From: Arenibacter hampyeongensis
GTDB lineage: Bacteria > Bacteroidota > Bacteroidia > Flavobacteriales > Flavobacteriaceae
Reading direction: 5' to 3'
Assembly: GCF_002909255.1 (NCBI RefSeq)
Contig: NZ_PIOB01000012.1
Location: 1 to 64,000, forward strand
DNA length: 64,000 nt
Shown here piece by piece: positions 1 through 64,000 of this stretch (position 1 is the stretch's first letter; every line of letters begins with the position of its first letter). A model generated the notes under the pieces. It was given only the letters and a program-made list of their open reading frames with translations. It made no database searches and had not been told where the DNA came from. Made by a program: the position numbers and the translations under genes.

Positions 1-451
1 ACCTAGTGAAGAAGGGTCTTTTCTTTTGTTTAGCTCATGGCCGGTTATTTTCTTAAATATGAATTCGTGAACCTGCGGTTTCGTTTTATTCATTGCCCGT
101 TTATTTTGGAATAAGGTATTCATGAACCTCCTGCGTCGGTTTCTTTGGACAGCAAAGAAATCGAAGATTCACGAAATCCAATTAAAAACAATAAAAACCA
201 CTTGAGTAAAATGAAAGAATAATTTTAACAATAATTTCGTTCGATTTTGCCCAATAAATAAAGCTAAAATCAAAAAACACGAAATATTATGTTCATCCTA
301 ATTTTTGAAGAAACACAACAAATAAGCATGATCCGCTAAAAGTACTAGGTATCTAATAAGCTAAGTTTACAAATCATCCCTAATTGTGATATTGAACGTG
401 AAATGGATTACCACGACAATCATAATTAGGGATGATTCTATTAAGGGCATA
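1..451. other. intergenic stretch with no recognisable gene
   Basis: No open frame here resembles a known protein. Two loosely similar segments (about 61-87 and 117-146), each containing a GTGAACCTGC or ATGAACCTCC-like core, look like a degenerate direct repeat. The right end holds a strong inverted repeat, listed separately. The rest is AT-rich and featureless to me. Confidence 0.5.
372..437 (-). terminator. long stem-loop after the phosphoesterase gene
   Basis: The arms 372-390 and 419-437 are inverted copies of 19 bases with one mismatch (arm core AATCATCCCTAATT), separated by a 28-base loop. It lies 15 bases past the stop codon of the minus-strand gene at 452-1363. No clear T-run follows on the minus strand, so it could be an mRNA 3' stabiliser or a remnant of a mobile repeat rather than an intrinsic terminator. 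Confidence 0.4.
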
Positions 452-1363
452 TCAATTCAAAAAATTCCTATCGAACAGAAAAGGATAGTCGAGATTTGTA
501 TCAACAGTTATCTTCACTGCGGTGTCCCGACCATCTATTTGTAAACGGGTAATATTTTGCTCTGGCCAGGGTTTGTTTTTGATCCAAAAGTGCCCATCTC
601 CCTGAACCATAAGAACAGGTTTCCCAAAGGACTGTGACGCAGCCCGGAACAAGTCTGTAAAGGGTTTAAACTTCTCAGGGCCTGCTTCAACAATATTGGC
701 ATGACCAAAGACAACCATGGCATCTACCATATTCTTTTGATCTTCCAACAAGGTTTTAACCCAAAGGCCATTTTGGGTTAATCTATCCTTCCATTCAATA
801 GAATCATGAACCTGGCTTCCAACTAAATTAAGCCCTACAAATAAAACTTTGTTCTTTACCCAACTAAAATTTTCTGGACGTTCAGTTTGATAAGTGATTT
901 GAGGTTCAAAGGACCAATTTTCGTTAAAATGCAAGAAATATTTATTCCAATACTCCAATCCCTGTTCTGGGTCTTCACAGTCGTTATACTCATTGTCTCC
1001 CAAGACTATAAAGGTGGGAACTTTAAATGTTTTTAGGATGTCGGCAACATCCAGGTAGACTTCTTCATCACATGCTATTGCCCCTGGTTTAATGTCGCCA
1101 ACATGGATAACAAATTCAGAATCTGTGGTGGTATTGTGTTTGGAAATAATATCGATCAGTCCAAGGCGCTGTTCTTCATTATATGGAACGTCACCAATCG
1201 CAGTAAAAGTGATAGGCAAGGATTCGTCCGCTGGTACATCATCTGTATTGGAGCCGGAACCTTTGTTTTCCCCACAGGAGAAAAGTAAAAACATCAATAT
1301 TATTAAATTCCAGATGATATTTCTGGACTTCTTGAATGTTAAGGATGCAATGTTGTAAGGCAT
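452..1363 (-). CDS. calcineurin-like metallophosphoesterase lipoprotein
   Basis: This 303-residue protein is probably a membrane-anchored phosphoesterase. A basic N-terminus and hydrophobic stretch (about 13-29) end in a lipobox with Cys30. Metal-binding motifs of the calcineurin-like fold follow in order: GDVPY near 57-61, HVGD near 87-90, GDNEYND near 122-128, FGHAN near 218 and GDGHFW near 254. The substrate cannot be read from sequence; related proteins act on phosphate esters in the periplasm. The gene is monocistronic, followed by a stem-loop, with DoxX 60 bases upstream on the same strand. Confidence 0.8.
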   Translation of the reverse strand: MPYNIASLTFKKSRNIIWNLIILMFLLFSCGENKGSGSNTDDVPADESLPITFTAIGDVPYNEEQRLGLIDIISKHNTTTDSEFVIHVGDIKPGAIACDEEVYLDVADILKTFKVPTFIVLGDNEYNDCEDPEQGLEYWNKYFLHFNENWSFEPQITYQTERPENFSWVKNKVLFVGLNLVGSQVHDSIEWKDRLTQNGLWVKTLLEDQKNMVDAMVVFGHANIVEAGPEKFKPFTDLFRAASQSFGKPVLMVQGDGHFWIKNKPWPEQNITRLQIDGRDTAVKITVDTNLDYPFLFDRNFLN

Positions 1364-1423
1364 AATATATTTAACCGTATGGCATTAAATTTTAAATATA
1401 ATTTAAATACGGTATAACTGGCC

Positions 1424-1846
1424 TTATTTCTGCATTTTTAAATAATAATCGGCAGAATGTTTTCCCGAACCATAAAATAAAAAGAAAATACAGACCAATA
1501 AGGTAATAGTAGCCAAAATCAGGTTACTTGTGTTCATCACCCCTAGAAAATTGGCCAGTACGGCGCCTATTAAGATTGGCAATTGAGCAAAAACCGCCCA
1601 ACGGGTCAGCAAGCCTATTACCAATAAAAATCCTCCTACGAAATGTGCGGGAGCCACATAATGCATAATCAACATACCTCCTGGAAGATTTTGGAAAGGT
1701 TTAATGATTTCTGCCATTTGTTGGTGATTGGACATAAAATCCACACCTTTCATAAAAAGAAAAACACCCAATGCAACTCTTAGTAAATCCAAGGGATAAT
1801 AAGTATGCGCATTGGCCCATTTGTTTAGAGATTTAATTGTTGCCAT
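1424..1846 (-). CDS. DoxX family membrane protein
   Basis: A 140-residue protein with four hydrophobic segments (roughly 20-36, 63-82, 85-105 and 108-128) in the DoxX arrangement, including a VALGVFLFMKG-like first helix and HFVGG before the second. DoxX proteins are inner-membrane proteins, some linked to redox or sulfur metabolism, but no precise role can be assigned here. Length fits the family. The start is the first Met of the frame; the upstream base composition offers no better one. Confidence 0.8.
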   Translation of the reverse strand: MATIKSLNKWANAHTYYPLDLLRVALGVFLFMKGVDFMSNHQQMAEIIKPFQNLPGGMLIMHYVAPAHFVGGFLLVIGLLTRWAVFAQLPILIGAVLANFLGVMNTSNLILATITLLVCIFFLFYGSGKHSADYYLKMQK

Positions 1847-2150
1847 AACTGAGAATTTATATGTTATCTAACCTAAGATACTCATTTTTAACGAAATGTA
1901 AAAGATTTAAATGGTGCTATTTAGCAACCATTTTGTCTAACACTCTGATTTTACCGGAGTGTTCCAATATCTCAAAAAGGAAAACTTGAACATCGGGCCA
2001 AGTTGAAATCTTTAAATAGGTGCACCTAAGTTTACTCTATAAAAGAGCGCGCATTTTCTACCATTACTTTAAGATTATCCACTATGTCGCTATTTAGCGC
2101 CATAGGGGGTTGTTAGTAGTAAAATTGGCAGGGTATAGTCGTTTGTTTTG
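1847..2150. other. intergenic stretch with small hairpins
   Basis: This 304-base gap contains a 7-bp hairpin (AACACTC at 1939-1945 with GAGTGTT at 1957-1963) and a small CGCT/AGCG hairpin (2088-2099). The latter is close behind the stop of nothing obvious and may be part of the promoter or leader of the DoxX gene. I see no gene. Confidence 0.4.
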
Positions 2151-4328
2151 CTACACCAAAACATTTTCAAAATCAGAGTCGGCACAAAAAACGGCGGATA
2201 TACGGGATTCATTTACAATATTGACCATTTCGTCAATAGTCATCCCTGGCACGATATTAAATATGTTGACATCGGTGTTCTTCTGTTGAATCACATTCTC
2301 AAGTAAACCGCCCTGTTGTATTTTAATTGAAGTCTTTTTGGGAAATCTGATCATAGTATTCAGATCTTCTATGTCGGTATCGGAAAAATTCAATTTTGGA
2401 TTGTTATTCAGAATATGAACATCAATATTTCCTTTCCAGTTACGGCATATTAAAAGCGATATTAAGGCGGAAAGGTTATTGTCCTTAACACTAAATGTTG
2501 ACTTCCAATCTACCGGAATATTGGTCATCCACAGGTTGATGCTTTTTTCTATGGCGAGACTGGCGGTGGCGTATGGAATGTAAATAATCATCCCAAAATT
2601 ATTCTTTCTACTATCCAGTATTAATTGGTTGTAATATCCCAGATTGGAAGTGGCGGAATCTAAACTTGCAAAGATGATATTGGGCTTAAAGAAGGCTGCA
2701 TTGAGTGACTGCATGCTTACATTAACGGTAGTGTTAAAGTCAGTGTTGTCTATTACCGTATAAGAAACAGATATATCACTTTCCTTAAATTTTTTCACAG
2801 CATTTTTTAGAAAGTTCTCCATGTTTCTTTGCTCTGCCTCATTCTCATTTCTTAGGGCCAATATCTTTACCGAGCCTTTGGGATAGATTATGGAATGTAT
2901 AAGTTTAAACGAACTTCTGAGCTCCTTGGGCATGGTTACGGGAATTAAAAGGTCTGGACGCCAGGACCTTACTTCCCTTTCTTGGCGTAAACTATTTGTT
3001 TTTTTTGTAGCCCATTCGGCCAAGGCCGTGAACAGACCACTTCGGGAGTCACCAGCGGCCGATTTAATATTCATCTTTACAAGATATAAGTAGAATATTA
3101 CTATAAAAATCAACGAAAATAGGGCAATGATCACGTTGAGAACAAACATGATGGCAATGGAGCCAAAGGCCCCAATGGCAGGGACAATAATCGGAATTTT
3201 CAGGGTTGGTCTATAACTGGGTAAACCCAAGGTCTGCTCAACCAGGGCCACTACGTTTACCATGGCATAGGTAATCATAAAAAACATGGTGAGTAATGGG
3301 GCAATGGTATTTAGATTTCTCAACGATATGCCAAAGAGAACTAGAACTGCAGTGATCAACATGGCATTGACCGGCTCTCCTTTCTTGGATTTTTTTGCCA
3401 ATTTCTGACTTTTTGGAAGAATATTCTTTTCTCCCAAGGCCAATAGTATTCTTGGTGCACCCACAAACGAGCCCAGAGCGGAGGAAAGGGTAGCTCCGAG
3501 CAGACCTGCCAGCACTATTGGGCCATAAAGGGATTTGTCAATGAATACATTATAATTTCTTGCAAGTTCGTCCGGAGAGGCTATAACCGCGGCAACAAAA
3601 ATTAGACTAACATAAATTATGGTCGTAATTATTACCGATGAAATTGTGCCGACAGGAATGCTTTTACGTGGGTTTGTGAGGTCTCCGGACATGTTGGCTC
3701 CTGCCATTACCCCTGTAACCGCCGGGAAAAAGACAGCAAATACTATCCAAAAGGAGGAACCGTTAAAATCATTTTCAATAGATCCAGGGTAAGTGCCCGT
3801 CCATTGAATATTATAATCCAGTTCATTGACAAATAGCGCCCCATATATAGACACCAAGGAGAGAACAATAATTCCCAAAATCACAAATTGAATCTTAAAC
3901 GCGAAACTGGTACTTATAAAAGCAATACCCATGACAACTGCAAAAATCAATAGGTCAAGTATCAGGGGATTAACATCTGGAGTTAGGGTTTGCAGACCTT
4001 CACGAAAACCGAAAATATACATGGCCACCGCAATGGACTGGGCAAAATAAAATGGGATACCTATAGCACCCCCAATTTCCAGACCTAGGGATTGGGAAAT
4101 TAAACTAAAAGCACCACCACTACCAATCCTTATGTTTGTGGTTATGGACGATAGGCTAAGGGCCGTTGTAAGCGTAATGGCAACCGATAATAAAACAATG
4201 CCTAATGCCCCTAAGACCCCTGCATTACCAACAACCCATGGCTGGCGGATATACATGATGACACCCAGAATAGTTAAGGTGGTAGGTGTAAACACCCCAG
4301 CAAATGTACCGAAGGTCTTCTTGATCAT
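2151..4328 (-). CDS. SLC12-like amino acid/cation-chloride permease
   Basis: A 725-residue inner-membrane transporter of the APC superfamily. The N-terminus (FGTFAGVFTPTTLTILGV, then MYIRQPWVVG) matches the first helix of the SLC12 cation-chloride cotransporter/amino acid permease family. About twelve hydrophobic segments fill residues 1-420. A soluble C-terminal half (about 450-725), with alternating beta-strand-like segments, resembles the SLC12 regulatory tail. Substrate ions are unknown; bacterial members are poorly studied. It has long gaps on both sides and appears to be transcribed alone. Confidence 0.8.
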   Translation of the reverse strand: MIKKTFGTFAGVFTPTTLTILGVIMYIRQPWVVGNAGVLGALGIVLLSVAITLTTALSLSSITTNIRIGSGGAFSLISQSLGLEIGGAIGIPFYFAQSIAVAMYIFGFREGLQTLTPDVNPLILDLLIFAVVMGIAFISTSFAFKIQFVILGIIVLSLVSIYGALFVNELDYNIQWTGTYPGSIENDFNGSSFWIVFAVFFPAVTGVMAGANMSGDLTNPRKSIPVGTISSVIITTIIYVSLIFVAAVIASPDELARNYNVFIDKSLYGPIVLAGLLGATLSSALGSFVGAPRILLALGEKNILPKSQKLAKKSKKGEPVNAMLITAVLVLFGISLRNLNTIAPLLTMFFMITYAMVNVVALVEQTLGLPSYRPTLKIPIIVPAIGAFGSIAIMFVLNVIIALFSLIFIVIFYLYLVKMNIKSAAGDSRSGLFTALAEWATKKTNSLRQEREVRSWRPDLLIPVTMPKELRSSFKLIHSIIYPKGSVKILALRNENEAEQRNMENFLKNAVKKFKESDISVSYTVIDNTDFNTTVNVSMQSLNAAFFKPNIIFASLDSATSNLGYYNQLILDSRKNNFGMIIYIPYATASLAIEKSINLWMTNIPVDWKSTFSVKDNNLSALISLLICRNWKGNIDVHILNNNPKLNFSDTDIEDLNTMIRFPKKTSIKIQQGGLLENVIQQKNTDVNIFNIVPGMTIDEMVNIVNESRISAVFCADSDFENVLV

Positions 4329-4798
4329 ACCCTATTTCTTTTAAAGCCCTAGGTGGATGCAAATAGGACTTTGTTGGTTATTTTTTTTTGGAGCATTCTA
4401 TTTGTACCTATAGGACATGGATATACAGATTATGAGGTACTTAAGGCGCTACCTTAGTTAGCAATTGCCACCTTTAAGATATTCATTTATTTTTGATTAA
4501 GCACCAACTGTGCCCCTACATTTTAACATTTTCATCGACTATTAATTATGATCGGTTTTGTGTCAAATTATAATCTATCCTGGCCTATTCCGCTGGCATG
4601 TACATCTTTGCCTTTATGTTCCCAGTGGAATACCTCCAATGATTGAATTTGATAAAGGATGGAGTTGTTTGCGAAAAATGAGACACATTCTCCAACCAAA
4701 GGAGATGCATATACCAACATTTATGGCATTATTTAATATGTTGAACCCATAAAGAAAAAGGTTCCTGCATGCAGACTTCAATACAATAATGTTGCGTT
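4329..4798. other. intergenic stretch, nothing recognised
   Basis: In this 470-base gap, short open frames on the plus strand (for example 4558-4752) encode no recognisable domain and lack a ribosome binding site. It separates two minus-strand genes and probably holds the promoter of the SLC12-like transporter. Confidence 0.4.
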
Positions 4799-5614
4799 TT
4801 AGAGCTTGGAAACATCGATCTTAAAAAGTTCCGCTGCATTCTTCCAGAGAATTAGTTCTTTCTTCTCTTCGGGCAAATCCAATTGTTTCATGAAATTGAG
4901 ATAGGAATGCATGTTGGATATTGGCCAATCCGTACCGTATAAAAGGTATTTTGGATCCCCTGCATAAGTAATCATTTCTTCCAGTTCTTTTTTCATATAC
5001 CTTTCAAACTTATCCGAAAAATTGCCCAATACCAAGCCCGAGAAATCGCTGTGTACATTTTTGTTCTTATAAACCACTTCCATGCAGTCTTTGATCCAGG
5101 GATTGCCCACATGGCAGATAACAATTTTTAGATCGGGATTATCTACTGCCACATCGTCTATATGAATGGGGTGGGAGTATTTTATTCTTCCCGTTGGGGA
5201 ATAGGTGTCGCCGGAATGAAACATAACTGGAATATCATATTCCACAGCCATATCATAAACGACTTTTAATCTATTGTCATTAGGGTAGAAGGGCTCATAA
5301 CCAGGGTATAGTTTTAAACCTTTTATTAGGCCTTCATCTAGAAATTCGCTTATTTCCCGGAGGTCCCTATGATTGTAATTCAAATAACTTATACCTGCAA
5401 CCACGCCCAGGTTATCCCTTCCGCTGATGGCCTCCACCACTTTCTTTGTGCTTGGCCTATGTTCGTTAACCTTATAGGAGGTGAGGACGAGAGAATAATC
5501 TACCTTATTCTCTTTCATAGTCTCAGTGAGCAGATTTAGGCATTCTTCCAAAGAAACCACCCTATCTTCATGGTAGTTATTTATATGTGTATGTACGTCT
5601 ATAATCATGGACAA
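4799..5614 (-). CDS. amidohydrolase family protein (TIM-barrel metal hydrolase)
   Basis: A 271-residue protein with the amidohydrolase-2 signature: HTH metal ligands at residues 8-10 after beta-strand 1 (IIDVHTHI), a third His in MFHSGD (about 136), a further His in CHVGNPW, and the catalytic Asp in YGTDWP (about 228). Members hydrolyse or decarboxylate small organic acids and amides. No signal peptide, so it is cytoplasmic. Start could be Met1 or Met3 (MIIDVHTH); Met3 gives the more usual N-terminus. Monocistronic. Substrate unknown. Confidence 0.8.
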   Translation of the reverse strand: MSMIIDVHTHINNYHEDRVVSLEECLNLLTETMKENKVDYSLVLTSYKVNEHRPSTKKVVEAISGRDNLGVVAGISYLNYNHRDLREISEFLDEGLIKGLKLYPGYEPFYPNDNRLKVVYDMAVEYDIPVMFHSGDTYSPTGRIKYSHPIHIDDVAVDNPDLKIVICHVGNPWIKDCMEVVYKNKNVHSDFSGLVLGNFSDKFERYMKKELEEMITYAGDPKYLLYGTDWPISNMHSYLNFMKQLDLPEEKKELILWKNAAELFKIDVSKL

Positions 5615-5737
5615 GGAATTAGGTTACATACAAAAGTAATGAAGCTTTTTTACAAATGACATTTAAATTGGATGGCGGAGGGACAAGAATGTGAGAATCT
5701 AGACTTTAATAAAAAAATATTAATTCTGGCTCAAGTT

Positions 5738-6175
5738 TTAATCCCTTTTAAATATCTCAATTCCCTTCAACCACAAAATGTCGGACCCATAAATCGTTAG
5801 TTTGGTTTTAATATCTCTATTTGTAAGGTCCCTAGGCGATTTACTATCGAATCGGGCTTTTGTATTGTTAAGATCCAAGGAGAGTGAATCAACTACATCT
5901 GTGGTATTTGTCATCAAACTTACAATATTCTTATCCATAGTCCATTTTCCTCTTCCATAGCGGTTTTTTTCAGGTGGTAGGGCCCGAGTGTCTTTTTTAT
6001 AGGAATGAAATAAAAATGTACCCTCCGGGTTCAAAGAGAGTGTATATTTAAGTTCACCACCGTCCGTGGTTTCATATTTAATTTCGTAAGACCCATGCAC
6101 ATTTTCCGATTGTGCTGCAGCGTTCAGAGCGACAGTTAAAAACAGTGTAAGAATAGCAAATTTCATAGGATACAT
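5738..6175 (-). CDS. secreted hypothetical protein, possibly lipocalin-like
   Basis: I place the start at 6175, not at the longer frame start 6214, because AGGAG lies five bases before this ATG and it begins just before a good signal peptide (KFAILTLFLTVALNAAAQ). The mature part of about 120 residues is a run of predicted beta strands with a GSYEIKYET opening and a GRGKWTMD motif, typical of small lipocalin-like periplasmic proteins in Bacteroidota. No enzyme motif is visible and the function is unknown. Confidence 0.6.
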   Translation of the reverse strand: MYPMKFAILTLFLTVALNAAAQSENVHGSYEIKYETTDGGELKYTLSLNPEGTFLFHSYKKDTRALPPEKNRYGRGKWTMDKNIVSLMTNTTDVVDSLSLDLNNTKARFDSKSPRDLTNRDIKTKLTIYGSDILWLKGIEIFKRD

Positions 6176-6341
6176 TTTTACTCCTATTTCTTTCCTGAAT
6201 GGCAACCTCGACACCGGAAATCAGTTATATGGTATATGAATTTTATCCTAATACCTAAATCCAAATCCTTCCAGCTGAAATTGATTTTTGCCAAAACAAT
6301 TATGTATTCGCAATAATCATGCTAGAGGTAAGTTTTTGGTA

Positions 6342-7013
6342 CTAAGTACTTAAAATTTCTATTTTCCCACTTTTAAATTCAATTTCGTAGATCTTTTCTT
6401 GCTGGGATAATTTTAATTCAAAGGCTGAGGGAAAAGCTTTGTCCAGTGTAGGGTACCAATCTTTATTCTCCCTATTGATTAAGATAAATAATCCGCTTTC
6501 ATCGCCAACGGCACAAAAATTTCCAAATCCGCCATCAAAGATTGGTATATCCATAAAACTCCTTAAGGTGTTGAATTCACTTTCGATATTAGTTGTAGCA
6601 ACTCCAATTTCTGATATTTCTAAAAATTGCTCCGATCCAAAACTATGGTCAGTAGCATTTTTAAGATTTTTACGCGCTATGAGTTCTACAATATTTTTGT
6701 CCTCATCATAAAAGTAGATGGCTTTTGCATTCCATGCAGTGAAATTTATAATTTCATCTTGCCCGTCCTTTAATATTGCAAGTCTGGATTTTAGCCATTT
6801 TAAGGCCTCATCCTCTTTATTGGCGGGGATATTAATGGCAAAATGATAGGGGGTCGCAGTCTTGAGGTATTCAAAATAAAGCATTGAATTACCTATTTGA
6901 AAGGAAACCTGTCTATCGGATTGTTTAATTATAGGTAATCCCAAAACTTGCGAATAGAACTCCGCCTGGGCTTTGATTTTGGAAGTGTATAGTTTTATTT
7001 CCTTGATTTTCAT
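6342..7013 (-). CDS. two-domain VOC (glyoxalase fold) protein
   Basis: A 223-residue cytoplasmic protein. Residues 1-115 form one VOC module (IKEIKLYTSKIKAQAEFYSQ opening, YFYDEDKNIVELIAR closing), and a second, diverged module spans about 128-220 (EISEIGVATTNIES opening). Metal ligands of the superfamily are partly visible (Glu in NIVELIA, His in PYHFAIN). VOC proteins include glyoxalases, dioxygenases and antibiotic-binding proteins, so the reaction cannot be stated. It is followed 127 bases later by the SigZ-like gene on the same strand. Confidence 0.75.
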   Translation of the reverse strand: MKIKEIKLYTSKIKAQAEFYSQVLGLPIIKQSDRQVSFQIGNSMLYFEYLKTATPYHFAINIPANKEDEALKWLKSRLAILKDGQDEIINFTAWNAKAIYFYDEDKNIVELIARKNLKNATDHSFGSEQFLEISEIGVATTNIESEFNTLRSFMDIPIFDGGFGNFCAVGDESGLFILINRENKDWYPTLDKAFPSAFELKLSQQEKIYEIEFKSGKIEILST

Positions 7014-7140
7014 GGTAGCATACTTACCTAAATCACAATAGAAATGAGTTTTATCCTATAGTCTAATGCTTCCCTAAGATAATAAATTCTGGGCATTATC
7101 AGGGTAGTTTTGGTAATCATGGAGTAGGGGATGGCAAGCC

Positions 7141-7668
7141 CTAAATGCAACGCGCACAGTTGGAATCCCCAATCAGTTTCCCTTCTAAGTTTAATTTAAA
7201 CTTACAGCAGCTATTAAAATTGTTGATAAGGATTAATTTGGCACGCCTAATTCTGGCCTTTACGTTTGCCAGACTGATGCCAATCAATACAGCCGCCTCA
7301 ACTTGGGTCTTGCCATTAAGATAAACCAATTCAATAACTTCTTTGTACTGCTTTGGTAAACTATTAATAAAGTGATCTAAACAACATAGTTCATTGCCAT
7401 TATTGGATGTTGTGAATAATTCATCATTAGGAGGGGGAAGGGATTTTGAGCTTTGTTTGAAATGATTGATAATTTCATTTCTCACGATTTGAAAAACCCA
7501 GGCCTTTACTTTCTCAGGATTTTTTAGGGCATTGATGCTCTGATGTATTTTTAAGAAAGAATTCTGCATCACTTCATTGGTGACATCCCTATCCCTTACT
7601 TTTTTTAGAATGAAAAAATAAATTTCACTGTTGAATTTTTCCCATATGGCTGCAGTTTCCATCTTCAT
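7141..7668 (-). CDS. SigZ-like ECF RNA polymerase sigma factor with C-terminal cysteine cluster
   Basis: A 175-residue sigma-70 family protein. Region 2 lies about residues 8-75 (TNEVMQNSFLKIHQSINAL, then VKAWVFQIVRNEIINHF), followed by region 4 about 105-155 (LPKQYKEVIELVYLNGKTQ with a helix-turn-helix, IGISLANVKARIRRAK). The tail carries CC (about 154-155), a GKLIGDSNCARC motif and paired cysteines as in SigZ-type factors, which suggests metal or redox sensing (inference). No anti-sigma gene is adjacent. The next gene upstream on the strand encodes a 37-residue cysteine-rich peptide, so they may be co-transcribed through a hairpin. Confidence 0.85.
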   Translation of the reverse strand: MKMETAAIWEKFNSEIYFFILKKVRDRDVTNEVMQNSFLKIHQSINALKNPEKVKAWVFQIVRNEIINHFKQSSKSLPPPNDELFTTSNNGNELCCLDHFINSLPKQYKEVIELVYLNGKTQVEAAVLIGISLANVKARIRRAKLILINNFNSCCKFKLNLEGKLIGDSNCARCI

Positions 7669-7683
7669 AGTACACTAATATAC

Positions 7684-7713
7684 AAGGTTGGTCTGTTGAG
7701 ACCAACCTTTTTT
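7684..7713 (-). terminator. perfect 11-bp hairpin between cysteine-rich peptide and sigma gene
   Basis: The arms 7684-7694 (AAGGTTGGTCT) and 7699-7709 are perfectly complementary around a four-base loop. On the plus strand six T follow; on the minus strand, the coding direction, the trailing sequence is only TTGTATATT. It lies directly after the stop codon of the small gene and 16 bases before the sigma factor start, so it probably acts as a partial terminator that lowers sigma expression relative to the peptide. Confidence 0.6.
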
Positions 7714-7825
7714 AGCAACATTCACATTTTGTACAATCACATTTGGCGCAGGAACAGTTATTCTCCAGACAGTTTACACAATTACATTTGGTACATTCAC
7801 AATTGGTGCATTTACAATTATTCAT
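7712..7825 (-). CDS. 37-residue metallothionein-like cysteine-rich protein
   Basis: This frame is below the usual length cut-off. Translation from ATG at 7823-7825 to TAA gives 37 residues, 14 of them cysteine (positions 4, 6, 9, 11, 14, 16, 19, 24, 26, 29, 31, 34, 36, 37). They are arranged as alternating CxC and CxxC units (for example CKCTNCECTKCNC) with Lys, Thr, Asn and Glu between. There are no aromatic residues. This is the composition of a metallothionein, suggesting binding of Cu, Zn or Cd thiolate clusters in the cytoplasm (inference). It does not follow the SmtA/BmtA pattern with His. The SigZ-like gene follows 43 bases downstream. Confidence 0.75.
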   Translation of the reverse strand: MNNCKCTNCECTKCNCVNCLENNCSCAKCDCTKCECC

Positions 7826-7845
7826 ATCGTTAAAAATTAAAGTTC

Positions 7846-7861
7846 ACTAAGGAGACTTAGT
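7846..7861. promoter_or_regulatory. palindrome upstream of the cysteine-rich peptide gene
   Basis: ACTAAG (7846-7851) and CTTAGT (7856-7861) form a perfect 6-bp dyad with a four-base centre, 20 bases upstream of the ATG of the metallothionein-like gene. It could be a regulator binding site or a 5'-UTR hairpin. No regulator is identified. Confidence 0.35.
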
Positions 7862-8025
7862 TTAATCAAAAAGGATACACAAAATTTATTTTTATTTAAA
7901 TCTCTTATGTTATGCATGGTAATAAATGAGTGTAAGGAGCTGATTTTCAATTTATGCGATAATAACCTATATGTTTTAAAATTATTTTATGCATGGTATT
8001 TTTCAATTTTCAGATATAGCAAAGC

Positions 8026-9141
8026 TTAGAAAGCTTTACTTACTACTCTTTTAGGCTGTAATTTTTCACTGGTTATTATTTCAAAATCTATTATCCCCAA
8101 CACCAACTCTTCGCTGGTAAGTACTTCAACCTTCCATAGACCCTTTCTTAAATTATTTTTATAGGTATATCCACGAAAGCCTCCATCCCGGCCACCAGTG
8201 ATATCATAACCAATATCCTCAATTAATTCCCATTCTTTGGTATTGTTATTATACCATTTCCAGCGATGAAAAATTGATTTTTTCAAATCGGTCGGAGCAA
8301 ATATTGATGAAAAAACATATACATTATCGTTTGGGCCTTGGATATATTTTAATCGGTGTTTTCTCCAGAATATATACCATTCATCCGTTTCATAAGTAAC
8401 CAGGTAATTATTGTTTTCCACCTTAATATTGTGGGCAACTATGCCATTGCTCAAGGCCATTGGAACGGGTGGAATAAGTCTAAAAAAGTAAAGGGCATTG
8501 ATTAAAACGTAGATGGAAAGTATAATACCGATAAGCTTACCTATGTGTATTTCGGTCCTAGTACTTGGACTTACTTTGTAGATAATAGTAATGAGAGCCA
8601 ACGTACAAAACAAACTTATAAGTCCTGAGAGAATAAAAATTTGCGTACTCATTTCCTTGATGAAAACGGGAATCATAAAGGTGAAAAAGGTAAAGCTTAT
8701 AAAGAAATACACACTAAACTGTAAGTATTTATTGGATATCCGTTTTTTTAGCAACTCATTGGCAAATAACAGGATGAGCAGAATGATCAGAAAGATTACA
8801 GTCTTGGACATGGAAACGCTTCGCGAGAAATAAATAACATAAGCACTGGATAGGCCACCAAAGAAAAATTGTATGGCCAAGGGAAAATATTCTACATAAC
8901 GAATCAAAAAGGTATTGTCCCATTTTCCGTCATCAGCTAAATTATAGAGATATAGGGTAATGGTCAAGGAAGTCATATGAAGGCTAAGTACAACAAGGTC
9001 ATACAACCTATCCACGCGTCCAAGGGTAAGGGTGTCAAAAATAAAACCTCCTATAAAGAATAGGATAGGCGCATATTTTTCATGTTTCCTTATAAATCCC
9101 TGGAATTGGCTATTTCTAAACTTAACTAATGCTCTTTTCAT
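8026..9141 (-). CDS. DUF2914 membrane protein
   Basis: A 371-residue protein. Residues 1-230 contain about seven to eight hydrophobic segments (about 27-45, 55-70, 85-100, 112-128, 140-158, 165-190, 202-222). The soluble C-terminal domain (about 235-360) has the DUF2914 signature FRGYTYKNNLRKGLWKVEV followed by VLGIIDFEI. The function of DUF2914 is unknown. It probably sits in the inner membrane with a periplasmic C-terminal domain. The gene stands alone. Confidence 0.75.
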   Translation of the reverse strand: MKRALVKFRNSQFQGFIRKHEKYAPILFFIGGFIFDTLTLGRVDRLYDLVVLSLHMTSLTITLYLYNLADDGKWDNTFLIRYVEYFPLAIQFFFGGLSSAYVIYFSRSVSMSKTVIFLIILLILLFANELLKKRISNKYLQFSVYFFISFTFFTFMIPVFIKEMSTQIFILSGLISLFCTLALITIIYKVSPSTRTEIHIGKLIGIILSIYVLINALYFFRLIPPVPMALSNGIVAHNIKVENNNYLVTYETDEWYIFWRKHRLKYIQGPNDNVYVFSSIFAPTDLKKSIFHRWKWYNNNTKEWELIEDIGYDITGGRDGGFRGYTYKNNLRKGLWKVEVLTSEELVLGIIDFEIITSEKLQPKRVVSKAF

Positions 9142-9256
9142 TCCATTTTTAGCAACGTATAAAATTAAAGGAATAAGAAGAGTTGGGTTGTCCCAAATAA
9201 ATAAGATTTTACTCCTACACCATCATATATACTGAAAAATAGGATGTAATTAACTT

Positions 9257-10369
9257 TTATTTTCCGCCATACAGTTTATAAACTTCGGAACCAGCACTTA
9301 AAAATGCTCCTGTGCCATAAACTTCCGTCTTGTCCACCCAAGCATTGCCAGGTGCGGCGCCGATGGGCTGAACATAACCCAGCATGCCCTCAGGGGTTAC
9401 ATGGCCAACCAAAGCATTCCATCCCTTCTGAACCGCTGGTGAATAAGTCGCCTTATCCAATATTCCTTGGTTTATTCCCCAAGCCAAGCCGTAAACATTA
9501 AAGGAGGTACCACTTGTTTCCGGTGTGGGATAAAATTCTTGTCCCAATAAACTCATTGACCAGTGACCTTGAGGGGTTTGAATTTTAAGCAGCGTGCCGG
9601 CCATTTTTTTGTAAATTTTCAGAAAGTATTTATACTCTTTACTTTGTGGATTTAACTCGTTCATTACGTTCACTAGCCCGGCAAATACCCAACCGTTGCC
9701 CCGGGACCAAAATATTTTGGTACCGTTGTCCAGCTTGCCCATATAACTCTCGTCCCTGTAATAGAGATTTTCTTTTTTATCGAACAGGAAATCGGTAGTA
9801 GCCTTAAATTCGGTCATCATAAAGTCCAGATATTTTTTCTCACCTGTTAAATTGTAAAGTTTTGCCCAAACCGGAGGTGACATAAAAAGTGCATCGCACC
9901 AATTCCAACGGCTCTGGTGATAGGGAGACCTCCAATGTAAGGAGGTTTGTGCTGGATGAAGCATAATATAATTAAACTGCTCTTTGGTTGGTTCAATCAT
10001 TGCCTTATCCGAATATTTACGATACAGCTCAATATATAATTGACCTACGGTATGATCATCTGCGTGATATTTTCTACGATGTAATTGCCATTCGTTTTTT
10101 TCTCCAATTTCCTTTAGCCATTCATAATATTTGTCATTTTCGGCCATAGCAGCCCATTTGACCATACCCACATATAAGGCGCCATTGGTCCAATCCAACG
10201 GGTGATGTGGCTTGTCATGTCCACTAAACAAATCCTGATAATGTTCTATTTGCCAGTCGGCCACTTTTTCCATGACCTGTATAACTTCGGCCGATTTTAT
10301 TTCTTGAGCATGCGAGTAGGAAGTAATTGCAAATACTAGAAATACCTTTAGAATATTTAATTGGTTCAT
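9257..10369 (-). CDS. glycoside hydrolase family 88/105 (unsaturated glycuronyl hydrolase)
   Basis: A 370-residue secreted (alpha/alpha)6-barrel enzyme. A signal peptide covers about 1-21 (ending SHAQ). Family motifs are DWTNGALYVGM, HADDHTVGQ (catalytic Asp region), NWCDALFMSPPVW with the second essential Asp, FWSRGNGWVFAGL and TPETSGTSFNVYGLAWGIN. Family members hydrate and cleave the 4,5-unsaturated uronic acid left by polysaccharide lyases, typically from rhamnogalacturonan or ulvan-type chains. That fits periplasmic sugar breakdown together with the oxidoreductase at 11108-12286. Length matches the family. Confidence 0.9.
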   Translation of the reverse strand: MNQLNILKVFLVFAITSYSHAQEIKSAEVIQVMEKVADWQIEHYQDLFSGHDKPHHPLDWTNGALYVGMVKWAAMAENDKYYEWLKEIGEKNEWQLHRRKYHADDHTVGQLYIELYRKYSDKAMIEPTKEQFNYIMLHPAQTSLHWRSPYHQSRWNWCDALFMSPPVWAKLYNLTGEKKYLDFMMTEFKATTDFLFDKKENLYYRDESYMGKLDNGTKIFWSRGNGWVFAGLVNVMNELNPQSKEYKYFLKIYKKMAGTLLKIQTPQGHWSMSLLGQEFYPTPETSGTSFNVYGLAWGINQGILDKATYSPAVQKGWNALVGHVTPEGMLGYVQPIGAAPGNAWVDKTEVYGTGAFLSAGSEVYKLYGGK

Positions 10370-10558
10370 TGGTGAAATGATTTTTTTTAATGGTTGATTA
10401 TTTTTTTATAATAAGGACAAGTTAATGAAAATAATGGAGCCCTCTGATCAGTAAATCATGGCAGCAATTCCCGGAAAATGTTATGCAGGTTTATTGTAAT
10501 AATTGGGAAAAGCAGGATGAAAACTAGGATAGGAACAATCTGTGATAGAATTAAAAGT

Positions 10559-10972
10559 TTAGTGTTCCCCCTTATTCTCAAATTTTGACATGGCCGTAAG
10601 AACCATCAGTGCTTTTTCCGAATCTTTTCTATCCACAAAAATGTGGTCGTGATAATAACCTGCTATCACATTACAGCTAATATTGTTTTTGGCAAGTTCG
10701 GTTGAAAATAGGGCAGTTAAACCAACTGCCTCCAGAGAGGAATGAACCATTAGGGTAATCCAAGATGCTACAAATCCGTAGGGTAGGTTTAATTCGTCTG
10801 CTCTATGTCTGGCAATCACAATGGTTGTCCCTTCCTTTTCCTTAAACTCACAAATCGTTTCCTTTCGATCTATTTTACTTATGTCATCAACTGTACAAAA
10901 CACGTACTCCCCCTTGTTTAATTTTGGGGACATTCCCTGTATTAATTTGGATATATTGGTTTCTCCACTCAT
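10559..10972 (-). CDS. ACT domain-containing protein
   Basis: A 137-residue cytoplasmic protein that looks like paired ACT-type modules (ISKLIQGMSPKLNKGEYVF, then VASWITLMVHSSLEAVGLTA), ending AKNNISCNVIAGYYHDHIFV. This is the layout of a small bacterial family that binds amino acids or regulates enzymes (DUF2241/ACT_7-like). No catalytic residues are expected. The real ligand is unknown. Confidence 0.75.
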   Translation of the reverse strand: MSGETNISKLIQGMSPKLNKGEYVFCTVDDISKIDRKETICEFKEKEGTTIVIARHRADELNLPYGFVASWITLMVHSSLEAVGLTALFSTELAKNNISCNVIAGYYHDHIFVDRKDSEKALMVLTAMSKFENKGEH

Positions 10973-11107
10973 CTATTTCGGTTTTTTTAGGCCAATTATA
11001 AGTGGCCGTGGCATTATTAATATGAAATACCCCATAAACTAATAATAATGGCCAGTCTTACTTCCCACAAATAAAGATAAATAATAATTCTTATAGAGAC
11101 ATTGGGA

Positions 11108-12286
11108 TTATTGGGATCCAACATTGATTTTATGAGCCCGTAGTTGCCCAATTAAGGCCAATTCGGTAGCAAGGAAACAATGGTCTTGGGACATGGCGGT
11201 TTCCGTACGGCGCACCACATCATTTACCAGTTGCTCGCCATAGGGCATATAAATATTGGAACAGTTGTAATATTTAGTTTCTTTTTGATTCACCAAAAAC
11301 AGGTGGTTTCCTCCCTCGCGCCCTGCAATATCAATGTATTTTCGCATTTCTATATACCCTTCGGTCCCTAAAATGAATGTTCTACCATCTCCCCAGGTCC
11401 CAAGACCATCTGGGGTAAACCAATCAATTCTAATATAGCCTGTTGCGTGTGCACTTCTAACACTCATATCTCCAAAATCCTGATAAGTTGGATTATGCGA
11501 ATTTTTAAAATTCCCGATCTGTGAGTAATTGACTTCTGCTTTTTGAGAGTTGGTGTAAAAAAGAAATTGGTCACATTGGTGGGAACCTATGTCACATAAG
11601 ATTCCTCCTGCTTTATTGGGGTCAAAAAACCAGTCGGGACGTGATTCAGGTCGCATACGGTGTGGCCCTAACCCAATGGTCTGTACGACTTTCCCTATAG
11701 CGCCAGCGCTGACCAGTTCTGCAGCTTTTACAGAGGCAGGATTGCCTAAACGTTCACTATAAACTATCGAATAAATTCGCTTCGTTTCTTTTTGTACTTT
11801 TTTCACTTCTTTAAACTGTTCCAGGGTTAAAATCCCAGGCTTATCCGTCATATAATCTTTACCAGACTGCATAACGCGAATACCAAGTGGGGCCCTGTCG
11901 ATTGGAATGGAAGCACTGGCCACCAACTGAATTGAATTGTCCTCAATAATCTCCTTTTCGCTTTTCGCGATTTTAACCTCGGGGTAGCGTTTGGTAAAAT
12001 CCTTCAATAGTTCTGGCTCCGTGGCATATACGGCCACCATAGTACCGCCACCGTTGATGAGCGAGTCTACCATACCATAGATATGGCCGTGATTTAACCC
12101 AATGACAGAGAACCTAATGCTTTCTTTGTTCCCGGTAGGATTATTGGGTTTTAATATAATTTCTTCAGGTCTCGCTGTGTTGTGTAAGTCATTGCCAAAC
12201 ATGTGTGTAGGTATCATGGCAGCAGTCGCCATTCCAGCGGCCGAGGCAAAAGATTGACTGATAAATTTACGTCTATTGAATGGCAT
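11108..12286 (-). CDS. Gfo/Idh/MocA family oxidoreductase with Tat signal
   Basis: I set the start at 12286 because the resulting N-terminus MPFNRRKFISQSF carries the twin-arginine motif followed by a hydrophobic, Ala-rich stretch ending near MFG. The upstream extension of 11 residues adds nothing. The mature protein has the NAD(P)-binding start FSVIGLNHGHIYGM, the conserved DKPG (EKP-like) motif and a C-terminal substrate domain with DIGSHQCDQFLF. It is probably a periplasmic sugar or sugar-acid dehydrogenase/reductase. Its neighbour GH88/105 supports a role in polysaccharide use. Confidence 0.85.
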   Translation of the reverse strand: MPFNRRKFISQSFASAAGMATAAMIPTHMFGNDLHNTARPEEIILKPNNPTGNKESIRFSVIGLNHGHIYGMVDSLINGGGTMVAVYATEPELLKDFTKRYPEVKIAKSEKEIIEDNSIQLVASASIPIDRAPLGIRVMQSGKDYMTDKPGILTLEQFKEVKKVQKETKRIYSIVYSERLGNPASVKAAELVSAGAIGKVVQTIGLGPHRMRPESRPDWFFDPNKAGGILCDIGSHQCDQFLFYTNSQKAEVNYSQIGNFKNSHNPTYQDFGDMSVRSAHATGYIRIDWFTPDGLGTWGDGRTFILGTEGYIEMRKYIDIAGREGGNHLFLVNQKETKYYNCSNIYMPYGEQLVNDVVRRTETAMSQDHCFLATELALIGQLRAHKINVGSQ

Positions 12287-12676
12287 ATGTTGGTTTTTAA
12301 GGTTGAGGAAATATAACAATTATCTTTTGTTATTTACTCACTAAGTGAGATTTGAATGCCCCAACGCTAGCCAGTTACGTTCAGGCTGGCGTCGAAACCT
12401 TATCAGTAGTCTCCATCCGATTCCTCATGGGCTTGCCCTGAAATAATTGGTCTCTGATCAACTGGAAAAACCAAGTTTAAATAAAGACACTTTTTATGTT
12501 GGTGTCTTCTGAATGAAGTGGGTTGGAAGCCTTAAAACTAAAGAAGGATATAAACCTAACAGCAATGTATTTGATTGTTGATTATTCCCTCCATGAAAAA
12601 TAGGGGATAGGCTTTAAATTACAACAATCAATTTATCACCTAAAAGATGGAATTTAATTTTGACCAATTGAGGTAA
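12287..12676. other. intergenic stretch containing repeat R1
   Basis: In this 390-base gap the left part holds interspersed repeat copy R1 (listed separately). The remainder (12451-12676) is AT-rich with no gene I can support. Confidence 0.5.
12336..12450. repeat. interspersed repeat R, copy R1
   Basis: It starts with a near-palindrome CTCACTAAGTGAG followed by ATTTGAATG, then a GC-richer inverted segment (CGCTAGCC with GGCTGGCG), then CGTCGAAA, a TTATCAGTAGT block, and ends GGGCTTGCCCTGA and AATAATTG. Copies R2 and R3 keep this order of blocks with different centre lengths; R4 keeps only the right half. It is non-coding and intergenic, with no transposase and no obvious target duplication. 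Confidence 0.75.
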
Positions 12677-13432
12677 TTATTTCTTCCAATTTTGAAGTCG
12701 GTCCAAGTATAGATACGATTCTACAAATTCTCTGTGTTCGGCGCTTGTCATTTTCTCCACTAAATTCAGGGCAGGGATATAACTTGCAAGATTGCCATTT
12801 GAAGAACTGAATTTTCCGTCTTCTACAAAAGTTATCAAATTATCGTCTTGTACCTTTAGCCTGGGATAATCCTTTTGCAATTGTTCACCACCACCGATCC
12901 AGGTAACAATTTTGTGTCCATCAGCTATTCCAGATGCTCCAATCAATTGGGCCCCGGCACAATTACTGACTGTATATTTTGTCTCCTTATTTTTCTCCCT
13001 AATGAAATTCACGATTTTTGGATTATGAACCTGGGCATACATATCATAGGCACTTGGAACGAATAAGGCTTCCAATTTTGGACAATTTTCAAAGGTATAA
13101 TCAGGTACGAATTTCATTCCTTCTTCCGTTGTAATCGGATTATCGGTTTCGGCAATGGTAATTACATTAAAGAGCTGTTTCCCTTCCTCGCTTGGTTTGG
13201 CAAAGACATCTGATGTAGCTATAACTTCACTTTGTAGCACCCCATTATACATTAAAAGCCCAATGGTAGGCAATTCTGTGTTGAAGGGTTTTAGGTGTTT
13301 GGATAAAGTATCGGATTTAATAACGTTAAGTTCAACTTTTTGAACATCGGAATTGGTTTTTGCTTTTTTGGAATTGCAAGTGCTTACAATTGCTGATAAA
13401 AGTAGCATTGATAAAATCCCAATCTTATTCAT
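12677..13432 (-). CDS. DJ-1/PfpI family lipoprotein
   Basis: A 251-residue protein with a lipoprotein-like signal (hydrophobic 5-17, Cys19 after IVST). The body is a DJ-1/PfpI class I glutamine amidotransferase-like fold: LPTIGLLMYNGV opening, FVPDYTFENCPKLEALFVPS, and the nucleophile elbow TVSNCAGAQLIGASGI with the presumed nucleophile Cys, then DGHKIVTWIGG. Members act as chaperone/deglycase-like or hydratase enzymes; the role of an exported one is unknown. Confidence 0.8.
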   Translation of the reverse strand: MNKIGILSMLLLSAIVSTCNSKKAKTNSDVQKVELNVIKSDTLSKHLKPFNTELPTIGLLMYNGVLQSEVIATSDVFAKPSEEGKQLFNVITIAETDNPITTEEGMKFVPDYTFENCPKLEALFVPSAYDMYAQVHNPKIVNFIREKNKETKYTVSNCAGAQLIGASGIADGHKIVTWIGGGEQLQKDYPRLKVQDDNLITFVEDGKFSSSNGNLASYIPALNLVEKMTSAEHREFVESYLYLDRLQNWKK

Positions 13433-13572
13433 TTTTCATTTTTTTATAAAAGCTAAGTCTTGAAGTATTTATAGGGGGAAACGGGCAGAACCAAAGCTGA
13501 TGTAAAGGTAATTGATCTAGTTCAATTCATCTCCATTGGTGCCAGGATTAACAGATATAAAACTCGAAGGAA

Positions 13573-14133
13573 TCAGATTCTTAGCGAACACCTAAATCCT
13601 CTAGCGGCATAATAGGAATCGGCTCCGTTATGGTAAATAAAAACATGATCGTACCTATAATCCCCAAACAATGCTCCGCCCAATTTTCTAATGGCAGACG
13701 GGGTCTGAATCCAACTGGAGGTCTTTGCGTCAAACTTCCCCAATTTTTGGAGATATCGGTATTGATCCTCATTAAGTATTTCGACACCCATAGCTGCTGC
13801 CAAGTCAATTGCGTTGTTGCTGGGTTTAAATTTTTTCCGGGATTCAAGCGCCTCACGATCATAGCAGACACTTCTTCTACCTGTTGGACTTTCTGCTGAA
13901 CAATCGAAAAAGATATATTCTCCCTTGTCCAAGTCAAAATCGACCACATCCGGTTCACCTCCAGATTGCTCCATTTCGTTCAGGGACCGAAGCTTACTAG
14001 GATTATCCTTTAATTTTTTTTCTATGGAATTCCACCCTAAATCTTTATGACGCTCCATATTTTGGTTAAATCTGGCTTTTAAAATATCCAGAATAGTGGT
14101 ATTCTCAATTGAGGTTAATTTCATGTTGCTCAT
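13573..14133 (-). CDS. DUF4256 domain protein
   Basis: This 186-residue protein covers the full family length. Family landmarks are visible in order: LKARFNQNMERH, SLNEMEQSGGEPDVV, GEYIFFDCSAESPTGRRS, DLAAAMGVEILNE, KTSSWIQTPSAIRKLGGALF and VFIYHNGADSYYAARGFR. The function of the family is unknown and it is cytoplasmic. It is preceded 34 bases upstream on the same strand by a VOC gene, so the pair is probably co-transcribed. Confidence 0.85.
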   Translation of the reverse strand: MSNMKLTSIENTTILDILKARFNQNMERHKDLGWNSIEKKLKDNPSKLRSLNEMEQSGGEPDVVDFDLDKGEYIFFDCSAESPTGRRSVCYDREALESRKKFKPSNNAIDLAAAMGVEILNEDQYRYLQKLGKFDAKTSSWIQTPSAIRKLGGALFGDYRYDHVFIYHNGADSYYAARGFRCSLRI

Positions 14134-14167
14134 AATTCTGCGGATACTGTTTAGTACAGCTTTTCCA

Positions 14168-14560
14168 TTATTTCATAGAGTGAACTCCGATCATATTTCC
14201 TTCGGTATCTGTTGCGAGAACCATAAAACCATAATCGCCCAAAGACGTTTTGGATTTAAAAATGCTTCCCCCTGCAGCTGCTATTCTGGATTCTTCCATA
14301 CTGCAATCCTCACTCATAAAATAGACAATAGTACTATTGTTGCCGGCCTTAAAGCCTTCCATTTTTACAATTGCCCCGGAAGCACTGTTTTTGGCTTCCA
14401 TGTTGCCTGGGAAAAACAACATTTTCATACTGGCATCAGCGGTTTCTGGCATTGGCATTTCACTCAATTCAAGTTGAAATACTGTTTCGTAAAATTTTTT
14501 TGCTCTTTTTATGTCGTCAACATAAATTTCGAACCAAACTACTGGATTTCCATTTTTCAT
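14168..14560 (-). CDS. VOC family protein
   Basis: A 130-residue single-module VOC protein: VVWFEIYVDDIKRAKKFYE opening (paired with a partner Glu at the C-terminal end, TEGNMIGVHS), and a FPGNMEAKNSASGAIVKM middle. It resembles the glyoxalase/bleomycin-resistance-like proteins common in Bacteroidota. Reaction unknown. It is the first gene of a likely two-gene unit with DUF4256. Confidence 0.8.
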   Translation of the reverse strand: MKNGNPVVWFEIYVDDIKRAKKFYETVFQLELSEMPMPETADASMKMLFFPGNMEAKNSASGAIVKMEGFKAGNNSTIVYFMSEDCSMEESRIAAAGGSIFKSKTSLGDYGFMVLATDTEGNMIGVHSMK

Positions 14561-14963
14561 GATATGATATTTAATAGTTAGTTAATATATAAAATAATTG
14601 CAATGCGAATCCAGAATGAAGGTTACAGGATAGGAGTTGCCATTTTCCGATAATGCATCTTGATAGGGGTCATAAAAGCAATAGGCCTGTCCATAAGGCT
14701 ATCAGGAGTACATTTGGATTTTTTATAAAAATACTGATAAAAATTACGAATAATAATCCGAATATACCAGTGCGCTTTAGGGGAAACTATGATAGCGATG
14801 ATTTTTACTTACCAAGTGAGATTTGAATGCTCCGACGTTTGCCCTTACTGTTCGTTCAGGCGGGCCTGCCCGTACTTTTAGGCGGGCGTCGAAATGTTAT
14901 CAGTAGTTTCCATCCAATGCCAAATGTGCTTGCCATGAGGTAATTGACTTTTGGATTATAAAT
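14561..14963. other. intergenic stretch containing repeat R2
   Basis: In this 403-base gap, repeat R2 occupies the right third. The left part is AT-rich, with no recognisable gene or RNA. Confidence 0.5.
14806..14948. repeat. interspersed repeat R, copy R2
   Basis: The longest copy: CCAAGTGAGATTTGAATG at the left, a central GC-rich palindromic part (CAGGCGGGCCTGCCCG), CGTCGAAATGTTATCAGTAG, CCATCCAATGCC, and the right end GCTTGCCATGAGGTAATTG. It shares these blocks with R1, R3 and R4. Confidence 0.75.
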
Positions 14964-15386
14964 TTAATACTTGAACGAAATGTATTCTCCCTCAATTGAT
15001 CGACCTTTTCCTATGGGTTGCCAACCATGTTTAAGGTAGAAGTTAATACCCAATTCATTTTTTATAAGACATTTTAGGCTAACATTTGAACCAAGTTTCT
15101 CAATGACCCTATTTAACAATTCCGTACCAATACCTTTGCGTTGAAAGGGTTTTGATATATACAAATGATGAATAAAGTTATCCTTGAGCCATAAGGAAGT
15201 GAATCCGACTATTTCGTTATCCACTTTGGCCACCAAAATGTATTCTCCTTCTGTATCCTTGTCAAAAGAAGATAGTCTAAATGATTCTTGGTCCAACCAA
15301 TTAAAGTTGGTTTGCCGTACTTCCAAATAAATTTGTCGCAGCTTTTCTCTATCACTTTCTTCAAAATCTTTTATTTCGATCTCCAT
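14964..15386 (-). CDS. GNAT family N-acetyltransferase
   Basis: A 140-residue protein with the GNAT core: IEIKDFEESDREKLRQIY at the start, the strand-beta4 FTSLWLKDNFIHHLYISK, and the acetyl-CoA pyrophosphate loop QRKGIGTELL (Q/RxxGxG/A). It ends in NFYLKHGWQPIGKG. It transfers acetyl from acetyl-CoA to an unknown amine. Single gene. Confidence 0.85.
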   Translation of the reverse strand: MEIEIKDFEESDREKLRQIYLEVRQTNFNWLDQESFRLSSFDKDTEGEYILVAKVDNEIVGFTSLWLKDNFIHHLYISKPFQRKGIGTELLNRVIEKLGSNVSLKCLIKNELGINFYLKHGWQPIGKGRSIEGEYISFKY

Positions 15387-15525
15387 AAAACTTACTTGTT
15401 TTATTATTAGTTCCTAATAATATTGGGCCTTAGTTTTCCATGTGTTAATGGATAATTTCTTTAGAAAATTGCCCGCAACGTAAAAGGAGGGTGATGTTTA
15501 CCCTAATTGGATCTATAAATGATTA

Positions 15526-16746
15526 TTAGGATTCCTTAGGCATTATCTTTTCTTTCTTTAACATACCCATTAATATAAGCAGAAAAACAGCGCTTAATAG
15601 GGCTATTAATGTAATGATATACCAAGTAGAGCTATAACCAAAATTCGCTATTAAATTCATTCCGATGCTGTGTCCAAAAATATGGGCTATGGAGAAGGAA
15701 ATAGAGTAATAGGCCATGTATTGCCCCTGATTTCCTTTTATAGATCTATTTAGGGCCAAGGAATTGGAGAACGGAAAAACGATCATTTCTCCAAAGGACA
15801 TTAGAACCATACCAATTATTAGGGCACCTATCCATCCTAAAAGATTGATTACCATGAAGCTCATTGCTGTCAATAATACCCCAACAAGGATGAGTTTTGA
15901 CATACTATTTCTACTGCTTTCCAACCATTTTATCAAAGGCATTTCAAAAATGAAAATTAGAAAGCCATTCAAGCCTAGGAGCAGGCCAATCTCTGCCTCC
16001 GTTAATTGGTACATATCTTTGTAAAAAATGGGAAGGGTAGATAACAATTGAAAGAATGCCAGCCCAAACAATGTCATCGCAACCAAAAGAATCATAAATG
16101 GTTTATCCCTGAATGCCTCTGCCGGATTTGCCACCTTTGCCTGCTCAATAACCTTTGCCTTTCTGGGATTAAGAATTTTCAATAATAACATACCTGCTAT
16201 AAAACAGGTAACACCGTCTATCCAAAACAGTCCCCCGTAACTAAGGGCAAAAATAATGAGGCCTCCCAGGGCAGGTCCTGCAGAAAAACCCAAATTAATG
16301 GCCAACCTAATCAGTGTTATGGAACGTGTTCTATTTTCTAGTTTGCTATAGGAGCTTATCGCCACAAACATGGCAGGACGGAACATATCGGCAATTGCCA
16401 TTAGAACAAAGACTCCGATACAAAAGCCAACAAATGTTGTAATATATTGTAAGAGGATAAAAGAAACTCCTGAAGCCAACAGGCTTATTACCATAACCTT
16501 GTAATATCCTATTCTATCTGTTAATTTTCCACCCAGCCAGGAACCAATCACGGACCCCAAGCCAAAGAGCGCCATGATCCAGCCCACGTTCGAAAGGCTG
16601 AAGTCCAAACTTTGGGTAAGGTATAGGGAAAGAAAAGGGATAACCATGGTACCCGCCCTGTTTATAAGGGTAATAAGTGCCAGCCACCAAACTTCCTTTG
16701 ATAAGCCATCAAATGTGTTAAAATAACTGAATAATAGATTTTTCAT
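15526..16746 (-). CDS. MFS transporter
   Basis: A 406-residue inner-membrane carrier with about 12 hydrophobic helices and a typical MFS motif A between helices 2 and 3 (GSWLGGKLTDRIGYYKV). The family pattern (few charges in helices, a long central loop near 190-215) suggests a drug-efflux-type proton antiporter. Substrate unknown. The long gap downstream suggests its own promoter. Confidence 0.85.
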   Translation of the reverse strand: MKNLLFSYFNTFDGLSKEVWWLALITLINRAGTMVIPFLSLYLTQSLDFSLSNVGWIMALFGLGSVIGSWLGGKLTDRIGYYKVMVISLLASGVSFILLQYITTFVGFCIGVFVLMAIADMFRPAMFVAISSYSKLENRTRSITLIRLAINLGFSAGPALGGLIIFALSYGGLFWIDGVTCFIAGMLLLKILNPRKAKVIEQAKVANPAEAFRDKPFMILLVAMTLFGLAFFQLLSTLPIFYKDMYQLTEAEIGLLLGLNGFLIFIFEMPLIKWLESSRNSMSKLILVGVLLTAMSFMVINLLGWIGALIIGMVLMSFGEMIVFPFSNSLALNRSIKGNQGQYMAYYSISFSIAHIFGHSIGMNLIANFGYSSTWYIITLIALLSAVFLLILMGMLKKEKIMPKES

Positions 16747-17123
16747 TTAAGTCATTTATTTTAATCCCATCAGGTATAATTGTACATTCTTAGATTGGTG
16801 ATAGATAAGGAATATATGTTACAGATTATTATCCCCATATTGTAAATTTGATTTCTTGTTCAAAATAAACCCGGTTTGTGGATATAGATTATATCTTTTA
16901 AAATTGGGTATTTAAGTTTCCAAAATCTTTCCTACGGCAGAGGTATCTAAAACTAATGGCTTTATTTAGTTTTTAGGAGACTCATGCTACTCATAAGTTC
17001 ATTTCTACAAATAATTCATTCAATAGCCTTTACCTTTTTCTTCCCGTAGATGAAAATGATGGGTAAAGTTACGAGATAGCGGTTAAAAATCTTTTAGTGT
17101 TACCCTTGATATACTGTACAAAT
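16747..17123. other. intergenic stretch, nothing recognised
   Basis: This 377-base AT-rich gap between two minus-strand genes probably contains the MFS gene promoter. No gene, repeat or RNA was recognised. Confidence 0.4.
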
Positions 17124-17471
17124 TCACCCGACCATTGATTTATTGCAGTAGGTGGCTTTCTCAAAATCCCGGATGTTTATGGAAATAATGGGAACTTCGG
17201 GAAGCATTGATGTCAATTCGTTAACTATTCTTTTCGATAAATCACTTTTTTCGAGAATACTTCTTCCTTCCATAATATTGGCGAAAATATGCATAAAGTC
17301 GTCCCTGGTATTGCCTATCGTATAATATTCGAAGGGATTGATCCTTACCTTAATATCCCCATCTTCAAAAAGACCGGATGCTTCAGCGGTATCATAAACT
17401 CTCTGAATGATTTCGTTTGGAGTCTTTTTATTTAATATGTTTTGCGAGCAATCAATTACAAAGTGTGGCAT
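17124..17471 (-). CDS. 5-carboxymethyl-2-hydroxymuconate isomerase-like protein
   Basis: A 115-residue protein with the CHMI/HpaF tautomerase-like fold: MPHFVIDCSQN start, in which Pro1 after Met removal is the usual catalytic base, VRINPFEYYTIGNTRDDFMHIF in the middle and ISINIRDFEKATYCNK at the end. Related enzymes isomerise a homoprotocatechuate-pathway intermediate. No other pathway genes are adjacent, so the role here may be different. It is the last gene of the 17.1-20.4 kb gene group, 88 bases after the nitroreductase. Confidence 0.8.
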   Translation of the reverse strand: MPHFVIDCSQNILNKKTPNEIIQRVYDTAEASGLFEDGDIKVRINPFEYYTIGNTRDDFMHIFANIMEGRSILEKSDLSKRIVNELTSMLPEVPIISINIRDFEKATYCNKSMVG

Positions 17472-17559
17472 ACTATTATTCTTTAGTTAATTATAGACAA
17501 GTCCAACCTGCTTTATCATGGATGTTGGACTTGCCATACTTTTTTTCAATTCTATTTAG

Positions 17560-18189
17560 TTAGGCCGTTTGGAACAATTCTTCCTTGGTTTTCCTTATTT
17601 TTTTTCTATTCTGCGTTTTGTCTGAAGCTGATCTATAACCTACTGGGGCTATCACGGCTGCATTAAGTCCTAGCTCATCCAGGCCCAGTATGCTATTATA
17701 GGCTTGGTTGTTGAACCCTTCCATGGGGCAGGCATCTATTTTTAGCTCCGCGCAGGCAATAAGAAGGTTGTTCAAGGCCAGATATGTCTGTTTTTCCGAC
17801 CAGCTTTTCCGTTCCTCTGCAGACATCTTGGCGATGCTGGTCTTAATGAATTCCCCGTATTGTTTTATCCCTTCGGAAGAATTGCCCTGTGCTGTGATAA
17901 TTCGTTCTACATAATCGTCTACATGCCTATCATAGTCATGGGTGTAATTACAGAAAACGAACAATTGGGATGCGTCTGTAATTTGCGATTGATCCCAAGA
18001 AGCTTTTCGCAGTGCAGCCTTTACTTCATTGTTTTCAATGATCAATACTTTATACAGTTGAAGGCCATAGGAAGATACGGAAAGCCTAATGGCTTCTTTT
18101 AGAAATTCCAAGTCTTGCTTGCTTACCCTACTTTTTGGGTCGAACATTTTAGTGGCATATCGCCAATTAAGATGATTTATTAGGTTCAT
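17560..18189 (-). CDS. nitroreductase family NAD(P)H-dependent oxidoreductase
   Basis: A 209-residue FMN-dependent protein: N-terminal HLNWRYATKMFDP (FMN phosphate-binding), SVSSYGLQLYKVL, and the C-terminal ACAELKIDACPMEGFN with PVGYRSASDKTQ. It resembles the NfsB type of nitro/quinone reductase. The gene starts 4 bases after the upstream GNAT stop, so it lies in an operon. Nitroreductases detoxify or modify electrophiles; the natural substrate is unknown. Confidence 0.9.
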   Translation of the reverse strand: MNLINHLNWRYATKMFDPKSRVSKQDLEFLKEAIRLSVSSYGLQLYKVLIIENNEVKAALRKASWDQSQITDASQLFVFCNYTHDYDRHVDDYVERIITAQGNSSEGIKQYGEFIKTSIAKMSAEERKSWSEKQTYLALNNLLIACAELKIDACPMEGFNNQAYNSILGLDELGLNAAVIAPVGYRSASDKTQNRKKIRKTKEELFQTA

Positions 18190-18193
18190 TTTT

Positions 18194-18922
18194 TTAGTTT
18201 TTTAGTTTTACAAAATTTTTAATTTGGAAATCTTCTTGAAATCCTGTTTTTAGGTATAGACCTTTTCCCATGGATGATGCTTGCAGGCTTACATTGGTCA
18301 CTCCTTGCTGCTTGGCCAAACTTAGTACTTGGTTCAGCAGGTCTGAGGCATAACCATTTTTACGGTGCTCCGGAACCACACCCATAGAATGAACACCTGC
18401 AATTTGGGGAGCATCCCTATATAAAACTGCTGTTCCAATGGATTTTGGCCCATGATATCCAATGAGATAATCTACTTGGTGCATGGTTAGCTCCACAGTT
18501 CTTGGATTGATATAATAGCCAAAAGCTTCATAAAATAGGCTGGACCAGAGTACTGCGGACTTGCTGTCATTTACCTTTTGGATGAAAAGCTTATGGGGTT
18601 GATCTTTAACCAGATCTAAGTTTATAGACATTCCGGTGAGTTCATTCTTTAATGTGAAACCCAAGGATTCAATAAGTTGTTCCGGGATATCTTTTTGCCA
18701 TATTGGAATAGTGATATCATTAATATTCCAATTATTAAGGATGTTCTCCAATAAGGTTTTGGATAGAGGTCTATGAAACCAAAGTTTATTTGGCCAGGCT
18801 GATTCTACCACGGTACTGATAGCGTAATCCTCATCGCTGAAAAATACGCCATTTGCCTTACCGGCCAGGCCCCAAAGGCTCGTGAGATTGTTGATGTTCT
18901 CTTTGATCAAATCCATATCCAT
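18194..18922 (-). CDS. GNAT family acetyltransferase
   Basis: Start at ATG 18922, which overlaps the upstream stop by one base (TGATG), rather than the TTG three bases upstream. The 242-residue protein has an N-terminal non-GNAT segment (1-100) and a C-terminal GNAT core: TAVLYRDAPQIAGVHSMGVV, then HRKNGYASDLLNQVLS (acetyl-CoA loop RKNGYA) and SLQASSMGKGLYLKTGF. Operon member between the DMT exporter and the nitroreductase. Substrate unknown. Confidence 0.85.
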   Translation of the reverse strand: MDMDLIKENINNLTSLWGLAGKANGVFFSDEDYAISTVVESAWPNKLWFHRPLSKTLLENILNNWNINDITIPIWQKDIPEQLIESLGFTLKNELTGMSINLDLVKDQPHKLFIQKVNDSKSAVLWSSLFYEAFGYYINPRTVELTMHQVDYLIGYHGPKSIGTAVLYRDAPQIAGVHSMGVVPEHRKNGYASDLLNQVLSLAKQQGVTNVSLQASSMGKGLYLKTGFQEDFQIKNFVKLKN

Positions 18923-19368
18923 CAATATTTTATAAGTATTATTCCTAAGGTCAGCACCAATATTCCCATAACTTTCTTAATGGTAATAGGCTCAATGGGC
19001 ATTCCAAACCAGCCAAAATGCCCTGCTATCGCAGCAAAAATTATTTGACCACTAAGGCCAAAAATTACTGCAGTGGATATACCAACCCGTGGAATTATGT
19101 AATAAAAAAGGGTTACCGCCAAGAAGCTTAGTGCACCCCCGGTAAACCACATATAAGAGGGTATCAATTTTATTAGCTCTAGGCTTGGAAGCTCACGGAC
19201 AGTAACTAAAACTGCGATAAGCGTAAAACTTGCACTCATAACCAATGCAGCTGAGGTAGCTAACAAGGTATTGTTCAGCAATACTCCGAGTCGAGCGTTG
19301 ATGCCGCCCTGGATTACAACCAAAATGCCCACTGAAAAAGAGAGAAGAAATAAAGTTGAGTTATTCAT
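18922..19368 (-). CDS. small DMT/DUF606-family transporter (YdcZ-like)
   Basis: I set the start at ATG 19368, the Met that leads the first hydrophobic helix (MNNSTLFLLSF); the frame start 19422 is spurious because it overlaps the upstream gene. The 148-residue protein has five hydrophobic helices and the repeated VQGGINARLG and FGLSGQIIFAAIAGHF patterns of DUF606 drug/metabolite exporters. Four bases separate it from the cyclase gene upstream and it overlaps the GNAT gene by one base. Confidence 0.8.
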   Translation of the reverse strand: MNNSTLFLLSFSVGILVVIQGGINARLGVLLNNTLLATSAALVMSASFTLIAVLVTVRELPSLELIKLIPSYMWFTGGALSFLAVTLFYYIIPRVGISTAVIFGLSGQIIFAAIAGHFGWFGMPIEPITIKKVMGILVLTLGIILIKY

Positions 19369-19372
19369 AATT

Positions 19373-20353
19373 TTAACTTTTAGGACCGATAGGGAATGCA
19401 ATGGGTCGAAGTGGTGATCCACTGGCGCCCCTCAATTTCAATGATGCGGCAAAAAATGCAAATTCATATACCTTATCTTTTGACAACTCTTCCAGGTATA
19501 GCTGTTCTATGAACATTACCCCTTTTTCGGCAAGTAAATAAGTATGTACAGGTACCCAATTGTCTTCTCGTTCTGGTGGAAATGCCTCAAAACTTAGATT
19601 GTCGGCACCTAGAAGCATAATACCTTGATCTTCTACCAACCACTTCACTGCATCCAAACTTATGCCCGGATAGTTATCGAGGTAGCGCGACGCATTTTCG
19701 TAAAATTGGGCTTGGCCGGTCCTAATTAAAACGACATCACCGGGTTTAAGCTTAATACCCTGTTTTTTTAAAGTGAGTTGTAAATCTTGGGCACTAATAC
19801 GATAGTTTTTTTGTAGTGGCCCTTTGGCATTCGCCACGTCCAAGAGAACCCCCCTGGCTATAATTGGGGGAATAGTTTCTGCTCCGGTTTTTTTCCAGCC
19901 CTTGTCGCCAAGGTGCTCTTCAGGGGTAAAACCGTTCCAGATCTTTCCGTCCAAACCAAAGTGGTTCAATGCATCAATATGCGTACCCATATGGGTGTAC
20001 ATGGAGATGGCATCTCCGGTATAGCTTACTTTTTTGTTCATCCCATCTCCGAGACCATTCGGGTTGTCCACTATAGTGCCGTGTGGGGTATGTGTAAGCC
20101 AGTACTGATATCCTGGATCTCCCAAGGAATGAAAGCTGGGCATGCCTACGAAATAATCCACACTAAGGTCGTAGCTCTTCCCTGTGCTTATTTTGGACAA
20201 TACTTGAAGCCGTGAGGCTTCGGTCATCATGTTAAGGGTTCCAATTTGATCTTGTGCTCCCCATGGGCTAAGTCCCACGTTTTCTTTTTGTTGCCCTCTC
20301 AATATTATCTGAAAAAGGAGCAGGGCTGCAATTAAAATGTTTGTTCTTTTCAT
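19373..20353 (-). CDS. cyclase family protein (kynurenine formamidase-like)
   Basis: A 326-residue exported protein. A signal peptide covers about 1-20 (ILIAALLLFQIILRG), and the PF04199-type metal motif is HMGTHIDALNHFG (HxGTHxD) near 105-115. Upstream is the WGAQDQIGTLNMM motif of the family, and FPPEREDNWVPVHTYLLAE lies toward the C-terminus. Such metal-dependent hydrolases act on formamide or ester bonds; here the substrate is unknown. First gene of a tight operon (cyclase, DMT, GNAT, nitroreductase) and adjacent to the Crp/Fnr regulator. Confidence 0.85.
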   Translation of the reverse strand: MKRTNILIAALLLFQIILRGQQKENVGLSPWGAQDQIGTLNMMTEASRLQVLSKISTGKSYDLSVDYFVGMPSFHSLGDPGYQYWLTHTPHGTIVDNPNGLGDGMNKKVSYTGDAISMYTHMGTHIDALNHFGLDGKIWNGFTPEEHLGDKGWKKTGAETIPPIIARGVLLDVANAKGPLQKNYRISAQDLQLTLKKQGIKLKPGDVVLIRTGQAQFYENASRYLDNYPGISLDAVKWLVEDQGIMLLGADNLSFEAFPPEREDNWVPVHTYLLAEKGVMFIEQLYLEELSKDKVYEFAFFAASLKLRGASGSPLRPIAFPIGPKS

Positions 20354-20423
20354 GGTTTATATATTTTGTTGGTACAAATATTAAAACCATGCTGTTCAAT
20401 TTCATTAAGGTATCTTAAGAACG

Positions 20424-21002
20424 CTAATGTCCGATCAATTTTTTGCGGATGGTGCTTAGATGTTCAGGGGTGACCCCCAAGTAGGAGGCAAGCATATATT
20501 GGGGGATTTGTTGTTCGATGTTACGATAGCGGGTAATAAATTCAAGGTATCGCTGTTCAACAGATTGACTCATATTATTAATGGTTCTTTCCTGGAGTGC
20601 CACATAACCATTTTGTGTTTTGATCCTGAAAAATCGGTCCATCATATGGCTTTTATCGAAGAGTTCATCTAATTTGTCCCTATGTATTTGTAATACCGTA
20701 CTCTCCGTAATTGCTTGGATAAAATAGGTTGCCGGTTTTTTTGTGAGATAAGCGTATAAATCGTTAAGCCACCATCCACTTATGCCAAATTGAAGAATAT
20801 ATTCAGCACCCAATTCATCAATGTTATACAATTTTAGACAACCTTGGGAAATGAAGCGCATATGGTTAGAGCTTTCCCCGCTTTGAAGTAAAAATTGTTT
20901 CTTTTTAAGATGGACCGGTTCAAAATAATTCTGGATCAAACGGGATTCATCTTCGGTAAGAGGTACTAATTCCTTAATATTTCCAATGAGTAGGTCATAC
21001 AT
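20424..21002 (-). CDS. Crp/Fnr family transcriptional regulator
   Basis: A 192-residue protein: an N-terminal cyclic-nucleotide-binding-type beta-roll (about 15-115; QFLLQSGESSNHMRFISQG) and a C-terminal winged helix-turn-helix (about 140-190; QYMLASYLGVTPEHLSTIRKK). The effector pocket is not that of classical Crp, so the ligand is unknown. It probably regulates the neighbouring cyclase operon 70 bases downstream, based on position only. Confidence 0.85.
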   Translation of the reverse strand: MYDLLIGNIKELVPLTEDESRLIQNYFEPVHLKKKQFLLQSGESSNHMRFISQGCLKLYNIDELGAEYILQFGISGWWLNDLYAYLTKKPATYFIQAITESTVLQIHRDKLDELFDKSHMMDRFFRIKTQNGYVALQERTINNMSQSVEQRYLEFITRYRNIEQQIPQYMLASYLGVTPEHLSTIRKKLIGH

Positions 21003-21565
21003 TGTTCACAGATTGGATTATATACAAATATCTAAAGTTTAACATCGAAAATATATTTTATCATTGAACATATTCAGGTCTAAGATACCAAATACCAATT
21101 AATTGCCCGCTTGGATACTATGTGACCAATAAACAAGGAAAGGCTCCAAACAGTATGGCTACCCAATTAATGAACATTTTACCAATGATAGAATAAAAGT
21201 GAAAGACGAATGTAGATTGGTAATAAGGACCTTTGAAACTATTGATATCAACCAAATCGAAGTTTATTTACCCACTAAGTGAGATTCGAATGTTGCGAAG
21301 CATATGCACTAGTTCCGTTCAGACGGGCGTCGAAATGTTATCGGAAGTTTAGAACCGATGCCTGCAGGGCTTGCCCTGAGGTAATTGCCCGATTTTTAGG
21401 GTTATATTAATTCAGTTAATAATTGTGTTTAAACCTAAACTGAAATTATATGGATAAAATTTCAAATAAAATTTCTCAAAAGATATTTCCCTATATTTAA
21501 TGGTTTATCAAGCGCATGACATATTTAGTGAATATCCAACCACTTTAATAAATTAGTTAATCATT
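21003..21565. other. intergenic stretch containing repeat R3 and a promoter region
   Basis: This 563-base divergent region lies between the Crp/Fnr gene and the plus-strand phosphoesterase. R3 lies in the middle. The right 150 bases are AT-rich and should carry the promoter for 21566. No gene. Confidence 0.45.
21268..21388. repeat. interspersed repeat R, copy R3
   Basis: It begins with CCACTAAGTGAG and ATTCGAATG, then a diverged centre, GTCGAAATGTTATC, GATGCC and ends GGGCTTGCCCTGAGGTAATT. Blocks are in the same order and orientation as in R1 and R2. Confidence 0.75.
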
Positions 21566-24178
21566 ATGAACCACTTCAAAAAATCAATGAAATCAATAGC
21601 CGTTATTTCCCTTATTGGCTTAAGTTTTCTATTCAGTTGCAATTCGGTAAAAATCAAGGAGAATTCCAAAAAGCAGTTTACTACTGCTCCGGATTTATTT
21701 AATCGAAGAGCAATGGTAGGGCCTCAGGAGGATGGTAGCCATGTGGTTGCTACTTCACAAATTATAAATCCAGCTGGCAGTACGGTAGTTTTTCCCGGAA
21801 GGCCTACGGATCTTGCTTTAAATAATGCAGAGACTATTGTAGCTGTAAAGAATAAGAGTGATTTGACATTCTTGGATGTAAAAAGTCAATCTATTATACA
21901 AACCTTAGAATTGCCCAAAGGTGGTAATACCTTTGCAGGTATTGCCTGGACGTCAAATGATTCAATTGTTTGGACTACCGACACCGAAGGTAATTTAAGG
22001 TCGGCCATATTGGGTGAAAATGGTTTTAATTGGCATAAGGAAATTGCATTAAAAGGTCCTAAAAAGGAAAACAACAACAGGTCTTACCCAGGTGGTTTTA
22101 CTATTGATGAGGCCCAAGATTTGATATATGTAACCCTTAGTCGCAATAATAGTCTTGGTGTTGTGAATACAAAAACGATGGAGCTGGAAACGGAGATTCC
22201 CGTTGGAATTGCTCCTTTTACTGTCATTATAAAAGAAAACAAAGCCTATGTAACCAATTGGGGAGGGCGCATTCCAAACTCGCAAGATATAACAGGCTTA
22301 ACCTCTGGGTCAGATGCTGTTATTGATCCTAAAACAGGTATAGGTTCTTCAGGAACCATTTCAGTCGTTGATTTAAAAAGTAGAACAGTGTTGAAGGAAA
22401 TCGAAGTTGGATTACTGCCATGTAATATGGTATTGTCAAAAGACGCCTCTAGCTTATATGTTGCCAATGCCAACAGTGATATCATATCTGTAATCGATAC
22501 CCAAAAAGATGTAGTATTAAAGTCCATAGAAACAAAACCCAGTGCAGAGCTACCTTTTGGGAGTGCTCCCAATGCCCTCGTTTTAGATCCATCGGGAAAA
22601 TTATTATATGTAGCCAATGGTGCTAATAATTTATTGGCCGTAATAGACCTTCGGACGGATAAAGTAACTGGATTAATTCCTACCGGATGGTATCCGGGGG
22701 CTGTTGCAATGAATAAGGCCGGATCAGAATTATTCGTGGCCAATGTAAAAGGTACTGGTGGTAGATGGGAAGAGCGATCTAAGATTCCTAAGGGCGGTTT
22801 CAACTCACATGATCATATGGGATCGGTAACCTTTATACCAGTTCCCGGAGAGGTAGAGTTAAATAGCTATTCATTGCAAGCGGCATCAAATATGAGACTT
22901 CCAAGAATAATAAATGAATTGAATGTTGAAGCTACTGAAGAAAAAGTGGTGCCTTTGCCAACCCGTCCGGGTGAAAAGTCTGTATTTAAACATGTACTTT
23001 ATATTATTAAAGAAAACCGCACATATGATCAGGTATATGGAGATCTACCCCAAGGGAATGGAGATCCCAGTTTATGTCAATTCGGGAGGGAAGTAACTCC
23101 CAATCATCATGCCCTTGCAGAGAAATATGTATTGTTGGATAACACTTATTGCAATGGAGTTCTTAGTGCCGACGGACATATGTGGGCTATGGAAGGGTTT
23201 GTTACCGATTATCTCGAAAAAAGTTTCGGAGGTTTTGTTAGAAGTTACCCCTATGATGGAGATGATGTCTTGGCGTATTCTTCAGGCGGTTTTATTTGGG
23301 ATAAAGTTTTGGATGCAGGACTTTCTTTTCGCAATTATGGCGAATTTGTTGCCGCGGATATTGAGCCCAAGGATGCTACCTGGACAGAACTTTATAATCA
23401 ATTTAAAGCAGGTACCAATGAAATAAAGATCAGGGCAACTACAGAGGTTAAGTCTCTGGAGCCTTATCTTTGCCCTACCTATGTTGGATTTCCAGGAACG
23501 GTACAGGATGTTTACCGTGCAGCTGAGTTTATAAAGGAATTGAAGGAATTTGAAAAGAATGATAACTTTCCGAATTTTACAGTGATGCTTTTACCTAATG
23601 ATCATACCGTTGGTACAAGAGCTGGATATCCTACACCCAGAGCAACGGTTGCAGATAATGATTTGGCGTTAGGGCAAATAGTGGAAGCGGTAAGCCACAG
23701 TAAATTCTGGGCAGAAACGGCCATTTTTGTTATTCAGGACGATACTCAGGCAGGTTTAGATCATGTAGATGGACGCAGGACAGGTGCCTTGTGTATAAGT
23801 CCTTACACTAAAAGGGGAGAGGTAATAAGTACCCATTATAATCAAAATAGCTTTCTCCGCACCATGGAATTGATTTTAGGATTATCGCCCATGACACAAT
23901 TTGATCTATTAGCGGAACCATTGGTTGATTGTTTTACCAGTGAGCCAGATTTTACGCCCTATACAGTGATACCCAATAACATTAAATTGGATGAGATGAA
24001 TCCAGAGTTGTCTTCAATTACGAATGAGAAACAATTGTTTTATGCACAAAAATCAATGGAAATGCCACTTGATGATATTGATCAGGCAGATGAAAGCATT
24101 TTTAATAGGATAATTTGGCATTCCATAAAAGGTTATGACGTGGAGTATCCAATTTTAGTTAATAATAAAGATAAATAG
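21566..24178 (+). CDS. YncE-like beta-propeller fused to phosphoesterase, lipoprotein
   Basis: An 870-residue lipoprotein (lipobox FLFSC, Cys about 25). Residues about 80-430 form a beta-propeller with repeated VAVKNKSDLTFLDV, LYVANANSDIISVIDTQ and LLYVANGANNLLAVID-type blades (YVTN motif). Residues about 470-800 form a phosphoesterase/alkaline-phosphatase-like domain: YIIKENRTYDQVYGD, LSADGHMWAMEG, LPNDHTVGTRAGYP and IFVIQDDTQAGLDHVDGRR with metal ligands. Probably a surface or periplasmic phosphohydrolase. Plus-strand gene flanked by minus-strand genes. Confidence 0.9.
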   Translation: MNHFKKSMKSIAVISLIGLSFLFSCNSVKIKENSKKQFTTAPDLFNRRAMVGPQEDGSHVVATSQIINPAGSTVVFPGRPTDLALNNAETIVAVKNKSDLTFLDVKSQSIIQTLELPKGGNTFAGIAWTSNDSIVWTTDTEGNLRSAILGENGFNWHKEIALKGPKKENNNRSYPGGFTIDEAQDLIYVTLSRNNSLGVVNTKTMELETEIPVGIAPFTVIIKENKAYVTNWGGRIPNSQDITGLTSGSDAVIDPKTGIGSSGTISVVDLKSRTVLKEIEVGLLPCNMVLSKDASSLYVANANSDIISVIDTQKDVVLKSIETKPSAELPFGSAPNALVLDPSGKLLYVANGANNLLAVIDLRTDKVTGLIPTGWYPGAVAMNKAGSELFVANVKGTGGRWEERSKIPKGGFNSHDHMGSVTFIPVPGEVELNSYSLQAASNMRLPRIINELNVEATEEKVVPLPTRPGEKSVFKHVLYIIKENRTYDQVYGDLPQGNGDPSLCQFGREVTPNHHALAEKYVLLDNTYCNGVLSADGHMWAMEGFVTDYLEKSFGGFVRSYPYDGDDVLAYSSGGFIWDKVLDAGLSFRNYGEFVAADIEPKDATWTELYNQFKAGTNEIKIRATTEVKSLEPYLCPTYVGFPGTVQDVYRAAEFIKELKEFEKNDNFPNFTVMLLPNDHTVGTRAGYPTPRATVADNDLALGQIVEAVSHSKFWAETAIFVIQDDTQAGLDHVDGRRTGALCISPYTKRGEVISTHYNQNSFLRTMELILGLSPMTQFDLLAEPLVDCFTSEPDFTPYTVIPNNIKLDEMNPELSSITNEKQLFYAQKSMEMPLDDIDQADESIFNRIIWHSIKGYDVEYPILVNNKDK

Positions 24179-24204
24179 AGAACTGGAGATATACTTTTGT
24201 TCCC

Positions 24205-24915
24205 TTAGCAAGTTTTGTAATAAGTTACATTAGGCGTTAAATCGTCCGTTAATAGTTGAATCCAACCCGTGTAGGTCTTAAGTTTTATTTCTTCAAAATT
24301 ACCCTTACTTGAACAAGGGTGGTCAGTATATTTCGTTACAATAACCTTACACCATAAACCTTTAACTTCATGGGTTAGTTTTATTTCCAATAAATCGCCT
24401 TTCAGCAATAAAATTAGTTCTGAATTTTCTGTAGGAGATTTTCTTAAATGTAGACCTGGTTCTTTTGCATAATACCCAACTACTTCTGGACTTTGCATAA
24501 TGAGATATTGCATCCAATTAACAATTTGCAATCCCTTATCTTCCAACTCTGCTACTTTAATCCAATAACCATTTTGTAATTTAACAAAATTTGAATGCTG
24601 CGCTATATACACCAGAGCCATAAAATCATCGCCTATATTTTTTAAATTTGAATCTTCAATTGGTTTTAATTGGCCTTTTAATTTAAGGGAAATTTTATGT
24701 GATTTATTACGAGGATCCTTGTTGGAGGCTTGAACAATTTCACCATGAACTTCACCATTGGGTTTGTTGTAAACCTGTATACCAGACTCAGGAATATAAG
24801 CACAACTTATACTAAAGGAATTAACTTTCTTGGGCAAAATAAGACCTTTGGTTATTTGGGCATAAAAAGTTTGACTTAAAGTAAAAACAGCAATAAAAAA
24901 GAACTTTGTTTTCAT
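24205..24915 (-). CDS. secreted SH3b-domain protein
   Basis: A 236-residue protein with a signal peptide (about 1-19, ending FYAQ). The C-terminal part (about 150-225) reads as a bacterial SH3 domain: PGLHLRKSPTENSELILLL, LWCKVIV, YTGWIQLL. The N-terminal region carries a second possible SH3-like strand set (GIQVYNKPNGEVHG). It probably binds peptidoglycan or a periplasmic ligand. Convergent with 21566-24178. No further function assigned. Confidence 0.65.
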   Translation of the reverse strand: MKTKFFFIAVFTLSQTFYAQITKGLILPKKVNSFSISCAYIPESGIQVYNKPNGEVHGEIVQASNKDPRNKSHKISLKLKGQLKPIEDSNLKNIGDDFMALVYIAQHSNFVKLQNGYWIKVAELEDKGLQIVNWMQYLIMQSPEVVGYYAKEPGLHLRKSPTENSELILLLKGDLLEIKLTHEVKGLWCKVIVTKYTDHPCSSKGNFEEIKLKTYTGWIQLLTDDLTPNVTYYKTC

Positions 24916-25203
24916 TGTTTTACTAGTTGAATCTGAATAAAAGAATAGCCATTTGGCTCAATACTTATTTAAAAACGGGGCGCATCATAATGTAAAAACT
25001 GTTTCAAAAGTATTATTTTTTAAGTGAACTATTAAATTTCGATGAGAAAGACATTTAAGTCAATAATACATATGAAGCATTAGACCACTGCTTTTTGCAC
25101 CGCATAAGTTATCAATATGAACCTTAATTTCTTGGGTTGCAATTAATCACCGCTCCTATGAAAATATTTTTTGTAACTTATTGTACACTAAACACGTACG
25201 ATT

Positions 25204-25581
25204 ATGAAAATTAAAAAGGAAAGTATTCCAACCACGATGCAAGCACCAGGCACTACAATGCGGGCTCAACCTGATTTTGGAGGAATGACCGTTTGTTTCA
25301 ATGAATTACCAAAAGGCACCGATTTTACTCCACTCTTACAAGGTTTGAATAATGACAGCTGTCATTGTCCACACTGGGGATATATAGTAGATGGTGCTAT
25401 GTTGGTCATTTATGATGATGGAAAAGAAGAATTGCTCGAAAAGGGAGATGTCTTTTATTTGCCATCAGGTCATACAGCAATAGTTAAGGAAGATGTTAAA
25501 ATAATTGATTTTAATCCAACAAAAGAATTTAATGAGGTAATTACCCATGTTGGAAAAAAAATGGCTGAATTAGGAGGATAA
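25204..25581 (+). CDS. cupin-like small protein
   Basis: A 125-residue protein with a single cupin beta-barrel: HCPHWGYIVDGAMLVIYDDGKEELLEKGDVFYLPSGHTA, where the two His (CPHWGY and SGHT) and GDVFYLP fit cupin motifs 1 and 2. It lacks one expected Glu, so the metal site may be incomplete. Cytoplasmic; the ligand is unknown. A 288-base gap separates it from the SH3b gene. Confidence 0.7.
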   Translation: MKIKKESIPTTMQAPGTTMRAQPDFGGMTVCFNELPKGTDFTPLLQGLNNDSCHCPHWGYIVDGAMLVIYDDGKEELLEKGDVFYLPSGHTAIVKEDVKIIDFNPTKEFNEVITHVGKKMAELGG

Positions 25582-25642
25582 ATTTCATTCAAGGTTCATA
25601 CAAAGTGTAGGTATAGGATCAGAAACCTGATGTATAACACTA

Positions 25643-26212
25643 TTATATTCTTTTAATAGTATTAATTGGAAACGAAATTCCAAACGCCGCTGCTCCAGAG
25701 AACTGGTGCATGCTTGGGTGGAAATAATAGGTGAATGCAATATCAAAATTATGGTTCGGTCCTAATTCCAAACCTAGGGAAAAAGGAATGTGAAGAATCA
25801 ATCCGCTTTTATCAATATCGGTATACGGGGTTAAGGTTCTAAATGCGCCGATTGACGCACCAATGCCGCCTTCCAAATAAGGAGCAACCCAGGGTATAGG
25901 TGCTGTAATTCTTGCTTTCCCTCCAATTAAAAATGCCTTTGAAGTTGCTATATAAGGTGTTGGTTCTTCATTGAGGTCTTTACCGTTGGATTTTGTCAAA
26001 ATTAGACCGGCATACGGTCTCATATCAAACCACTTGGAAAGGTCAAGAACATATTCACCCTGTAGATAAAATCCGGTGTCAGCTATATTTACATCATCGT
26101 ATGCTGCACTCAGCCCGTAGCCTATAGAGAAGGCAATGGACTCTTCTTTTATTAATTGGGATTTAACATGCACTGAAGCCAATACTGCCAAAATTATTAT
26201 GGTTTTTTTCAT
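25643..26212 (-). CDS. outer-membrane beta-barrel-like protein
   Basis: Start at 26212 (Met, then KKTIIILAVLASVHVKSQ, a clear signal peptide); the longer frame start is unlikely. The mature 170 residues alternate hydrophobic and polar positions with frequent aromatic strand ends (FAFSIGYGLSAAY-like, YFHPSMHQF, FGISFPINT), as in small porin-like barrels. No partner or substrate can be inferred. Confidence 0.6.
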   Translation of the reverse strand: MKKTIIILAVLASVHVKSQLIKEESIAFSIGYGLSAAYDDVNIADTGFYLQGEYVLDLSKWFDMRPYAGLILTKSNGKDLNEEPTPYIATSKAFLIGGKARITAPIPWVAPYLEGGIGASIGAFRTLTPYTDIDKSGLILHIPFSLGLELGPNHNFDIAFTYYFHPSMHQFSGAAAFGISFPINTIKRI

Positions 26213-26394
26213 AATCGGTGGTCGCAATCGTGTCTAATTATCGAATGCATATCTTGATCTAAGATAGCAAATCAAATGATTATGACAGATGAAATATTTT
26301 AAAGAAAAAATGTCTTGGGGAAGGATACTCTAGCAGGTAGAAGATTAAGCAGATGTACCAGTTTTTTATATTGAAGCCAATGAGTTAGCCTGTT

Positions 26395-26913
26395 TTATTT
26401 TTCGATCTTATAAAGGAGCAGTTCGCTAATATCATTGGGAAGTTTTGTTGTTCCCGTTAATTCCAGTCCTAGTTTTCCCAAAAGCCTTTGAGAGGATACA
26501 TTATTTTTTGCGGTGATAGCACTAATGGTTTTAATTCCAAATTCATTGAATGCCACAGTTACTAATTTATGTGCAGCTTCAAATGCATATCCTTTTCCCT
26601 CATATTCGGGCAAAAAGGCAAAGCCAATATCAATACCATCCAATCCCTCTCTATCATATAGTCCACAAGCGCCAATTTTTACTTGGTCGATTTTTCTAAT
26701 AATGGTGTAATTGGAATACCCAAGTCTTTTCAATTGCGGCTGCATTTTATTCAGGATATACTCTTTTGCCATTTCTACGGACCCAATATTTCTATCTCCT
26801 ATGTTTTGGATCCATTTGGGTGTATTAAACAACTCAAAAACAAATTTGGCATCCTCTTCCGTTGTCGGTTTTAGTACAAGTCTTTCGGTTTCAAAGGTTT
26901 TATAGTGGCTCAT
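26395..26913 (-). CDS. GNAT acetyltransferase (RimJ/RimL type)
   Basis: A 172-residue protein with the RimJ/RimL pattern: FETERLVLKPTTEEDAKFVF, IGACGLYDREGLDGIDIGF, LPEYEGKGYAFEAAHKLV (acetyl-CoA loop GKGYA) and ITAKNNVSSQRLLGKLG. Members acetylate N-terminal amines or small molecules. Single gene. Confidence 0.85.
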   Translation of the reverse strand: MSHYKTFETERLVLKPTTEEDAKFVFELFNTPKWIQNIGDRNIGSVEMAKEYILNKMQPQLKRLGYSNYTIIRKIDQVKIGACGLYDREGLDGIDIGFAFLPEYEGKGYAFEAAHKLVTVAFNEFGIKTISAITAKNNVSSQRLLGKLGLELTGTTKLPNDISELLLYKIEK

Positions 26914-27388
26914 TTAGTACGGTTTTATTTTTGGCCAAAAAGTTGCACCTGATTATTTATCATACATTCTTGAAAGGTCTAAGTTAGCAATTCCCAAATA
27001 TTATTTTGTTCCATTATTTTGGGATGCAAGGTAATGGAAAGTCACAAATTGGAAAGGCTACTGAAGAAGCGCATATTTTAGCAAGCGTTGAACAAATTGC
27101 CGTACTGCTACCAGAAGGATGTTTGCACTAACTGGGACAAGTGTTTTCCTGCGACATTAAATTGGACAAAAGGATTGGGACAGCCATAAATGGGGAGGGG
27201 CTTCAAAAGAAAGGGATAATTTGTCAACATTTTAAAATCAGACGGCACTGGTACAAAACAGGAGACGGAATAGGGCTGGTGTAAGCATAACAATATACAT
27301 GTGTTCTATTTTTTCTAAGACTGACTAATATCATATGATTAAAATCTACAGATGGATAACTTTAGGACTTAAACTAAAATAGAACTCA
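26914..27388. other. intergenic stretch, perhaps a decayed gene
   Basis: This 475-base gap has one plus-strand frame from about 27023 that reads through a stop near 27128 and then continues in the same frame for a while. The residue pattern is protein-like, but I recognise no family. A minus-strand frame (27108-27293) has no ribosome site. An inverted repeat (GTTCTATTTT at 27303-27312, AAAATAGAAC at 27376-27385) brackets the probable promoter of the following gene. Confidence 0.35.
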
Positions 27389-28213
27389 ATGAGAATTTTA
27401 ATTCCAACAGATTTTTCAGAATTATCAAATGTGGCAATCAAGTATGCCGTAGCTATTAGTAAGGACGTGGATATAAAGCTTATATTACTTCACGTAATAG
27501 ATACGAATACACCTTCAATGGCTAGAATTGGTTCCCAAAAACTTCATGAGGCCATAAAAACTAGTTCCGAAAGATCAATGAAAGAACTTATATCGTCCAT
27601 CAAAAAAGATAATAGCCATAATATTGATATAAGTTATGAAATTACCTCTGGCACTTCCATTGAAAAATATGTCGAAATATTCGCTTTAAAAAATAATATC
27701 GATATGATTTGTATTGGAACCAAAGGTGCCTCCGGCTTGAAAAAAATTATCTTCGGAAGTAATGCCGCCGGTATTATACAAAACAGTAGCATACCTGTCC
27801 TGACCATTCCTGAATTTGCACGCTATAGAGGTATCAACAATATTGTATATTCAAGTGACTTATACAATCTTGATAAAGAGATTGATTTAATTATCCCATT
27901 TGCAAGATTAATGGATTCATGGATTCAAATTCTTCATATAGACAAGGACAATGAACGCTTTGAAGGAGATATACAAACTAAAGAAGAGAGTTTGAGAAAG
28001 GATTTTTCTTATCAAAAAATAAATTTAATTGAACTAAAAAGTAGCTCTGTTATACAAGGAATCAACAATTTTGTTGCCGACATTGACGCAGATATGGTGA
28101 TTATGTTCACCCATCACACCAACTTTTTAGAAAAGGTATTTCAAAAGAGCGTTACCCAAAATACAGCATTTCAAACAAAAATACCGCTTTTTACGTTTCA
28201 AAAGGAGTCATGA
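27389..28213 (+). CDS. universal stress protein (two UspA domains)
   Basis: A 274-residue cytoplasmic protein. Domain 1 (1-145) has the ILIPTDFSELSNVAIKYA start and the ATP-binding loop IGTKGASGLKKIIFGSNAA; domain 2 (about 150-274) is diverged (IVYSSDLYNLDKEIDLI) and lacks the clear glycine loop. Usp proteins respond to stress by nucleotide binding. It is a single gene with an inverted repeat upstream. Confidence 0.85.
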   Translation: MRILIPTDFSELSNVAIKYAVAISKDVDIKLILLHVIDTNTPSMARIGSQKLHEAIKTSSERSMKELISSIKKDNSHNIDISYEITSGTSIEKYVEIFALKNNIDMICIGTKGASGLKKIIFGSNAAGIIQNSSIPVLTIPEFARYRGINNIVYSSDLYNLDKEIDLIIPFARLMDSWIQILHIDKDNERFEGDIQTKEESLRKDFSYQKINLIELKSSSVIQGINNFVADIDADMVIMFTHHTNFLEKVFQKSVTQNTAFQTKIPLFTFQKES

Positions 28214-28231
28214 ATCCTGAAAAATACTAGG

Positions 28232-28378
28232 TAACCCGGTGCCCTTTATAATTATCGTTTTTGGTTTATTTTCACATTTAAATTCCAGTAAAAAGTATCA
28301 ACTCGCTACTGGACAATAATGTCTACCAGCGAGAGTAGGATGGGGGTACTAGCATCGCTGTCGGGTTATGTAATATTT
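28232..28378. ncRNA. structured, GC-richer intergenic segment
   Basis: Arms TAACCCG (28232-28238) and CGGGTTA (28372-28378) are perfect complements 7 bases long, enclosing a second hairpin (CTCGCT 28302-28307 with AGCGAG 28328-28333). It is notably more GC-rich than its flanks and lies between plus-strand genes. It could be a small RNA, a decayed repeat or a terminator complex; I cannot identify a family. Confidence 0.25.
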
Positions 28379-28470
28379 GGTATTACCTAAAATTTGTACG
28401 TTTGCTTTAATAGTACATCGGAATACACATTATTATGCTTTTATAGTTTGTACGGACGACTGGAGTGTTT

Positions 28471-29148
28471 ATGGGGAAGAAAGAAAATGGAACTAAAAAA
28501 ATAAAGAAACCTTGGCCAACCAAAGAAGCCATGGCACAGGTTTATGAAAAGAAACTTTGGGGTGGCGGCAAATCTGCTTTTTATTCAGGTGAAGGATCAC
28601 ATCATCCTGAGATAGTAAATCCATATTTAGATGTTTTAACATCATTTTTCACCTCTTTTAAAAGTCCACTGGTGGTGTGTGATTTAGGATGTGGGGATTT
28701 TAATGTCGGAAAGGAATTGGTAAAGTATACCAAAAAGTACATTGCTGTTGATATAGTACCAGATCTAATAACCTACAATAAAGGAAAATTTAAAGAAGAA
28801 AATTTGGAATTCCGTTGTTCTGATATCGCTGTAGATGTTTTGCCTTCTGCAGATTGCGCTATTTTAAGACAGGTACTACAACATTTATCGAATGTAGAAG
28901 TACAAAGCATAGTGCGTAAGTTAACAAATTTTAAATATGTTATTATAACAGAACATTTGCCGAAAGAAGATTTTGTGCCAAATAAGGAGATTATTTCAGG
29001 GCAAGGAATTAGACTTAAAAAACAAAGTGGTTTAAACGTACTGGCACCACCATTTAATTTAAGGGCAAAGGAGGAAAAGCAATTGTTGTCCGTTAATTTT
29101 GGCAATGGAAAAGGAGTCGTAGTAACCACTCTTTATACAATTTTCTAA
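28471..29148 (+). CDS. class I SAM-dependent methyltransferase
   Basis: Start at ATG 28471, with GGAG five bases upstream; an upstream GTG in the same frame is less likely. The protein of about 225 residues has motif I VVCDLGCGDFNVGKEL and the acidic residue in YIAVDIVPD, then SDIAVDVLPSADCAIL and an LRQVLQHLSN motif. The N-terminal 35 residues are basic. Substrate unknown, small-molecule type suspected. Confidence 0.8.
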   Translation: MGKKENGTKKIKKPWPTKEAMAQVYEKKLWGGGKSAFYSGEGSHHPEIVNPYLDVLTSFFTSFKSPLVVCDLGCGDFNVGKELVKYTKKYIAVDIVPDLITYNKGKFKEENLEFRCSDIAVDVLPSADCAILRQVLQHLSNVEVQSIVRKLTNFKYVIITEHLPKEDFVPNKEIISGQGIRLKKQSGLNVLAPPFNLRAKEEKQLLSVNFGNGKGVVVTTLYTIF

Positions 29149-29209
29149 ACCATTCCCCTTTGTGTTGTTTTTGTTGTATACAAAGTTGGCAACTCGCTTT
29201 TTTTTGAAA

Positions 29210-30181
29210 TTAGAGGTTCTCAATTAATTTAAAAACTCTAATTTTCGCGTCTTGTTTAGCTTTATAATCCCCTTCATTTGTCCCCCCATATTCAAAACTA
29301 TATTGTTTATCGTTAATAATCATTTTTCCAGTTCTTTCGGCTATTTGTGATTCTGGATTACTGGAGATTAGATGTCCGGCCTTATCATATTTTATATTTT
29401 CAAAATTAAATTTGAAGTTGTTCTTTTCCAAACGCTTTTCTAGAATATCTGCCATTTGGGCCGAGGGCCAAACCAGATCCTGCATTCCGGAAATAAGTAA
29501 AATGGGCCCATTTATTCTCTCGACCTTTATGGTAGCTTCAAGAGTATGTTCCACTTTGTTTAAACCATTTTTCCAATATTCCAAGGTGTTAATTCTAGAA
29601 GATTCGTTCCCCGATATTTTATCCATTGGAACATAATTTATATCGCTCCCTTTATATGTCCAGCTTGGTTTTATCTTGTCCGAGTTATATGGCAAAACTG
29701 TATTTGACCATGAAACGGAACTTGGTGCATACGCCACAACACCGCTAACCAGTTCTGGCAAGTTCGCTGCAATTACCAAAGCTAATTCCGCATTTCTTGA
29801 AGCACCCATAACAATAATCTTTTCAGGATTAACTTCGGGTTGCGCACCTAACCATTTTAAAGCTGTCTCAAAATATTCCAGAGGTATTTCTTCGGGTAAA
29901 GTAGGCAATCCTTCATGTCCTGAATAAGGTAATGACAGTCCAACAAATCCTTTAAGAACCATCTCCTCTCCCCAATAGTTTCCCCACTGCCCCCCTCCAA
30001 TTAAAACTACAGCGGTACTATTTGTTGTGCTCTTATTGGCATAGTATCTTGCCTGAAATCCTTTTTCATTTATGCTTATTGGTTTAAACCCATCGAATAA
30101 TATGTGATCGGCAACCAAATACCCTACGATCAAAATTATGGTCACGGTAATTCCAATGATTATTTTTCTATTTTTCTTCAT
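29210..30181 (-). CDS. alpha/beta hydrolase with BAAT C-terminal-type domain
   Basis: Start placed at 30181 (Met, then KKNRKIIIGITVTIILIVGYLV, a membrane anchor) rather than 30214. The body is an alpha/beta hydrolase: nucleophile elbow IVMGASRNAELALVIA (Ser as nucleophile, atypical GxSxN), GPILLISGMQDLVWPS and KAGHLISSN with the His. This is like bile-acid/acyl-CoA thioesterase C-terminal domains. Probably a membrane-anchored esterase or thioesterase. It follows trmL by 51 bases, same strand. Confidence 0.75.
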   Translation of the reverse strand: MKKNRKIIIGITVTIILIVGYLVADHILFDGFKPISINEKGFQARYYANKSTTNSTAVVLIGGGQWGNYWGEEMVLKGFVGLSLPYSGHEGLPTLPEEIPLEYFETALKWLGAQPEVNPEKIIVMGASRNAELALVIAANLPELVSGVVAYAPSSVSWSNTVLPYNSDKIKPSWTYKGSDINYVPMDKISGNESSRINTLEYWKNGLNKVEHTLEATIKVERINGPILLISGMQDLVWPSAQMADILEKRLEKNNFKFNFENIKYDKAGHLISSNPESQIAERTGKMIINDKQYSFEYGGTNEGDYKAKQDAKIRVFKLIENL

Positions 30182-30232
30182 CTTTTGAGTTAGTGGTGTA
30201 CAATCCTTTGCCAAAGCTGTGTTTAAATCGAT

Positions 30233-30703
30233 TTAGGTTTTGTTGAAATGCGTTTTTATATTTCTAATACCTTCATATACCACTACGCTAACGGCATTGG
30301 CTAGGTTTAAACTGCGAATATGTTTACTGTAAATAGGGATATTATATACTAAATTGGAATTCTCTGTCACCATTTTTTCGGGTAAACCATTTGATTCCTT
30401 CCCAAATATCAGAAACATATCGTCTTTATAGTCAATGGAGCAGTAATCTTGTGTTCCATGGCTTGAAAAGTATACAAAATGTTCGCCTATATTTTTTGAG
30501 TAAAAGTCTTCAATGTTTTCATAAACGAAGACGGAAATATGTTTCCAGTAATCCAAGCCAGCTCTTTTTAATCTCTTGTCATTTAGTTCGAATCCAAATG
30601 GTTTTACAAGATGTAATTTTGATCCAGAAGCTAAACTTAGTCGACCAATATTTCCCGTATTCATAGGTATTTCTGGTTCAATTAATACAATATTAAATCC
30701 CAT
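30233..30703 (-). CDS. trmL: tRNA (cytidine(34)-2'-O)-methyltransferase
   Basis: This 156-residue SpoU/TrmD-superfamily protein matches TrmL in length and motifs: NIVLIEPEIPMNTGNIGRL at the start (SAM-binding knot), FGKESNGLPEKMV, and RSLNLANAVSVVVYEGIR at the C-terminal knot. TrmL 2'-O-methylates the wobble base of some tRNA-Leu. It is a housekeeping gene and marks the left chromosomal flank of the cassette array. Confidence 0.9.
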   Translation of the reverse strand: MGFNIVLIEPEIPMNTGNIGRLSLASGSKLHLVKPFGFELNDKRLKRAGLDYWKHISVFVYENIEDFYSKNIGEHFVYFSSHGTQDYCSIDYKDDMFLIFGKESNGLPEKMVTENSNLVYNIPIYSKHIRSLNLANAVSVVVYEGIRNIKTHFNKT

Positions 30704-30719
30704 TATTTATAGATAATGC

Positions 30720-30930
30720 TTTACAACGATTGGTGTAAGGTTGCGTGGTTTGAGCAACGAAATTAACAAAAATGGAACGATCCAGAGTTAAAATTGAAGG
30801 ATTTTCCTCCTAGACCGGTACCTGGCAACCCGCCCGAAGTCCGTTCAGTACACCAGTCCGCCCGCCCGAATAACAAAGTCGGGCAGGTACGGATTAGGGC
30901 AGGGACAGGTTACTTATGCACATTGTTTCC
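30720..30930 (-). repeat. attC-like site, VOC/HxlR cassette
   Basis: Left box TTACAACGATTGGTGTAAGG (30721 on) and right end TATGCACATTGTTTCC resemble the outer boxes of the array repeats, with AAC at the left and GTT at the right. The middle holds a CCTGGCAACCCGCCCG-rich insertion. It lies immediately 3' of the VOC gene at 30940 in the minus direction, as expected for a cassette end. It is the leftmost site I recognise. Confidence 0.55.
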
Positions 30931-30939
30931 CATTGGCTT

Positions 30940-31452
30940 TTATTTTGAATATGCACCTGAAGAATAGGTTAATTCATAACTATGGGTATATATTTCAAAG
31001 ACAATTCCGAAAGGGTCCTCAACATAGCACATTTTGAAAGGTTTGTCCTTTGGATAGTACTCCCTAATTGGCATTCTTTGCTTTCCTCCATATGATATAA
31101 TTTTATCAATTAGATCTTCAATATTTGGATCTTGTACGCAAAAATGGAAAAGACCAGTATTGAAAGGATTAAATTCAGGAGCTTCCTTTATTCCGTTTGG
31201 AAAGGAAAATAATTCAATTCCAATTCCGTCTGAGGTTGCTAAATGCGCAATTTCAAATTCATTCCAATCGTCTCCGAAAACGTCAATACACATTTGACCA
31301 ATAGCGGTTTCCTTTTCCTTTTTGACTTTGGATGGTTCCATGATTATGTACCATCCCATTACCTCAGAATAGAATTTTACAGCTTCATTTATATTCGGAA
31401 CTGTAATTCCAATATGTGAAAATGATTTTGGATAATTTTTAATGTCTGTCAT
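30940..31452 (-). CDS. VOC family protein (lactoylglutathione lyase-like)
   Basis: Start at 31452 (Met, then TDIKNYPKSFSHIGITV); the frame extension to 31473 adds no homology. The 170-residue protein has SHIGITVPNINEAVKFYSE, GLFHFCVQDPNIEDLIDKI and CYVEDPFGIVFEIYTHSYE, with the usual metal ligands (His near 13, His in LFHF, Glu in FEIY). It is divergent from the HxlR regulator at 31574, which probably controls it. Confidence 0.8.
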   Translation of the reverse strand: MTDIKNYPKSFSHIGITVPNINEAVKFYSEVMGWYIIMEPSKVKKEKETAIGQMCIDVFGDDWNEFEIAHLATSDGIGIELFSFPNGIKEAPEFNPFNTGLFHFCVQDPNIEDLIDKIISYGGKQRMPIREYYPKDKPFKMCYVEDPFGIVFEIYTHSYELTYSSGAYSK

Positions 31453-31573
31453 AAGTCTTGATTCAGAGTGCAAAAATAATTTATATTTGCCTAAATAGCA
31501 ATAACTTACTAAAAAGTAGTATAGTTACCTAAACGAGTATAATATTGATTATCAATAATATAAATTTTAAATT

Positions 31574-31885
31574 TTGAAAAAAGAGAATAATTGCCCTTTA
31601 AATTATACGATGAATTTAATAGGTACAAAATGGAAACCTTTAATTTTATTCCATTTATTGGAAGGCGATTTGCGTTCAGGGATATTACAAAGGAAAATTC
31701 CTGGTATTTCAAATAAAATGTTTACCCAAACAGTCAGGGAATTGGAAAAAGATGGGTTGATTACCCGAAAAGTTTTTCCTGTAGTTCCACCTAGGGTTGA
31801 ATACAAATTAAGCAATAGGGGGCAATCATTGGAGAAGATTTTAAGGAGTTTGGATGCCTGGGGTACAAATGATTGTCAAAACTGA
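31574..31885 (+). CDS. HxlR family transcriptional regulator
   Basis: A 103-residue DNA-binding protein. The frame begins at TTG (31574); the family core NCPLNYTMNLIGTKWKPLILFHLL is already present a few residues later, so TTG is plausible and the later ATG (31610) would cut the core. It ends in a wing region SGILQRKIPGISNKMFTQTVRELEKDGLI. It is the only plus-strand gene among the array genes. Regulation of the VOC gene, across the 121-base divergent gap, is inferred. Confidence 0.8.
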   Translation: MKKENNCPLNYTMNLIGTKWKPLILFHLLEGDLRSGILQRKIPGISNKMFTQTVRELEKDGLITRKVFPVVPPRVEYKLSNRGQSLEKILRSLDAWGTNDCQN

Positions 31886-31913
31886 TCAAATTGGTTTTTT
31901 TCAAACTTGTTGG

Positions 31914-32012
31914 TAAGGTTTTGGCTATGACTGTTTGCGGTATGAAATCCGATAGGATTTCGGACCGTCCAATAAACATACTAAATACAGGACTATAAAC
32001 TATGCTGGCGGT
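31914..32012 (-). repeat. attC-like site, TraB cassette (degenerate)
   Basis: Left part AAGGTTTTGGCTATGACTG and right part ACTATGCTGGCGGTAG resemble the outer arms of the other sites; an apical hairpin GAAATCC/GGATTTC (about 31944-31961) is present. The AAC/GTT boxes are eroded. It sits 3' of the TraB gene in the cassette direction. Confidence 0.45.
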
Positions 32013-32017
32013 AGTTT

Positions 32018-32899
32018 TTAATTAACTTCTAGTGGAGTAATGATATATCCAAGCTCCTTTAATTGGTTTATTAATCCGCATTCATACATTAAATGACTTA
32101 ATCCAACTGCAATAAAGCAGTTATTCGATTCAAGCTTTTCTCTAATACTGCCCATCCATTTATTGTTTCTGTCGGTTAGCACAAGAGAATTTCTGCAGGG
32201 CTCATTGTTTTTAAAGTCTATTTCCATATTCGAATACCAATCAGTTTCTTCACAGTAATTTGAATTTTCCGCACTAATTTTATCAATAATATTGGCAAGT
32301 CTCCTTTTATGGCTCTTTCGAGGCATTCCCGCAACATCTTTATTAATTAGGACTATTTGTTCTTCAGTGGTTTCCAGCCCATAGAGTTCTATATTTCGTT
32401 CAATTGCGATAGAACCTATATAATCATCTAGAGAAAGAGAGGTATCGTTATCATTTTTGTTTAAACATACCTGTTGCTTGAAATGTCTGTTAAGAAAAAC
32501 ATACATCTCGGTTGGTGTCATCTTATTATAATCAGTAGGACTTGTAGCGAAGAGGTTTTCAATGAAAGTCAAATCTTTTATACTTAAATATTTATTCCAC
32601 TGTGTTTTGCTTGTTCTGTGATTAATAATATCCTCAGCCAATTTACCTGGAATGTTCAGGTTTTCTTTTATTAATAAATCACAGGACTCCAAGGCTTGGT
32701 TTGCCTTTGTTAATGAGTCAAAAAATGATTTTCCAAATGCGTGGTGAGTACCAAAAATATATGATGTTTCATTGGAATCTTGGCTAGTTATTTTGAAAAG
32801 AATGGTGTTATCTCTTAGAGAATCTTTACCATTTTGGCCTAATATAATGGTTGAAGTCAATATTAAGAATAGTTGTGTGGTGATTCTTCTTACTGTCAT
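32018..32899 (-). CDS. TraB/GumN family protein
   Basis: A 293-residue secreted protein with a signal peptide (about 1-21, ending ILGQ). Family motifs: SYIFGTHHAFGKSF (GTHH), a TPTEMYVFLN helix, NIELYGLETTEEQ, and the C-terminal CFIAVGLSHLMYECGLINQL (GxxH). TraB/GumN proteins resemble erythromycin-esterase/ChaN folds and may be metal-dependent proteases. This is the last cassette gene of the clear minus-strand run. Confidence 0.75.
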   Translation of the reverse strand: MTVRRITTQLFLILTSTIILGQNGKDSLRDNTILFKITSQDSNETSYIFGTHHAFGKSFFDSLTKANQALESCDLLIKENLNIPGKLAEDIINHRTSKTQWNKYLSIKDLTFIENLFATSPTDYNKMTPTEMYVFLNRHFKQQVCLNKNDNDTSLSLDDYIGSIAIERNIELYGLETTEEQIVLINKDVAGMPRKSHKRRLANIIDKISAENSNYCEETDWYSNMEIDFKNNEPCRNSLVLTDRNNKWMGSIREKLESNNCFIAVGLSHLMYECGLINQLKELGYIITPLEVN

Positions 32900-32910
32900 A
32901 TTTCTATTTC

Positions 32911-32972
32911 CGCTAACATATGAATACCTTTAAAAAACAATAAAAACGATATAAGTAATGCTACACCATCGG
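32911..32972. repeat. direct repeat A, upstream of TraB
   Basis: About 60 bases around AACAATAAAAACGATAT are about 80% identical to 34373-34434 (repeat B, core AACAATAATAACGATAT), 1.46 kb to the right. The two copies flank the mobile mystery A/B cassette. Copy A is also the 5' leader of TraB and runs into the attC-like site at 32959. Confidence 0.6.
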
Positions 32973-33044
32973 TTGAGCTAAGTTTAGTTGTGGGCTTTTC
33001 CAATGGAAAATGTCCTAATGGAATTAATTATACACCATGTGGCC
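32959..33044 (-). repeat. attC-like site, mobile mystery A/B cassette
   Basis: Left CTACACCATCGGTTGAGC and right TTAATTATACACCATGTGG with a small apical hairpin TTTTCC/GGAAAA (33006-33030 region). The right arm matches the TTATACAC consensus of the array. The box sequence differs from AAC/GTT. The stop codon of the Fic gene lies at its right edge (33045-33047). Confidence 0.5.
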
Positions 33045-33641
33045 TTAGTTTTTTGCAAATTTAATTAATGGTGCAACGTTCCCGTTGTCAGCTTCTCTTA
33101 AGGCGTTTATATACACTTTTCTTGTTTCGTTAGCTTTTACCATATTTGATTGATGCCACGAAAATATTTCATTCCCAAATATCGATTCCATAATTATGTC
33201 TGCCATCATCCTAGAATGTCTACCATTTCCATTTGGAAAACAATGAATAGATACTATTCGATGTTTGAATCTAATTGCTATTTCTTCAGCTGAAAAGGTT
33301 TTATGTTCTATCCAATATTTTGTGTCGTCCAATAAATTCTTTAATTCAAGCCCAATTTTTGTCCATGGAATTCCAATGTTTTTTTCTGTTGTTCTAAATT
33401 CACCTGCCCATTTCCATACATCACCATACATTCTTTTGTGTAGGTCTTTTATGAACTTTTCTGTTAGTATTTTTTCAGGTGTCAATTTTGAATGAATAGT
33501 CCATTCGACCGCTTTTTCAATGTTTAGTTGTTCAAATTCATCCAGTTCTTCTTGAGTGGTGATAGATTTTATTTTAATACCTTCCTTTTCTTCCTCGTCT
33601 AAAGGTGTTTGTCCATCATCATATTTTAATTCTAATCCCAT
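33045..33641 (-). CDS. Fic domain protein (mobile mystery protein B)
   Basis: A 198-residue protein of the Fic/DOC family with the catalytic loop HCFPNGNGRHSRMM (HxFxxGNGRxxR). Motifs DLHKRMYGDVWKWAGEFR and IPWTKIGLELKNLL are typical of mobile mystery protein B. Fic enzymes AMPylate or otherwise modify target proteins; as a pair with an HTH partner it resembles a toxin. It overlaps the HTH gene by 10 bases (33632-33641). Confidence 0.85.
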   Translation of the reverse strand: MGLELKYDDGQTPLDEEEKEGIKIKSITTQEELDEFEQLNIEKAVEWTIHSKLTPEKILTEKFIKDLHKRMYGDVWKWAGEFRTTEKNIGIPWTKIGLELKNLLDDTKYWIEHKTFSAEEIAIRFKHRIVSIHCFPNGNGRHSRMMADIIMESIFGNEIFSWHQSNMVKANETRKVYINALREADNGNVAPLIKFAKN

Positions 33642-34093
33642 AATGATTTTCTTAACTCTCTTTTTATTTCCATAGCAAGGTCTTTTATGGTTTTACTTAT
33701 CTTTTCATCTCCAATGCCTTGGTCCTCAAGTTTCATATTTTGATGGGTCCTCAATACAATCTTTTGGGCCAGTTTTTCGGCTTTTGTACTTATTAAATTT
33801 TCAATAGACCCATTATTTGGAACAAATCCATATACAAATTTCATATCCAGAGCTTGACCTACATCTCTTAATTTGTTAATGGTTATTTGGCCTAAAGCCT
33901 CTCGTTCTTCTATCTTTTGTATGGCTCCTTTAGTCATTTTAAGTTTGGTACCTAACTGGTCCCGAGTCATATTAAGTGTGGTCCGGATAGTGTTTATCCA
34001 TCCTTTTGTTGGAACCTGTACCATTGCTGAATCTTTAAATTTCTCTAATTTTTGGTCCAGTTGTTCAATTAGAAGTTGTTTTTTGTTTCTCAT
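33632..34093 (-). CDS. HTH protein (mobile mystery protein A)
   Basis: A 153-residue protein with a Cro/C1-type helix-turn-helix (about 32-80): WINTIRTTLNMTRDQLGTKL then TKGAIQKIEEREALGQITI. The family is called mobile mystery protein A because it is spread on mobile elements with the Fic partner. It is probably an antitoxin-like repressor of the pair. It is first in the two-gene operon and has palindromes upstream. Confidence 0.85.
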   Translation of the reverse strand: MRNKKQLLIEQLDQKLEKFKDSAMVQVPTKGWINTIRTTLNMTRDQLGTKLKMTKGAIQKIEEREALGQITINKLRDVGQALDMKFVYGFVPNNGSIENLISTKAEKLAQKIVLRTHQNMKLEDQGIGDEKISKTIKDLAMEIKRELRKSLWD

Positions 34094-34108
34094 AATCTTT
34101 TATAAAAC

Positions 34109-34155
34109 ATACATATGTATATAATAATATTAACAAAAGTATACAAATATGTATA
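34109..34155. promoter_or_regulatory. paired AT-rich palindromes, candidate operator
   Basis: A perfect palindrome ATACATATGTAT (34109-34120) and a near palindrome TATACAAATATGTATA (34140-34155), 31 bases apart (about three helical turns), lie 16-62 bases upstream of the HTH gene start. They are likely sites for autoregulation by mobile mystery protein A (inference). Confidence 0.5.
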
Positions 34156-34372
34156 AAAAACAAAAATAAAAAGTACATATATATATTCTTATAATATTAA
34201 AAGTATATGGATAAGTATGCTTGCTAAAGTTGGTTTGTTAAAATCTAAGTCAATGTTTCGTATATACATCCGTTGAGGTTTTACAATGTCGGCTTTATTT
34301 ATTTCATACTCCTTGTTGCGATGACCGAGATACGAGGTGGTGCAATTAGGCTCGCCATAAGCGTCACGAGCT

Positions 34373-34434
34373 CAGGGAACATAGGAATATCTTTGAAAAA
34401 CAATAATAACGATATGGATAATGTTGCACGATCC
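34373..34434. repeat. direct repeat B upstream of the mobile mystery cassette
   Basis: Similar to 32911-32972 over about 60 bases (core AACAATAATAACGATAT then ATGTTGCACG). It suggests that the mobile mystery cassette was inserted between duplicated boundaries or that both cassettes share a common leader. Confidence 0.6.
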
Positions 34435-34560
34435 TTTAGTATCTGGCAAGTGGGGCAGTAGAAAGTACCAAACTTCCAGTTAAGTACAAACTTTGATACG
34501 AGATTAAATCCATGAATTTGGTACTATTTCGCCTATTTTTTATATGCATTGCTGGGTGCA
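34422..34560 (-). repeat. attC-like site, 34627 cassette
   Basis: Left TGTTGCACGATCC and right GCATTGCTGGGTGCA; an apical hairpin AGTACCAAA/TTTGGTACT (about 34467-34525) folds the element. The outer boxes TGCAC/GTGCA pair but lack AAC/GTT, so it is a weaker match. About 139 bases. Confidence 0.4.
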
Positions 34561-34626
34561 GTGTTTTTTGTTTTGAAATCATTTATTTATCCTCACAATT
34601 TTGGACAAAGCCAATCCTACTGTTTT

Positions 34627-35022
34627 CTAGTCTTTTAGTTTCTTATTTGCGCGAGAAGTGAAAAACAACCATTTGATAAATTTTAGAAAAAGCAAGAGTA
34701 TAGGATGAAACATTATAATCAAAAATATCATGGCAGACTCATTAGAACCAGGAATCTGCTGGACCTGAATTATTATTTGAATTAAAATGCCGGTAATAAT
34801 GAGATAAAGTATAGAATAACCCAAAATTGAAAAAAAATAACCCCACCCCGTATCAATAAACAAAACAAGTATAGAACTGAAGATAAGATAGCAACCAAAA
34901 ATAATACCTCCAATACTCCACAGATTTTCAGCTTGGTCTTTACCAAAAATCAAAAGCGACAAAACAGTAATGAGAAAAAATCCAATTGTCAGGTATAATG
35001 GGGTAGAATCGTATGAGAACAT
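34627..35022 (-). CDS. small membrane protein, hypothetical
   Basis: A 131-residue protein with four hydrophobic segments (about 8-27, 35-58, 60-82, 95-118) and a basic C-terminal end. No family recognised. It is the single gene of its cassette in the array, transcribed leftward. No function can be assigned. Confidence 0.55.
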   Translation of the reverse strand: MFSYDSTPLYLTIGFFLITVLSLLIFGKDQAENLWSIGGIIFGCYLIFSSILVLFIDTGWGYFFSILGYSILYLIITGILIQIIIQVQQIPGSNESAMIFLIIMFHPILLLFLKFIKWLFFTSRANKKLKD

Positions 35023-35082
35023 CTATTTCTTAAATTATATTTAAATCAAAATAAGTGTAATAGTGTGAAACGCATATTTCGT

Positions 35083-35332
35083 TGCACACAATGTGTTTGT
35101 GTATGATTGGTTGCGCCTGTCTGCCCAGGCAGGTGATAAAACACCCAATTTAGCAAATACAAACCGAACCTGCCAGCCGGCAGGCTGGTAGAAAATCTAT
35201 CCTGCCACGCTTTTGGGCGTGGGAGGATTTTCAGAAGTAGGCGATAACTAGTAACCCGCCAGAACATACTGTTAGGTACACCCGCCCTTACCAATTTGGA
35301 TGGGGGCGGGTTCATTAGACATGTTGTTGGCA
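35083..35332 (-). repeat. attC-like site, long, SnoaL-fragment cassette
   Basis: Left CACACAATGTGTTTGTGTAT and right ACATGTTGTTGGCAGC; the middle contains CCTGCCAGCCGGCAGGCTGG (35168-35187) and CACGCTTTTGGGCGTGG. That middle is shared with the site at 43987-44160. The repeat is about 250 bp, the longest single site after X2. The stop codon of the gene lies 8 bases from the right end. Confidence 0.6.
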
Positions 35333-35339
35333 GCAGTTT

Positions 35340-35798
35340 TTAATTTTCTATTCCAAATTCAAGTTGTCGGTTGTACTCATCAGTTGGGAAATGTCCTTGA
35401 GAATATAAAATCCGACCATTTTCGCCCATTTTCCAAAGCTCAAATCCACTTATTTTGACTTTTTTACCCGTTCCACCATGGCCAGAATTTGTAGCAGTCA
35501 GTGTCCAATGAAATTCAGTTCCCGTTGGTTTTGTTACAAGGCTGTCATAATTTACTACCATATCTGGAAGGTCACGCATAAAGCCTTGTGCCACTTTTGC
35601 AATTTGTGCCCTTCCCTCCGCAGGTTTGCTTTCGTTCAATTGTAACGCACCGTTTTCTTCAAAGAACAAAGCAACAAACTCAGGACGCACACCGCTCCAT
35701 ACTTGAGTGTAACTCTTGGCAAAAACCTCCATATCAAATTTTTTTATCTCTTCTGGTAAGCGTGTATTTGTGAAAGAAATGTTATCGGCAGCTTCCAT
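35340..35798 (-). CDS. SnoaL-like domain protein, 5'-truncated and fused to repeat R4
   Basis: A 152-residue product (start at 35798). It aligns from residue 7 (ISFTNTRLPEE) to its end with residues about 163-310 of the 312-residue lipoprotein at 44165-45103, matching PEFVA-F, GRAQI-KVA-GFM and DSLVTKP-type motifs. The N-terminal domain and signal peptide of that paralogue are missing. The start codon and first seven residues are encoded inside repeat copy R4 (35776-35833). So it is a remnant or a shortened single-domain (SnoaL-like) protein created at a repeat junction. Expression as a protein is uncertain. Confidence 0.6.
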   Translation of the reverse strand: MEAADNISFTNTRLPEEIKKFDMEVFAKSYTQVWSGVRPEFVALFFEENGALQLNESKPAEGRAQIAKVAQGFMRDLPDMVVNYDSLVTKPTGTEFHWTLTATNSGHGGTGKKVKISGFELWKMGENGRILYSQGHFPTDEYNRQLEFGIEN

Positions 35799-35833
35799 TC
35801 AATGCCTAATGGGCTTGCCCTGAGGTAATTGAC
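35776..35833. repeat. interspersed repeat R, partial copy R4
   Basis: Only the right half is kept: GAAATGTTATC, TTCCATTCAATGCC and GGGCTTGCCCTGAGGTAATTG. It abuts the next attC-like site (35838) and overlaps the 5' end of the gene at 35340-35798. The left half (TTGAATGCTCCAACGTC) appears again at about 35923-35939, possibly by chance. Confidence 0.65.
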
Positions 35834-35837
35834 TTGC

Positions 35838-35971
35838 GGCCAACGTTATAGTGTTTATGAAGTTGTAGCATTTGAAAAATGTCAGCTTCAATTTACCTAA
35901 AGAGTAAAATAGTGAATTATAGTTGAATGCTCCAACGTCCAATCACAATTTTATAGACACACTTGTTGTAT
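35838..35971 (-). repeat. attC-like site, FISUMP cassette
   Basis: 134 bp: left GGCCAACGTTATAGTG and right ATAGACACACTTGTTGTATT. The reverse complement of the right end (ACAACAAGTGTGTCTAT) pairs with the left CAAC-TAGTG-TAT blocks with a spacer mismatch, as in the other sites. It ends about 95 bases before the stop codon of the FISUMP gene. Confidence 0.6.
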
Positions 35972-36066
35972 TCGGACTTATCTCTGTCAGCATAAGTTAT
36001 TTTTCAACCACCTGAAATATTCTATAAGGCCGTCCAATCTTTAAATAATGTAAATAGTCAAATAAA

Positions 36067-36687
36067 TCAATCCCGGACGCAACGAACCGAAAGTCCGCCA
36101 AGAATATTGCCATCGAAACGCCACACTTTGGATTTAATAGACATGTCGGGACCACCATAACTGATGTCCCATAACCAGGCTTTTCCCTCTTCACCGGTGG
36201 GTGTGGACGACCACCAGAATCCGAAATACCCCAGGACGTCATAACCACTATTTCTTCGAATACCTGCAGGAAGCGCGTTAAACCCGCTGCTATTAGTGCC
36301 ATTTCCGTCTTCTTTCCAGCCGTTGATGCTTTTCAAGGCTTCACCAGCCTTATCAGGTCCGCCAAATTCACTCACCAGCATAGACCATTCGATATCCGTT
36401 GCCAAATGCCAACCAGTTGGGCAGGCTTTTTTTGCTGCTTCCCAGGTGTAAAGCAAGCCTAGCTCTTTTCGATTGTTCTCATTGTCATCATAAGCATAGC
36501 TGTCCTGCAGCTTATAGTTCAGGTTTTGGGCCATCCAGATAACCGTAGTGCCAGTCAAAGCGTTTTTAAAGCTGATGGTTTTATACGTTTGCCCATCGCG
36601 CGAGTCAGTAAAGGTGCCAGGGGATTGGGCTATTCCTGCCTGTGTAAAAAGCAAGGCAGAAAGTAGGGTAAAGATGTGCTGTTTCAT
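36067..36687 (-). CDS. FISUMP domain protein
   Basis: A 206-residue exported protein (signal peptide about 1-20, ending GIAQ). The FISUMP (Fibrobacter succinogenes major paralogous) domain follows: TFTDSRDGQTYKTI, IWMAQNLNY, WEAAKKACPTGWHLATDIEW, GFNALPAGIRR and GFWWSSTPTGEE-AWLWDISY. It is a surface/secreted domain of unknown function common in Bacteroidota. Cassette gene. Confidence 0.8.
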   Translation of the reverse strand: MKQHIFTLLSALLFTQAGIAQSPGTFTDSRDGQTYKTISFKNALTGTTVIWMAQNLNYKLQDSYAYDDNENNRKELGLLYTWEAAKKACPTGWHLATDIEWSMLVSEFGGPDKAGEALKSINGWKEDGNGTNSSGFNALPAGIRRNSGYDVLGYFGFWWSSTPTGEEGKAWLWDISYGGPDMSIKSKVWRFDGNILGGLSVRCVRD

Positions 36688-36840
36688 TATAGTTGATTAG
36701 GACTTTCTTGTATGCAATAACCAACAGTGATTGGAATTGAGTTCATAGTTAAATTAGGCAGTTAATTCTTTCTCTTGGCACGCTTCAAATAATTATAGTC
36801 TAAATCTTTTGATGTTATGGTAGGTGGTCCGTGAAAATTG

Positions 36841-36973
36841 GGTACAACCCCTTGGTGTATAATTGGATGCCTTGGCTGGTTCTAAGTTAATAAAAGAAAA
36901 GGTGGCAGGGGAAAATTAGTAGGATTTTCCATGTACAAGCTGAAACAATAATAAACTAAACACCTTGTTCTGC
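36841..36973 (-). repeat. attC-like site, DUF6090 cassette
   Basis: 133 bp: left TACAACCCCTTGGTGTATAA, right ACTAAACACCTTGTTCTGCC. Their pairing is outer box ACAAC/GTTCT, spacer, then GGTGTATAA with TTAAACACC-like block. Apical hairpin GGAAAATT/GGATTTTCC is visible near 36908-36934. Confidence 0.65.
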
Positions 36974-37011
36974 CTATCTGCGATAGACAGGTTTTCGTTA
37001 TTATATTTTAA

Positions 37012-37752
37012 TTATTTATCTATTTCATTTAACAATTGACTGGATAATTCAAGAATGTTTTTTTCAATTCTCTTTGCTCTCACTAAAACTAAGGAGTTTT
37101 CAAAAATAGTAGTAGTCATTAATTTTACAAAAGATTTATCTTTTTTCAATTGCGAATAGTCTTCTTGTGATATTTGGAATTCACCTTTATAAGTTAAATC
37201 TGGTCTTATTAACATTGTAAAGTATTCTTGTAGCTTGGGAGCTATATTATTTGCTCTAAATTGAATCCGTTCTTCTTCATATCTAAAATAATAAACATAG
37301 TTGGTTTCATAAAGCACCGAAATTGATTTTCGTAAACTATCATTTAATATAATATCAGCTCCTTTCGAAACAAGAAGGGAATATCCGCTTTTGTTAGGGT
37401 CAAAGTGTGGAGAAACTCTTAACATAGCAGCATTTAGATAAAATTCTTTTTTAGGTATGGTTTCCGTTTTTATAAAATTAATAATATTATTACAAGATCT
37501 ATTTAAACTATCCATATGGGATATATCATCACGTAATTCTTGGAGATCAATTTGCAAGTTGCTTCCTATTTCTTTTAAAATTTTTATTTCTAAAACTCTA
37601 TCTTTTTTTTCAGAATTATTGTTGTTAACATTTAATGCAATCAATATTCCGAGAACTACAAGAATTATTTCTCCGATAGCATAAAGAAAGTATTTGCTAA
37701 ACTTGTTTTCAGTTAGTAGGCGTTTACGAATTTTTCGAAAAAATTTTATCAT
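37012..37752 (-). CDS. DUF6090 family membrane protein
   Basis: A 246-residue protein. The basic start RKIRKRLLTENKFSKYFLYA and one transmembrane helix GEIILVVLGILIALNVNN are the DUF6090 hallmark. The remaining 200 residues are a cytoplasmic or periplasmic alpha-helical domain (coiled-coil propensity, about 50-85). Such genes often occur as paralogues in Bacteroidota genomes. Function unknown. Cassette gene with its own attC-like site downstream. Confidence 0.75.
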   Translation of the reverse strand: MIKFFRKIRKRLLTENKFSKYFLYAIGEIILVVLGILIALNVNNNNSEKKDRVLEIKILKEIGSNLQIDLQELRDDISHMDSLNRSCNNIINFIKTETIPKKEFYLNAAMLRVSPHFDPNKSGYSLLVSKGADIILNDSLRKSISVLYETNYVYYFRYEEERIQFRANNIAPKLQEYFTMLIRPDLTYKGEFQISQEDYSQLKKDKSFVKLMTTTIFENSLVLVRAKRIEKNILELSSQLLNEIDK

Positions 37753-37814
37753 TAGTTTATTGGTTGGGAAAAGTTTTTATTATTTTTTATAGTTTTTCAT
37801 TCAAATCTCGTTAT

Positions 37815-37931
37815 CCTACAATTGCCATTATTTCAACAATATTCTCATTAACCTTGAAATAAAGGCTATCAACTCCGCACACACATCGGCGATAGTCTTT
37901 TTTATATAATCCATGGGAGGCATTGTTGTGC
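37815..37931 (-). repeat. attC-like site, DUF2911 cassette (weak)
   Basis: Right end GCATTGTTGTGCCC with GTTGTGC (37925-37931) matches the consensus; the left end CCTACAATTGCC is a weak partner. Inside, AAGGCTATC/GATAGTCTT form a hairpin (about 37861-37897). About 117 bp. The stop codon of the DUF2911 gene lies 5 bases beyond the right end. Confidence 0.45.
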
Positions 37932-37935
37932 CCAG

Positions 37936-38802
37936 TTATTCCCTAAGCTTGGTTAATCTTTTGTACTCCGATTCCATTTGTTTTATTTCCTCGGTTCGGT
38001 TTTCTTTGTTTTTATTTAAGATTTCAAGTGTTCGGTTGATTTCCGCAATAGCGTTGTCGTAAAGTTTTAGTCTCTCGTAAATCTCAATTTTTATTCCGTA
38101 AACCCACTCATTATTCTTGTCAAGTTCAATTGCTTTTTCGGCAAGTTTCAGGGCATTTTCATAATCCATTTCCCTAAAAGCTAAATAAGAAGCAGCTCCG
38201 GCATAAGTATTAGATACTTGATTTATGCCAGTCAATAATTCTTCCCGAATCAGTTTCTCCATTTTTTCGTTGGTCGATGTTTCAATGTCAAATTTGATTT
38301 GGGTATTTGCCCAGGAAACGTACATTTTTGCGTTGTGTTGATTTAGTTCAATATCGAAATTCAAAGTTTCATAATAACGATTGGTTTCTGCTGGCACGGC
38401 TGTAAATCTTGCAACATCGTTTTTGGAATTGTAGTGATAGCTCCCATATAAAGTAGTATCTTTGTTGAGTATTACGACCCATTCATTCGGGTTCGGTATG
38501 GTGAAAATCGAGTAATTTCCAGCAGGAACTTTTTGTCCTCCAATTGTTACTTCTTTATCAAATGCTATTTTGGTACAATTCCCCGCACCAGTCCGCCAAA
38601 CTTTATTCCAAGGAACAAGTCCACCATAAATCAATCTTTTTCGGGCGGAAGGTCTTTCGTATTCAACACTTATTAACGTATTCCCAACGATTTGGGAAAT
38701 GTTACCTTTTGGACTAAATGAAGGATAGGGGTAATCTGTGTCCTGACCATTTAGTTGAAAACCTGCTAAAATCAGAATTATCAGGTGTTGGATTATTTTC
38801 AT
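37936..38802 (-). CDS. DUF2911 domain protein with TPR tail
   Basis: A 288-residue secreted protein (signal peptide about 1-19). DUF2911 features: SVEYERPSARKRLIYGGLVP, VWRTGAGNCTKIAFDKEV, GGQKVPAGNYSIFTIPNPNEW. After residue about 195 comes a helical segment NALKLAEKAIELDKNNEWVY, a TPR-like motif. Function unknown. Cassette gene. Confidence 0.85.
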   Translation of the reverse strand: MKIIQHLIILILAGFQLNGQDTDYPYPSFSPKGNISQIVGNTLISVEYERPSARKRLIYGGLVPWNKVWRTGAGNCTKIAFDKEVTIGGQKVPAGNYSIFTIPNPNEWVVILNKDTTLYGSYHYNSKNDVARFTAVPAETNRYYETLNFDIELNQHNAKMYVSWANTQIKFDIETSTNEKMEKLIREELLTGINQVSNTYAGAASYLAFREMDYENALKLAEKAIELDKNNEWVYGIKIEIYERLKLYDNAIAEINRTLEILNKNKENRTEEIKQMESEYKRLTKLRE

Positions 38803-38824
38803 TTTTCTGGAGTTTGTTATAATT

Positions 38825-38880
38825 GCGCTAACTGTTTTGTATAAACGGTCGTTTTAATGCCGCTTAAACATTGTTGTGTT
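38825..38880 (-). repeat. attC-like site, methyltransferase cassette (short form)
   Basis: About 56 bp, the size of a short integron attC: GCTAACTGTTTTGTATAAAC then CGG, four-to-ten base apex, CCG, then CTTAAACATTGTTGTG. AAC at the left and GTT at the right pair, with extrahelical bases only on one arm. The methyltransferase stop (38864-38866) lies within it. Confidence 0.7.
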
Positions 38881-39463
38881 CAGTTATTTTATAAATCTTC
38901 ATTACTGGATCAAAAGTATCAAATCTACTGTACTTTATATTTCCCAAGGAATTTAACAAACCCTCGGTGAATCCTTCTTTTTTAAAGTTCCGATAATTGG
39001 AATAATGACTTGTAAACCTTTGATCCAGCCATAGCAGTAAATACTGCTTTAAATTTTTAGGTTTACTGAATCCACAAACAATAGTTGTTTCTGACGAAGC
39101 TATTAATTTCCTTAATAATTCAGTTGCCTCTTGCCAAGTTACGATATGAAAAAGCAGACTGGCAATTGAGTAGTCCTTTTTTGACTCAGAAAAAGATTCT
39201 TTCACTAAATCTATAGTTCTAAACTCAAGATTCTTTACTTTTTCTTTCTTTTTACGTTTTAAAGCATAGGAGATGAGTTGCTCTGATTTATCTAATCCAA
39301 TTCCCGACTGGATTTTGTCAGAAAGTTTAAAAAGCAAATCCCCATTTCCACATCCAAACTCCACTAGAGTTGTATTAGCCTCAATGAGTTCAATAATTTG
39401 ATTACGTATTGGACTTAAGTATTTGTATACGGTATTTGCTTTAAATATTCCTTTCATTTTCAA
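38864..39463 (-). CDS. class I SAM-dependent methyltransferase
   Basis: A 199-residue protein: motif I VEFGCGNGDLLFKLSDKI, then GIGLDKSEQLI with the acidic residue, DYSIASLLFHIVTW. It resembles UbiE/small-molecule methyltransferases, target unknown. Its C-terminal TEHNNV tail and TAA stop are encoded inside the attC-like element at 38825-38880. Cassette gene. Confidence 0.8.
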   Translation of the reverse strand: MKMKGIFKANTVYKYLSPIRNQIIELIEANTTLVEFGCGNGDLLFKLSDKIQSGIGLDKSEQLISYALKRKKKEKVKNLEFRTIDLVKESFSESKKDYSIASLLFHIVTWQEATELLRKLIASSETTIVCGFSKPKNLKQYLLLWLDQRFTSHYSNYRNFKKEGFTEGLLNSLGNIKYSRFDTFDPVMKIYKITEHNNV

Positions 39464-39467
39464 TTAA

Positions 39468-39600
39468 ACGCAACTACGGTTTGTAAATGAAAAGTAGCGT
39501 ATTTTACGCACTTTCTTTTCAGTATGGAACTGACTCTGAATTTATGAAAATCACCTTGGATTAAGCACTTAAATCGCTATTTTTTATATAGGTTGTGGTG
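39468..39600 (-). repeat. attC-like site, sigma-factor cassette
   Basis: 133 bp: left ACGCAACTACGGTTTGTAAA, right TTATATAGGTTGTGGTGC. Box GCAAC and GTTGT pair, followed by a spacer and a second block (GTAGCG with CGCTAT). Inside is a hairpin with TAGCGTATTTTACGCA (about 39490-39505). Confidence 0.65.
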
Positions 39601-39655
39601 CTTAGTACTTTGTAACTAATAATTTAGTAAAGGAAGATATTTGCAGTTGTAATAA

Positions 39656-40108
39656 TTACAACAGGTTTCCTGAAGCTTTAGCCTGAGCATCCATGTAACG
39701 TCCTACAAAAGCGCCAATTAGCATACCAATACTAATTCCTAAAGAAAGTCCTAAAGACTTATCAAAACGCTCACCAAAAATTACTCCTGCAACAACTCCA
39801 AAAAGAATTCCAAAACCTATAGCACGCTCAGAATAATAGCCTTTTGATGTTAAGGAAAATGTATCCTCTAAATATTTTTCAAATGAACTTAGTGCTTTTT
39901 TAAAGTATTTTTTTCTGTTCTTAGGATTAGATTTTAAATTTAAACGATCAAGTTCCATTTCAATGGATTGAATTTCGTTTTCTGAGAACTCTCTAATTTT
40001 CAATCCGGAAAGAATATGAAGAAATTTTTCATAGACCTTAATTTCAGATTTTTTAGTTGTTTCAGTTTTTAAACTTTCAAAAAAGTTATACGTTTCTAGT
40101 AATGTCAT
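39656..40108 (-). CDS. glycine-zipper membrane-associated protein, hypothetical
   Basis: Start placed at 40108 (Met, then TLLETYNFFESL); the longer frame (40138) adds a basic stretch only. The 150-residue protein has a helical N-terminal part and a hydrophobic C-terminal region GFGILFGVVAGVIFGERFD and GLSLGISIGMLIGAFVGRY, resembling glycine-zipper motifs. Function unknown. It shares a cassette with the ECF sigma and a membrane protein. Confidence 0.55.
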   Translation of the reverse strand: MTLLETYNFFESLKTETTKKSEIKVYEKFLHILSGLKIREFSENEIQSIEMELDRLNLKSNPKNRKKYFKKALSSFEKYLEDTFSLTSKGYYSERAIGFGILFGVVAGVIFGERFDKSLGLSLGISIGMLIGAFVGRYMDAQAKASGNLL

Positions 40109-40221
40109 AATAATTAATGTTTTCTTGGTTAGTGGCACAAAGCAAAAATTATTACACGTAAAACATATTTTTTTTGAAAACTTTTAAAATAGCCTTATAT
40201 ATATAACCATTTAAGAGGTGT

Positions 40222-40878
40222 CTAATTCCTTAAACTTTCTAAATCAGTCAATAATTCATCTAGTTTTTTGAATACTCTTCCGTAAACGATATTCAAATCC
40301 CACATATAAATTCTACCTCCAAAAAATGCCAATAAACTAACAATTAAAACTGCAATTATAATTCCTATTAGAGGAATTCCATATATCAAATAGGTGTTAG
40401 GAAAACCTACTAGAATTTCATTTACAAGTCTTTCCCCTAAAGGGATTCCTTCTGCATCTTTAAACCAAAAACCGAATACAAAAGACATAAATATAATTGG
40501 ATATAAAAATGTTGACATTCTCTTGTTTATAGCGATTTGCTTATTTATCCATTGGTTAAATGCCTTTAAGTACTGATAGCTATTTGCGCCTTTATTTATA
40601 CGTTCTAAGCCATTCAGTAACCTCTTATTAACTATAACAAGCAAAGTTAGAGTTATAAAGAATATAGTACCCATTATAGGTATTCCAATAAAAAATGTTA
40701 CCACTAAATAGACAAATGAGAATGCTACAATTGCAATCAAATTTATTTTAAACATTCTTTTAAATTTATCTATAATATGAATTGATTTTTGGTCGTATAG
40801 ATTATTTATTTTTGGTGCTATTAAGGCATCACTCTTTATAAATCCTTCTTTCCATATATTTTCAATTGATTTTTCCAT
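40222..40878 (-). CDS. membrane protein, possible anti-sigma factor
   Basis: A 218-residue protein with a cytoplasmic N-terminal stretch (1-45) and four hydrophobic segments (about 45-65, 70-85, 120-140, 165-190). It starts inside the end of the ECF sigma gene (overlap 40862-40878), which is the usual arrangement for sigma/anti-sigma pairs. No recognised zinc-anti-sigma motif, so the anti-sigma role is inference from overlap and topology. Confidence 0.6.
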   Translation of the reverse strand: MEKSIENIWKEGFIKSDALIAPKINNLYDQKSIHIIDKFKRMFKINLIAIVAFSFVYLVVTFFIGIPIMGTIFFITLTLLVIVNKRLLNGLERINKGANSYQYLKAFNQWINKQIAINKRMSTFLYPIIFMSFVFGFWFKDAEGIPLGERLVNEILVGFPNTYLIYGIPLIGIIIAVLIVSLLAFFGGRIYMWDLNIVYGRVFKKLDELLTDLESLRN

Positions 40879-41353
40879 CTAATAATTTTTTTAATTTCAT
40901 TTTAATTCTTTTAACACGTACACCTATATTATTTGGGTTTGTTCCAATAATTTCAGCTATTTCTTGATATGGTTTTTCTTCTAAATAAAGCATAATAATG
41001 GCTCTATCAATTTCTGATAGTTTTCTAATAGCATTATATAGTAGATTAAGAGATTCGTCTGAAAATGCATAACTAGCTTCAGTTTCTTCAACGGTCACAG
41101 AATCAGATACAAAATGTTGAACATTATTTTTCTTTTTCTTTAATAAGGTTAAACAAACGTTTAATGAAATACGGTAAACCCAGGTACTCCATTCCGATTC
41201 CTCACGAAAGTTATCTTTACTCCTCCATATCTGTAAACATACCTCTTGATAATAATCTTCAAAATCCTCTTGTGAATTGGTATATGCCCGGCACAACTTT
41301 ATTATTATTCCGGCAAATGGTAAAATAGATGTGTTGTAAAAATCGCTACTCAA
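40862..41353 (-). CDS. ECF-type RNA polymerase sigma factor
   Basis: A 163-residue sigma-70 protein: region 2 (about 20-75; FEDYYQEVCLQIWRSKDNF and STWVYRISLNVCLTLLKKKK) and region 4 (about 105-155; LSEIDRAIIMLYLEEKPYQ, IAEIIGTNPNNIGVRVKRIK). It overlaps the next membrane gene by 17 bases. It is the promoter-proximal gene of the cassette ending at 39468 and may regulate itself or neighbouring cassettes. Confidence 0.85.
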   Translation of the reverse strand: MSSDFYNTSILPFAGIIIKLCRAYTNSQEDFEDYYQEVCLQIWRSKDNFREESEWSTWVYRISLNVCLTLLKKKKNNVQHFVSDSVTVEETEASYAFSDESLNLLYNAIRKLSEIDRAIIMLYLEEKPYQEIAEIIGTNPNNIGVRVKRIKMKLKKLLDGKIN

Positions 41354-41474
41354 TATTGTTTTTTATTTAGTTAGTGGTGTAAATTTTGAATTATTACAGA
41401 CTAATGATATAATTGTAAAAAAGAATATGCTGTTTAGAATTATGTAGCCTTTATTCAGGACGTGTCAATATTAA

Positions 41475-41608
41475 GCACAACGGTTTGTGTATGGTTAGTT
41501 GCGTAAGCGACTAAGATAACAAAAAAGCGTTTCAGTAAGGAAATCCGCTAGGATTTCCGAGACAAACATTACCCACTTTCAAGCAATAAATTATACACGG
41601 TGTTGTGC
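41475..41608 (-). repeat. attC-like site (best copy), 41591 cassette
   Basis: 134 bp. Outer boxes GCACAAC (41475-41481) and GTTGTGC (41602-41608) are perfect reverse complements. After a four-base spacer, TGTGTATGGTTAGTTGC pairs with the complementary GCAATAAATTATACA block, with extra bases on one side. An apical hairpin GGAAATCC/GGATTTCC (41539-41558) crowns it. This is the standard architecture of an integron attC. The gene's stop is inside it. Confidence 0.8.
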
Positions 41609-42274
41609 GTTTGTTTTTTTATTTCGATCGATTCGACTGAAATTGATTCCTATTAATAAAAACACAAAAGGAGCAATTACGGCATATCCAATAATTCCGA
41701 TATTTCTAATTTGCATATCGTTAAAAGGAACTCCAAGTATTCCAATAAAACTTAAGGCTCCTGAAATTAACATTAGGGCTCTTATCGTTTTCTCCATTTT
41801 TCCATTATTGAATATTGGAGCGGCGAATAAAAATGAAAGTGAAAAGAACCAATCCCATGCGAGAATATCTAATATGTATACAACAGATGGCCATTTAAAT
41901 GAAAAGAGTAAAGTCAAATCGTCCATTGTTGTAGTTTCAAGTTGATAACTCATAGTGAGTACTACAAAATGAACACTTGAGGTAATTCCCGCCATAACAA
42001 ACATTGAACACAGAGCAAAAAGACTTTGTAATTTATATTTTGCCGAAGCATGATAATGAACTGCAATCATACTTATCGCCATTAATAGGGCAATTATGAT
42101 GGCAAGTAATTCCATTATTGTAAAGTATGGGTCTCCGATTGGCTCTTCAGGAGAGCTCAAAGATAGAAAACCAAGGAATGTAATAAATAAATATACAAGT
42201 CCGAACGAGAAGGTAATCCAGCAAGTAATCTTACCTATATTGATGTAATCTTTATTTGCATCTTCAATCAGCAT
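41591..42274 (-). CDS. multi-pass membrane protein, hypothetical
   Basis: A 227-residue protein with six to seven hydrophobic segments (about 18-38, 50-70, 85-108, 130-150, 165-182, 190-210). No family recognised. Its C-terminal NAQHRV and TAA stop are encoded by the right arm of the attC-like site at 41475-41608, so the final residues are repeat-derived. No function assigned. Confidence 0.6.
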   Translation of the reverse strand: MLIEDANKDYINIGKITCWITFSFGLVYLFITFLGFLSLSSPEEPIGDPYFTIMELLAIIIALLMAISMIAVHYHASAKYKLQSLFALCSMFVMAGITSSVHFVVLTMSYQLETTTMDDLTLLFSFKWPSVVYILDILAWDWFFSLSFLFAAPIFNNGKMEKTIRALMLISGALSFIGILGVPFNDMQIRNIGIIGYAVIAPFVFLLIGINFSRIDRNKKTNAQHRV

Positions 42275-42374
42275 TGCTTTAAAGTTTTGATTGTCAAATT
42301 ACACACAAATAGAATGATTACTAACAAAATGCTTGAGGGGATTATTGACTTATTATTCATACTGACCTCTTTTT

Positions 42375-43229
42375 TTATAATTTTTCTTTAATTCCTCTAT
42401 ACCAAAAGAAAATTCCAAAAACACTAGTAACAATTGCAAACATAATCCCGTTTTCGCCGAGCCAATGTTCACTTCCTTCAATTTTCATTGTTAGTGGAGG
42501 CATTATTTTTTGAATATACACATTGCTCACTGCATGAAAAATTACTGCTGGCCATAAACTATTGGATTTAAAAGTGTAATAAGTCATAATAAATGACATA
42601 GAAATAATTACGATAAAGAATGTTGTAAATTCCAATAGCACATTATTACTATAGTAAAGAAGTAGCGGCCAATGCCAAGCAGCCCATACAAGCCCACTAA
42701 ATATTGATACACCAGGAAAGGAAAGAAATTTTCTTAATTCATAAATAAAAAAACCTCGCCATCCAATCTCTTCTCCTAAAGTTGTCGCTGCAGCTCTTAT
42801 TACTTCAATAGTTCCTAATAAGAAAATAGCTATGATTATTATTGATGTTGGATTTAATGTTCCAATTCCAAACAATCCAAGTTCTTTTCCCCATTCTGTT
42901 ATTATTTCTTCATTCGCTAAACCTCCAAATCCGAAAGTCCAGATCAGTAGGTAAGTGATCATACCATATAGGGCAGGAACAAGATAAGACAACCGGATAT
43001 ATTTTCCATTTCCCCAATTCCAATTTAGGGATGAAATTTTACGCCCTTTTATTTTTAAAGTGATAAAAGCAGCTAATGCAGGACACCACATTATAGCTCC
43101 AACATATATTCGTGAAGGATATAAGTTTACTATGGCATAATGGAAAGGCGAAGTAAGAACAACAACTAATGCAAGAAACAAAAGGGTTGTTTTCCAAGCT
43201 TCTTTTCGCTCTGATAAATTTTGAAGCAT
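42375..43229 (-). CDS. CPBP family intramembrane glutamic endopeptidase
   Basis: A 284-residue inner-membrane protein with about eight helices. The CPBP/Abi motif TLGEEIGWRGFFIYELRKF carries the paired Glu and Arg, followed by FSGLVWAAWHWPLLL and FHAVSNVYIQ with His ligands. Members are CAAX-like proteases or act in bacteriocin immunity. No attC-like site separates it clearly from the neighbour at 41591, so it might share that cassette. Confidence 0.85.
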   Translation of the reverse strand: MLQNLSERKEAWKTTLLFLALVVVLTSPFHYAIVNLYPSRIYVGAIMWCPALAAFITLKIKGRKISSLNWNWGNGKYIRLSYLVPALYGMITYLLIWTFGFGGLANEEIITEWGKELGLFGIGTLNPTSIIIIAIFLLGTIEVIRAAATTLGEEIGWRGFFIYELRKFLSFPGVSIFSGLVWAAWHWPLLLYYSNNVLLEFTTFFIVIISMSFIMTYYTFKSNSLWPAVIFHAVSNVYIQKIMPPLTMKIEGSEHWLGENGIMFAIVTSVFGIFFWYRGIKEKL

Positions 43230-43293
43230 TTTGTTTTTATGATTTGTAGGTTTGTTGAAAGTAGAAGAAGAGATCGTGGTTTTGTTACTTTTC

Positions 43294-43427
43294 GCCTAAA
43301 CGTTTCGGCGCTTGGCGAAGTGGCGGATTTGAGAGCACATAACTCTCAATACAGCACAAAAATTGATGCGAGCCAGAATGTTAAATTAACCACGTCACCC
43401 GGCATTGAGCCAAACACCTGTTAGCGG
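43294..43427 (-). repeat. attC-like site, alternative type, GNAT cassette
   Basis: 134 bp, yet the sequence is different from the TTATACAC family: left CGCCTAAACGTTTCGGCGCT, right GCATTGAGCCAAACACCTGT then TAGCGG. The left AAAC box pairs with the right GTTAGCGG box; then TTGGC and GCCAAA blocks pair. The stop of the GNAT gene lies about 16 bases right. Confidence 0.6.
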
Positions 43428-43442
43428 TAGGCATTTTATCCA

Positions 43443-43955
43443 TTAGTCTGTTAGATTTAAATCTTGTCTTAATTCGTATTCTACTTCATTGTCGTCCACA
43501 TCTGCAATTTTAATAAAGTTAAGTTTCTCAATAAGTTTTATTGCTTTTTCGTTTTGCTTAGTTGTTATAGCCCAAATGCGTTTTAGTCCAATATTATTTA
43601 GTCCAAATTCAATTGCTAATAACATTGCAAAAGTCATAAATCCTTGTCCACGGTATTGAGGTAATAAAACACAACCCAGTTCTCCTTCGCCTTTGTCAAG
43701 TCCACGATAATAACCGCATGTTCCAACAATCTTATTTGTTAATTTGTCTGCAATACCCCAGTGTATTGAATTTCCGTTGCTGTAGTCCACATTTATTTTG
43801 GCTTGCATTTCTATTGCTTGTGTCAATGTTGTAGCTTGAATTGAGTCATAGAATGAAATTTCAATAATGTCATTGATGTCAGAAAATTGAATTTGTCGCA
43901 ACAATATTTTGTCGCCCGAAATACTTGGAAATTTTTCGTATGGTGGAAGTTTCAT
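43443..43955 (-). CDS. GNAT acetyltransferase
   Basis: A 170-residue protein of the RimJ/RimL type: ISGDKILLRQIQFSDINDII, IVGTCGYYRGLDKGEGELGCV, LLPQYRGQGFMTFAMLLAIE (acetyl-CoA loop RGQGFM) and AITTKQNEKAIKLIEKLNF. Cassette gene. Amine substrate unknown. Confidence 0.85.
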   Translation of the reverse strand: MKLPPYEKFPSISGDKILLRQIQFSDINDIIEISFYDSIQATTLTQAIEMQAKINVDYSNGNSIHWGIADKLTNKIVGTCGYYRGLDKGEGELGCVLLPQYRGQGFMTFAMLLAIEFGLNNIGLKRIWAITTKQNEKAIKLIEKLNFIKIADVDDNEVEYELRQDLNLTD

Positions 43956-43986
43956 TTTGTTTGTTGTAGTGTTTGTTCATGCTTAA

Positions 43987-44160
43987 CTCTAACGGTATTG
44001 TGTAAGGTTAGTTGCGTGTTTCAGCAATTAAATTAGGAAATACAAACCGAACCTGCCAGCCGGCAGGCTGGTAGAAAATCCTTCCTGCCACGCTTTTGGG
44101 CGTGGGTAGATTTTCGTAAGTCGGCAGTGACCTAGCAATTAATTATACATGGTGTTGGCA
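43987..44160 (-). repeat. attC-like site, SnoaL lipoprotein cassette
   Basis: 174 bp: left CTAACGGTATTGTGTAAGG, right TTATACATGGTGTTGGCA. AAC/GTT boxes pair, then TGTGTA/TATACA. The loop contains the same CCTGCCAGCCGGCAGGCTGG segment as the site at 35083-35332. The gene stop is 5 bases beyond the right end. Confidence 0.7.
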
Positions 44161-44164
44161 GCAG

Positions 44165-45103
44165 TTATTTTATGTCAGTTCCGAATTTAAGTTGTCTCTC
44201 ATATTCATGGTTGTCAAAATGACCTTTTGATTCTTGGATTAATCCATCTTTATTGACAGTCCATTCCTCAAATCCGTTAATTTTTATTTTGTTTCCAGTT
44301 CCGTTTAGCCCATTATGGGTTCCAGTTAATGTCCAATAGAATCGTTTTTTGTCAGATTTAGTGACTAGACTATCCATTGAAACAATCATATCAGGAAAAG
44401 CGTCCATAAATCCTTTAGCAACATTTGTAATGGCATTTCTACCAACGGCAGGTTCCGCGTCATTCACTTGTAATGAACCGTCTTCAGCATAAAACATAGC
44501 AACAAACTCAGGTCGGTTACTACCCCAGACTTGGGCATAGTTGCGAGCATAGAGATTTAAGTCGAATTCTCTTTCTTCTTCGGGAATCCGGTGAGCGGTC
44601 CATGAAACACTTAACAGTTTCCATTGGTCGATGTCTTTCATCATTATAGCATGATTGACCTCATTGCTACTGGCAACACCGAATTGTGAAATGACGGTAG
44701 GCATTATTACTGATGCCAATCGATCTTCGGTTATATTTATCTTATACGAATTGGCGGATTCTAAAATAGGCTTTGGATCTTTCATATCTCGGATGGTTTG
44801 CAAATACGAGTCAATAGTCATCTCTTTATGCTGCCATTGTCCATCCTTTGGAAACGTATATGCGATAATGGTCTGGTCGAAACTCAGGTCATCCAATTCT
44901 TGAGCATCCCGGTTTCCAACTGCCGCCAAAATGCTTTCCAGTACAGCTTTTATTTCTTTTTCAGATTTACTTGATGTGCTTTCTATTTGGTCTGAAGTAG
45001 TGTTTTCTGAACGTTCTTCTGTGCTTTGTATAGATTGACAACTCACAATCAGCAAGGAAACTAAAAAGGATAATAAAATTTGATTTCTCGTAATATTGTT
45101 CAT
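44165..45103 (-). CDS. two-domain SnoaL-like lipoprotein
   Basis: A 312-residue lipoprotein (lipobox LLIVSC near Cys22). Two NTF2/SnoaL-like alpha+beta modules: about 50-165 (AVLESILAAVGNRDAQELDD, AIMMKDIDQWKLLSVSWTAH) and about 175-305 (PEFVAMFYAEDGSLQVND, GFMDAFPDMIVSMDSLVTK, FYWTLTGTHNGLNGTGNKI). Such folds bind small polyketide-like or unknown ligands. Its C-terminal domain is the paralogue of the truncated gene at 35340-35798. Cassette gene. Confidence 0.75.
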   Translation of the reverse strand: MNNITRNQILLSFLVSLLIVSCQSIQSTEERSENTTSDQIESTSSKSEKEIKAVLESILAAVGNRDAQELDDLSFDQTIIAYTFPKDGQWQHKEMTIDSYLQTIRDMKDPKPILESANSYKINITEDRLASVIMPTVISQFGVASSNEVNHAIMMKDIDQWKLLSVSWTAHRIPEEEREFDLNLYARNYAQVWGSNRPEFVAMFYAEDGSLQVNDAEPAVGRNAITNVAKGFMDAFPDMIVSMDSLVTKSDKKRFYWTLTGTHNGLNGTGNKIKINGFEEWTVNKDGLIQESKGHFDNHEYERQLKFGTDIK

Positions 45104-45123
45104 TTTTCGATTGGTTTAATTGC

Positions 45124-45190
45124 TGGCAACGTTCTGTGTATGGTGTCGTAGCATCCCGCAGGGTATTATGCGCTATACATATTGTTAGCT
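45124..45190 (-). repeat. attC-like site, cyclase cassette (short form)
   Basis: About 67 bp: left CTGGCAACGTTCTGTGTATGG, right CGCTATACATATTGTTAGC. Boxes GCAAC/GTTAGC and TGTGTA/TATACA pair. The TTA stop of the cyclase gene (45185-45187) is inside the right box. Confidence 0.65.
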
Positions 45191-46417
45191 ATATTTTATA
45201 AAATACATTTCCAATTCTCCTTTTCCTTTAGCTTGAATTTTCTCCCTGGTTTCGCAACTGATATCATTTTTGACAAGCTGGTAGGTTGTTTCTGATATAT
45301 TTATTTTGCCAGGCTCTCCTGATGATTCCATCCGACTTGCCGTATTAACCGTATCTCCAAAGAGATCATAGTTAAATTTCTTCTTTCCAACTACGCCAGC
45401 CACTATTGGTCCCGAATGAATCCCAACTCTCATCCTCCATTTTATTTCATGTTTCTTATTTCTCTCCTCCAGATAGGATAGCATCTGTTGTGCAGCTTTA
45501 ATACAATTAATGGCATGATCTTTAACCGCTTCTTCAAGGCCACATGCAGCCATATATGCATCCCCAATTGTTTCAATTTTTTCAACTCCTGCCTCCTCAA
45601 CAATCTCATCGAATCGTCCAAAAATATCATTGAGTTCATTGACCAAAGTGATTGCCGGAATGCTAGCTACCAACTCCGTAAAGCCTTTGAAGTCAGTAAA
45701 CAGAATAGTTACATTTTTGTGCCTTTTGGGCACTGTTTTACCAGTTTCCTTTAGATCTCTTGCCACATTTACAGGAAGAATATTATGCAAAAGATCATCT
45801 GATCTTTTTTGCTCAACCCTCAATGACTCCTCTGATCTATCAATCAGCACAGGCAAAGTCCATGCGATTGTAAGGCAAATCAGTCCAGTTGTGCTGATGT
45901 TAAACATTTGCAGGAAATACGGGTCAAGTACATCATAGTGAGGATTAAATTTGGATTGAAACGTAACCGAAAAAATCAAAGTCAAGACCCCCAGCATGCT
46001 GAAACCAATAGCTAATTTCCTCGCACTTTTGGGGAAAGTCATGTATGGAGTAATTATTATGATGAAACAAATGACCCAAACCCCTGACGAGTAACCCAAC
46101 AAATAAAGAAATAGAATAATTCCAATATAGGACGTAGCGGTAAACCAAGTTGAAGCCAATACCCGCCAACCTTTGCCGTTGAATATTAGAACGAATGAAA
46201 ACATCAATGCTAACAATCCATTGCTTCCGTAAAGTATTGGGGAATCTGTAATGCAAAAAGCGGTAATCATCCACATCACCATGAACAAGATGCCAAGGAT
46301 AGAAGCGATATTTGTTATGCGCAGATACCTATTCTCAGTTATGGAAAACTCCTTATTAGCTCCAATATCAACTATTCTTTGGGAAATTGGAGTTTTGCTT
46401 TTATCACTATTGGGCAT
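45185..46417 (-). CDS. adenylate/guanylate cyclase (class III), membrane-anchored
   Basis: A 410-residue protein. Residues about 25-195 have six hydrophobic segments; residues about 225-405 form a class III cyclase catalytic domain: NVTILFTDFKGFTELVAS (metal Asp), KIETIGDAYMAACGL, WRMRVGIHSGPIVAGVVGKKKFNYDLFGDTVNTASRME. The substrate-specifying positions cannot be resolved between ATP and GTP by eye. It probably makes a cyclic nucleotide at the membrane, possibly sensed by Crp/Fnr-type proteins such as the one at 50145. Confidence 0.85.
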   Translation of the reverse strand: MPNSDKSKTPISQRIVDIGANKEFSITENRYLRITNIASILGILFMVMWMITAFCITDSPILYGSNGLLALMFSFVLIFNGKGWRVLASTWFTATSYIGIILFLYLLGYSSGVWVICFIIIITPYMTFPKSARKLAIGFSMLGVLTLIFSVTFQSKFNPHYDVLDPYFLQMFNISTTGLICLTIAWTLPVLIDRSEESLRVEQKRSDDLLHNILPVNVARDLKETGKTVPKRHKNVTILFTDFKGFTELVASIPAITLVNELNDIFGRFDEIVEEAGVEKIETIGDAYMAACGLEEAVKDHAINCIKAAQQMLSYLEERNKKHEIKWRMRVGIHSGPIVAGVVGKKKFNYDLFGDTVNTASRMESSGEPGKINISETTYQLVKNDISCETREKIQAKGKGELEMYFIKYS

Positions 46418-46465
46418 TATGTTCTAATTGTTTTTATCTAAATAGTTGACTACTTTCAAATTATA

Positions 46466-46787
46466 GCTAACGCAGCGCTATGTACGACATCTGCGACAGC
46501 AGTGGGCGGGTTGTAGCGTTGGTGGGCAATTTTATGGAAATATAGTGAAAACATTTTTTGGTTTTCGCCTGTATTGGGAATAAAATGTGGCGGTCCTTCC
46601 GAGCGCAGCGAACACATGAACACATTAAACAATGGACATGGCACGTATAAATTACATACCTGCCTGCCGGTAGGCAGGTAGCCATTGATATGTTGCGCTG
46701 ATTTCTTCCGTTAAGCGTCGTTCGTAGAAAAAGTACTCATATCCTACGGTTTTATGTGATCTGACATAGCGCTGCGATGATGTTGCA
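46466..46787 (-). repeat. attC-like site X2 (long), inside array
   Basis: Left GCTAAC followed by GCAGCGCTATGT (46472-46483); right ACATAGCGCTGC (46764-46775) followed by GATGATGTTGC. The 12-bp arms are perfect inverted repeats; after them the right arm adds GATGAT before GTTGC, so the boxes AAC/GTT pair with six extrahelical bases on one side. It contains a TACCTGCCT/AGGCAGGTA palindrome (46657-46680) absent from X1. It is about 320 bp. Confidence 0.65.
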
Positions 46788-46890
46788 TTTCCCTTTGTGC
46801 GGGCGACATCTACGATAGTAGTGGGCGAGTTGGGGCGTTGGCAAACGAGATGTAGCACATAGGGTCGACGTAGGAGAATGCAACATCATC
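46776..46890 (-). repeat. 115-bp element Y2 (identical to candidate attI), gene-less segment
   Basis: All 115 bases equal those of 50944-51058. Terminal inverted repeats GATGATGTTGCATT (46776-46789) and AATGCAACATCATC (46877-46890). It sits between X2 and the next attC-like site and holds no gene. Confidence 0.85.
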
Positions 46891-47018
46891 GGTTTTGTGT
46901 ATGGTTAGTTGCGTGTTTCAGCAACTAATTTAGTAAACAAAAACGAACGCGAGAAAATTCCGAAGGAATTTTCCAAATGAGCACTTGCCAAAGCAATTAA
47001 TTATACACGGTGTTGTGT
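46879..47018 (-). repeat. attC-like site after Y2
   Basis: 140 bp: left TGCAAC then ATCATCGGTTTTGTGTATGG, right TTATACACGGTGTTGTGT. Boxes GCAAC/GTTGT and TGTGTAT/ATACAC pair; the apical hairpin GAAAATTCC/GGAATTTTC is at 46953-46973. The segment to its right (47019-47094) has no gene, so this may be a gene-less cassette. Confidence 0.75.
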
Positions 47019-47094
47019 GCAGTTTTTATTCCTCCACTTTTTTGTCAAAGGAAATTATGGCTAGCGAGGGGTAAATTAGTTATTATTTTCGATT

Positions 47095-47171
47095 TGGAAC
47101 TGACGATATCAATTGCGAGTGAATTAGGACGTAGTCGAATGAGCCGTAATTGCGGTTATATATTGTTGGCA
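47095..47171 (-). repeat. attC-like site, GNAT cassette
   Basis: About 77 bp: left TTTGGAACTGACGATATC, right GCGGTTATATATTGTTGGC. Boxes AAC/GTT; inner pairing is weaker (ATAT/ATAT and AATTGCG/CGTAATT). The GNAT stop (47156-47158) lies inside. It is a short-form site. Confidence 0.5.
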
Positions 47172-47629
47172 TTAGTTTTTTCTTTATCTAGATAAACATT
47201 CGGATTAAATTTTTCCATATAGATTTCTGGGTTGGGTAGTTTTGTAAATCCGTATTTTTCATAGAGCCATTCTGCTGTGCTTGTCAATAAAATCCAACGT
47301 CTTAAATCTTGTAAATGTTTATGTTCCATAATTGTTTCCATAAGCCATTTACTCAACCCAAGTCCTCGATATTCTTTTAAAATAAAAATATCTCCAAGAT
47401 ATGCGATAGTAGAAAAGTCTGAAATAACTCTTGCATAACCAATTAATTTTGAGTCAAGATACATTCCGAAATTCAAGGAATTATTTATTGATTTTTTTAC
47501 CTTATCAAAGGGAATTCCATTACTCCATCCCGATTCGTTGGTCAAAAAATTGTGAATTGATGAAATGTCCAATTTTTTTCTGTCGGTTGAAATCAGATAT
47601 TCGTTTTTATATTTTTCTACATTCTCCAA
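47156..47629 (-). CDS. GNAT acetyltransferase
   Basis: A 157-residue protein: YARVISDFSTIAYLGDIFIL and KEYRGLGLSKWLMETIMEH (acetyl-CoA loop RGLGLS), ending STAEWLYEKYGFTKLPNP. C-terminal NANNI and TAA come from the attC-like element 47095-47171. It is the last gene of a six-gene minus-strand run (50708 to 47156) without internal attC-like sites. Confidence 0.8.
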   Translation of the reverse strand: MENVEKYKNEYLISTDRKKLDISSIHNFLTNESGWSNGIPFDKVKKSINNSLNFGMYLDSKLIGYARVISDFSTIAYLGDIFILKEYRGLGLSKWLMETIMEHKHLQDLRRWILLTSTAEWLYEKYGFTKLPNPEIYMEKFNPNVYLDKEKTNANNI

Positions 47630-47689
47630 TTTAGTTCGAGTTTCTTAAATTAATACCAGCTATAGTATATATATGATGTTTTTTTTCTT

Positions 47690-48427
47690 CTATTCTACTA
47701 ATTCCATTAGCATTTTTCTGCTTTCAAAATCAATTGCTTGGATAAGTACTTTTCTTGTTGATGTATCTATGTAATATGTGCTTATAGCAGCGTTGTTTGA
47801 AATGTCATCTGTAGTTTCAACTTTCCAAACTTGTCTCTTCTTTCCATTGAAACTGATAGTGGTCTGTTCTGTATTTTTTATTGTTGCTGTAATTACTCCA
47901 ATTTTAGAGGCGGGGTTATAGTCAAAAATAGAAATAGTGCTTGAATATCTATCTTTTAATGGAAGGAATCTTATTAATTCAGGGTAGAAATTACTGTCAA
48001 AAAAAGGCTTGTCGACTTCTTCAGAAATTTGTGTTTTAATTTCTGTTTGTTTATCAAAATAATAGCCTGTAATTTTTTCTCCAAATTTCAATACCATATC
48101 TCTTTGTTGGTTATAGGAAGAATGATATATGGGTTTAAAGTTGAGTGTTTCAACGATTGTACTGTCAATCCATTCAGTAGGAGACTGTTTCATATTGACT
48201 ATTGTTATAATGAATATCCGCTCTTTTTCTTTCTGAATTTTAGTTTGCACATTTCCTATTTCTACTTTAAGAGAATCTTTACGCATAAACCAAGTCATTT
48301 CCGAAGTTTCGGACTTGATAAGATTTTTGTTAGCTGGATTATTTAATGGACTTAATAGTGATTCCTGACTAAATACCTGAACAGAGGCTCCAAAAATGAA
48401 CAGTAAAATGTAATGTGTTTTTTTCAT
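47690..48427 (-). CDS. secreted DUF3108-like protein, hypothetical
   Basis: A 245-residue protein with a signal peptide (about 1-20, ending VFSQ). Predicted beta-rich, with LETTEDISN-like strands and AISTYYIDTSTRKVLIQAIDF near the end, as in DUF3108-type periplasmic proteins that resemble a lipoprotein-carrier fold. No function. Start overlaps the upstream gene by 4 bases (48424-48427). Confidence 0.6.
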   Translation of the reverse strand: MKKTHYILLFIFGASVQVFSQESLLSPLNNPANKNLIKSETSEMTWFMRKDSLKVEIGNVQTKIQKEKERIFIITIVNMKQSPTEWIDSTIVETLNFKPIYHSSYNQQRDMVLKFGEKITGYYFDKQTEIKTQISEEVDKPFFDSNFYPELIRFLPLKDRYSSTISIFDYNPASKIGVITATIKNTEQTTISFNGKKRQVWKVETTDDISNNAAISTYYIDTSTRKVLIQAIDFESRKMLMELVE

Positions 48428-48831
48428 TTGTTTAAGTTTTCGGTTCCGACTTTAATTGGATTGGTTAGAAATACATAAGCAAAGCATAAAGCTAGAATAG
48501 TGTATATAACTGTAAGTGAAATTATAACTTCCGTATGTCCTTTGATTCCGAATACAATTTTCAATAAAGCGATTGCCCCAACACCAAAATGCATAAAATT
48601 TCCAATCGCCATAGGCCTGTTATAAATTCCTCCAATTAATGTCCCTTTCGCCATCCAATTCATAATTCCAAATCCAAGATAGAGTGAGCCTAATAATTGA
48701 AGGAGAAGATATAAAATGGGGTTTGAACCCATATCTAAATATATGAATATTTCATTTGGCAAAAAGGATAAACCAATTCCCATCAGTCCCAAAAAAAATG
48801 CGCTTGCTGTCAATAAAATTTTTGTATTCAA
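48424..48831 (-). CDS. small membrane protein, hypothetical
   Basis: A 135-residue protein with four hydrophobic helices (about 5-25, 37-55, 72-92, 102-122). No family recognised. It is translationally coupled with 47690 (ATGA-type overlap) and lies in the six-gene unit. No function assigned. Confidence 0.6.
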   Translation of the reverse strand: MNTKILLTASAFFLGLMGIGLSFLPNEIFIYLDMGSNPILYLLLQLLGSLYLGFGIMNWMAKGTLIGGIYNRPMAIGNFMHFGVGAIALLKIVFGIKGHTEVIISLTVIYTILALCFAYVFLTNPIKVGTENLNK

Positions 48832-48911
48832 ATTAGTTGTTTTAAATGTTTATATGTTATAGGTGATTTCAACTCGGATTTTGTTACAAATAAATGCCAA
48901 CTCTTTTTTTT

Positions 48912-49604
48912 CTAACGGATTTCTGTTTTTATGAATTTAAAACCAATTATCAATAACCATATAAGCCAAAGTGTACTACCTAAAAATCCTGCGATATTCC
49001 ATACAGGGAAATTTGGAATCACTGTTGAGAATAACCCTGCTTGTGCAAATAAATAAATAATTGACGCGGCATATCCAAGCCATATAATCCACTTTGGGAA
49101 GAGTTTGAGTTTTTCAAACGCAGAGGTTATCATAACTGTCCAACCAATCGTAAATAACTGTCCGATGTGTTCGCCTAAAATGATTCCTCCATATTGGTGA
49201 ACTACTTTAAACGCAACAGTTACCGCTTCTTTTGTCATCTCGTTACCAAGCACAAAATCTTTGGCTAAAACAGGTACAACGAAGGTCCAGCGCAATAATC
49301 CTAATACTTGAACCATTAAGCCAATGACACCAAGGATTGTTGCCCATCTTACAAAGTAAAATTTAGATTCTAACTTTTGGCCTATTAAAATACAAGCTTC
49401 CAATATAGGTAGACCTAATATTGCAAAAGCCCACCAAGTCCATATTAAAGTGTTACCACCATTATAAAATTTCACTAAAATAGTGCCTGTATCTTGCCTT
49501 AATATGGTTGGATATTCAAATATCATTGTCAAGATAGTATAGGGAACGAAAATGCCGATGACTCCAACAATCAGTAAGATTCCAATAGTTTTTTCAGTTT
49601 TCAT
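48912..49604 (-). CDS. DUF4386 family membrane protein
   Basis: A 230-residue inner-membrane protein with six to seven helices (about 7-30, 55-75, 85-105, 140-160, 165-180, 195-225). The pattern RWATILGVIGLMVQVLGLLR and RWTFVVPVLAKDFV with FKVVHQYGGIILGEHIGQL fits DUF4386. Function unknown. Second gene after the barrel, 6-base gap. Confidence 0.7.
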   Translation of the reverse strand: MKTEKTIGILLIVGVIGIFVPYTILTMIFEYPTILRQDTGTILVKFYNGGNTLIWTWWAFAILGLPILEACILIGQKLESKFYFVRWATILGVIGLMVQVLGLLRWTFVVPVLAKDFVLGNEMTKEAVTVAFKVVHQYGGIILGEHIGQLFTIGWTVMITSAFEKLKLFPKWIIWLGYAASIIYLFAQAGLFSTVIPNFPVWNIAGFLGSTLWLIWLLIIGFKFIKTEIR

Positions 49605-49610
49605 TATCGT

Positions 49611-50066
49611 TTAGAATTTGAATGAATAACTGATACTTGGTGTTGGGTTAATTTTTAAATCCTTTCCTTCAGCTGTTAGTGCAATTACACCTATACGAAA
49701 GTTTAAGCCTTTCCAAACATACCAACGAAAACCTGCTTCTACTCCCAAGGCATTTTCGTTTTTGTAATCTCTTGTCGTCCCTCTCAAATAAGATAGTCCG
49801 CCGTAAAAAGAGGATGGAATTTCTTTTTCATCAACAGGAAGAAACCAATAGCTTATGCCTGCTTTTAAAAATTCGGTGGTTACACCACTTTCAAAATTGG
49901 TAGGATAATAACCTGCGTGAATTGAAAATTGATGGTGTTGGTACTCTAATCCAATAGATGGGTTTCTAAATCCATTGATGCTCAATTGATTTTTAGGAAA
50001 TTTACTTTGAGCGAATGTTGTGCCTGCTATTAAAAGCAACACAACTAATAAAACATTTTTTTGCAT
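49611..50066 (-). CDS. secreted beta-barrel-like outer-membrane protein
   Basis: A 151-residue protein; signal peptide about 1-20 (ending TTFAQ). The mature part has eight short amphipathic strands (NQLSINGFRNPSIGLEYQ, SIHAGYYPTNF, FRWYVWKGLNFRIGVI) and ends SYSFKF, a typical outer-membrane C-terminus with aromatic residue. A Crp/Fnr gene lies upstream, with a palindrome between them. Confidence 0.65.
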   Translation of the reverse strand: MQKNVLLVVLLLIAGTTFAQSKFPKNQLSINGFRNPSIGLEYQHHQFSIHAGYYPTNFESGVTTEFLKAGISYWFLPVDEKEIPSSFYGGLSYLRGTTRDYKNENALGVEAGFRWYVWKGLNFRIGVIALTAEGKDLKINPTPSISYSFKF

Positions 50067-50119
50067 ATCTTTTTATTTAAAATGATGATGCAAAATTGCT
50101 TCAAGTAATATTGTTTTTA

Positions 50120-50135
50120 TTGGACAAATGTCCAA
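50120..50135. promoter_or_regulatory. 16-bp palindrome between Crp/Fnr gene and barrel gene
   Basis: TTGGACAAATGTCCAA: arms TTGGACA and TGTCCAA are perfect complements around AA. It is 53 bases upstream of the barrel gene start, in the 78-base gap after the Crp/Fnr gene. This length and symmetry suit a Crp/Fnr-type dimer site, so it may control the operon (inference). Confidence 0.55.
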
Positions 50136-50144
50136 AACTACTTT

Positions 50145-50708
50145 TCAGCAAATATTTTTTCTTAATCTACTCAAATGTCTTTGTGTAATTCCCATCATCG
50201 ATGCGATGTATTGCAAAGGTATTTGCTGTAAAATTTCAGGTTCTTCTTCCATTAGTTTTTTATAACGCTCGTCCGCCGTAAGCGTCAGTAGGTCAAACTT
50301 GCTTTTGTCGATACAGCAAATTTGCCATTCTATAAGGCCAATATAAAATTCCTTAAATGCAGGAACTTCATTTTGCAGTTTAACTACATTTTTTTTGTCA
50401 ATAATCCACAAGGTAGCTTTTGTTAAGGCTCTTATATTTTCCCTTGAAGGTATTTCTCTCAAATAACTTAAAAGTGATCCGACAAAAGAGTTTTGAAGTG
50501 CAATGTAGGTAGTACGTTCTTCTCCTTTTGATAAGGAATAATATTGAAAAGAACCTTCATCAATAAATGCGAGTTGATTGGTTATTTTTCCCTCTTTAAC
50601 AAAAAAATCACCTTTATTATATCGTTTGCAATGAAAAACGTTGGTTATTTTTTCAACGTCAATTGAGCTGAACCCAGATTGAATGAAGTATGTTTTTAAT
50701 TTTTCCAA
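50145..50708 (-). CDS. Crp/Fnr family transcriptional regulator
   Basis: A 187-residue protein: cNMP-binding-like beta-roll (about 15-110; GDFFVKEGKITNQLAFIDEG) and a C-terminal HTH (about 150-185; PLQYIASMMGITQRHLSRLRK). The nearest gene to the recombinase, first of the six-gene run to 47156. It may regulate the barrel gene through the palindrome at 50120-50135. Confidence 0.8.
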   Translation of the reverse strand: MEKLKTYFIQSGFSSIDVEKITNVFHCKRYNKGDFFVKEGKITNQLAFIDEGSFQYYSLSKGEERTTYIALQNSFVGSLLSYLREIPSRENIRALTKATLWIIDKKNVVKLQNEVPAFKEFYIGLIEWQICCIDKSKFDLLTLTADERYKKLMEEEPEILQQIPLQYIASMMGITQRHLSRLRKNIC

Positions 50709-50735
50709 AGTCTGTGGTGATTATCGTTTAAATTG

Positions 50736-50955
50736 CTCACAACGCAGCGCTATGTGTAGTCCGCGATATTTTATGGAAATATAGTGAAAACCTTTTTTGG
50801 TTTTCGACGGTATTGGGAATAAAATGTGGCGGTCCAGATTACATATAGTGACTTGATATGTTGGGTTGGTTTCTTCCGTTAAGCGTCGTTCTAAGAAAAA
50901 GTACCCTTATCCTACGGTTTTATGTGATCTGACATAGCGTTGCGATGATGTTGCA
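50736..50955 (-). repeat. attC-like site X1, adjacent to candidate attI
   Basis: Left CTCACAAC then GCAGCGCTATGT (50744-50755), right ACATAGCGTTGC (50932-50943) then GATGATGTTGCA; 11 of 12 arm bases pair. It is homologous to X2 but shorter (220 bp), lacking about 45 bases near the left arm and the palindrome insert. Confidence 0.65.
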
Positions 50956-51058
50956 TTTCCCTTTGTGCGGGCGACATCTACGATAGTAGTGGGCGAGTTG
51001 GGGCGTTGGCAAACGAGATGTAGCACATAGGGTCGACGTAGGAGAATGCAACATCATC
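50944..51058 (+). repeat. 115-bp element Y1, candidate attI
   Basis: It has perfect 14-bp terminal inverted repeats: GATGATGTTGCATT (50944-50957) and AATGCAACATCATC (51045-51058). It is GC-richer than the surroundings, and lies directly between the array and the recombinase start (149 bases downstream). This is where a classical integron has attI. It is identical to Y2 at 46776-46890. Confidence 0.7.
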
Positions 51059-51071
51059 ACATATATATGTG
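51058..51071. promoter_or_regulatory. 14-bp palindrome upstream of the recombinase
   Basis: CACATATATATGTG is a perfect palindrome at the right edge of Y1, 136 bases upstream of the recombinase ATG. It may be an operator controlling recombinase expression; the regulator is unknown. Confidence 0.4.
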
Positions 51072-51104
51072 TAATTAAAGGTTAAGATATAAAAATAAGC
51101 TATT

Positions 51105-51145
51105 ACCTCCGCAACTCCTATGCATAAATAGATAGGAGGGTTTTT
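51105..51145 (+). terminator. hairpin in the recombinase leader
   Basis: CTCCTAT (51115-51121) pairs with ATAGGAG (51132-51138), followed by GGGTTTTTAAAA. An alternative pairing uses ACCTCC (51105-51110) with GGAGGGT. It could terminate transcription entering from the array or act as an attenuator 69 bases before the recombinase ATG. Confidence 0.5.
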
Positions 51146-51206
51146 AAAAGTTGTCATTTTATATATCATTTTGTATCTTACAGTACATTGATATACCTAA
51201 TGACGA

Positions 51207-52274
51207 ATGGATTTTTCCCAATATACTTTTAAACCTGTTGTGCATAGAAACAAAGATGTAATATTGGTTATTTTTCCATTTAATCCTCATTTGGTACAAC
51301 AATTTAGAGAACGCTTTACCTCTGCAAAATGGAGCAAAACCAATAAAGCTTGGTATTTACCGGATATACCCGCTGTTCGAAAGGCCTTGAAAATGGAGCA
51401 GCGGCCATTTATTACAAAACACCTGGCCAAAATAGCATCCGTTAACCAAACTGCCCTAATACGGTATTATGATCAACTTAGGTTAAAAGCGCTTAGCCAA
51501 AATACCATTCGCATTTATACGGCAGAGTTTGTACACTTACTTCAATTGATCAAAAATTATCCAGTAGATGAACTTACACCCAAAAAATTAAAGGATTATT
51601 TTCTCTACTGCGTTTACCAGGAAAAAATGGGGGAACGTAAAATGAACGGTAAAATAAATGCCATTAAATTTTATTTTGAAAAAGTATTATATAGGCCACA
51701 TCTCTTTTTTGACATTCCAAGGCCTAAAAAACCGGTGACCTTATCTAAAATGTTGTCGAAGAACGAAGTGGTGAAATTGTTTAAACAAGTAGAAAATTTA
51801 AAACATCGCATTGCCCTGGAACTATGTTATGGTCTGGGACTTAGAGTTTCCGAAGTCGTTGCCATTAAGTTAAATGACATTGATAGCTCAAGAATGGTAG
51901 TGCATATATGTGGTGCAAAAGGTAAAAAGGATAGAATGGTGCCGCTCCCCGTAACCTTATTGCCAAAACTAAGGAAGTATTATAAGGAATATAATCCTAA
52001 GGAGTATTTGCTTGAAGGTAGGTATGGGGGGCAATATTCTAGAGGTAGCGTGCAGAAAGTATTTAAAGAGGCCATGAAAAGGGCAGGTATCAAAAAAAAT
52101 ATTGTTGTTCACGGGCTTAGGCACAGCTACGCAACACACCTTTTGGAATCAGGTACCGATATGCGGTTTATCCAGGAACTTTTAGGACATAGTTCTATTA
52201 AGACTACCCAGGTGTATACCAAAGTAACACCACGTAGTCTTGCGAATATAGAGAGTCCTTTAGATTCCTTATAA
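51207..52274 (+). CDS. XerC/D-like tyrosine recombinase of the cassette array
   Basis: A 355-residue tyrosine recombinase. Residues 1-66 form an N-terminal extension with KWSKTNKAWYLP (41-52); about 75-170 is the SAM-like core-binding domain; about 180-345 is catalytic. All six catalytic residues are present: Arg213 (GLGLRVSEV), Lys238 (GAKGKKDR), His302 and Arg305 (VHGLRHSYATHLL), His328 (LLGHSS) and Tyr337 (QVYTKV). Between box II and the HxxR motif there is no 16-20 residue insertion, so it is not a classical IntI. It is divergent from the array and adjacent to the candidate attI. It most likely moves the cassettes, but that is inference from position. The nearest gene downstream is rlmF, convergent. 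Confidence 0.9.
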   Translation: MDFSQYTFKPVVHRNKDVILVIFPFNPHLVQQFRERFTSAKWSKTNKAWYLPDIPAVRKALKMEQRPFITKHLAKIASVNQTALIRYYDQLRLKALSQNTIRIYTAEFVHLLQLIKNYPVDELTPKKLKDYFLYCVYQEKMGERKMNGKINAIKFYFEKVLYRPHLFFDIPRPKKPVTLSKMLSKNEVVKLFKQVENLKHRIALELCYGLGLRVSEVVAIKLNDIDSSRMVVHICGAKGKKDRMVPLPVTLLPKLRKYYKEYNPKEYLLEGRYGGQYSRGSVQKVFKEAMKRAGIKKNIVVHGLRHSYATHLLESGTDMRFIQELLGHSSIKTTQVYTKVTPRSLANIESPLDSL

Positions 52275-52444
52275 CTGTAATACTAAATAAGGCTTTTGGG
52301 CAGTTGTGAGCTATTTGGGTTTGGACCTATGGGCCTTTTCCTTACATGGGACTGTGTTTGCCTTGGAGCCGAATAATAGTTCTTTTAACTCACTATTGGA
52401 TTGCCCAAATTGCGCAATCAGAATTATTTTTTATTGCAGAAAAT

Positions 52445-53293
52445 TTATCTCTTAAAAGTCCAGGCCACAAACCTGCTTTTTTTGTTGCCCTGTTCCATAT
52501 CCACAACCTTGACTGCTGTAGGCAGGGTCTTGTTAATGGCCCTTTTAATATTTTTTAGGTTCTCTTTTTGTGATACCAAAGAGGTAAACCAATGTACCTG
52601 GCCTTTAAATTGTATACTCTCTACAGCCATCTTTTTTACAAAAGCCTCTTCACCGCCCTTGTACCACAATTCATTGGCCTGTCCCCCAAAATTTAGGGAT
52701 TCCTCTTCCCTAAGTTGCAGATTGCGCACCTTGCGTTGGTTCTTCTGTTGTGCGTCGGTTCTATTTTTAAAAAAAGGTGGATTGCATACCACTACATCAA
52801 ACTCATCTTTAGGTTCAATAATATGTTCCAAGATGCTGTTTTTGAACCCTTGTAGCCTTAGATCTATGTTTCCCAATACAGGGTTTCTGTCAATAATTTC
52901 TTGGGCATTTTTTAAAGCATCCAGATCTACCTCACTGGCGGTGCACCGCCAATTGAAGTGACAGGTAGCCAAAATAGGGTAGATCAGATTGGCTCCCGTA
53001 CCAATGTCCAGCACCTTTAGTTGTGGCTTCGGGATCAGGTCGGCCAAATGCAACAGATAGTCCAATCGGCCCGGAATGGGCGGACATAGGTTGTGCTCCG
53101 GAATATCCCAATAGTCTAGGCCGTAATGTGCCTTTAATAACGAAGCATTCAAAGCCTTAACGGCCTGTTTATCGGCAAATTTTATAGTCTTGTTTCCATA
53201 GTCATTTACAAAAACAAAATCCTTCAGGCTTGGGTAATGCTGAATAAGGAAATCAAAATCGTAGTCTTTGGCAAAAGAATTTTTTGGGTGCAC
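52445..53293 (-). CDS. rlmF: 23S rRNA (adenine(1618)-N6)-methyltransferase
   Basis: A 282-residue cytoplasmic enzyme: MHPKNSFAKDYDFDFLI start, GLDYWDIPEHNLCPPIPGR, SAM motif KVLDIGTGANLIYPIL, and the N6-adenine motif VVVCNPPFFKN (NPPF). These match RlmF, which methylates A1618 of 23S rRNA. A housekeeping gene that marks the right chromosomal flank of the array and is convergent with the recombinase. Confidence 0.9.
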   Translation of the reverse strand: MHPKNSFAKDYDFDFLIQHYPSLKDFVFVNDYGNKTIKFADKQAVKALNASLLKAHYGLDYWDIPEHNLCPPIPGRLDYLLHLADLIPKPQLKVLDIGTGANLIYPILATCHFNWRCTASEVDLDALKNAQEIIDRNPVLGNIDLRLQGFKNSILEHIIEPKDEFDVVVCNPPFFKNRTDAQQKNQRKVRNLQLREEESLNFGGQANELWYKGGEEAFVKKMAVESIQFKGQVHWFTSLVSQKENLKNIKRAINKTLPTAVKVVDMEQGNKKSRFVAWTFKR

Positions 53294-53536
53294 GGGTATA
53301 GCTCTTAAAGGGTAAAGTTAGCAAAAGAGAATCTAAATCGATATTTCTTCCCAGTGGTCTCTTTTGTTCAAAAAGTTAAATGGTACAAGTGTCATAATAT
53401 ATCTTATCCAGATTGGCATAGTCCACAATAAATAGAGGTTACTAATTATAGACACCTAAGAATTAAACTTGAGAAAAAATATTTAGTAAATTTAAGAATT
53501 GGGCTATCAATATAATCACACCAAAAAACCACACCT

Positions 53537-53920
53537 ATGGAATTTACTTTAAAAACAACATTTAATACCACCGCAAAACAAATTTATAAGGCATGGCTTA
53601 GTACCCAGGGACACACCAAAATGACTGGAGGCGAGGCCTTTGTTTCCGATAAGGTTGGTGACCCATTTACCGCCTGGGACGGGTATATTAAGGGAGAGAA
53701 TCTAATTTTGGAACCCTACCATAAAATTGTGCAATCCTGGAGAAGTGATAATTTTAAAGAAAACGAGGATGATTCGCAAATTGAGGTTATTCTTTCGGAA
53801 ACGGATGGGATAACCCAGTTGACCTTGACACATAGCAATGTTCCGGAGGACGGTGAACACTATATTCAGGGATGGCAGGAACATTATTTCGAACCCATGA
53901 AAGCGTATTTTGAGTTTTAA
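53537..53920 (+). CDS. AHSA1/SRPBCC domain protein
   Basis: A 127-residue START-like protein: FTLKTTFNTTAKQIYKAW, HTKMTGGEAFVSDKVGDPFTAWDGYIKG, and GWQEHYFEPMKAYF at the end, typical of the Aha1 C-terminal-like (AHSA1) family. It may bind a hydrophobic ligand; no enzymatic residue is expected. Single plus-strand gene in a minus-strand region. Confidence 0.85.
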   Translation: MEFTLKTTFNTTAKQIYKAWLSTQGHTKMTGGEAFVSDKVGDPFTAWDGYIKGENLILEPYHKIVQSWRSDNFKENEDDSQIEVILSETDGITQLTLTHSNVPEDGEHYIQGWQEHYFEPMKAYFEF

Positions 53921-54023
53921 TATTTATTAAAAAGGTCCTATTATATTTTTTGAAGATTCCTAAAGGATATTGGACGCAGGAAAACATATTATTTTCTTGC
54001 GCCCAATAATTTTAGTCAGCCTT

Positions 54024-55439
54024 TTATTCCTCCCAAGTATCTGTTCTAAAGGAGGAGGCTGGTAAGCCCTCTGTATTGAACAGGCTACCTGCCTCACAAT
54101 TTTTAAAGGCATACCTAACCGCAACAGGTTGCTGTACCTTGCTGGACCAAACACTAAGGCTCTTGTCTCCGTTTATATTAGCTTCGGCAGGATGAAATAC
54201 TTTGTCGGTGCCTGCAATTTCAAAACCGGTCAATGGCTTACCGTAACTGGAAAGTCCGTTGTCCGTATAGTTGAACGACAGTTTTATTTTCCCTTCCTTT
54301 ATTTCATCTATCTCATTGTATACCGGACCACTAAAACCAATTCCGTCAATACCGTAGTCCTTGAATAGCGCCCATAAGGCCAACCTATCACCAACCAATT
54401 TCTTCTCCCTTGGGTGAATGTAATCACAATCCCCAATGTCCATGGTTACCGCCATCCCGGTATTTTCCACAGTTTTCATGGTATGCAATTGTGCCTCCCT
54501 GACAAAGCCGGCGTTGCCATCGTTATAACCATAGGGAGCAATTTGTACAAAGTAAAACGGAAACTCGCCCTGCTGCCATTTCTTTCTCCACGTTTTGATC
54601 ATGCTGGGGAAAAGTCGACTGTATTCCTCGGCCTTGTTTCTGTTGGATTCTCCTTGGTACCATATAGCTCCCTTAATACCGTAACCTGCCAATGGGTTGA
54701 TCATGGCATTGTACAGTAGGGTAGGAGTCTGATGCAATCCTTTATCCGGAAGTTCTTTTGGTAATGCTATGTTTTTGAATTCTGAAAATGCCTCCTTTTC
54801 CATCCATGCCTCAACACTGGACCCTCCCCAGGAGGTATGGATCAAACCAATGGGAACGTTTAAAAGGGTATTCAATTTTTTTCCAAAAAAGTATGCGGTG
54901 GCACTAAACTCTCTCACGGTTGCCGGACTGGCCTCGGACCATTGGCCTTCCACTTTGTCCAACGGCTCCAGGCTTGCTGCTCTTTTTACGGTAAACAGAC
55001 GTATCTGATTGTTTTTGGAGTTTAAAATAGCCTCGCCACTACCATCGATCGGTTGGTTATTAAATCCTTTTACGGGCATTTCCATGTTGGACTGACCGGA
55101 ACACAACCAAACTTCCCCGATCATTACATTGTTGAGGGTTACTTCATTGCTGCCCTTGATAGTAAGTTTGTAGGGTCCGCCATAGGATGGGGTTTTCATC
55201 TTCAACTTCCATTGCCCCTGACTATTGGCTGTTGCGGTAGATTCCTCGCCCCAACTTCCTGTTATTATAATTTTGCTTCCCGGTTTATCGCTTCCCCAAA
55301 TGGAAGCATTGTCCTTTTGCTGTAATACCATGTGATCGCCAAAAAAAGCTGGTAATTTAATTTGAGCGAAGGAAACGGTGGCCGTTAAAAGGAACGCCGC
55401 CAATAAAAAGGTTTTTAATGATTTCATAGAAATTTTCAT
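54024..55439 (-). CDS. sialate O-acetylesterase-like SGNH hydrolase
   Basis: A 471-residue exported enzyme; signal peptide about 5-25 (ending VSFAQ). SGNH blocks: GEVWLCSGQSNMEMPV (Ser nucleophile), GLIHTSWGGSSVEAWM (Gly), IKGAIWYQGESN (Asn/oxyanion) and DIGDCDYIHPREKKLVGDRLA (Asp and His). Homologues remove 9-O-acetyl groups of sialic acids or acetyl groups of plant/algal polysaccharide side chains. Met5 is an alternative start. Monocistronic. Confidence 0.9.
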   Translation of the reverse strand: MKISMKSLKTFLLAAFLLTATVSFAQIKLPAFFGDHMVLQQKDNASIWGSDKPGSKIIITGSWGEESTATANSQGQWKLKMKTPSYGGPYKLTIKGSNEVTLNNVMIGEVWLCSGQSNMEMPVKGFNNQPIDGSGEAILNSKNNQIRLFTVKRAASLEPLDKVEGQWSEASPATVREFSATAYFFGKKLNTLLNVPIGLIHTSWGGSSVEAWMEKEAFSEFKNIALPKELPDKGLHQTPTLLYNAMINPLAGYGIKGAIWYQGESNRNKAEEYSRLFPSMIKTWRKKWQQGEFPFYFVQIAPYGYNDGNAGFVREAQLHTMKTVENTGMAVTMDIGDCDYIHPREKKLVGDRLALWALFKDYGIDGIGFSGPVYNEIDEIKEGKIKLSFNYTDNGLSSYGKPLTGFEIAGTDKVFHPAEANINGDKSLSVWSSKVQQPVAVRYAFKNCEAGSLFNTEGLPASSFRTDTWEE

Positions 55440-55565
55440 GTATGGTTTAATAGATAGTTATTTAATGGTCCCAGTAACAATTACAATGGAATTTCCTCTT
55501 TATTCATGGAACTTTGATAAATGTAGGTTTTTTTTTAATGTAAAAAGTTGAGCTTAGTTTAAGGT

Positions 55566-57215
55566 TCAACTAGATAAATTGGCCTTTTCCAGGGCCTCAT
55601 GAATATTTTTAAATATATACTTCTTGTCCAATAGCATGAAAACTCCATTCTTTTCGAAATCCTTGCTGGTTTCCTCATTAATTCCAGAAAGGATTACTTT
55701 TATTCCTTTTGTTTTATAGGATTTTATGATCTCTTTTAAACTTTGGTATCCTGTGGCATCGATCATTGGAACATAACGCATTCTAATTATAATCACTTTG
55801 GGCTGTAAATGCGTATTGGTTATGGTTTCCTGAAATTGTCTGGCCGCCCCAAAAAATAGGGGTCCATTAATTTCGTATAACAATACATCTTTTGGGAGGT
55901 CCAGTATTTCTTCATCAAATAAATGTTCGCCATTAATGTTGTCTGATGATATGTTTTCAATTAGGACAGATTCGCTCATTCTTTTCATGAACATAAAACT
56001 GGAGAGAACTATTCCAATTTCGATGGCTATAACAAGATCGAAGATTACAGTTAGGAAGAAAGTGGTAAGCAGGATGATAATATCCATTCTATCGCCCTTT
56101 AAAATGGATTTAAATTGCCTCCATTCGCTCATATGATAGGCTACAACCATTAAGATTCCTGCCAAACAGGAAAGGGGTATCAATTTGGCATAAGGAGCAA
56201 ATAAAAGCATTATAGAAAGTAGGACCAAGGCGTGTACTATACCCGCAATTGGGGTTCTACCACCATTCTTTACATTGGTGGCCGTTCTTGCAATAGCTCC
56301 AGTGGCGGGAATTCCACCGAATATGGCGGAGAAAATATTGGCCGTTCCCTGTGCTATGAGTTCCATGTTGGAACGATGTTTCCCTCCGATCATGGAATCG
56401 GAGACCACTGCAGATAGCAGTGACTCAATACTACCCAACAAGGCAATTGCAAAGGCGGGTTGTATCAGAGATTTCACGGTTGCATAATCCACTTCGGGAA
56501 GGGAGGGCATACTTAATTGATTTGGGATTTCCCCAAAATTACTTTCAATAGTATCTACGGGAATATTAAAAACTTTTACCACTATGGTTGATAAAAGTAT
56601 GGCCACAATGGATCCTGGAATCTTCTTTATCAACTTTTGAAAATATAAGGTAATAATTACCGTCGCAAAGGCGATGGCAATGGCATACCAGTTGATCTTG
56701 TTCATATTTTCAAAATATACGACCCACTTGTCAATGAAATCGGCGGGTACTTTTGCAATATGGAGTCCAAAAAAATCGTTGATCTGGGAAGAAAAAATGA
56801 TCAGTGCTATTCCGCTAGTGAAACCTACGATCAAGGAGTAAGGTATAAATTTCAGTAAATTGCCCAGACGTGCCAGCCCTAAACCTATGATAATAAAGCC
56901 GGCCATAAAGGTGGCTATCGTCAATCCGTTTATTCCATATTCTTGAACAATACCATAGACAATAACAATGAACGCCCCGGTTGGACCACCGATTTGGACA
57001 CGACTTCCTCCCAAGACTGAAATTATTATCCCAGCAATAATGGCTGTTATTATACCTTTTTCCGGGGAAACCCCAGAAGCTATGGCAAAGGCAATGGCTA
57101 AGGGCAGTGCCACTATACCAACGATCAATCCTGAAAGTATATCTTTAGTAATGGTTTCTTTGGAAATTCCCTCCTTTAGTAGAGAGAACAACTTGGGAAT
57201 GAACGCTTTATTCAT
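55566..57215 (-). CDS. SulP family anion transporter with STAS domain
   Basis: A 549-residue inner-membrane protein: about 12 helices in residues 20-420 with SulP signature DILSGLIVGIVALPLAIAFA and GGSRVQIGGPTGAFIVIV; a STAS domain follows at about 440-545 (VLLYEINGPLFFGAARQFQE, VIIIRMRYVPMIDATGYQSL). Transports sulfate, bicarbonate or a related anion, likely Na+- or H+-coupled. Single gene. Confidence 0.9.
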   Translation of the reverse strand: MNKAFIPKLFSLLKEGISKETITKDILSGLIVGIVALPLAIAFAIASGVSPEKGIITAIIAGIIISVLGGSRVQIGGPTGAFIVIVYGIVQEYGINGLTIATFMAGFIIIGLGLARLGNLLKFIPYSLIVGFTSGIALIIFSSQINDFFGLHIAKVPADFIDKWVVYFENMNKINWYAIAIAFATVIITLYFQKLIKKIPGSIVAILLSTIVVKVFNIPVDTIESNFGEIPNQLSMPSLPEVDYATVKSLIQPAFAIALLGSIESLLSAVVSDSMIGGKHRSNMELIAQGTANIFSAIFGGIPATGAIARTATNVKNGGRTPIAGIVHALVLLSIMLLFAPYAKLIPLSCLAGILMVVAYHMSEWRQFKSILKGDRMDIIILLTTFFLTVIFDLVIAIEIGIVLSSFMFMKRMSESVLIENISSDNINGEHLFDEEILDLPKDVLLYEINGPLFFGAARQFQETITNTHLQPKVIIIRMRYVPMIDATGYQSLKEIIKSYKTKGIKVILSGINEETSKDFEKNGVFMLLDKKYIFKNIHEALEKANLSS

Positions 57216-57389
57216 AGTTTGACCAAATGGTATTCAACGGTTTCAGGTGAAGGGGGAAAGGTTTATTACAGAGAATATGGGCAATAATTCCTGTCAAACC
57301 TAGGTTGATCTTTTCTTTTAATATATGACAATTGTCATTTTATTTCATTGTTGTAGCGGATTAATATTTATACGCTGGCTTATTTGTTT

Positions 57390-58898
57390 TTAAGATGGAG
57401 GAGTTGAGGATACAGTGGCCTTTTCGTCTTCCTTCAAGTCTATGCTGAGATAAGAATAAGGCTGTTGGCCATTATTCTCTATGGTAGAAGTCGTTTTTTC
57501 CCCATTTACAAAGAGAAATTCATGGACACCAGGTATTTTGGCAATCCATTTTACGGTACCACCGTTTTCATTATGCGCCATGGTTTTAGTTTTTCCATAA
57601 TGTTTTACGCTAATTTTATTGGAGAGTAGGGGAACGTTCATAATTTCTGCCCATTCATTTTCCTTATCAAGACGGGATAGGCTCATAAATGCATTTATAG
57701 CAGCATCGGGTTCAATGCCCATTAAACCTCTGGTAATATGCTCAATTACGGTATAGGAATTCTCTGGATAGGCCCGTCTGGGATTTAAGGGACTACACAA
57801 ATTAATGATCATCTTATTTGCCATGGCAGTTTTGTTGTTTTCATAAAATATAATAGGCAAGTAGGACTTTAATTCAACAATTAATTTACCAAAATTGTTC
57901 TCGTATTTCTCTACCAAATCCATTATTTTGGAATCGTCCTGGATAGCATCATAATAGAAGAGATAATGTAAAAAAGCCTGATTATCCCCTACCATAAAAT
58001 AATCGAACTTACCATCCCCATATAGGATGGAACGATATTCCTGTCTTTCGGTATCCCACCAAAATTGATCTAGGAATTCCTGCTCTTGATGAGCTTTTTC
58101 GGCATATTTTACAGAGTTCGGCAAATCTTTTCTAAGCTTTAGCATCTCAGAGTAGGCTTTATATGCCGCTATTATGGAGGCGGACATGTCTATACCAAGC
58201 AAAGTTTCTCCCCGGCCACCTTCGTTGTAGGTAGGAATGCCCCGCTTGTTTCCAAACCTGCTTTTTTCTGGACTCTCGGGTGAATGTAGGGACCTATTTC
58301 GGTCTAGGATCTTGTCCGCACCTAATTCCCAATGGTCTATATATTCATTAAGACTCAAATCATAAAAATTAATGAGATCGGGATTATTAAGGTACTCCTC
58401 GTTTCCTGTCCATTTATAAAGTCGGTAGGCGTTATAGGTTACATCAAAGTTGGCAGGTAGGTTGTACCAAAAATCCTGGTCATTTTCGTAGTCTACCGGA
58501 GCAGGTTTATTATACCGGTTTATTTCCCAATAGGAACAGTAATCCTTTTCCTTACTAATGTTTTGGGCGAATTTCAGGAACATATTATAATTGTGTTTGC
58601 CCAGGCTCAAAATTTCTGCCCCAATGGCCTGATGGGACACGTCTCGCATGCAAAATGCTTCACGGTCGGGAAGTGCTGCCTCATACCAGTATCCAACAGG
58701 GTCGGTGTTATCATGGGCGTAGGACAGCGCCTTGTTTTTGGCCCAGCTGAAAGCCTTGTCCAATTCTTTATTGGAAGAATTAAATACCAATCCTCCATTA
58801 TTGGTTGGGGTTGTTTTTTTTTCGGATTCTTTACAACTACTGAGCATTATCACAAAGAGAAACAAAAGGCAGTATCTGGAAGTTATGGCTATTTCCAT
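57390..58898 (-). CDS. (alpha/alpha)-barrel glycosidase-like lipoprotein
   Basis: A 502-residue lipoprotein (Cys22 after IMLSS). The rest is alpha-helical with repeated aromatic/acidic motifs of six-hairpin glycosidases: YWYEAALPDREAFCMRDVSHQ, YCSYWEINRYNKPAPVDYEN, NLPANFDVTYNAYRLYKWTG, FMVGDNQAFLHYLFYYD and NSYTVIEHITRGLMGIEPDA. The catalytic acid could be in PDREAF or in EYRSILYGDG, but I cannot pin it. Probably periplasmic oligosaccharide cleavage. Confidence 0.65.
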   Translation of the reverse strand: MEIAITSRYCLLFLFVIMLSSCKESEKKTTPTNNGGLVFNSSNKELDKAFSWAKNKALSYAHDNTDPVGYWYEAALPDREAFCMRDVSHQAIGAEILSLGKHNYNMFLKFAQNISKEKDYCSYWEINRYNKPAPVDYENDQDFWYNLPANFDVTYNAYRLYKWTGNEEYLNNPDLINFYDLSLNEYIDHWELGADKILDRNRSLHSPESPEKSRFGNKRGIPTYNEGGRGETLLGIDMSASIIAAYKAYSEMLKLRKDLPNSVKYAEKAHQEQEFLDQFWWDTERQEYRSILYGDGKFDYFMVGDNQAFLHYLFYYDAIQDDSKIMDLVEKYENNFGKLIVELKSYLPIIFYENNKTAMANKMIINLCSPLNPRRAYPENSYTVIEHITRGLMGIEPDAAINAFMSLSRLDKENEWAEIMNVPLLSNKISVKHYGKTKTMAHNENGGTVKWIAKIPGVHEFLFVNGEKTTSTIENNGQQPYSYLSIDLKEDEKATVSSTPPS

Positions 58899-58985
58899 GG
58901 TATTAATTTATTTATATGATCAGTTGTATTTCTATGGCTATATCTCTTTTTCAATAAATATAGAATGTTTTGCTAAAACTGAAAT

Positions 58986-60326
58986 TTATTCGGTGAATTT
59001 AAAGGAATATAAATCGGCATCCATCATGTTTACTCGCAGTTTTATGATTTTATCCTTAATAGGGCTAAGGTTCAATGAATTCTGCCAGATCACCTTTCCA
59101 TTAATTTCATCGCCTACTATTTTTTCAGTGGAATAATGAATGCCATTAATAGAAGGCTCACTATGTTCATCCACAATTTCTATATGGATATAGCCACCGG
59201 CACTGGTGGAATAGTTGATTTCCAATTTATCTCCATTAAACCTAAATGGTTTGGTAACAAAAAAGCCTTCCTTGGATTTAGCATTTACGGAAGAAAATCC
59301 GTCCATTCTAATTTTAAACAAGCTGTTTCGTGCATAGATCCCAATATGGGTTTCGTCCAAGGGAACAAGGTTTAAAGTAATATAATTGGATCTGTTTCCC
59401 CATCTATCACTTTTGAGTCCTGGTCTTATAAAGGCTTCTTTAAAGGTTCTATTAAATTTAATGCCATCTCTGGAACTTATAAAAACTATATCTGTGGAAT
59501 TGCCGTTTTCAGGGAAGAATCGTGTTGGCAATCCTATATAAATATGGGGTGCCCTAAAATAAGGTTGAATACCCGAGGTATAAAGATGTTCTCCCTCAAA
59601 ATTGGGAAATATGTTGATGGGTTCGCTCCAATTCACAAAATCTTTTGAGGTAGTTCTAGAGAATGATCTTAAACCATTGATGAGCCTTCTATAATAACAA
59701 ACGTATTGATTTTCGGTTTCCGACCAAAAGGCGATATTCTGTGAATCAAATTCATAATAGGCAGCATCGTGTTTAATTACAGGTTCATTCCTGTATTTTT
59801 TAAATTTTATGCCATCATGGGAAACAAAATGGAAAAGGCCCTCGGTATCATTGGTTCCGGATAAAGCTCTGTATTTATATTGAGAATTGGGGTTTACATC
59901 TTTGAAGGGAGTGAAATTATGACTGAAGGGTGGCTCGTAAAATATGTAATTATTTATACTGTCATTTAAGTGTGTGGCTTCTTCCTGCCAATGATAGCCA
60001 TCCCAACTAATGGCACTCCTGGTTATTTCCCCAGGATTGCCGTCATACAATTCTCCTTTCCAAAAATCCAATTTATCCCTGTAATAAATTCGAAATAGAC
60101 TGTCCGTTTTAATAATAGTTTGATAATAGCCATTTGGGATATTGGCGCTTTGGACCTCTAGGGGGGCATTTAATTGTAACTCCAGACCCACTATGCTGTC
60201 CAATAAATAATCATCCAAAAACAATTCTCGTTTATTCCCTAGATCCAATACAGCCTGACATAATAATTGATTTGAAAAGAAAAGAAATATTGCAATTACA
60301 GGGAAGAGATTTTTTTTGTCGATCAT
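58986..60326 (-). CDS. beta-propeller glycosidase-like secreted protein
   Basis: A 446-residue exported protein (signal peptide about 1-24, ending LLCQ). Sequence has short beta-blade patterns with DGYHWQE, SHDGIKFKKY, TSKDFVNWSEPIN and SSRDGIKFNRTF, reminiscent of five-bladed GH32/GH43-type propellers, and an Asp-rich start (RELFLDDYLLDS). The catalytic residues are not certain. It is in the carbohydrate block and probably acts on polysaccharides. Confidence 0.65.
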   Translation of the reverse strand: MIDKKNLFPVIAIFLFFSNQLLCQAVLDLGNKRELFLDDYLLDSIVGLELQLNAPLEVQSANIPNGYYQTIIKTDSLFRIYYRDKLDFWKGELYDGNPGEITRSAISWDGYHWQEEATHLNDSINNYIFYEPPFSHNFTPFKDVNPNSQYKYRALSGTNDTEGLFHFVSHDGIKFKKYRNEPVIKHDAAYYEFDSQNIAFWSETENQYVCYYRRLINGLRSFSRTTSKDFVNWSEPINIFPNFEGEHLYTSGIQPYFRAPHIYIGLPTRFFPENGNSTDIVFISSRDGIKFNRTFKEAFIRPGLKSDRWGNRSNYITLNLVPLDETHIGIYARNSLFKIRMDGFSSVNAKSKEGFFVTKPFRFNGDKLEINYSTSAGGYIHIEIVDEHSEPSINGIHYSTEKIVGDEINGKVIWQNSLNLSPIKDKIIKLRVNMMDADLYSFKFTE

Positions 60327-60576
60327 AGATATCCAAGAGTAATGGTTTTGTTAAAAGTATGGAATTTTGTTCTTTTTTTATCAGTGTGCCTATATTTTGA
60401 AAACATATACGTGCTGGCAAAATTAATTGTTGTGTCGCTCCATTTTTTTTAAGACGGTACAATGTTTAATTAATTGATTTTATTACATTTAAGGGAGTTT
60501 ATTTCCCAGCGAAGAATATGCTTACCCATTTGTAATATGCTTAACTACCAGTCGAAACTAATATTAAACAATTACC

Positions 60577-61290
60577 ATGACATATCTTAAAACGCTATTG
60601 TGCCTCGGAATTTTTGCGCTGTTATTATCCAATTGTGGAAACCGAAAATCTGCTGATACTTCGGCCGATCAGCCAGAGAATATACAATTAACGAACACCG
60701 AAGATACCGATTGGGAGTACCCATTTAATGGAAAGACCTTGGATGGCTGGAAAAAAATGGGAGGCGATGCTACCTATCATGTTGAAGGCGATATGATTGT
60801 GGGTACTACTGCACCCGTAACCGATACCAGCAATACTTTTTTGGTAACCAATAAATTCTACGATAATTTTGTTTTGGAATATGAAGTAATTATGGACGCT
60901 GCTCCGAATAATTACCATAATTCCGGCGTACAGATCAGAAGTAATAGTTTTCCCGATTTTTATAATGGATTGGTCCATGGTTATCAGGTGGAAATAGATT
61001 TGGATACCACCGCGCGAAGTGGAGGAATCTATGACGAAGGCCGGCGAGGCTGGGTACACGATTTAAGTGCTAATCCTGCTGCAAAAAAGGCCTTTAAGCT
61101 TGTGGAATGGAATTCCTTTAGAGTCGTGGCCGATGGTCCTTCGATCAAAACTTGGGTGAACGGGGTACCCGCTGCCGATTATGTAGATTCCATGACGGCT
61201 ACGGGCTTCATTGGCCTACAGGTGCACGCCACGGACAGTGAAAAACCACTACATGTAAAATGGAGAAATATACGCGTTAAACCTTTGTAG
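60577..61290 (+). CDS. DUF1080 (3-keto-disaccharide hydrolase-like) lipoprotein
   Basis: A 237-residue lipoprotein (lipobox LLLSNC, Cys about 20). The DUF1080 fold is seen in WEYPFNGKTLDGWKKMGGDA, YHVEGDMIVGTTA, NYHNSGVQIRSNSFPDFYN, HGYQVEIDLDTTARSGGIYD and WNSFRVVADGPSIKTWVNGVP. DUF1080 proteins are concanavalin-like and are linked to 3-keto-glycoside hydrolysis and carbohydrate binding. It is divergent from 58986-60326. Confidence 0.85.
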   Translation: MTYLKTLLCLGIFALLLSNCGNRKSADTSADQPENIQLTNTEDTDWEYPFNGKTLDGWKKMGGDATYHVEGDMIVGTTAPVTDTSNTFLVTNKFYDNFVLEYEVIMDAAPNNYHNSGVQIRSNSFPDFYNGLVHGYQVEIDLDTTARSGGIYDEGRRGWVHDLSANPAAKKAFKLVEWNSFRVVADGPSIKTWVNGVPAADYVDSMTATGFIGLQVHATDSEKPLHVKWRNIRVKPL

Positions 61291-61427
61291 GCCGTTGTAT
61301 ATCCTCTACAACCACTAGGGCCAAGTTTCCATTTTACCATTCCTGGCACAGCTTACAACTACCATTATAGGCAGTTTTGGGTGAGGTAAAATATAAAATA
61401 TCTGAATTTTTTTATCATTCAATTATT

Positions 61428-64000
61428 TTACTCCCTTTTGTGAAAGCTGATCCAATCCAGGTAGATTTCCTCATGGATATCGGGAGCTTTATCGTGAAGG
61501 AAGAAAATCTCCTGTGAACCGGAGGTTTCTTTTATTGGAATGGAAAGCTCATTTTTATTTTTGGCTTCAGGTATGTGCGTAAACCTAGCCTTGCCAATGA
61601 TTTCTCCATCAGGGGAACCTGTTCTGATAGTGATAAAACATTCCGGTCCCTTATAACTATACCCAAAGGTAATGGAATCAACGGCTGTTAAATCTATATT
61701 TTTAAAGGAAATATAAGTGGATGCAAAACCCATGGACACGCCGTTGTCACCTACTTCGCTTAAGGCATCGCGTTGGGTTGAAAAGTTCTCAGCTTCCAAT
61801 TTGGGGGGTTGCAGCATTTTTATTGCCGATACGGTAATGGGTTCCATTCCGGAAGCACCTAGATCTGTGTAGGAGGCCTTAAGAACATAAGTTCTATCCT
61901 CATTTTCATAGGTACTAGGGATTTCAATTATACCTTCCACTCCCATTTTTATTAGGTTTGTCTTTTCTTTGGCCAAGGATAGGATATAATCGGCCATTCT
62001 CCGCGTATCCGCTTCTGAAAACAAAGGATGGGCGCTCATACTCATGTCACCCCAAACCCCACTTCCACCAGAAATAATTTTTTCGGCAATGTAGTCCGTG
62101 GCGTCCAAATCGTCTTTATATTTTTTGGCCACCTCCAAAAATGACGGCCCTATAGCTCTCTCATTTACTTTATGGCAACTTCTGCAATCACTTTCTCCTA
62201 TCAATTTTTCCCCCTGACTTTTTAATGTTCCCATACCGTTGGTGGATGGTTCCAAAGTATAGTTCCCTTTCATCCATTCCAGGCTCACCTCTACTTTTGA
62301 GGGGTCTACTTCCCCATTTGCCAAACTCCCATCCTCTTTGTCCGTTAAAAGAATGCGGTAAGGTATTTTATCCCTGTCCCAATAAAAGCTACCTCGGCTT
62401 GGCATATCTATACTTAGTTGTGGAGAATCATTGCCTGCTTTGATTTGCAGGTCCGCTGTGGCTGTAGCTCCTTCCTTATCGGTCACAGTTAGGGTAACGG
62501 TGTAAATACCAGGGTCCTTGAAAGTAAAAGTTGGATTCCACTCTGTGGATTGATCTTCTTTGGAATTAAATTTCCACTCGTATTTCAGGCTATCATCCTT
62601 GTCGTAATCTACGGTGCCTTCGCTCTTAAAGTGTACGGTAAGGGGAGTAGTACCCACGGTTTCATTGGCCGCAATTTCTATATGCGGGGGTCTATTACCA
62701 GGGATGTATTCAATTTTAATAAGTCGGGCATCTGGATTGGCCCCCCAAGTGGTTCCGAATTCCATTACATATAAGGATCCATCGGGACCAAATTGCATAT
62801 CAATAGGGCTAACGAATCGAGTAGAGGGCATAAAATCCTCGATTTTTATGAGTGCACCATTTTTATCAATCCTGACTACCTTTATCCAGCCACGCATCCA
62901 ATCATAAATAAAAAGGGCTTTGTCATAATAAGAAGGAAACTTGATCTTGGAATCATTCTCTGATTTATAATGATATACGGGGCCGGCCATGGCCGTTCGT
63001 CCTCCTTCACCCAATTCGGGAAATTCCTCCGAAGCGGCATAGGGATACCATATAAGTGCAGGCTTGGCCGGTGGAAGTATTTTCTTTCCAGTATTGTTGG
63101 GGGAGGTATTCTCAGGTTTGTTAGCATTAAAAAGATTGCCTGCCTTTTCAGTGTCATAATCATATTTTGAATAGGCCAAGTTATTGGCAATGAAATAGGG
63201 CCACCCGAAAAATCCCCCTTCTGTGGTGGCATTGATCTCGTCGTAACCTCTAGGGCCTCTGGGGATATCTGCATAGGCATCCGGGCCAACCTCTCCCCAA
63301 TACAGGGTATTGGTTTCTGCATCAACGGATATCCTAAATGGGTTTCTACAGCCCATAACATAAATTTCAGGGAGGGCTAGGGAATCGTTTTTTTCAAATA
63401 GATTTCCCTTGGGGATGCTATAAGTACCATCATCCTCTGGGTGTATTCTCAATATTTTCCCTCTATAATCCATCGTATTGGCAGAAGTCCTCTGAGTATC
63501 GTAATTTTTTCTACCGGGGCGTTCATCCAAGGGTGCATAAGGGTTAAGGAAACCAGGATGTGTATTTTCGCCTATGGATATATATAAATTTCCGGCCCCA
63601 TCAAATGCCAGGGAACCACCAATATGCCGCATATGTTGATTGGGTGCCTTTAGCAGTACTTTCTCCGAGGACATATCCAGGGTATCATTGTTTACTGTGA
63701 AGCGCGAAATCACCTGATTAGAGGTGGGATCTTCAAAACGAATTTCTGGGTCTTTATAGACTTCCCCACATGGCATATCCATAAAGTTGGACACCGTACG
63801 GTTTACATACAACCAACCATTGCTCTCAAAATCCGGGTCTAGCGTCATTCCGATCAATCCTTCCTCACCGCAACTAAACACCTTCAATTGCCCAACAATG
63901 GATACTGAATTTGAATTGGGATCATAAACTTTTATGGTACCTATATCCTCGGCAAAATATACTTTACCATTATAGGCAACGGATAGGGCCGTAGGATCCA
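61428..64000 (-). CDS. PQQ-type sugar dehydrogenase/PKD/cytochrome c protein, partial
   Basis: The frame runs past the right edge, so the start and signal peptide are missing. Order from the edge: a six-bladed glucose/sorbosone dehydrogenase-like propeller (VSIVGQLKVFSCGEEGLIGM, YRGKILRIHPEDDG, PEIYVMGCRNPFRISVD, GWPYFIANN), a PKD domain (PLTVHFKSEGTVDYDKDDSL, TVTLTVTDKEG), a class I cytochrome c domain (LIGESDCRSCHKVNERAIGP with CxxCH and ADYILSLAKE), and a C-terminal carbohydrate-binding-module-6-like domain (LEAENFSTQRDAL, EEIYLDWISFHK). It probably oxidises a sugar in the periplasm and passes electrons to the cytochrome. Confidence 0.9.
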   Translation of the reverse strand, partial: DPTALSVAYNGKVYFAEDIGTIKVYDPNSNSVSIVGQLKVFSCGEEGLIGMTLDPDFESNGWLYVNRTVSNFMDMPCGEVYKDPEIRFEDPTSNQVISRFTVNNDTLDMSSEKVLLKAPNQHMRHIGGSLAFDGAGNLYISIGENTHPGFLNPYAPLDERPGRKNYDTQRTSANTMDYRGKILRIHPEDDGTYSIPKGNLFEKNDSLALPEIYVMGCRNPFRISVDAETNTLYWGEVGPDAYADIPRGPRGYDEINATTEGGFFGWPYFIANNLAYSKYDYDTEKAGNLFNANKPENTSPNNTGKKILPPAKPALIWYPYAASEEFPELGEGGRTAMAGPVYHYKSENDSKIKFPSYYDKALFIYDWMRGWIKVVRIDKNGALIKIEDFMPSTRFVSPIDMQFGPDGSLYVMEFGTTWGANPDARLIKIEYIPGNRPPHIEIAANETVGTTPLTVHFKSEGTVDYDKDDSLKYEWKFNSKEDQSTEWNPTFTFKDPGIYTVTLTVTDKEGATATADLQIKAGNDSPQLSIDMPSRGSFYWDRDKIPYRILLTDKEDGSLANGEVDPSKVEVSLEWMKGNYTLEPSTNGMGTLKSQGEKLIGESDCRSCHKVNERAIGPSFLEVAKKYKDDLDATDYIAEKIISGGSGVWGDMSMSAHPLFSEADTRRMADYILSLAKEKTNLIKMGVEGIIEIPSTYENEDRTYVLKASYTDLGASGMEPITVSAIKMLQPPKLEAENFSTQRDALSEVGDNGVSMGFASTYISFKNIDLTAVDSITFGYSYKGPECFITIRTGSPDGEIIGKARFTHIPEAKNKNELSIPIKETSGSQEIFFLHDKAPDIHEEIYLDWISFHKRE

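Follow-up and report, generated by a model that had tools for sequence, protein, structure and literature searches.

Is a row of small genes that ends at a tyrosine recombinase an integron when this recombinase is not a classical integron integrase (IntI)? The question is raised by a chromosomal stretch of 64,000 nucleotides from the marine species Arenibacter hampyeongensis, of the Bacteroidota (hereafter "the window"), in which a recombinase gene faces away from about 20 kb of mostly minus-strand genes. We think that the array and the recombinase very probably do form an integron, whose integrase lacks the I2 domain and whose sites would act as folded hairpins. The evidence lies in the comparison of sequences and is set out below, together with three other readings of the same locus.

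The array and its elements

We searched for attC-like elements with a covariance model, R1, built from 17 seeds, two of which come from the window. With filters off and E <= 0.017, the region 28000-54000 contains 10 elements between 30.7 and 47.0 kb, all on one strand; they are listed here with the gene at the distal end and one cargo pair:

46887..47014, minus strand: attC-like element (R1 83.8 bits, E 4.5e-17)
45127..45186, minus strand: attC-like element, short type (R1 26.6 bits, E 3.9e-4)
43990..44156, minus strand: attC-like element, R1 seed (R1 80.9 bits, E 2e-16)
41478..41604, minus strand: attC-like element, R1 seed (R1 72.1 bits, E 2e-14)
39474..39597, minus strand: attC-like element (R1 60.8 bits, E 6.8e-12)
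38829..38875, minus strand: attC-like element, short type (R1 23.0 bits, E 0.0025)
36845..36969, minus strand: weak attC-like element (R1 19.3 bits, E 0.017)
35841..35967, minus strand: attC-like element (R1 28.1 bits, E 1.7e-4)
34430..34553, minus strand: weak attC-like element (R1 20.0 bits, E 0.012)
30724..30927, minus strand: last attC-like element, the distal end of the array (R1 28.1 bits, E 1.7e-4)
30233..30703, minus strand: gene bordering the distal array end, which we take to encode a TrmL-like methyltransferase
33045..34093, minus strand: mobile mystery protein A/B pair (HTH and Fic), cargo of the array (NCBIfam TIGR02612 and TIGR02613, over cut-offs)

Beyond these ten, nothing in the whole window scores below E 0.5 with default filters. 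The initial annotation had counted about 17 elements, a figure that R1 does not support because the further three candidates, apparently decayed (32967-33040, 47046-47167 and 35089-35150), reach E values of 0.45-0.84 only. The rest of its description of the array stands: the genes are mostly on the minus strand and are followed at their 3' side by related repeats, the gene content is indeed small and varied, and the toxin/antitoxin-like pair is the mobile mystery protein A/B pair, whose B protein is full-length in 3 of the 18 genomes of the genus (this one counted) and present as short weak pieces in two. The 20-kb array of small gene cassettes is thus real, a tandem of units on one strand, each with a related palindromic site at its end, as is expected of an integron. 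It is also partly decayed, with elements unevenly preserved, and this unevenness is what one could bring forward for an ordinary genomic island, carrying terminator-like or REP-like repeats and no recombination system at all.

Cassette ends, exchange of units and the attI-like site

This last reading, however, is contradicted by the ends of the cassettes and by their exchange. In an integron the R' sequence at the 5' end of a cassette is complementary to the R'' sequence at its 3' end, and the arrays that we compared have this property: over 102 adjacent pairs of elements, the seven bases after the 5' GTT and those before the 3' AAC of the putative cassette are complementary at 5.88 positions on average, vs 2.45 when the ends are mispaired, a mean that was never attained in 10,000 permutations; 78 of the 102 pairs have at least 6 of 7 complementary bases. 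For replication, 34 pairs were taken from six platforms in genomes that had contributed no seed; they gave 5.56 vs 2.50 (again 0 of 10,000 permutations). The first test used 162 of 178 R1 hits (weak, cut-off and opposite-strand echoes were omitted), 14 hits without AAC and 16 without GTT at the expected place being dropped at that end; the replicate used 53 of 55. The first of the seven head bases lies inside R1; the remaining six and all seven tail bases are outside it. The window itself offers three testable pairs, with scores of 6/7, 1/7 and 0/7, the last two probably due to missed elements in between. Two of its cassettes illustrate the rule:

45184..46471, minus strand: cassette carrying a gene with a guanylate/adenylate cyclase domain (45185-46417); its two ends are complementary over 10 nt, counting GTT/AAC
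44154..45130, minus strand: cassette carrying a gene with a SnoaL domain (44165-45103); outside GTT/AAC, 6 of 7 bases of its ends are complementary

The longest open reading frame is in the sense of the array in 80 of 87 cassettes and opposite in one, and six have none of 60 amino acids.

Comparison of loci suggests that cassettes are gained and lost as exact units, as in integrons. The first cassette of G013 (L054), lying at attI, has its counterpart inside an array of G006 (L121), with 87.7% agreement from GTT through the whole of attC; a 2.6-kb cassette common to L120 and L119 (77%) has its left edge between C and GTT and its right edge just after CGTT; and a 407-bp cassette is identical in L106 and L107, where the left neighbours diverge from two bases before GTT. 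This is the pattern that the initial annotation had predicted for a cassette system, since GTT...AAC...attC units are found again in other species, broken off at the GTT/AAC boxes; the opposite outcome, the same genes kept in the same order with no exchange of units, is not what was found. As to the flanks, in the congener G005 the TrmL-like gene and the homologue of the right-flank gene 52445-53293 are separated by about 1.4 kb that holds a single further gene; neither a recombinase nor the attI core was found in this interval. An R1 match is present beyond the TrmL-like gene of this array-free locus (L281, 7658-7813, E 7e-4), and other recombinases of the array clade occur elsewhere in the G005 genome. 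Similarity to the right flank was not found in L046 and L047, nor was the left flank of the window (20001-31000) found in L049-L052.

The right end of the array contains the following:

51058..51081, minus strand: attI-like site, core TTAATTACACATATATATGT followed by G, with the probable crossover at this G (51058)
50744..51058, minus strand: repeated unit without ORF at attI, starting GATGATG instead of GTTRNNN
46472..46890, minus strand: the same ORF-less unit again, immediately following an attC-like element
51207..52274, plus strand: tyrosine recombinase of 355 amino acids, the proposed integrase (Pfam PF13495 and PF00589)

If the next cassette begins with GTT, the attI-like site includes the palindrome ACACATATATATGTGT. 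Its core (51058-51078 in the window) is identical over 18-20 nt in six Arenibacter platforms and one Zobellia platform. Among the 8 platforms with a 355-aa recombinase that were compared, 7 have the core 148-149 nt away from the start of the recombinase, and it was not found in the eighth, that of Tenacibaculum (L047). The first cassette is different in each of the seven platforms that share the core. An attI adjoining the integrase gene and followed by a variable first cassette, another trait of integrons, thus seems to be present in 7 of 8 platforms, and a constant attI beside a changing first cassette is again at odds with an ordinary island, which we regard as extremely improbable. The repeat that the initial annotation had taken for attI-like (50853-51058, between array and recombinase) turns out to be part of the ORF-less unit, abutting the attI-like core, and has its second copy at 46685-46890. 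One observation at this end of the array counts against the integron reading, namely that the first unit at attI starts with GAT and not with GTT.

A predicted folded site and a recombinase without I2

The stems of the elements are paired to a degree beyond chance. In the 17 seeds the stem cells are paired at 96.9%, vs 85.4% after shuffling, and changes on both sides of the stem number 32 vs 10.8, neither value being reached in 500 shuffles; among 146 distinct elements, in an alignment fitted to the model, there are 410 such changes vs 112 (0 of 500). Of 25 elements, 21 have the more stable hairpin on the bottom strand (2.2 kcal/mol on average). Two nearly invariant G.T wobbles occur in the bottom-strand stem, in 133 and 145 of 146 elements, as counted in an alignment fitted to a model whose seeds themselves bear them (16/17 and 17/17), and the central spacer between R and L is unpaired and asymmetric, 5-7 nt vs 3 nt, in all 146 of the same model-fitted alignment. 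The classical attC stem has two or three extrahelical bases, according to an excerpt of PMC2727003; here the 16-bp stem is free of unpaired bases in 117 of 146 elements, and of the 29 others, with at least one, 26 have it at one place, mostly a T.

The recombinase consists of a SAM-like core-binding domain and a catalytic domain, with an N-terminal extension of about 85 amino acids. As the initial annotation had it, this is a single gene at the right end, facing away from the array, and it does not encode a classical IntI. Its best NCBIfam match is recomb_XerA_Arch (202 bits, under the cut-off of 220), and with integrase_gron it scores 184 bits for a cut-off of 265, in two stretches; the TIGR02249 matches listed for the gene cover profile positions 6-179 and 241-315 only. 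The IntI-specific I2 (patch III) domain is missing: residues 202 to 246 of 2a3v correspond to 278 to 281 of the query, and in a further alignment the array recombinase has 50 residues in a span where IntI has 93. Since it lacks the IntI-specific domain, the definition used in the field excludes it from IntI. In our second tree, made without the long-branch rows L179, L161 and L164, the array recombinases form a clade (98/91), as do IntI (100/100) and Xer (100/98); the array clade, IntI and two other recombinases group at 98/91, and the array clade with IntI alone at only 88/53. With L161 and L164 included, in the first tree, the array rows were still one group (95/84). The array recombinases thus appear to be a clade of their own, near IntI and apart from the housekeeping XerC/XerD. 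The proposal of a cassette system of integron type served by a Xer-like recombinase is upheld, with the clade placed on the IntI side. The Arenibacter genome contains two further platforms (contigs C11 and C22), whose recombinases could act on the array of the window.

Could a Xer/dif-like reaction, as in pdif modules, recombine the same arrays in double-stranded form at the R boxes, the hairpin being a by-product of inverted boxes? A recombinase without the I2 helix that docks extrahelical bases would fit this idea, as would an attI-like core that is a double-strand palindrome. However, such a reaction needs neither the covariation of a 16-bp L stem, nor cassette ends that covary within each cassette, nor a bottom strand that is the more stable in most elements, and we consider it improbable. 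In the integron reading, which we prefer, a circular cassette would fold its attC as a single bottom strand, marked as such by the two G.T wobbles and the asymmetric spacer; the I2-less recombinase would bind the R and L boxes, cut at G^TT and join the cassette to attI, so that new cassettes would enter next to the recombinase, at 51058, and cassettes would be inserted and excised at the attI-like and attC-like sites.

Another possibility is that a canonical IntI moves the arrays in trans, the recombinase beside them having no part in it. Indeed, of 32 element-bearing genomes examined, 8 have an IntI that passes the curated cut-off, and none of these 8 belongs to the window's class; however, no such IntI was found in any of 40 genomes (this one and 39 relatives), nor in 9 further Flavobacteriaceae and 6 same-class genomes among the 32. 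R1 finds no element near canonical Bacteroidota IntI genes (7 loci, 110 kb), compared with 54 elements near 8 short recombinases (10 loci), although the latter loci were picked because elements were known there and the former were not. Among the matches listed, 12 of 28 recombinases of at least 170 bits have an element within 20 kb, compared with 1 of 55 recombinases of 60-109 bits, mostly XerC/D-like (classes set by score and not by position in the tree; only genomes searched with R1 are included). Against our own reading, the other 16 of the 28, among the same matches, have none within that distance; several are at contig ends, and two (G013 and G002) do have R1 elements in another scan. Of 13 recombinases of 115-170 bits, which we omitted from the clade claim, 6 also have elements in their neighbourhood among the matches listed. 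In Tenacibaculum L047, whose recombinase is 63% identical, no R1 element was found within 10 kb at E <= 0.001, and another scan gave only a short one. Movement in trans by IntI seems to us very improbable.

Relation to known integrons

The arrays resemble sedentary chromosomal integrons (IntI, attI and attC array) in the 3' folded site of each cassette, the R'/R'' complementarity, the asymmetric unpaired spacer, the attI beside the integrase gene, the favoured bottom-strand hairpin, the array-sense ORFs and the turnover of cargo; they differ in an integrase without I2/patch III and of its own clade, and in sites where extrahelical bases are mostly missing and two G.T wobbles are nearly fixed. 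With archaeal XerA and XerC/XerD the recombinase shares the catalytic fold and the absence of an I2 insert, but the Bacteroidota XerC/D-like proteins are a separate clade and 54 of the 55 in their score range, among the matches listed, have no element within 20 kb. The pdif modules of Acinetobacter plasmids are gene units too, moved by Xer-type recombinases at short double-strand dif-like sites, whereas the arrays described here combine long covarying hairpins with a recombinase dedicated to them. Canonical integrons of Bacteroidota, such as that of Salinibacter ruber M1 in the part of PMC9024848 that describes it, share phylum and general organisation, but have IntI by definition.

Integrons have been reported from Bacteroidota (excerpt of PMC8618304), and for Bacteroidetes proper a passage of a 2022 survey names In0 as the sole earlier case and adds a single complete integron (PMC9024848). 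Surveys recognise integrases by their I2 domain and also look for attC clusters, as stated in a section of PMC9668308. Among the matches listed from open-access full texts (the scope of our search, subscription papers and preprints being outside it), no paper dealt with such Flavobacteriaceae cassette arrays, and an I2-less integron of a second kind is apparently undescribed so far. Of the 198 Bacteroidota genomes sampled, 63 have an R1 match and 40 of these at least two, and such matches are also present on plasmids and viral contigs. We are inclined, with less assurance than for the window itself, to see a second, phylum-wide lineage of Bacteroidota integrons, on chromosomes, plasmids and viral contigs, in which I2-less integrases would act on folded single-stranded sites and choose the strand by two fixed G.T wobbles instead of extrahelical bases.

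Excerpts of PMC7790495 hold that integron integrases moved from double- to single-strand recombination by gaining the I2 helix, that I2 docks the extrahelical bases and that its deletion abolishes IntI1 function, direct proof of causality for this step being said there to be unavailable. If our proposal is true, single-strand cassette recombination predates I2 or arose twice. A natural system without I2 and, at most sites, without extrahelical bases would make the question of the role of I2 testable, and integrase searches that rely on the I2 domain would miss such platforms in a phylum where site matches are this widespread.

The array, its sites and its recombinase

The array in the window consists of about 25 genes, mostly on the minus strand, with a varied cargo (glyoxalase, TraB-like, Fic/HTH pair, SnoaL, methyltransferase, GNAT, sigma factor, cyclase and others). 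With R1, a covariance model of attC-like elements seeded with 17 bottom-strand elements from four genomes (2/17 from the window), ten elements are found in it at E <= 0.017, all on the same strand. The recombinase is 93-94% identical to its nearest named relatives (A. palladensis, A. troitsensis, A. echinorum and A. algicola), and the window itself belongs to contig C4 of its genome. Two further platforms of this genome, one in C11 (position 1477 onwards) and one in C22 (405552 onwards), likewise have related recombinases accompanied by R1 elements.

51207-52274, + strand: 355-aa tyrosine recombinase, right of the array and pointing away from its genes
50744-51058 and 46472-46890: unit of 315-419 nt without an ORF, with a long inverted repeat GATGATGTTGCATT...AATGCAACATCATC

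The Fic/HTH pair of the cargo is a mobile mystery A/B pair (33045-34093). In the genome G004 (locus L279) its homologue and the TrmL-like gene are about 1 kb apart, without the two intervening genes of the window.

In the array sense, the elements read AAC-(3 nt)-L stem-variable loop-L stem-(5-7 nt)-GTTR. The 16-bp L stem covaries: pairs changed on both sides number 32 in the 17 seeds, versus 10.8 after shuffling, and 410 versus 112 in 146 distinct elements whose alignment was fitted to R1 (0/500 shuffles in either case). Two stem pairs are G.T on the bottom strand (16/17 and 17/17 seeds; 133/146 and 145/146 elements), their top-strand counterparts being A.C mismatches, and a similar A/C mismatch stands at position 8 beyond the core box in 69/87 cassettes. 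The bottom strand has the more stable fold in 21/25 elements. We infer that the recombinase would act on the single-stranded bottom strand at G^TT, the choice of strand probably being set by the G.T wobbles together with the asymmetric spacer; the alternative at this point is a double-strand reaction.

Cassette ends, exchange and the attI-like core

In 102 pairs of neighbouring elements in the same array, the heptamer that follows GTT was compared with the complement of the heptamer that precedes the next AAC; on average 5.88/7 positions match, versus 2.45/7 in mispairings, and 0/10,000 permutations reach the observed value. Of the 14 bases compared, 13 fall outside the model used to find the elements. 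A replicate with 34 pairs, taken from six platforms in genomes that supplied no seeds, gave 5.56 versus 2.50 (0/10,000). We read this complementarity, on the strength of sequence comparison, as the signature of circular cassettes pairing their own two ends. In the 87 cassettes matching at 5/7 or more, lengths range from 295 to 2593 nt (median 710); the longest ORF runs in the array sense in 80 of them. Only one of the window's own three testable pairs matches (6 of 7); in a separate scan, the ends of the cyclase cassette (45184-46471) are complementary over 10 nt.

Similar or identical cassettes recur in other arrays, with breaks at the GTT/AAC boxes, a pattern that speaks against the alternative of mere repeats. 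The first cassette at attI in L054 (G013) and an array-internal one in L121 (G006) are 87.7% identical from GTT through the attC end; L120 and L119 have a 2.6-kb cassette in common (77%); an identical 407-bp cassette occurs in L106 and L107, whose left neighbours diverge from 2 bases upstream of GTT; and a 396-bp cassette is perfectly duplicated in tandem in G004 (L115, 13534-14505). The attI-like core is constant over six Arenibacter platforms and one Zobellia platform, the first cassette being different in each, and was not found in Tenacibaculum L047. At the level of sequence, we consider the sites, the cassette structure, the exchange and the attI core to be demonstrated.

To the right of the recombinase, the five other Arenibacter loci resemble the window in sequence. 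The left border is a gene that we take to encode a TrmL-like methyltransferase; in the congener G005 it lies about 1.4 kb from the homologue of the recombinase's right-hand neighbour, with one other gene between them, and array, recombinase and attI core were not found in that interval.

The ORF-less unit starts with GATGATG and directly follows attI or an attC. It has matches in 7/13 genomes searched (own included), four with only pieces of less than 90 bp and several at contig ends, and may be either a cassette without an ORF or an element targeting attI/attC sites.

Domains, phylogeny and partners of the recombinase

R213, H302, R305, H328 and Y337, presumably the catalytic residues, do not vary between the window's recombinase and 24 relatives (25 sequences aligned). 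The protein lacks the IntI-specific domain: the alignment with VchIntIA passes over 43 chain residues where our protein has 2, and in a common alignment this span holds 50-56 residues in array-type proteins, 53-61 in Xer and 93 in the eight Vibrio IntI rows. For the predicted model, VchIntIA is the top Foldseek rank, with low TM-scores (about 0.4). In our tree the array clade (33 rows) forms one group (98/91), separate from both IntI (100/100; 15 rows, of which 7 are Bacteroidota) and Xer (100/98). With only 88/53 for array clade plus IntI alone, IntI is a possible sister group.

Another alternative is that a canonical IntI acts in trans. The IntI profile TIGR02249 had no match above cut-off in 40 genomes (own and 39 relatives). 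In a wider sample it matched in 8/32 element-bearing genomes (one of the eight with an internal stop); the 15 genomes belonging to the same class as the window gave no such match. Both kinds of platform, canonical and lacking the IntI-specific domain, occur on separate contigs in G076 (C10, C33) and G092 (C18, C4). No R1 match at E <= 0.01 was found round canonical Bacteroidota IntI genes (7 loci); there were 55 (54 distinct) round 8 short recombinases at 10 loci picked for elements already seen there. Among the matches listed, an element lies within 20 kb of 12/28 recombinases scoring at least 170 bits, 6/13 at 115-170 bits and 1/55 at 60-109 bits, the last mostly XerC/D-like.

Spread and relation to known integrons

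R1 matches occur in 63/198 evenly sampled Bacteroidota genomes (45/103 genera), 40 of the 63 having at least two. Among 120 matches listed, the closest protein family is mostly 355 aa long, 62-93% identical, and found in Maribacter, Winogradskyella, Allomuricauda and others. Of 63 plasmid records, four loci round recombinase relatives all have R1 matches, two of them a single weak one. Elements occur in 13/20 viral-contig loci examined (of 78 returned), located on the same strand and upstream of a recombinase relative; host sequence may have been misclassified as viral in these contigs.

Viral contigs with R1 elements: L199, L201, L203, L205, L208, L210, L211, L213, L215, L216, L221, L230, L232

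On a Flagellimonas marinaquae plasmid (L276, 10815-13724), two R1 elements flank a dihydrofolate-reductase-family gene, and erm(F) lies between the elements and a short recombinase annotated xerA. Recombinase relatives also occur in 47 Acinetobacter plasmid records; among the matches listed, they are 45-47% identical and match from residue 120 or 150.

IntI integrons are already on record in Bacteroidota, according to two reports (PMC9024848; PMC8618304). A limited search of the open-access literature, preprints excluded, found no earlier description of the kind lacking the IntI-specific domain. Surveys define IntI integrons by that domain (PMC9668308), and the Arenibacter system falls outside this definition. 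The same domain is said to read the extrahelical bases of attC (PMC7790495; PMC2727003), whereas most Arenibacter-type sites have none, the stem being without any unpaired base in 117/146 elements. Judged from its sequences, the Arenibacter system probably works like an integron. Classical attC sites are known to have R' and R'' that are complementary over 9-11 nt (PMC2727003), and this trait therefore argues for kinship of mechanism rather than for novelty.
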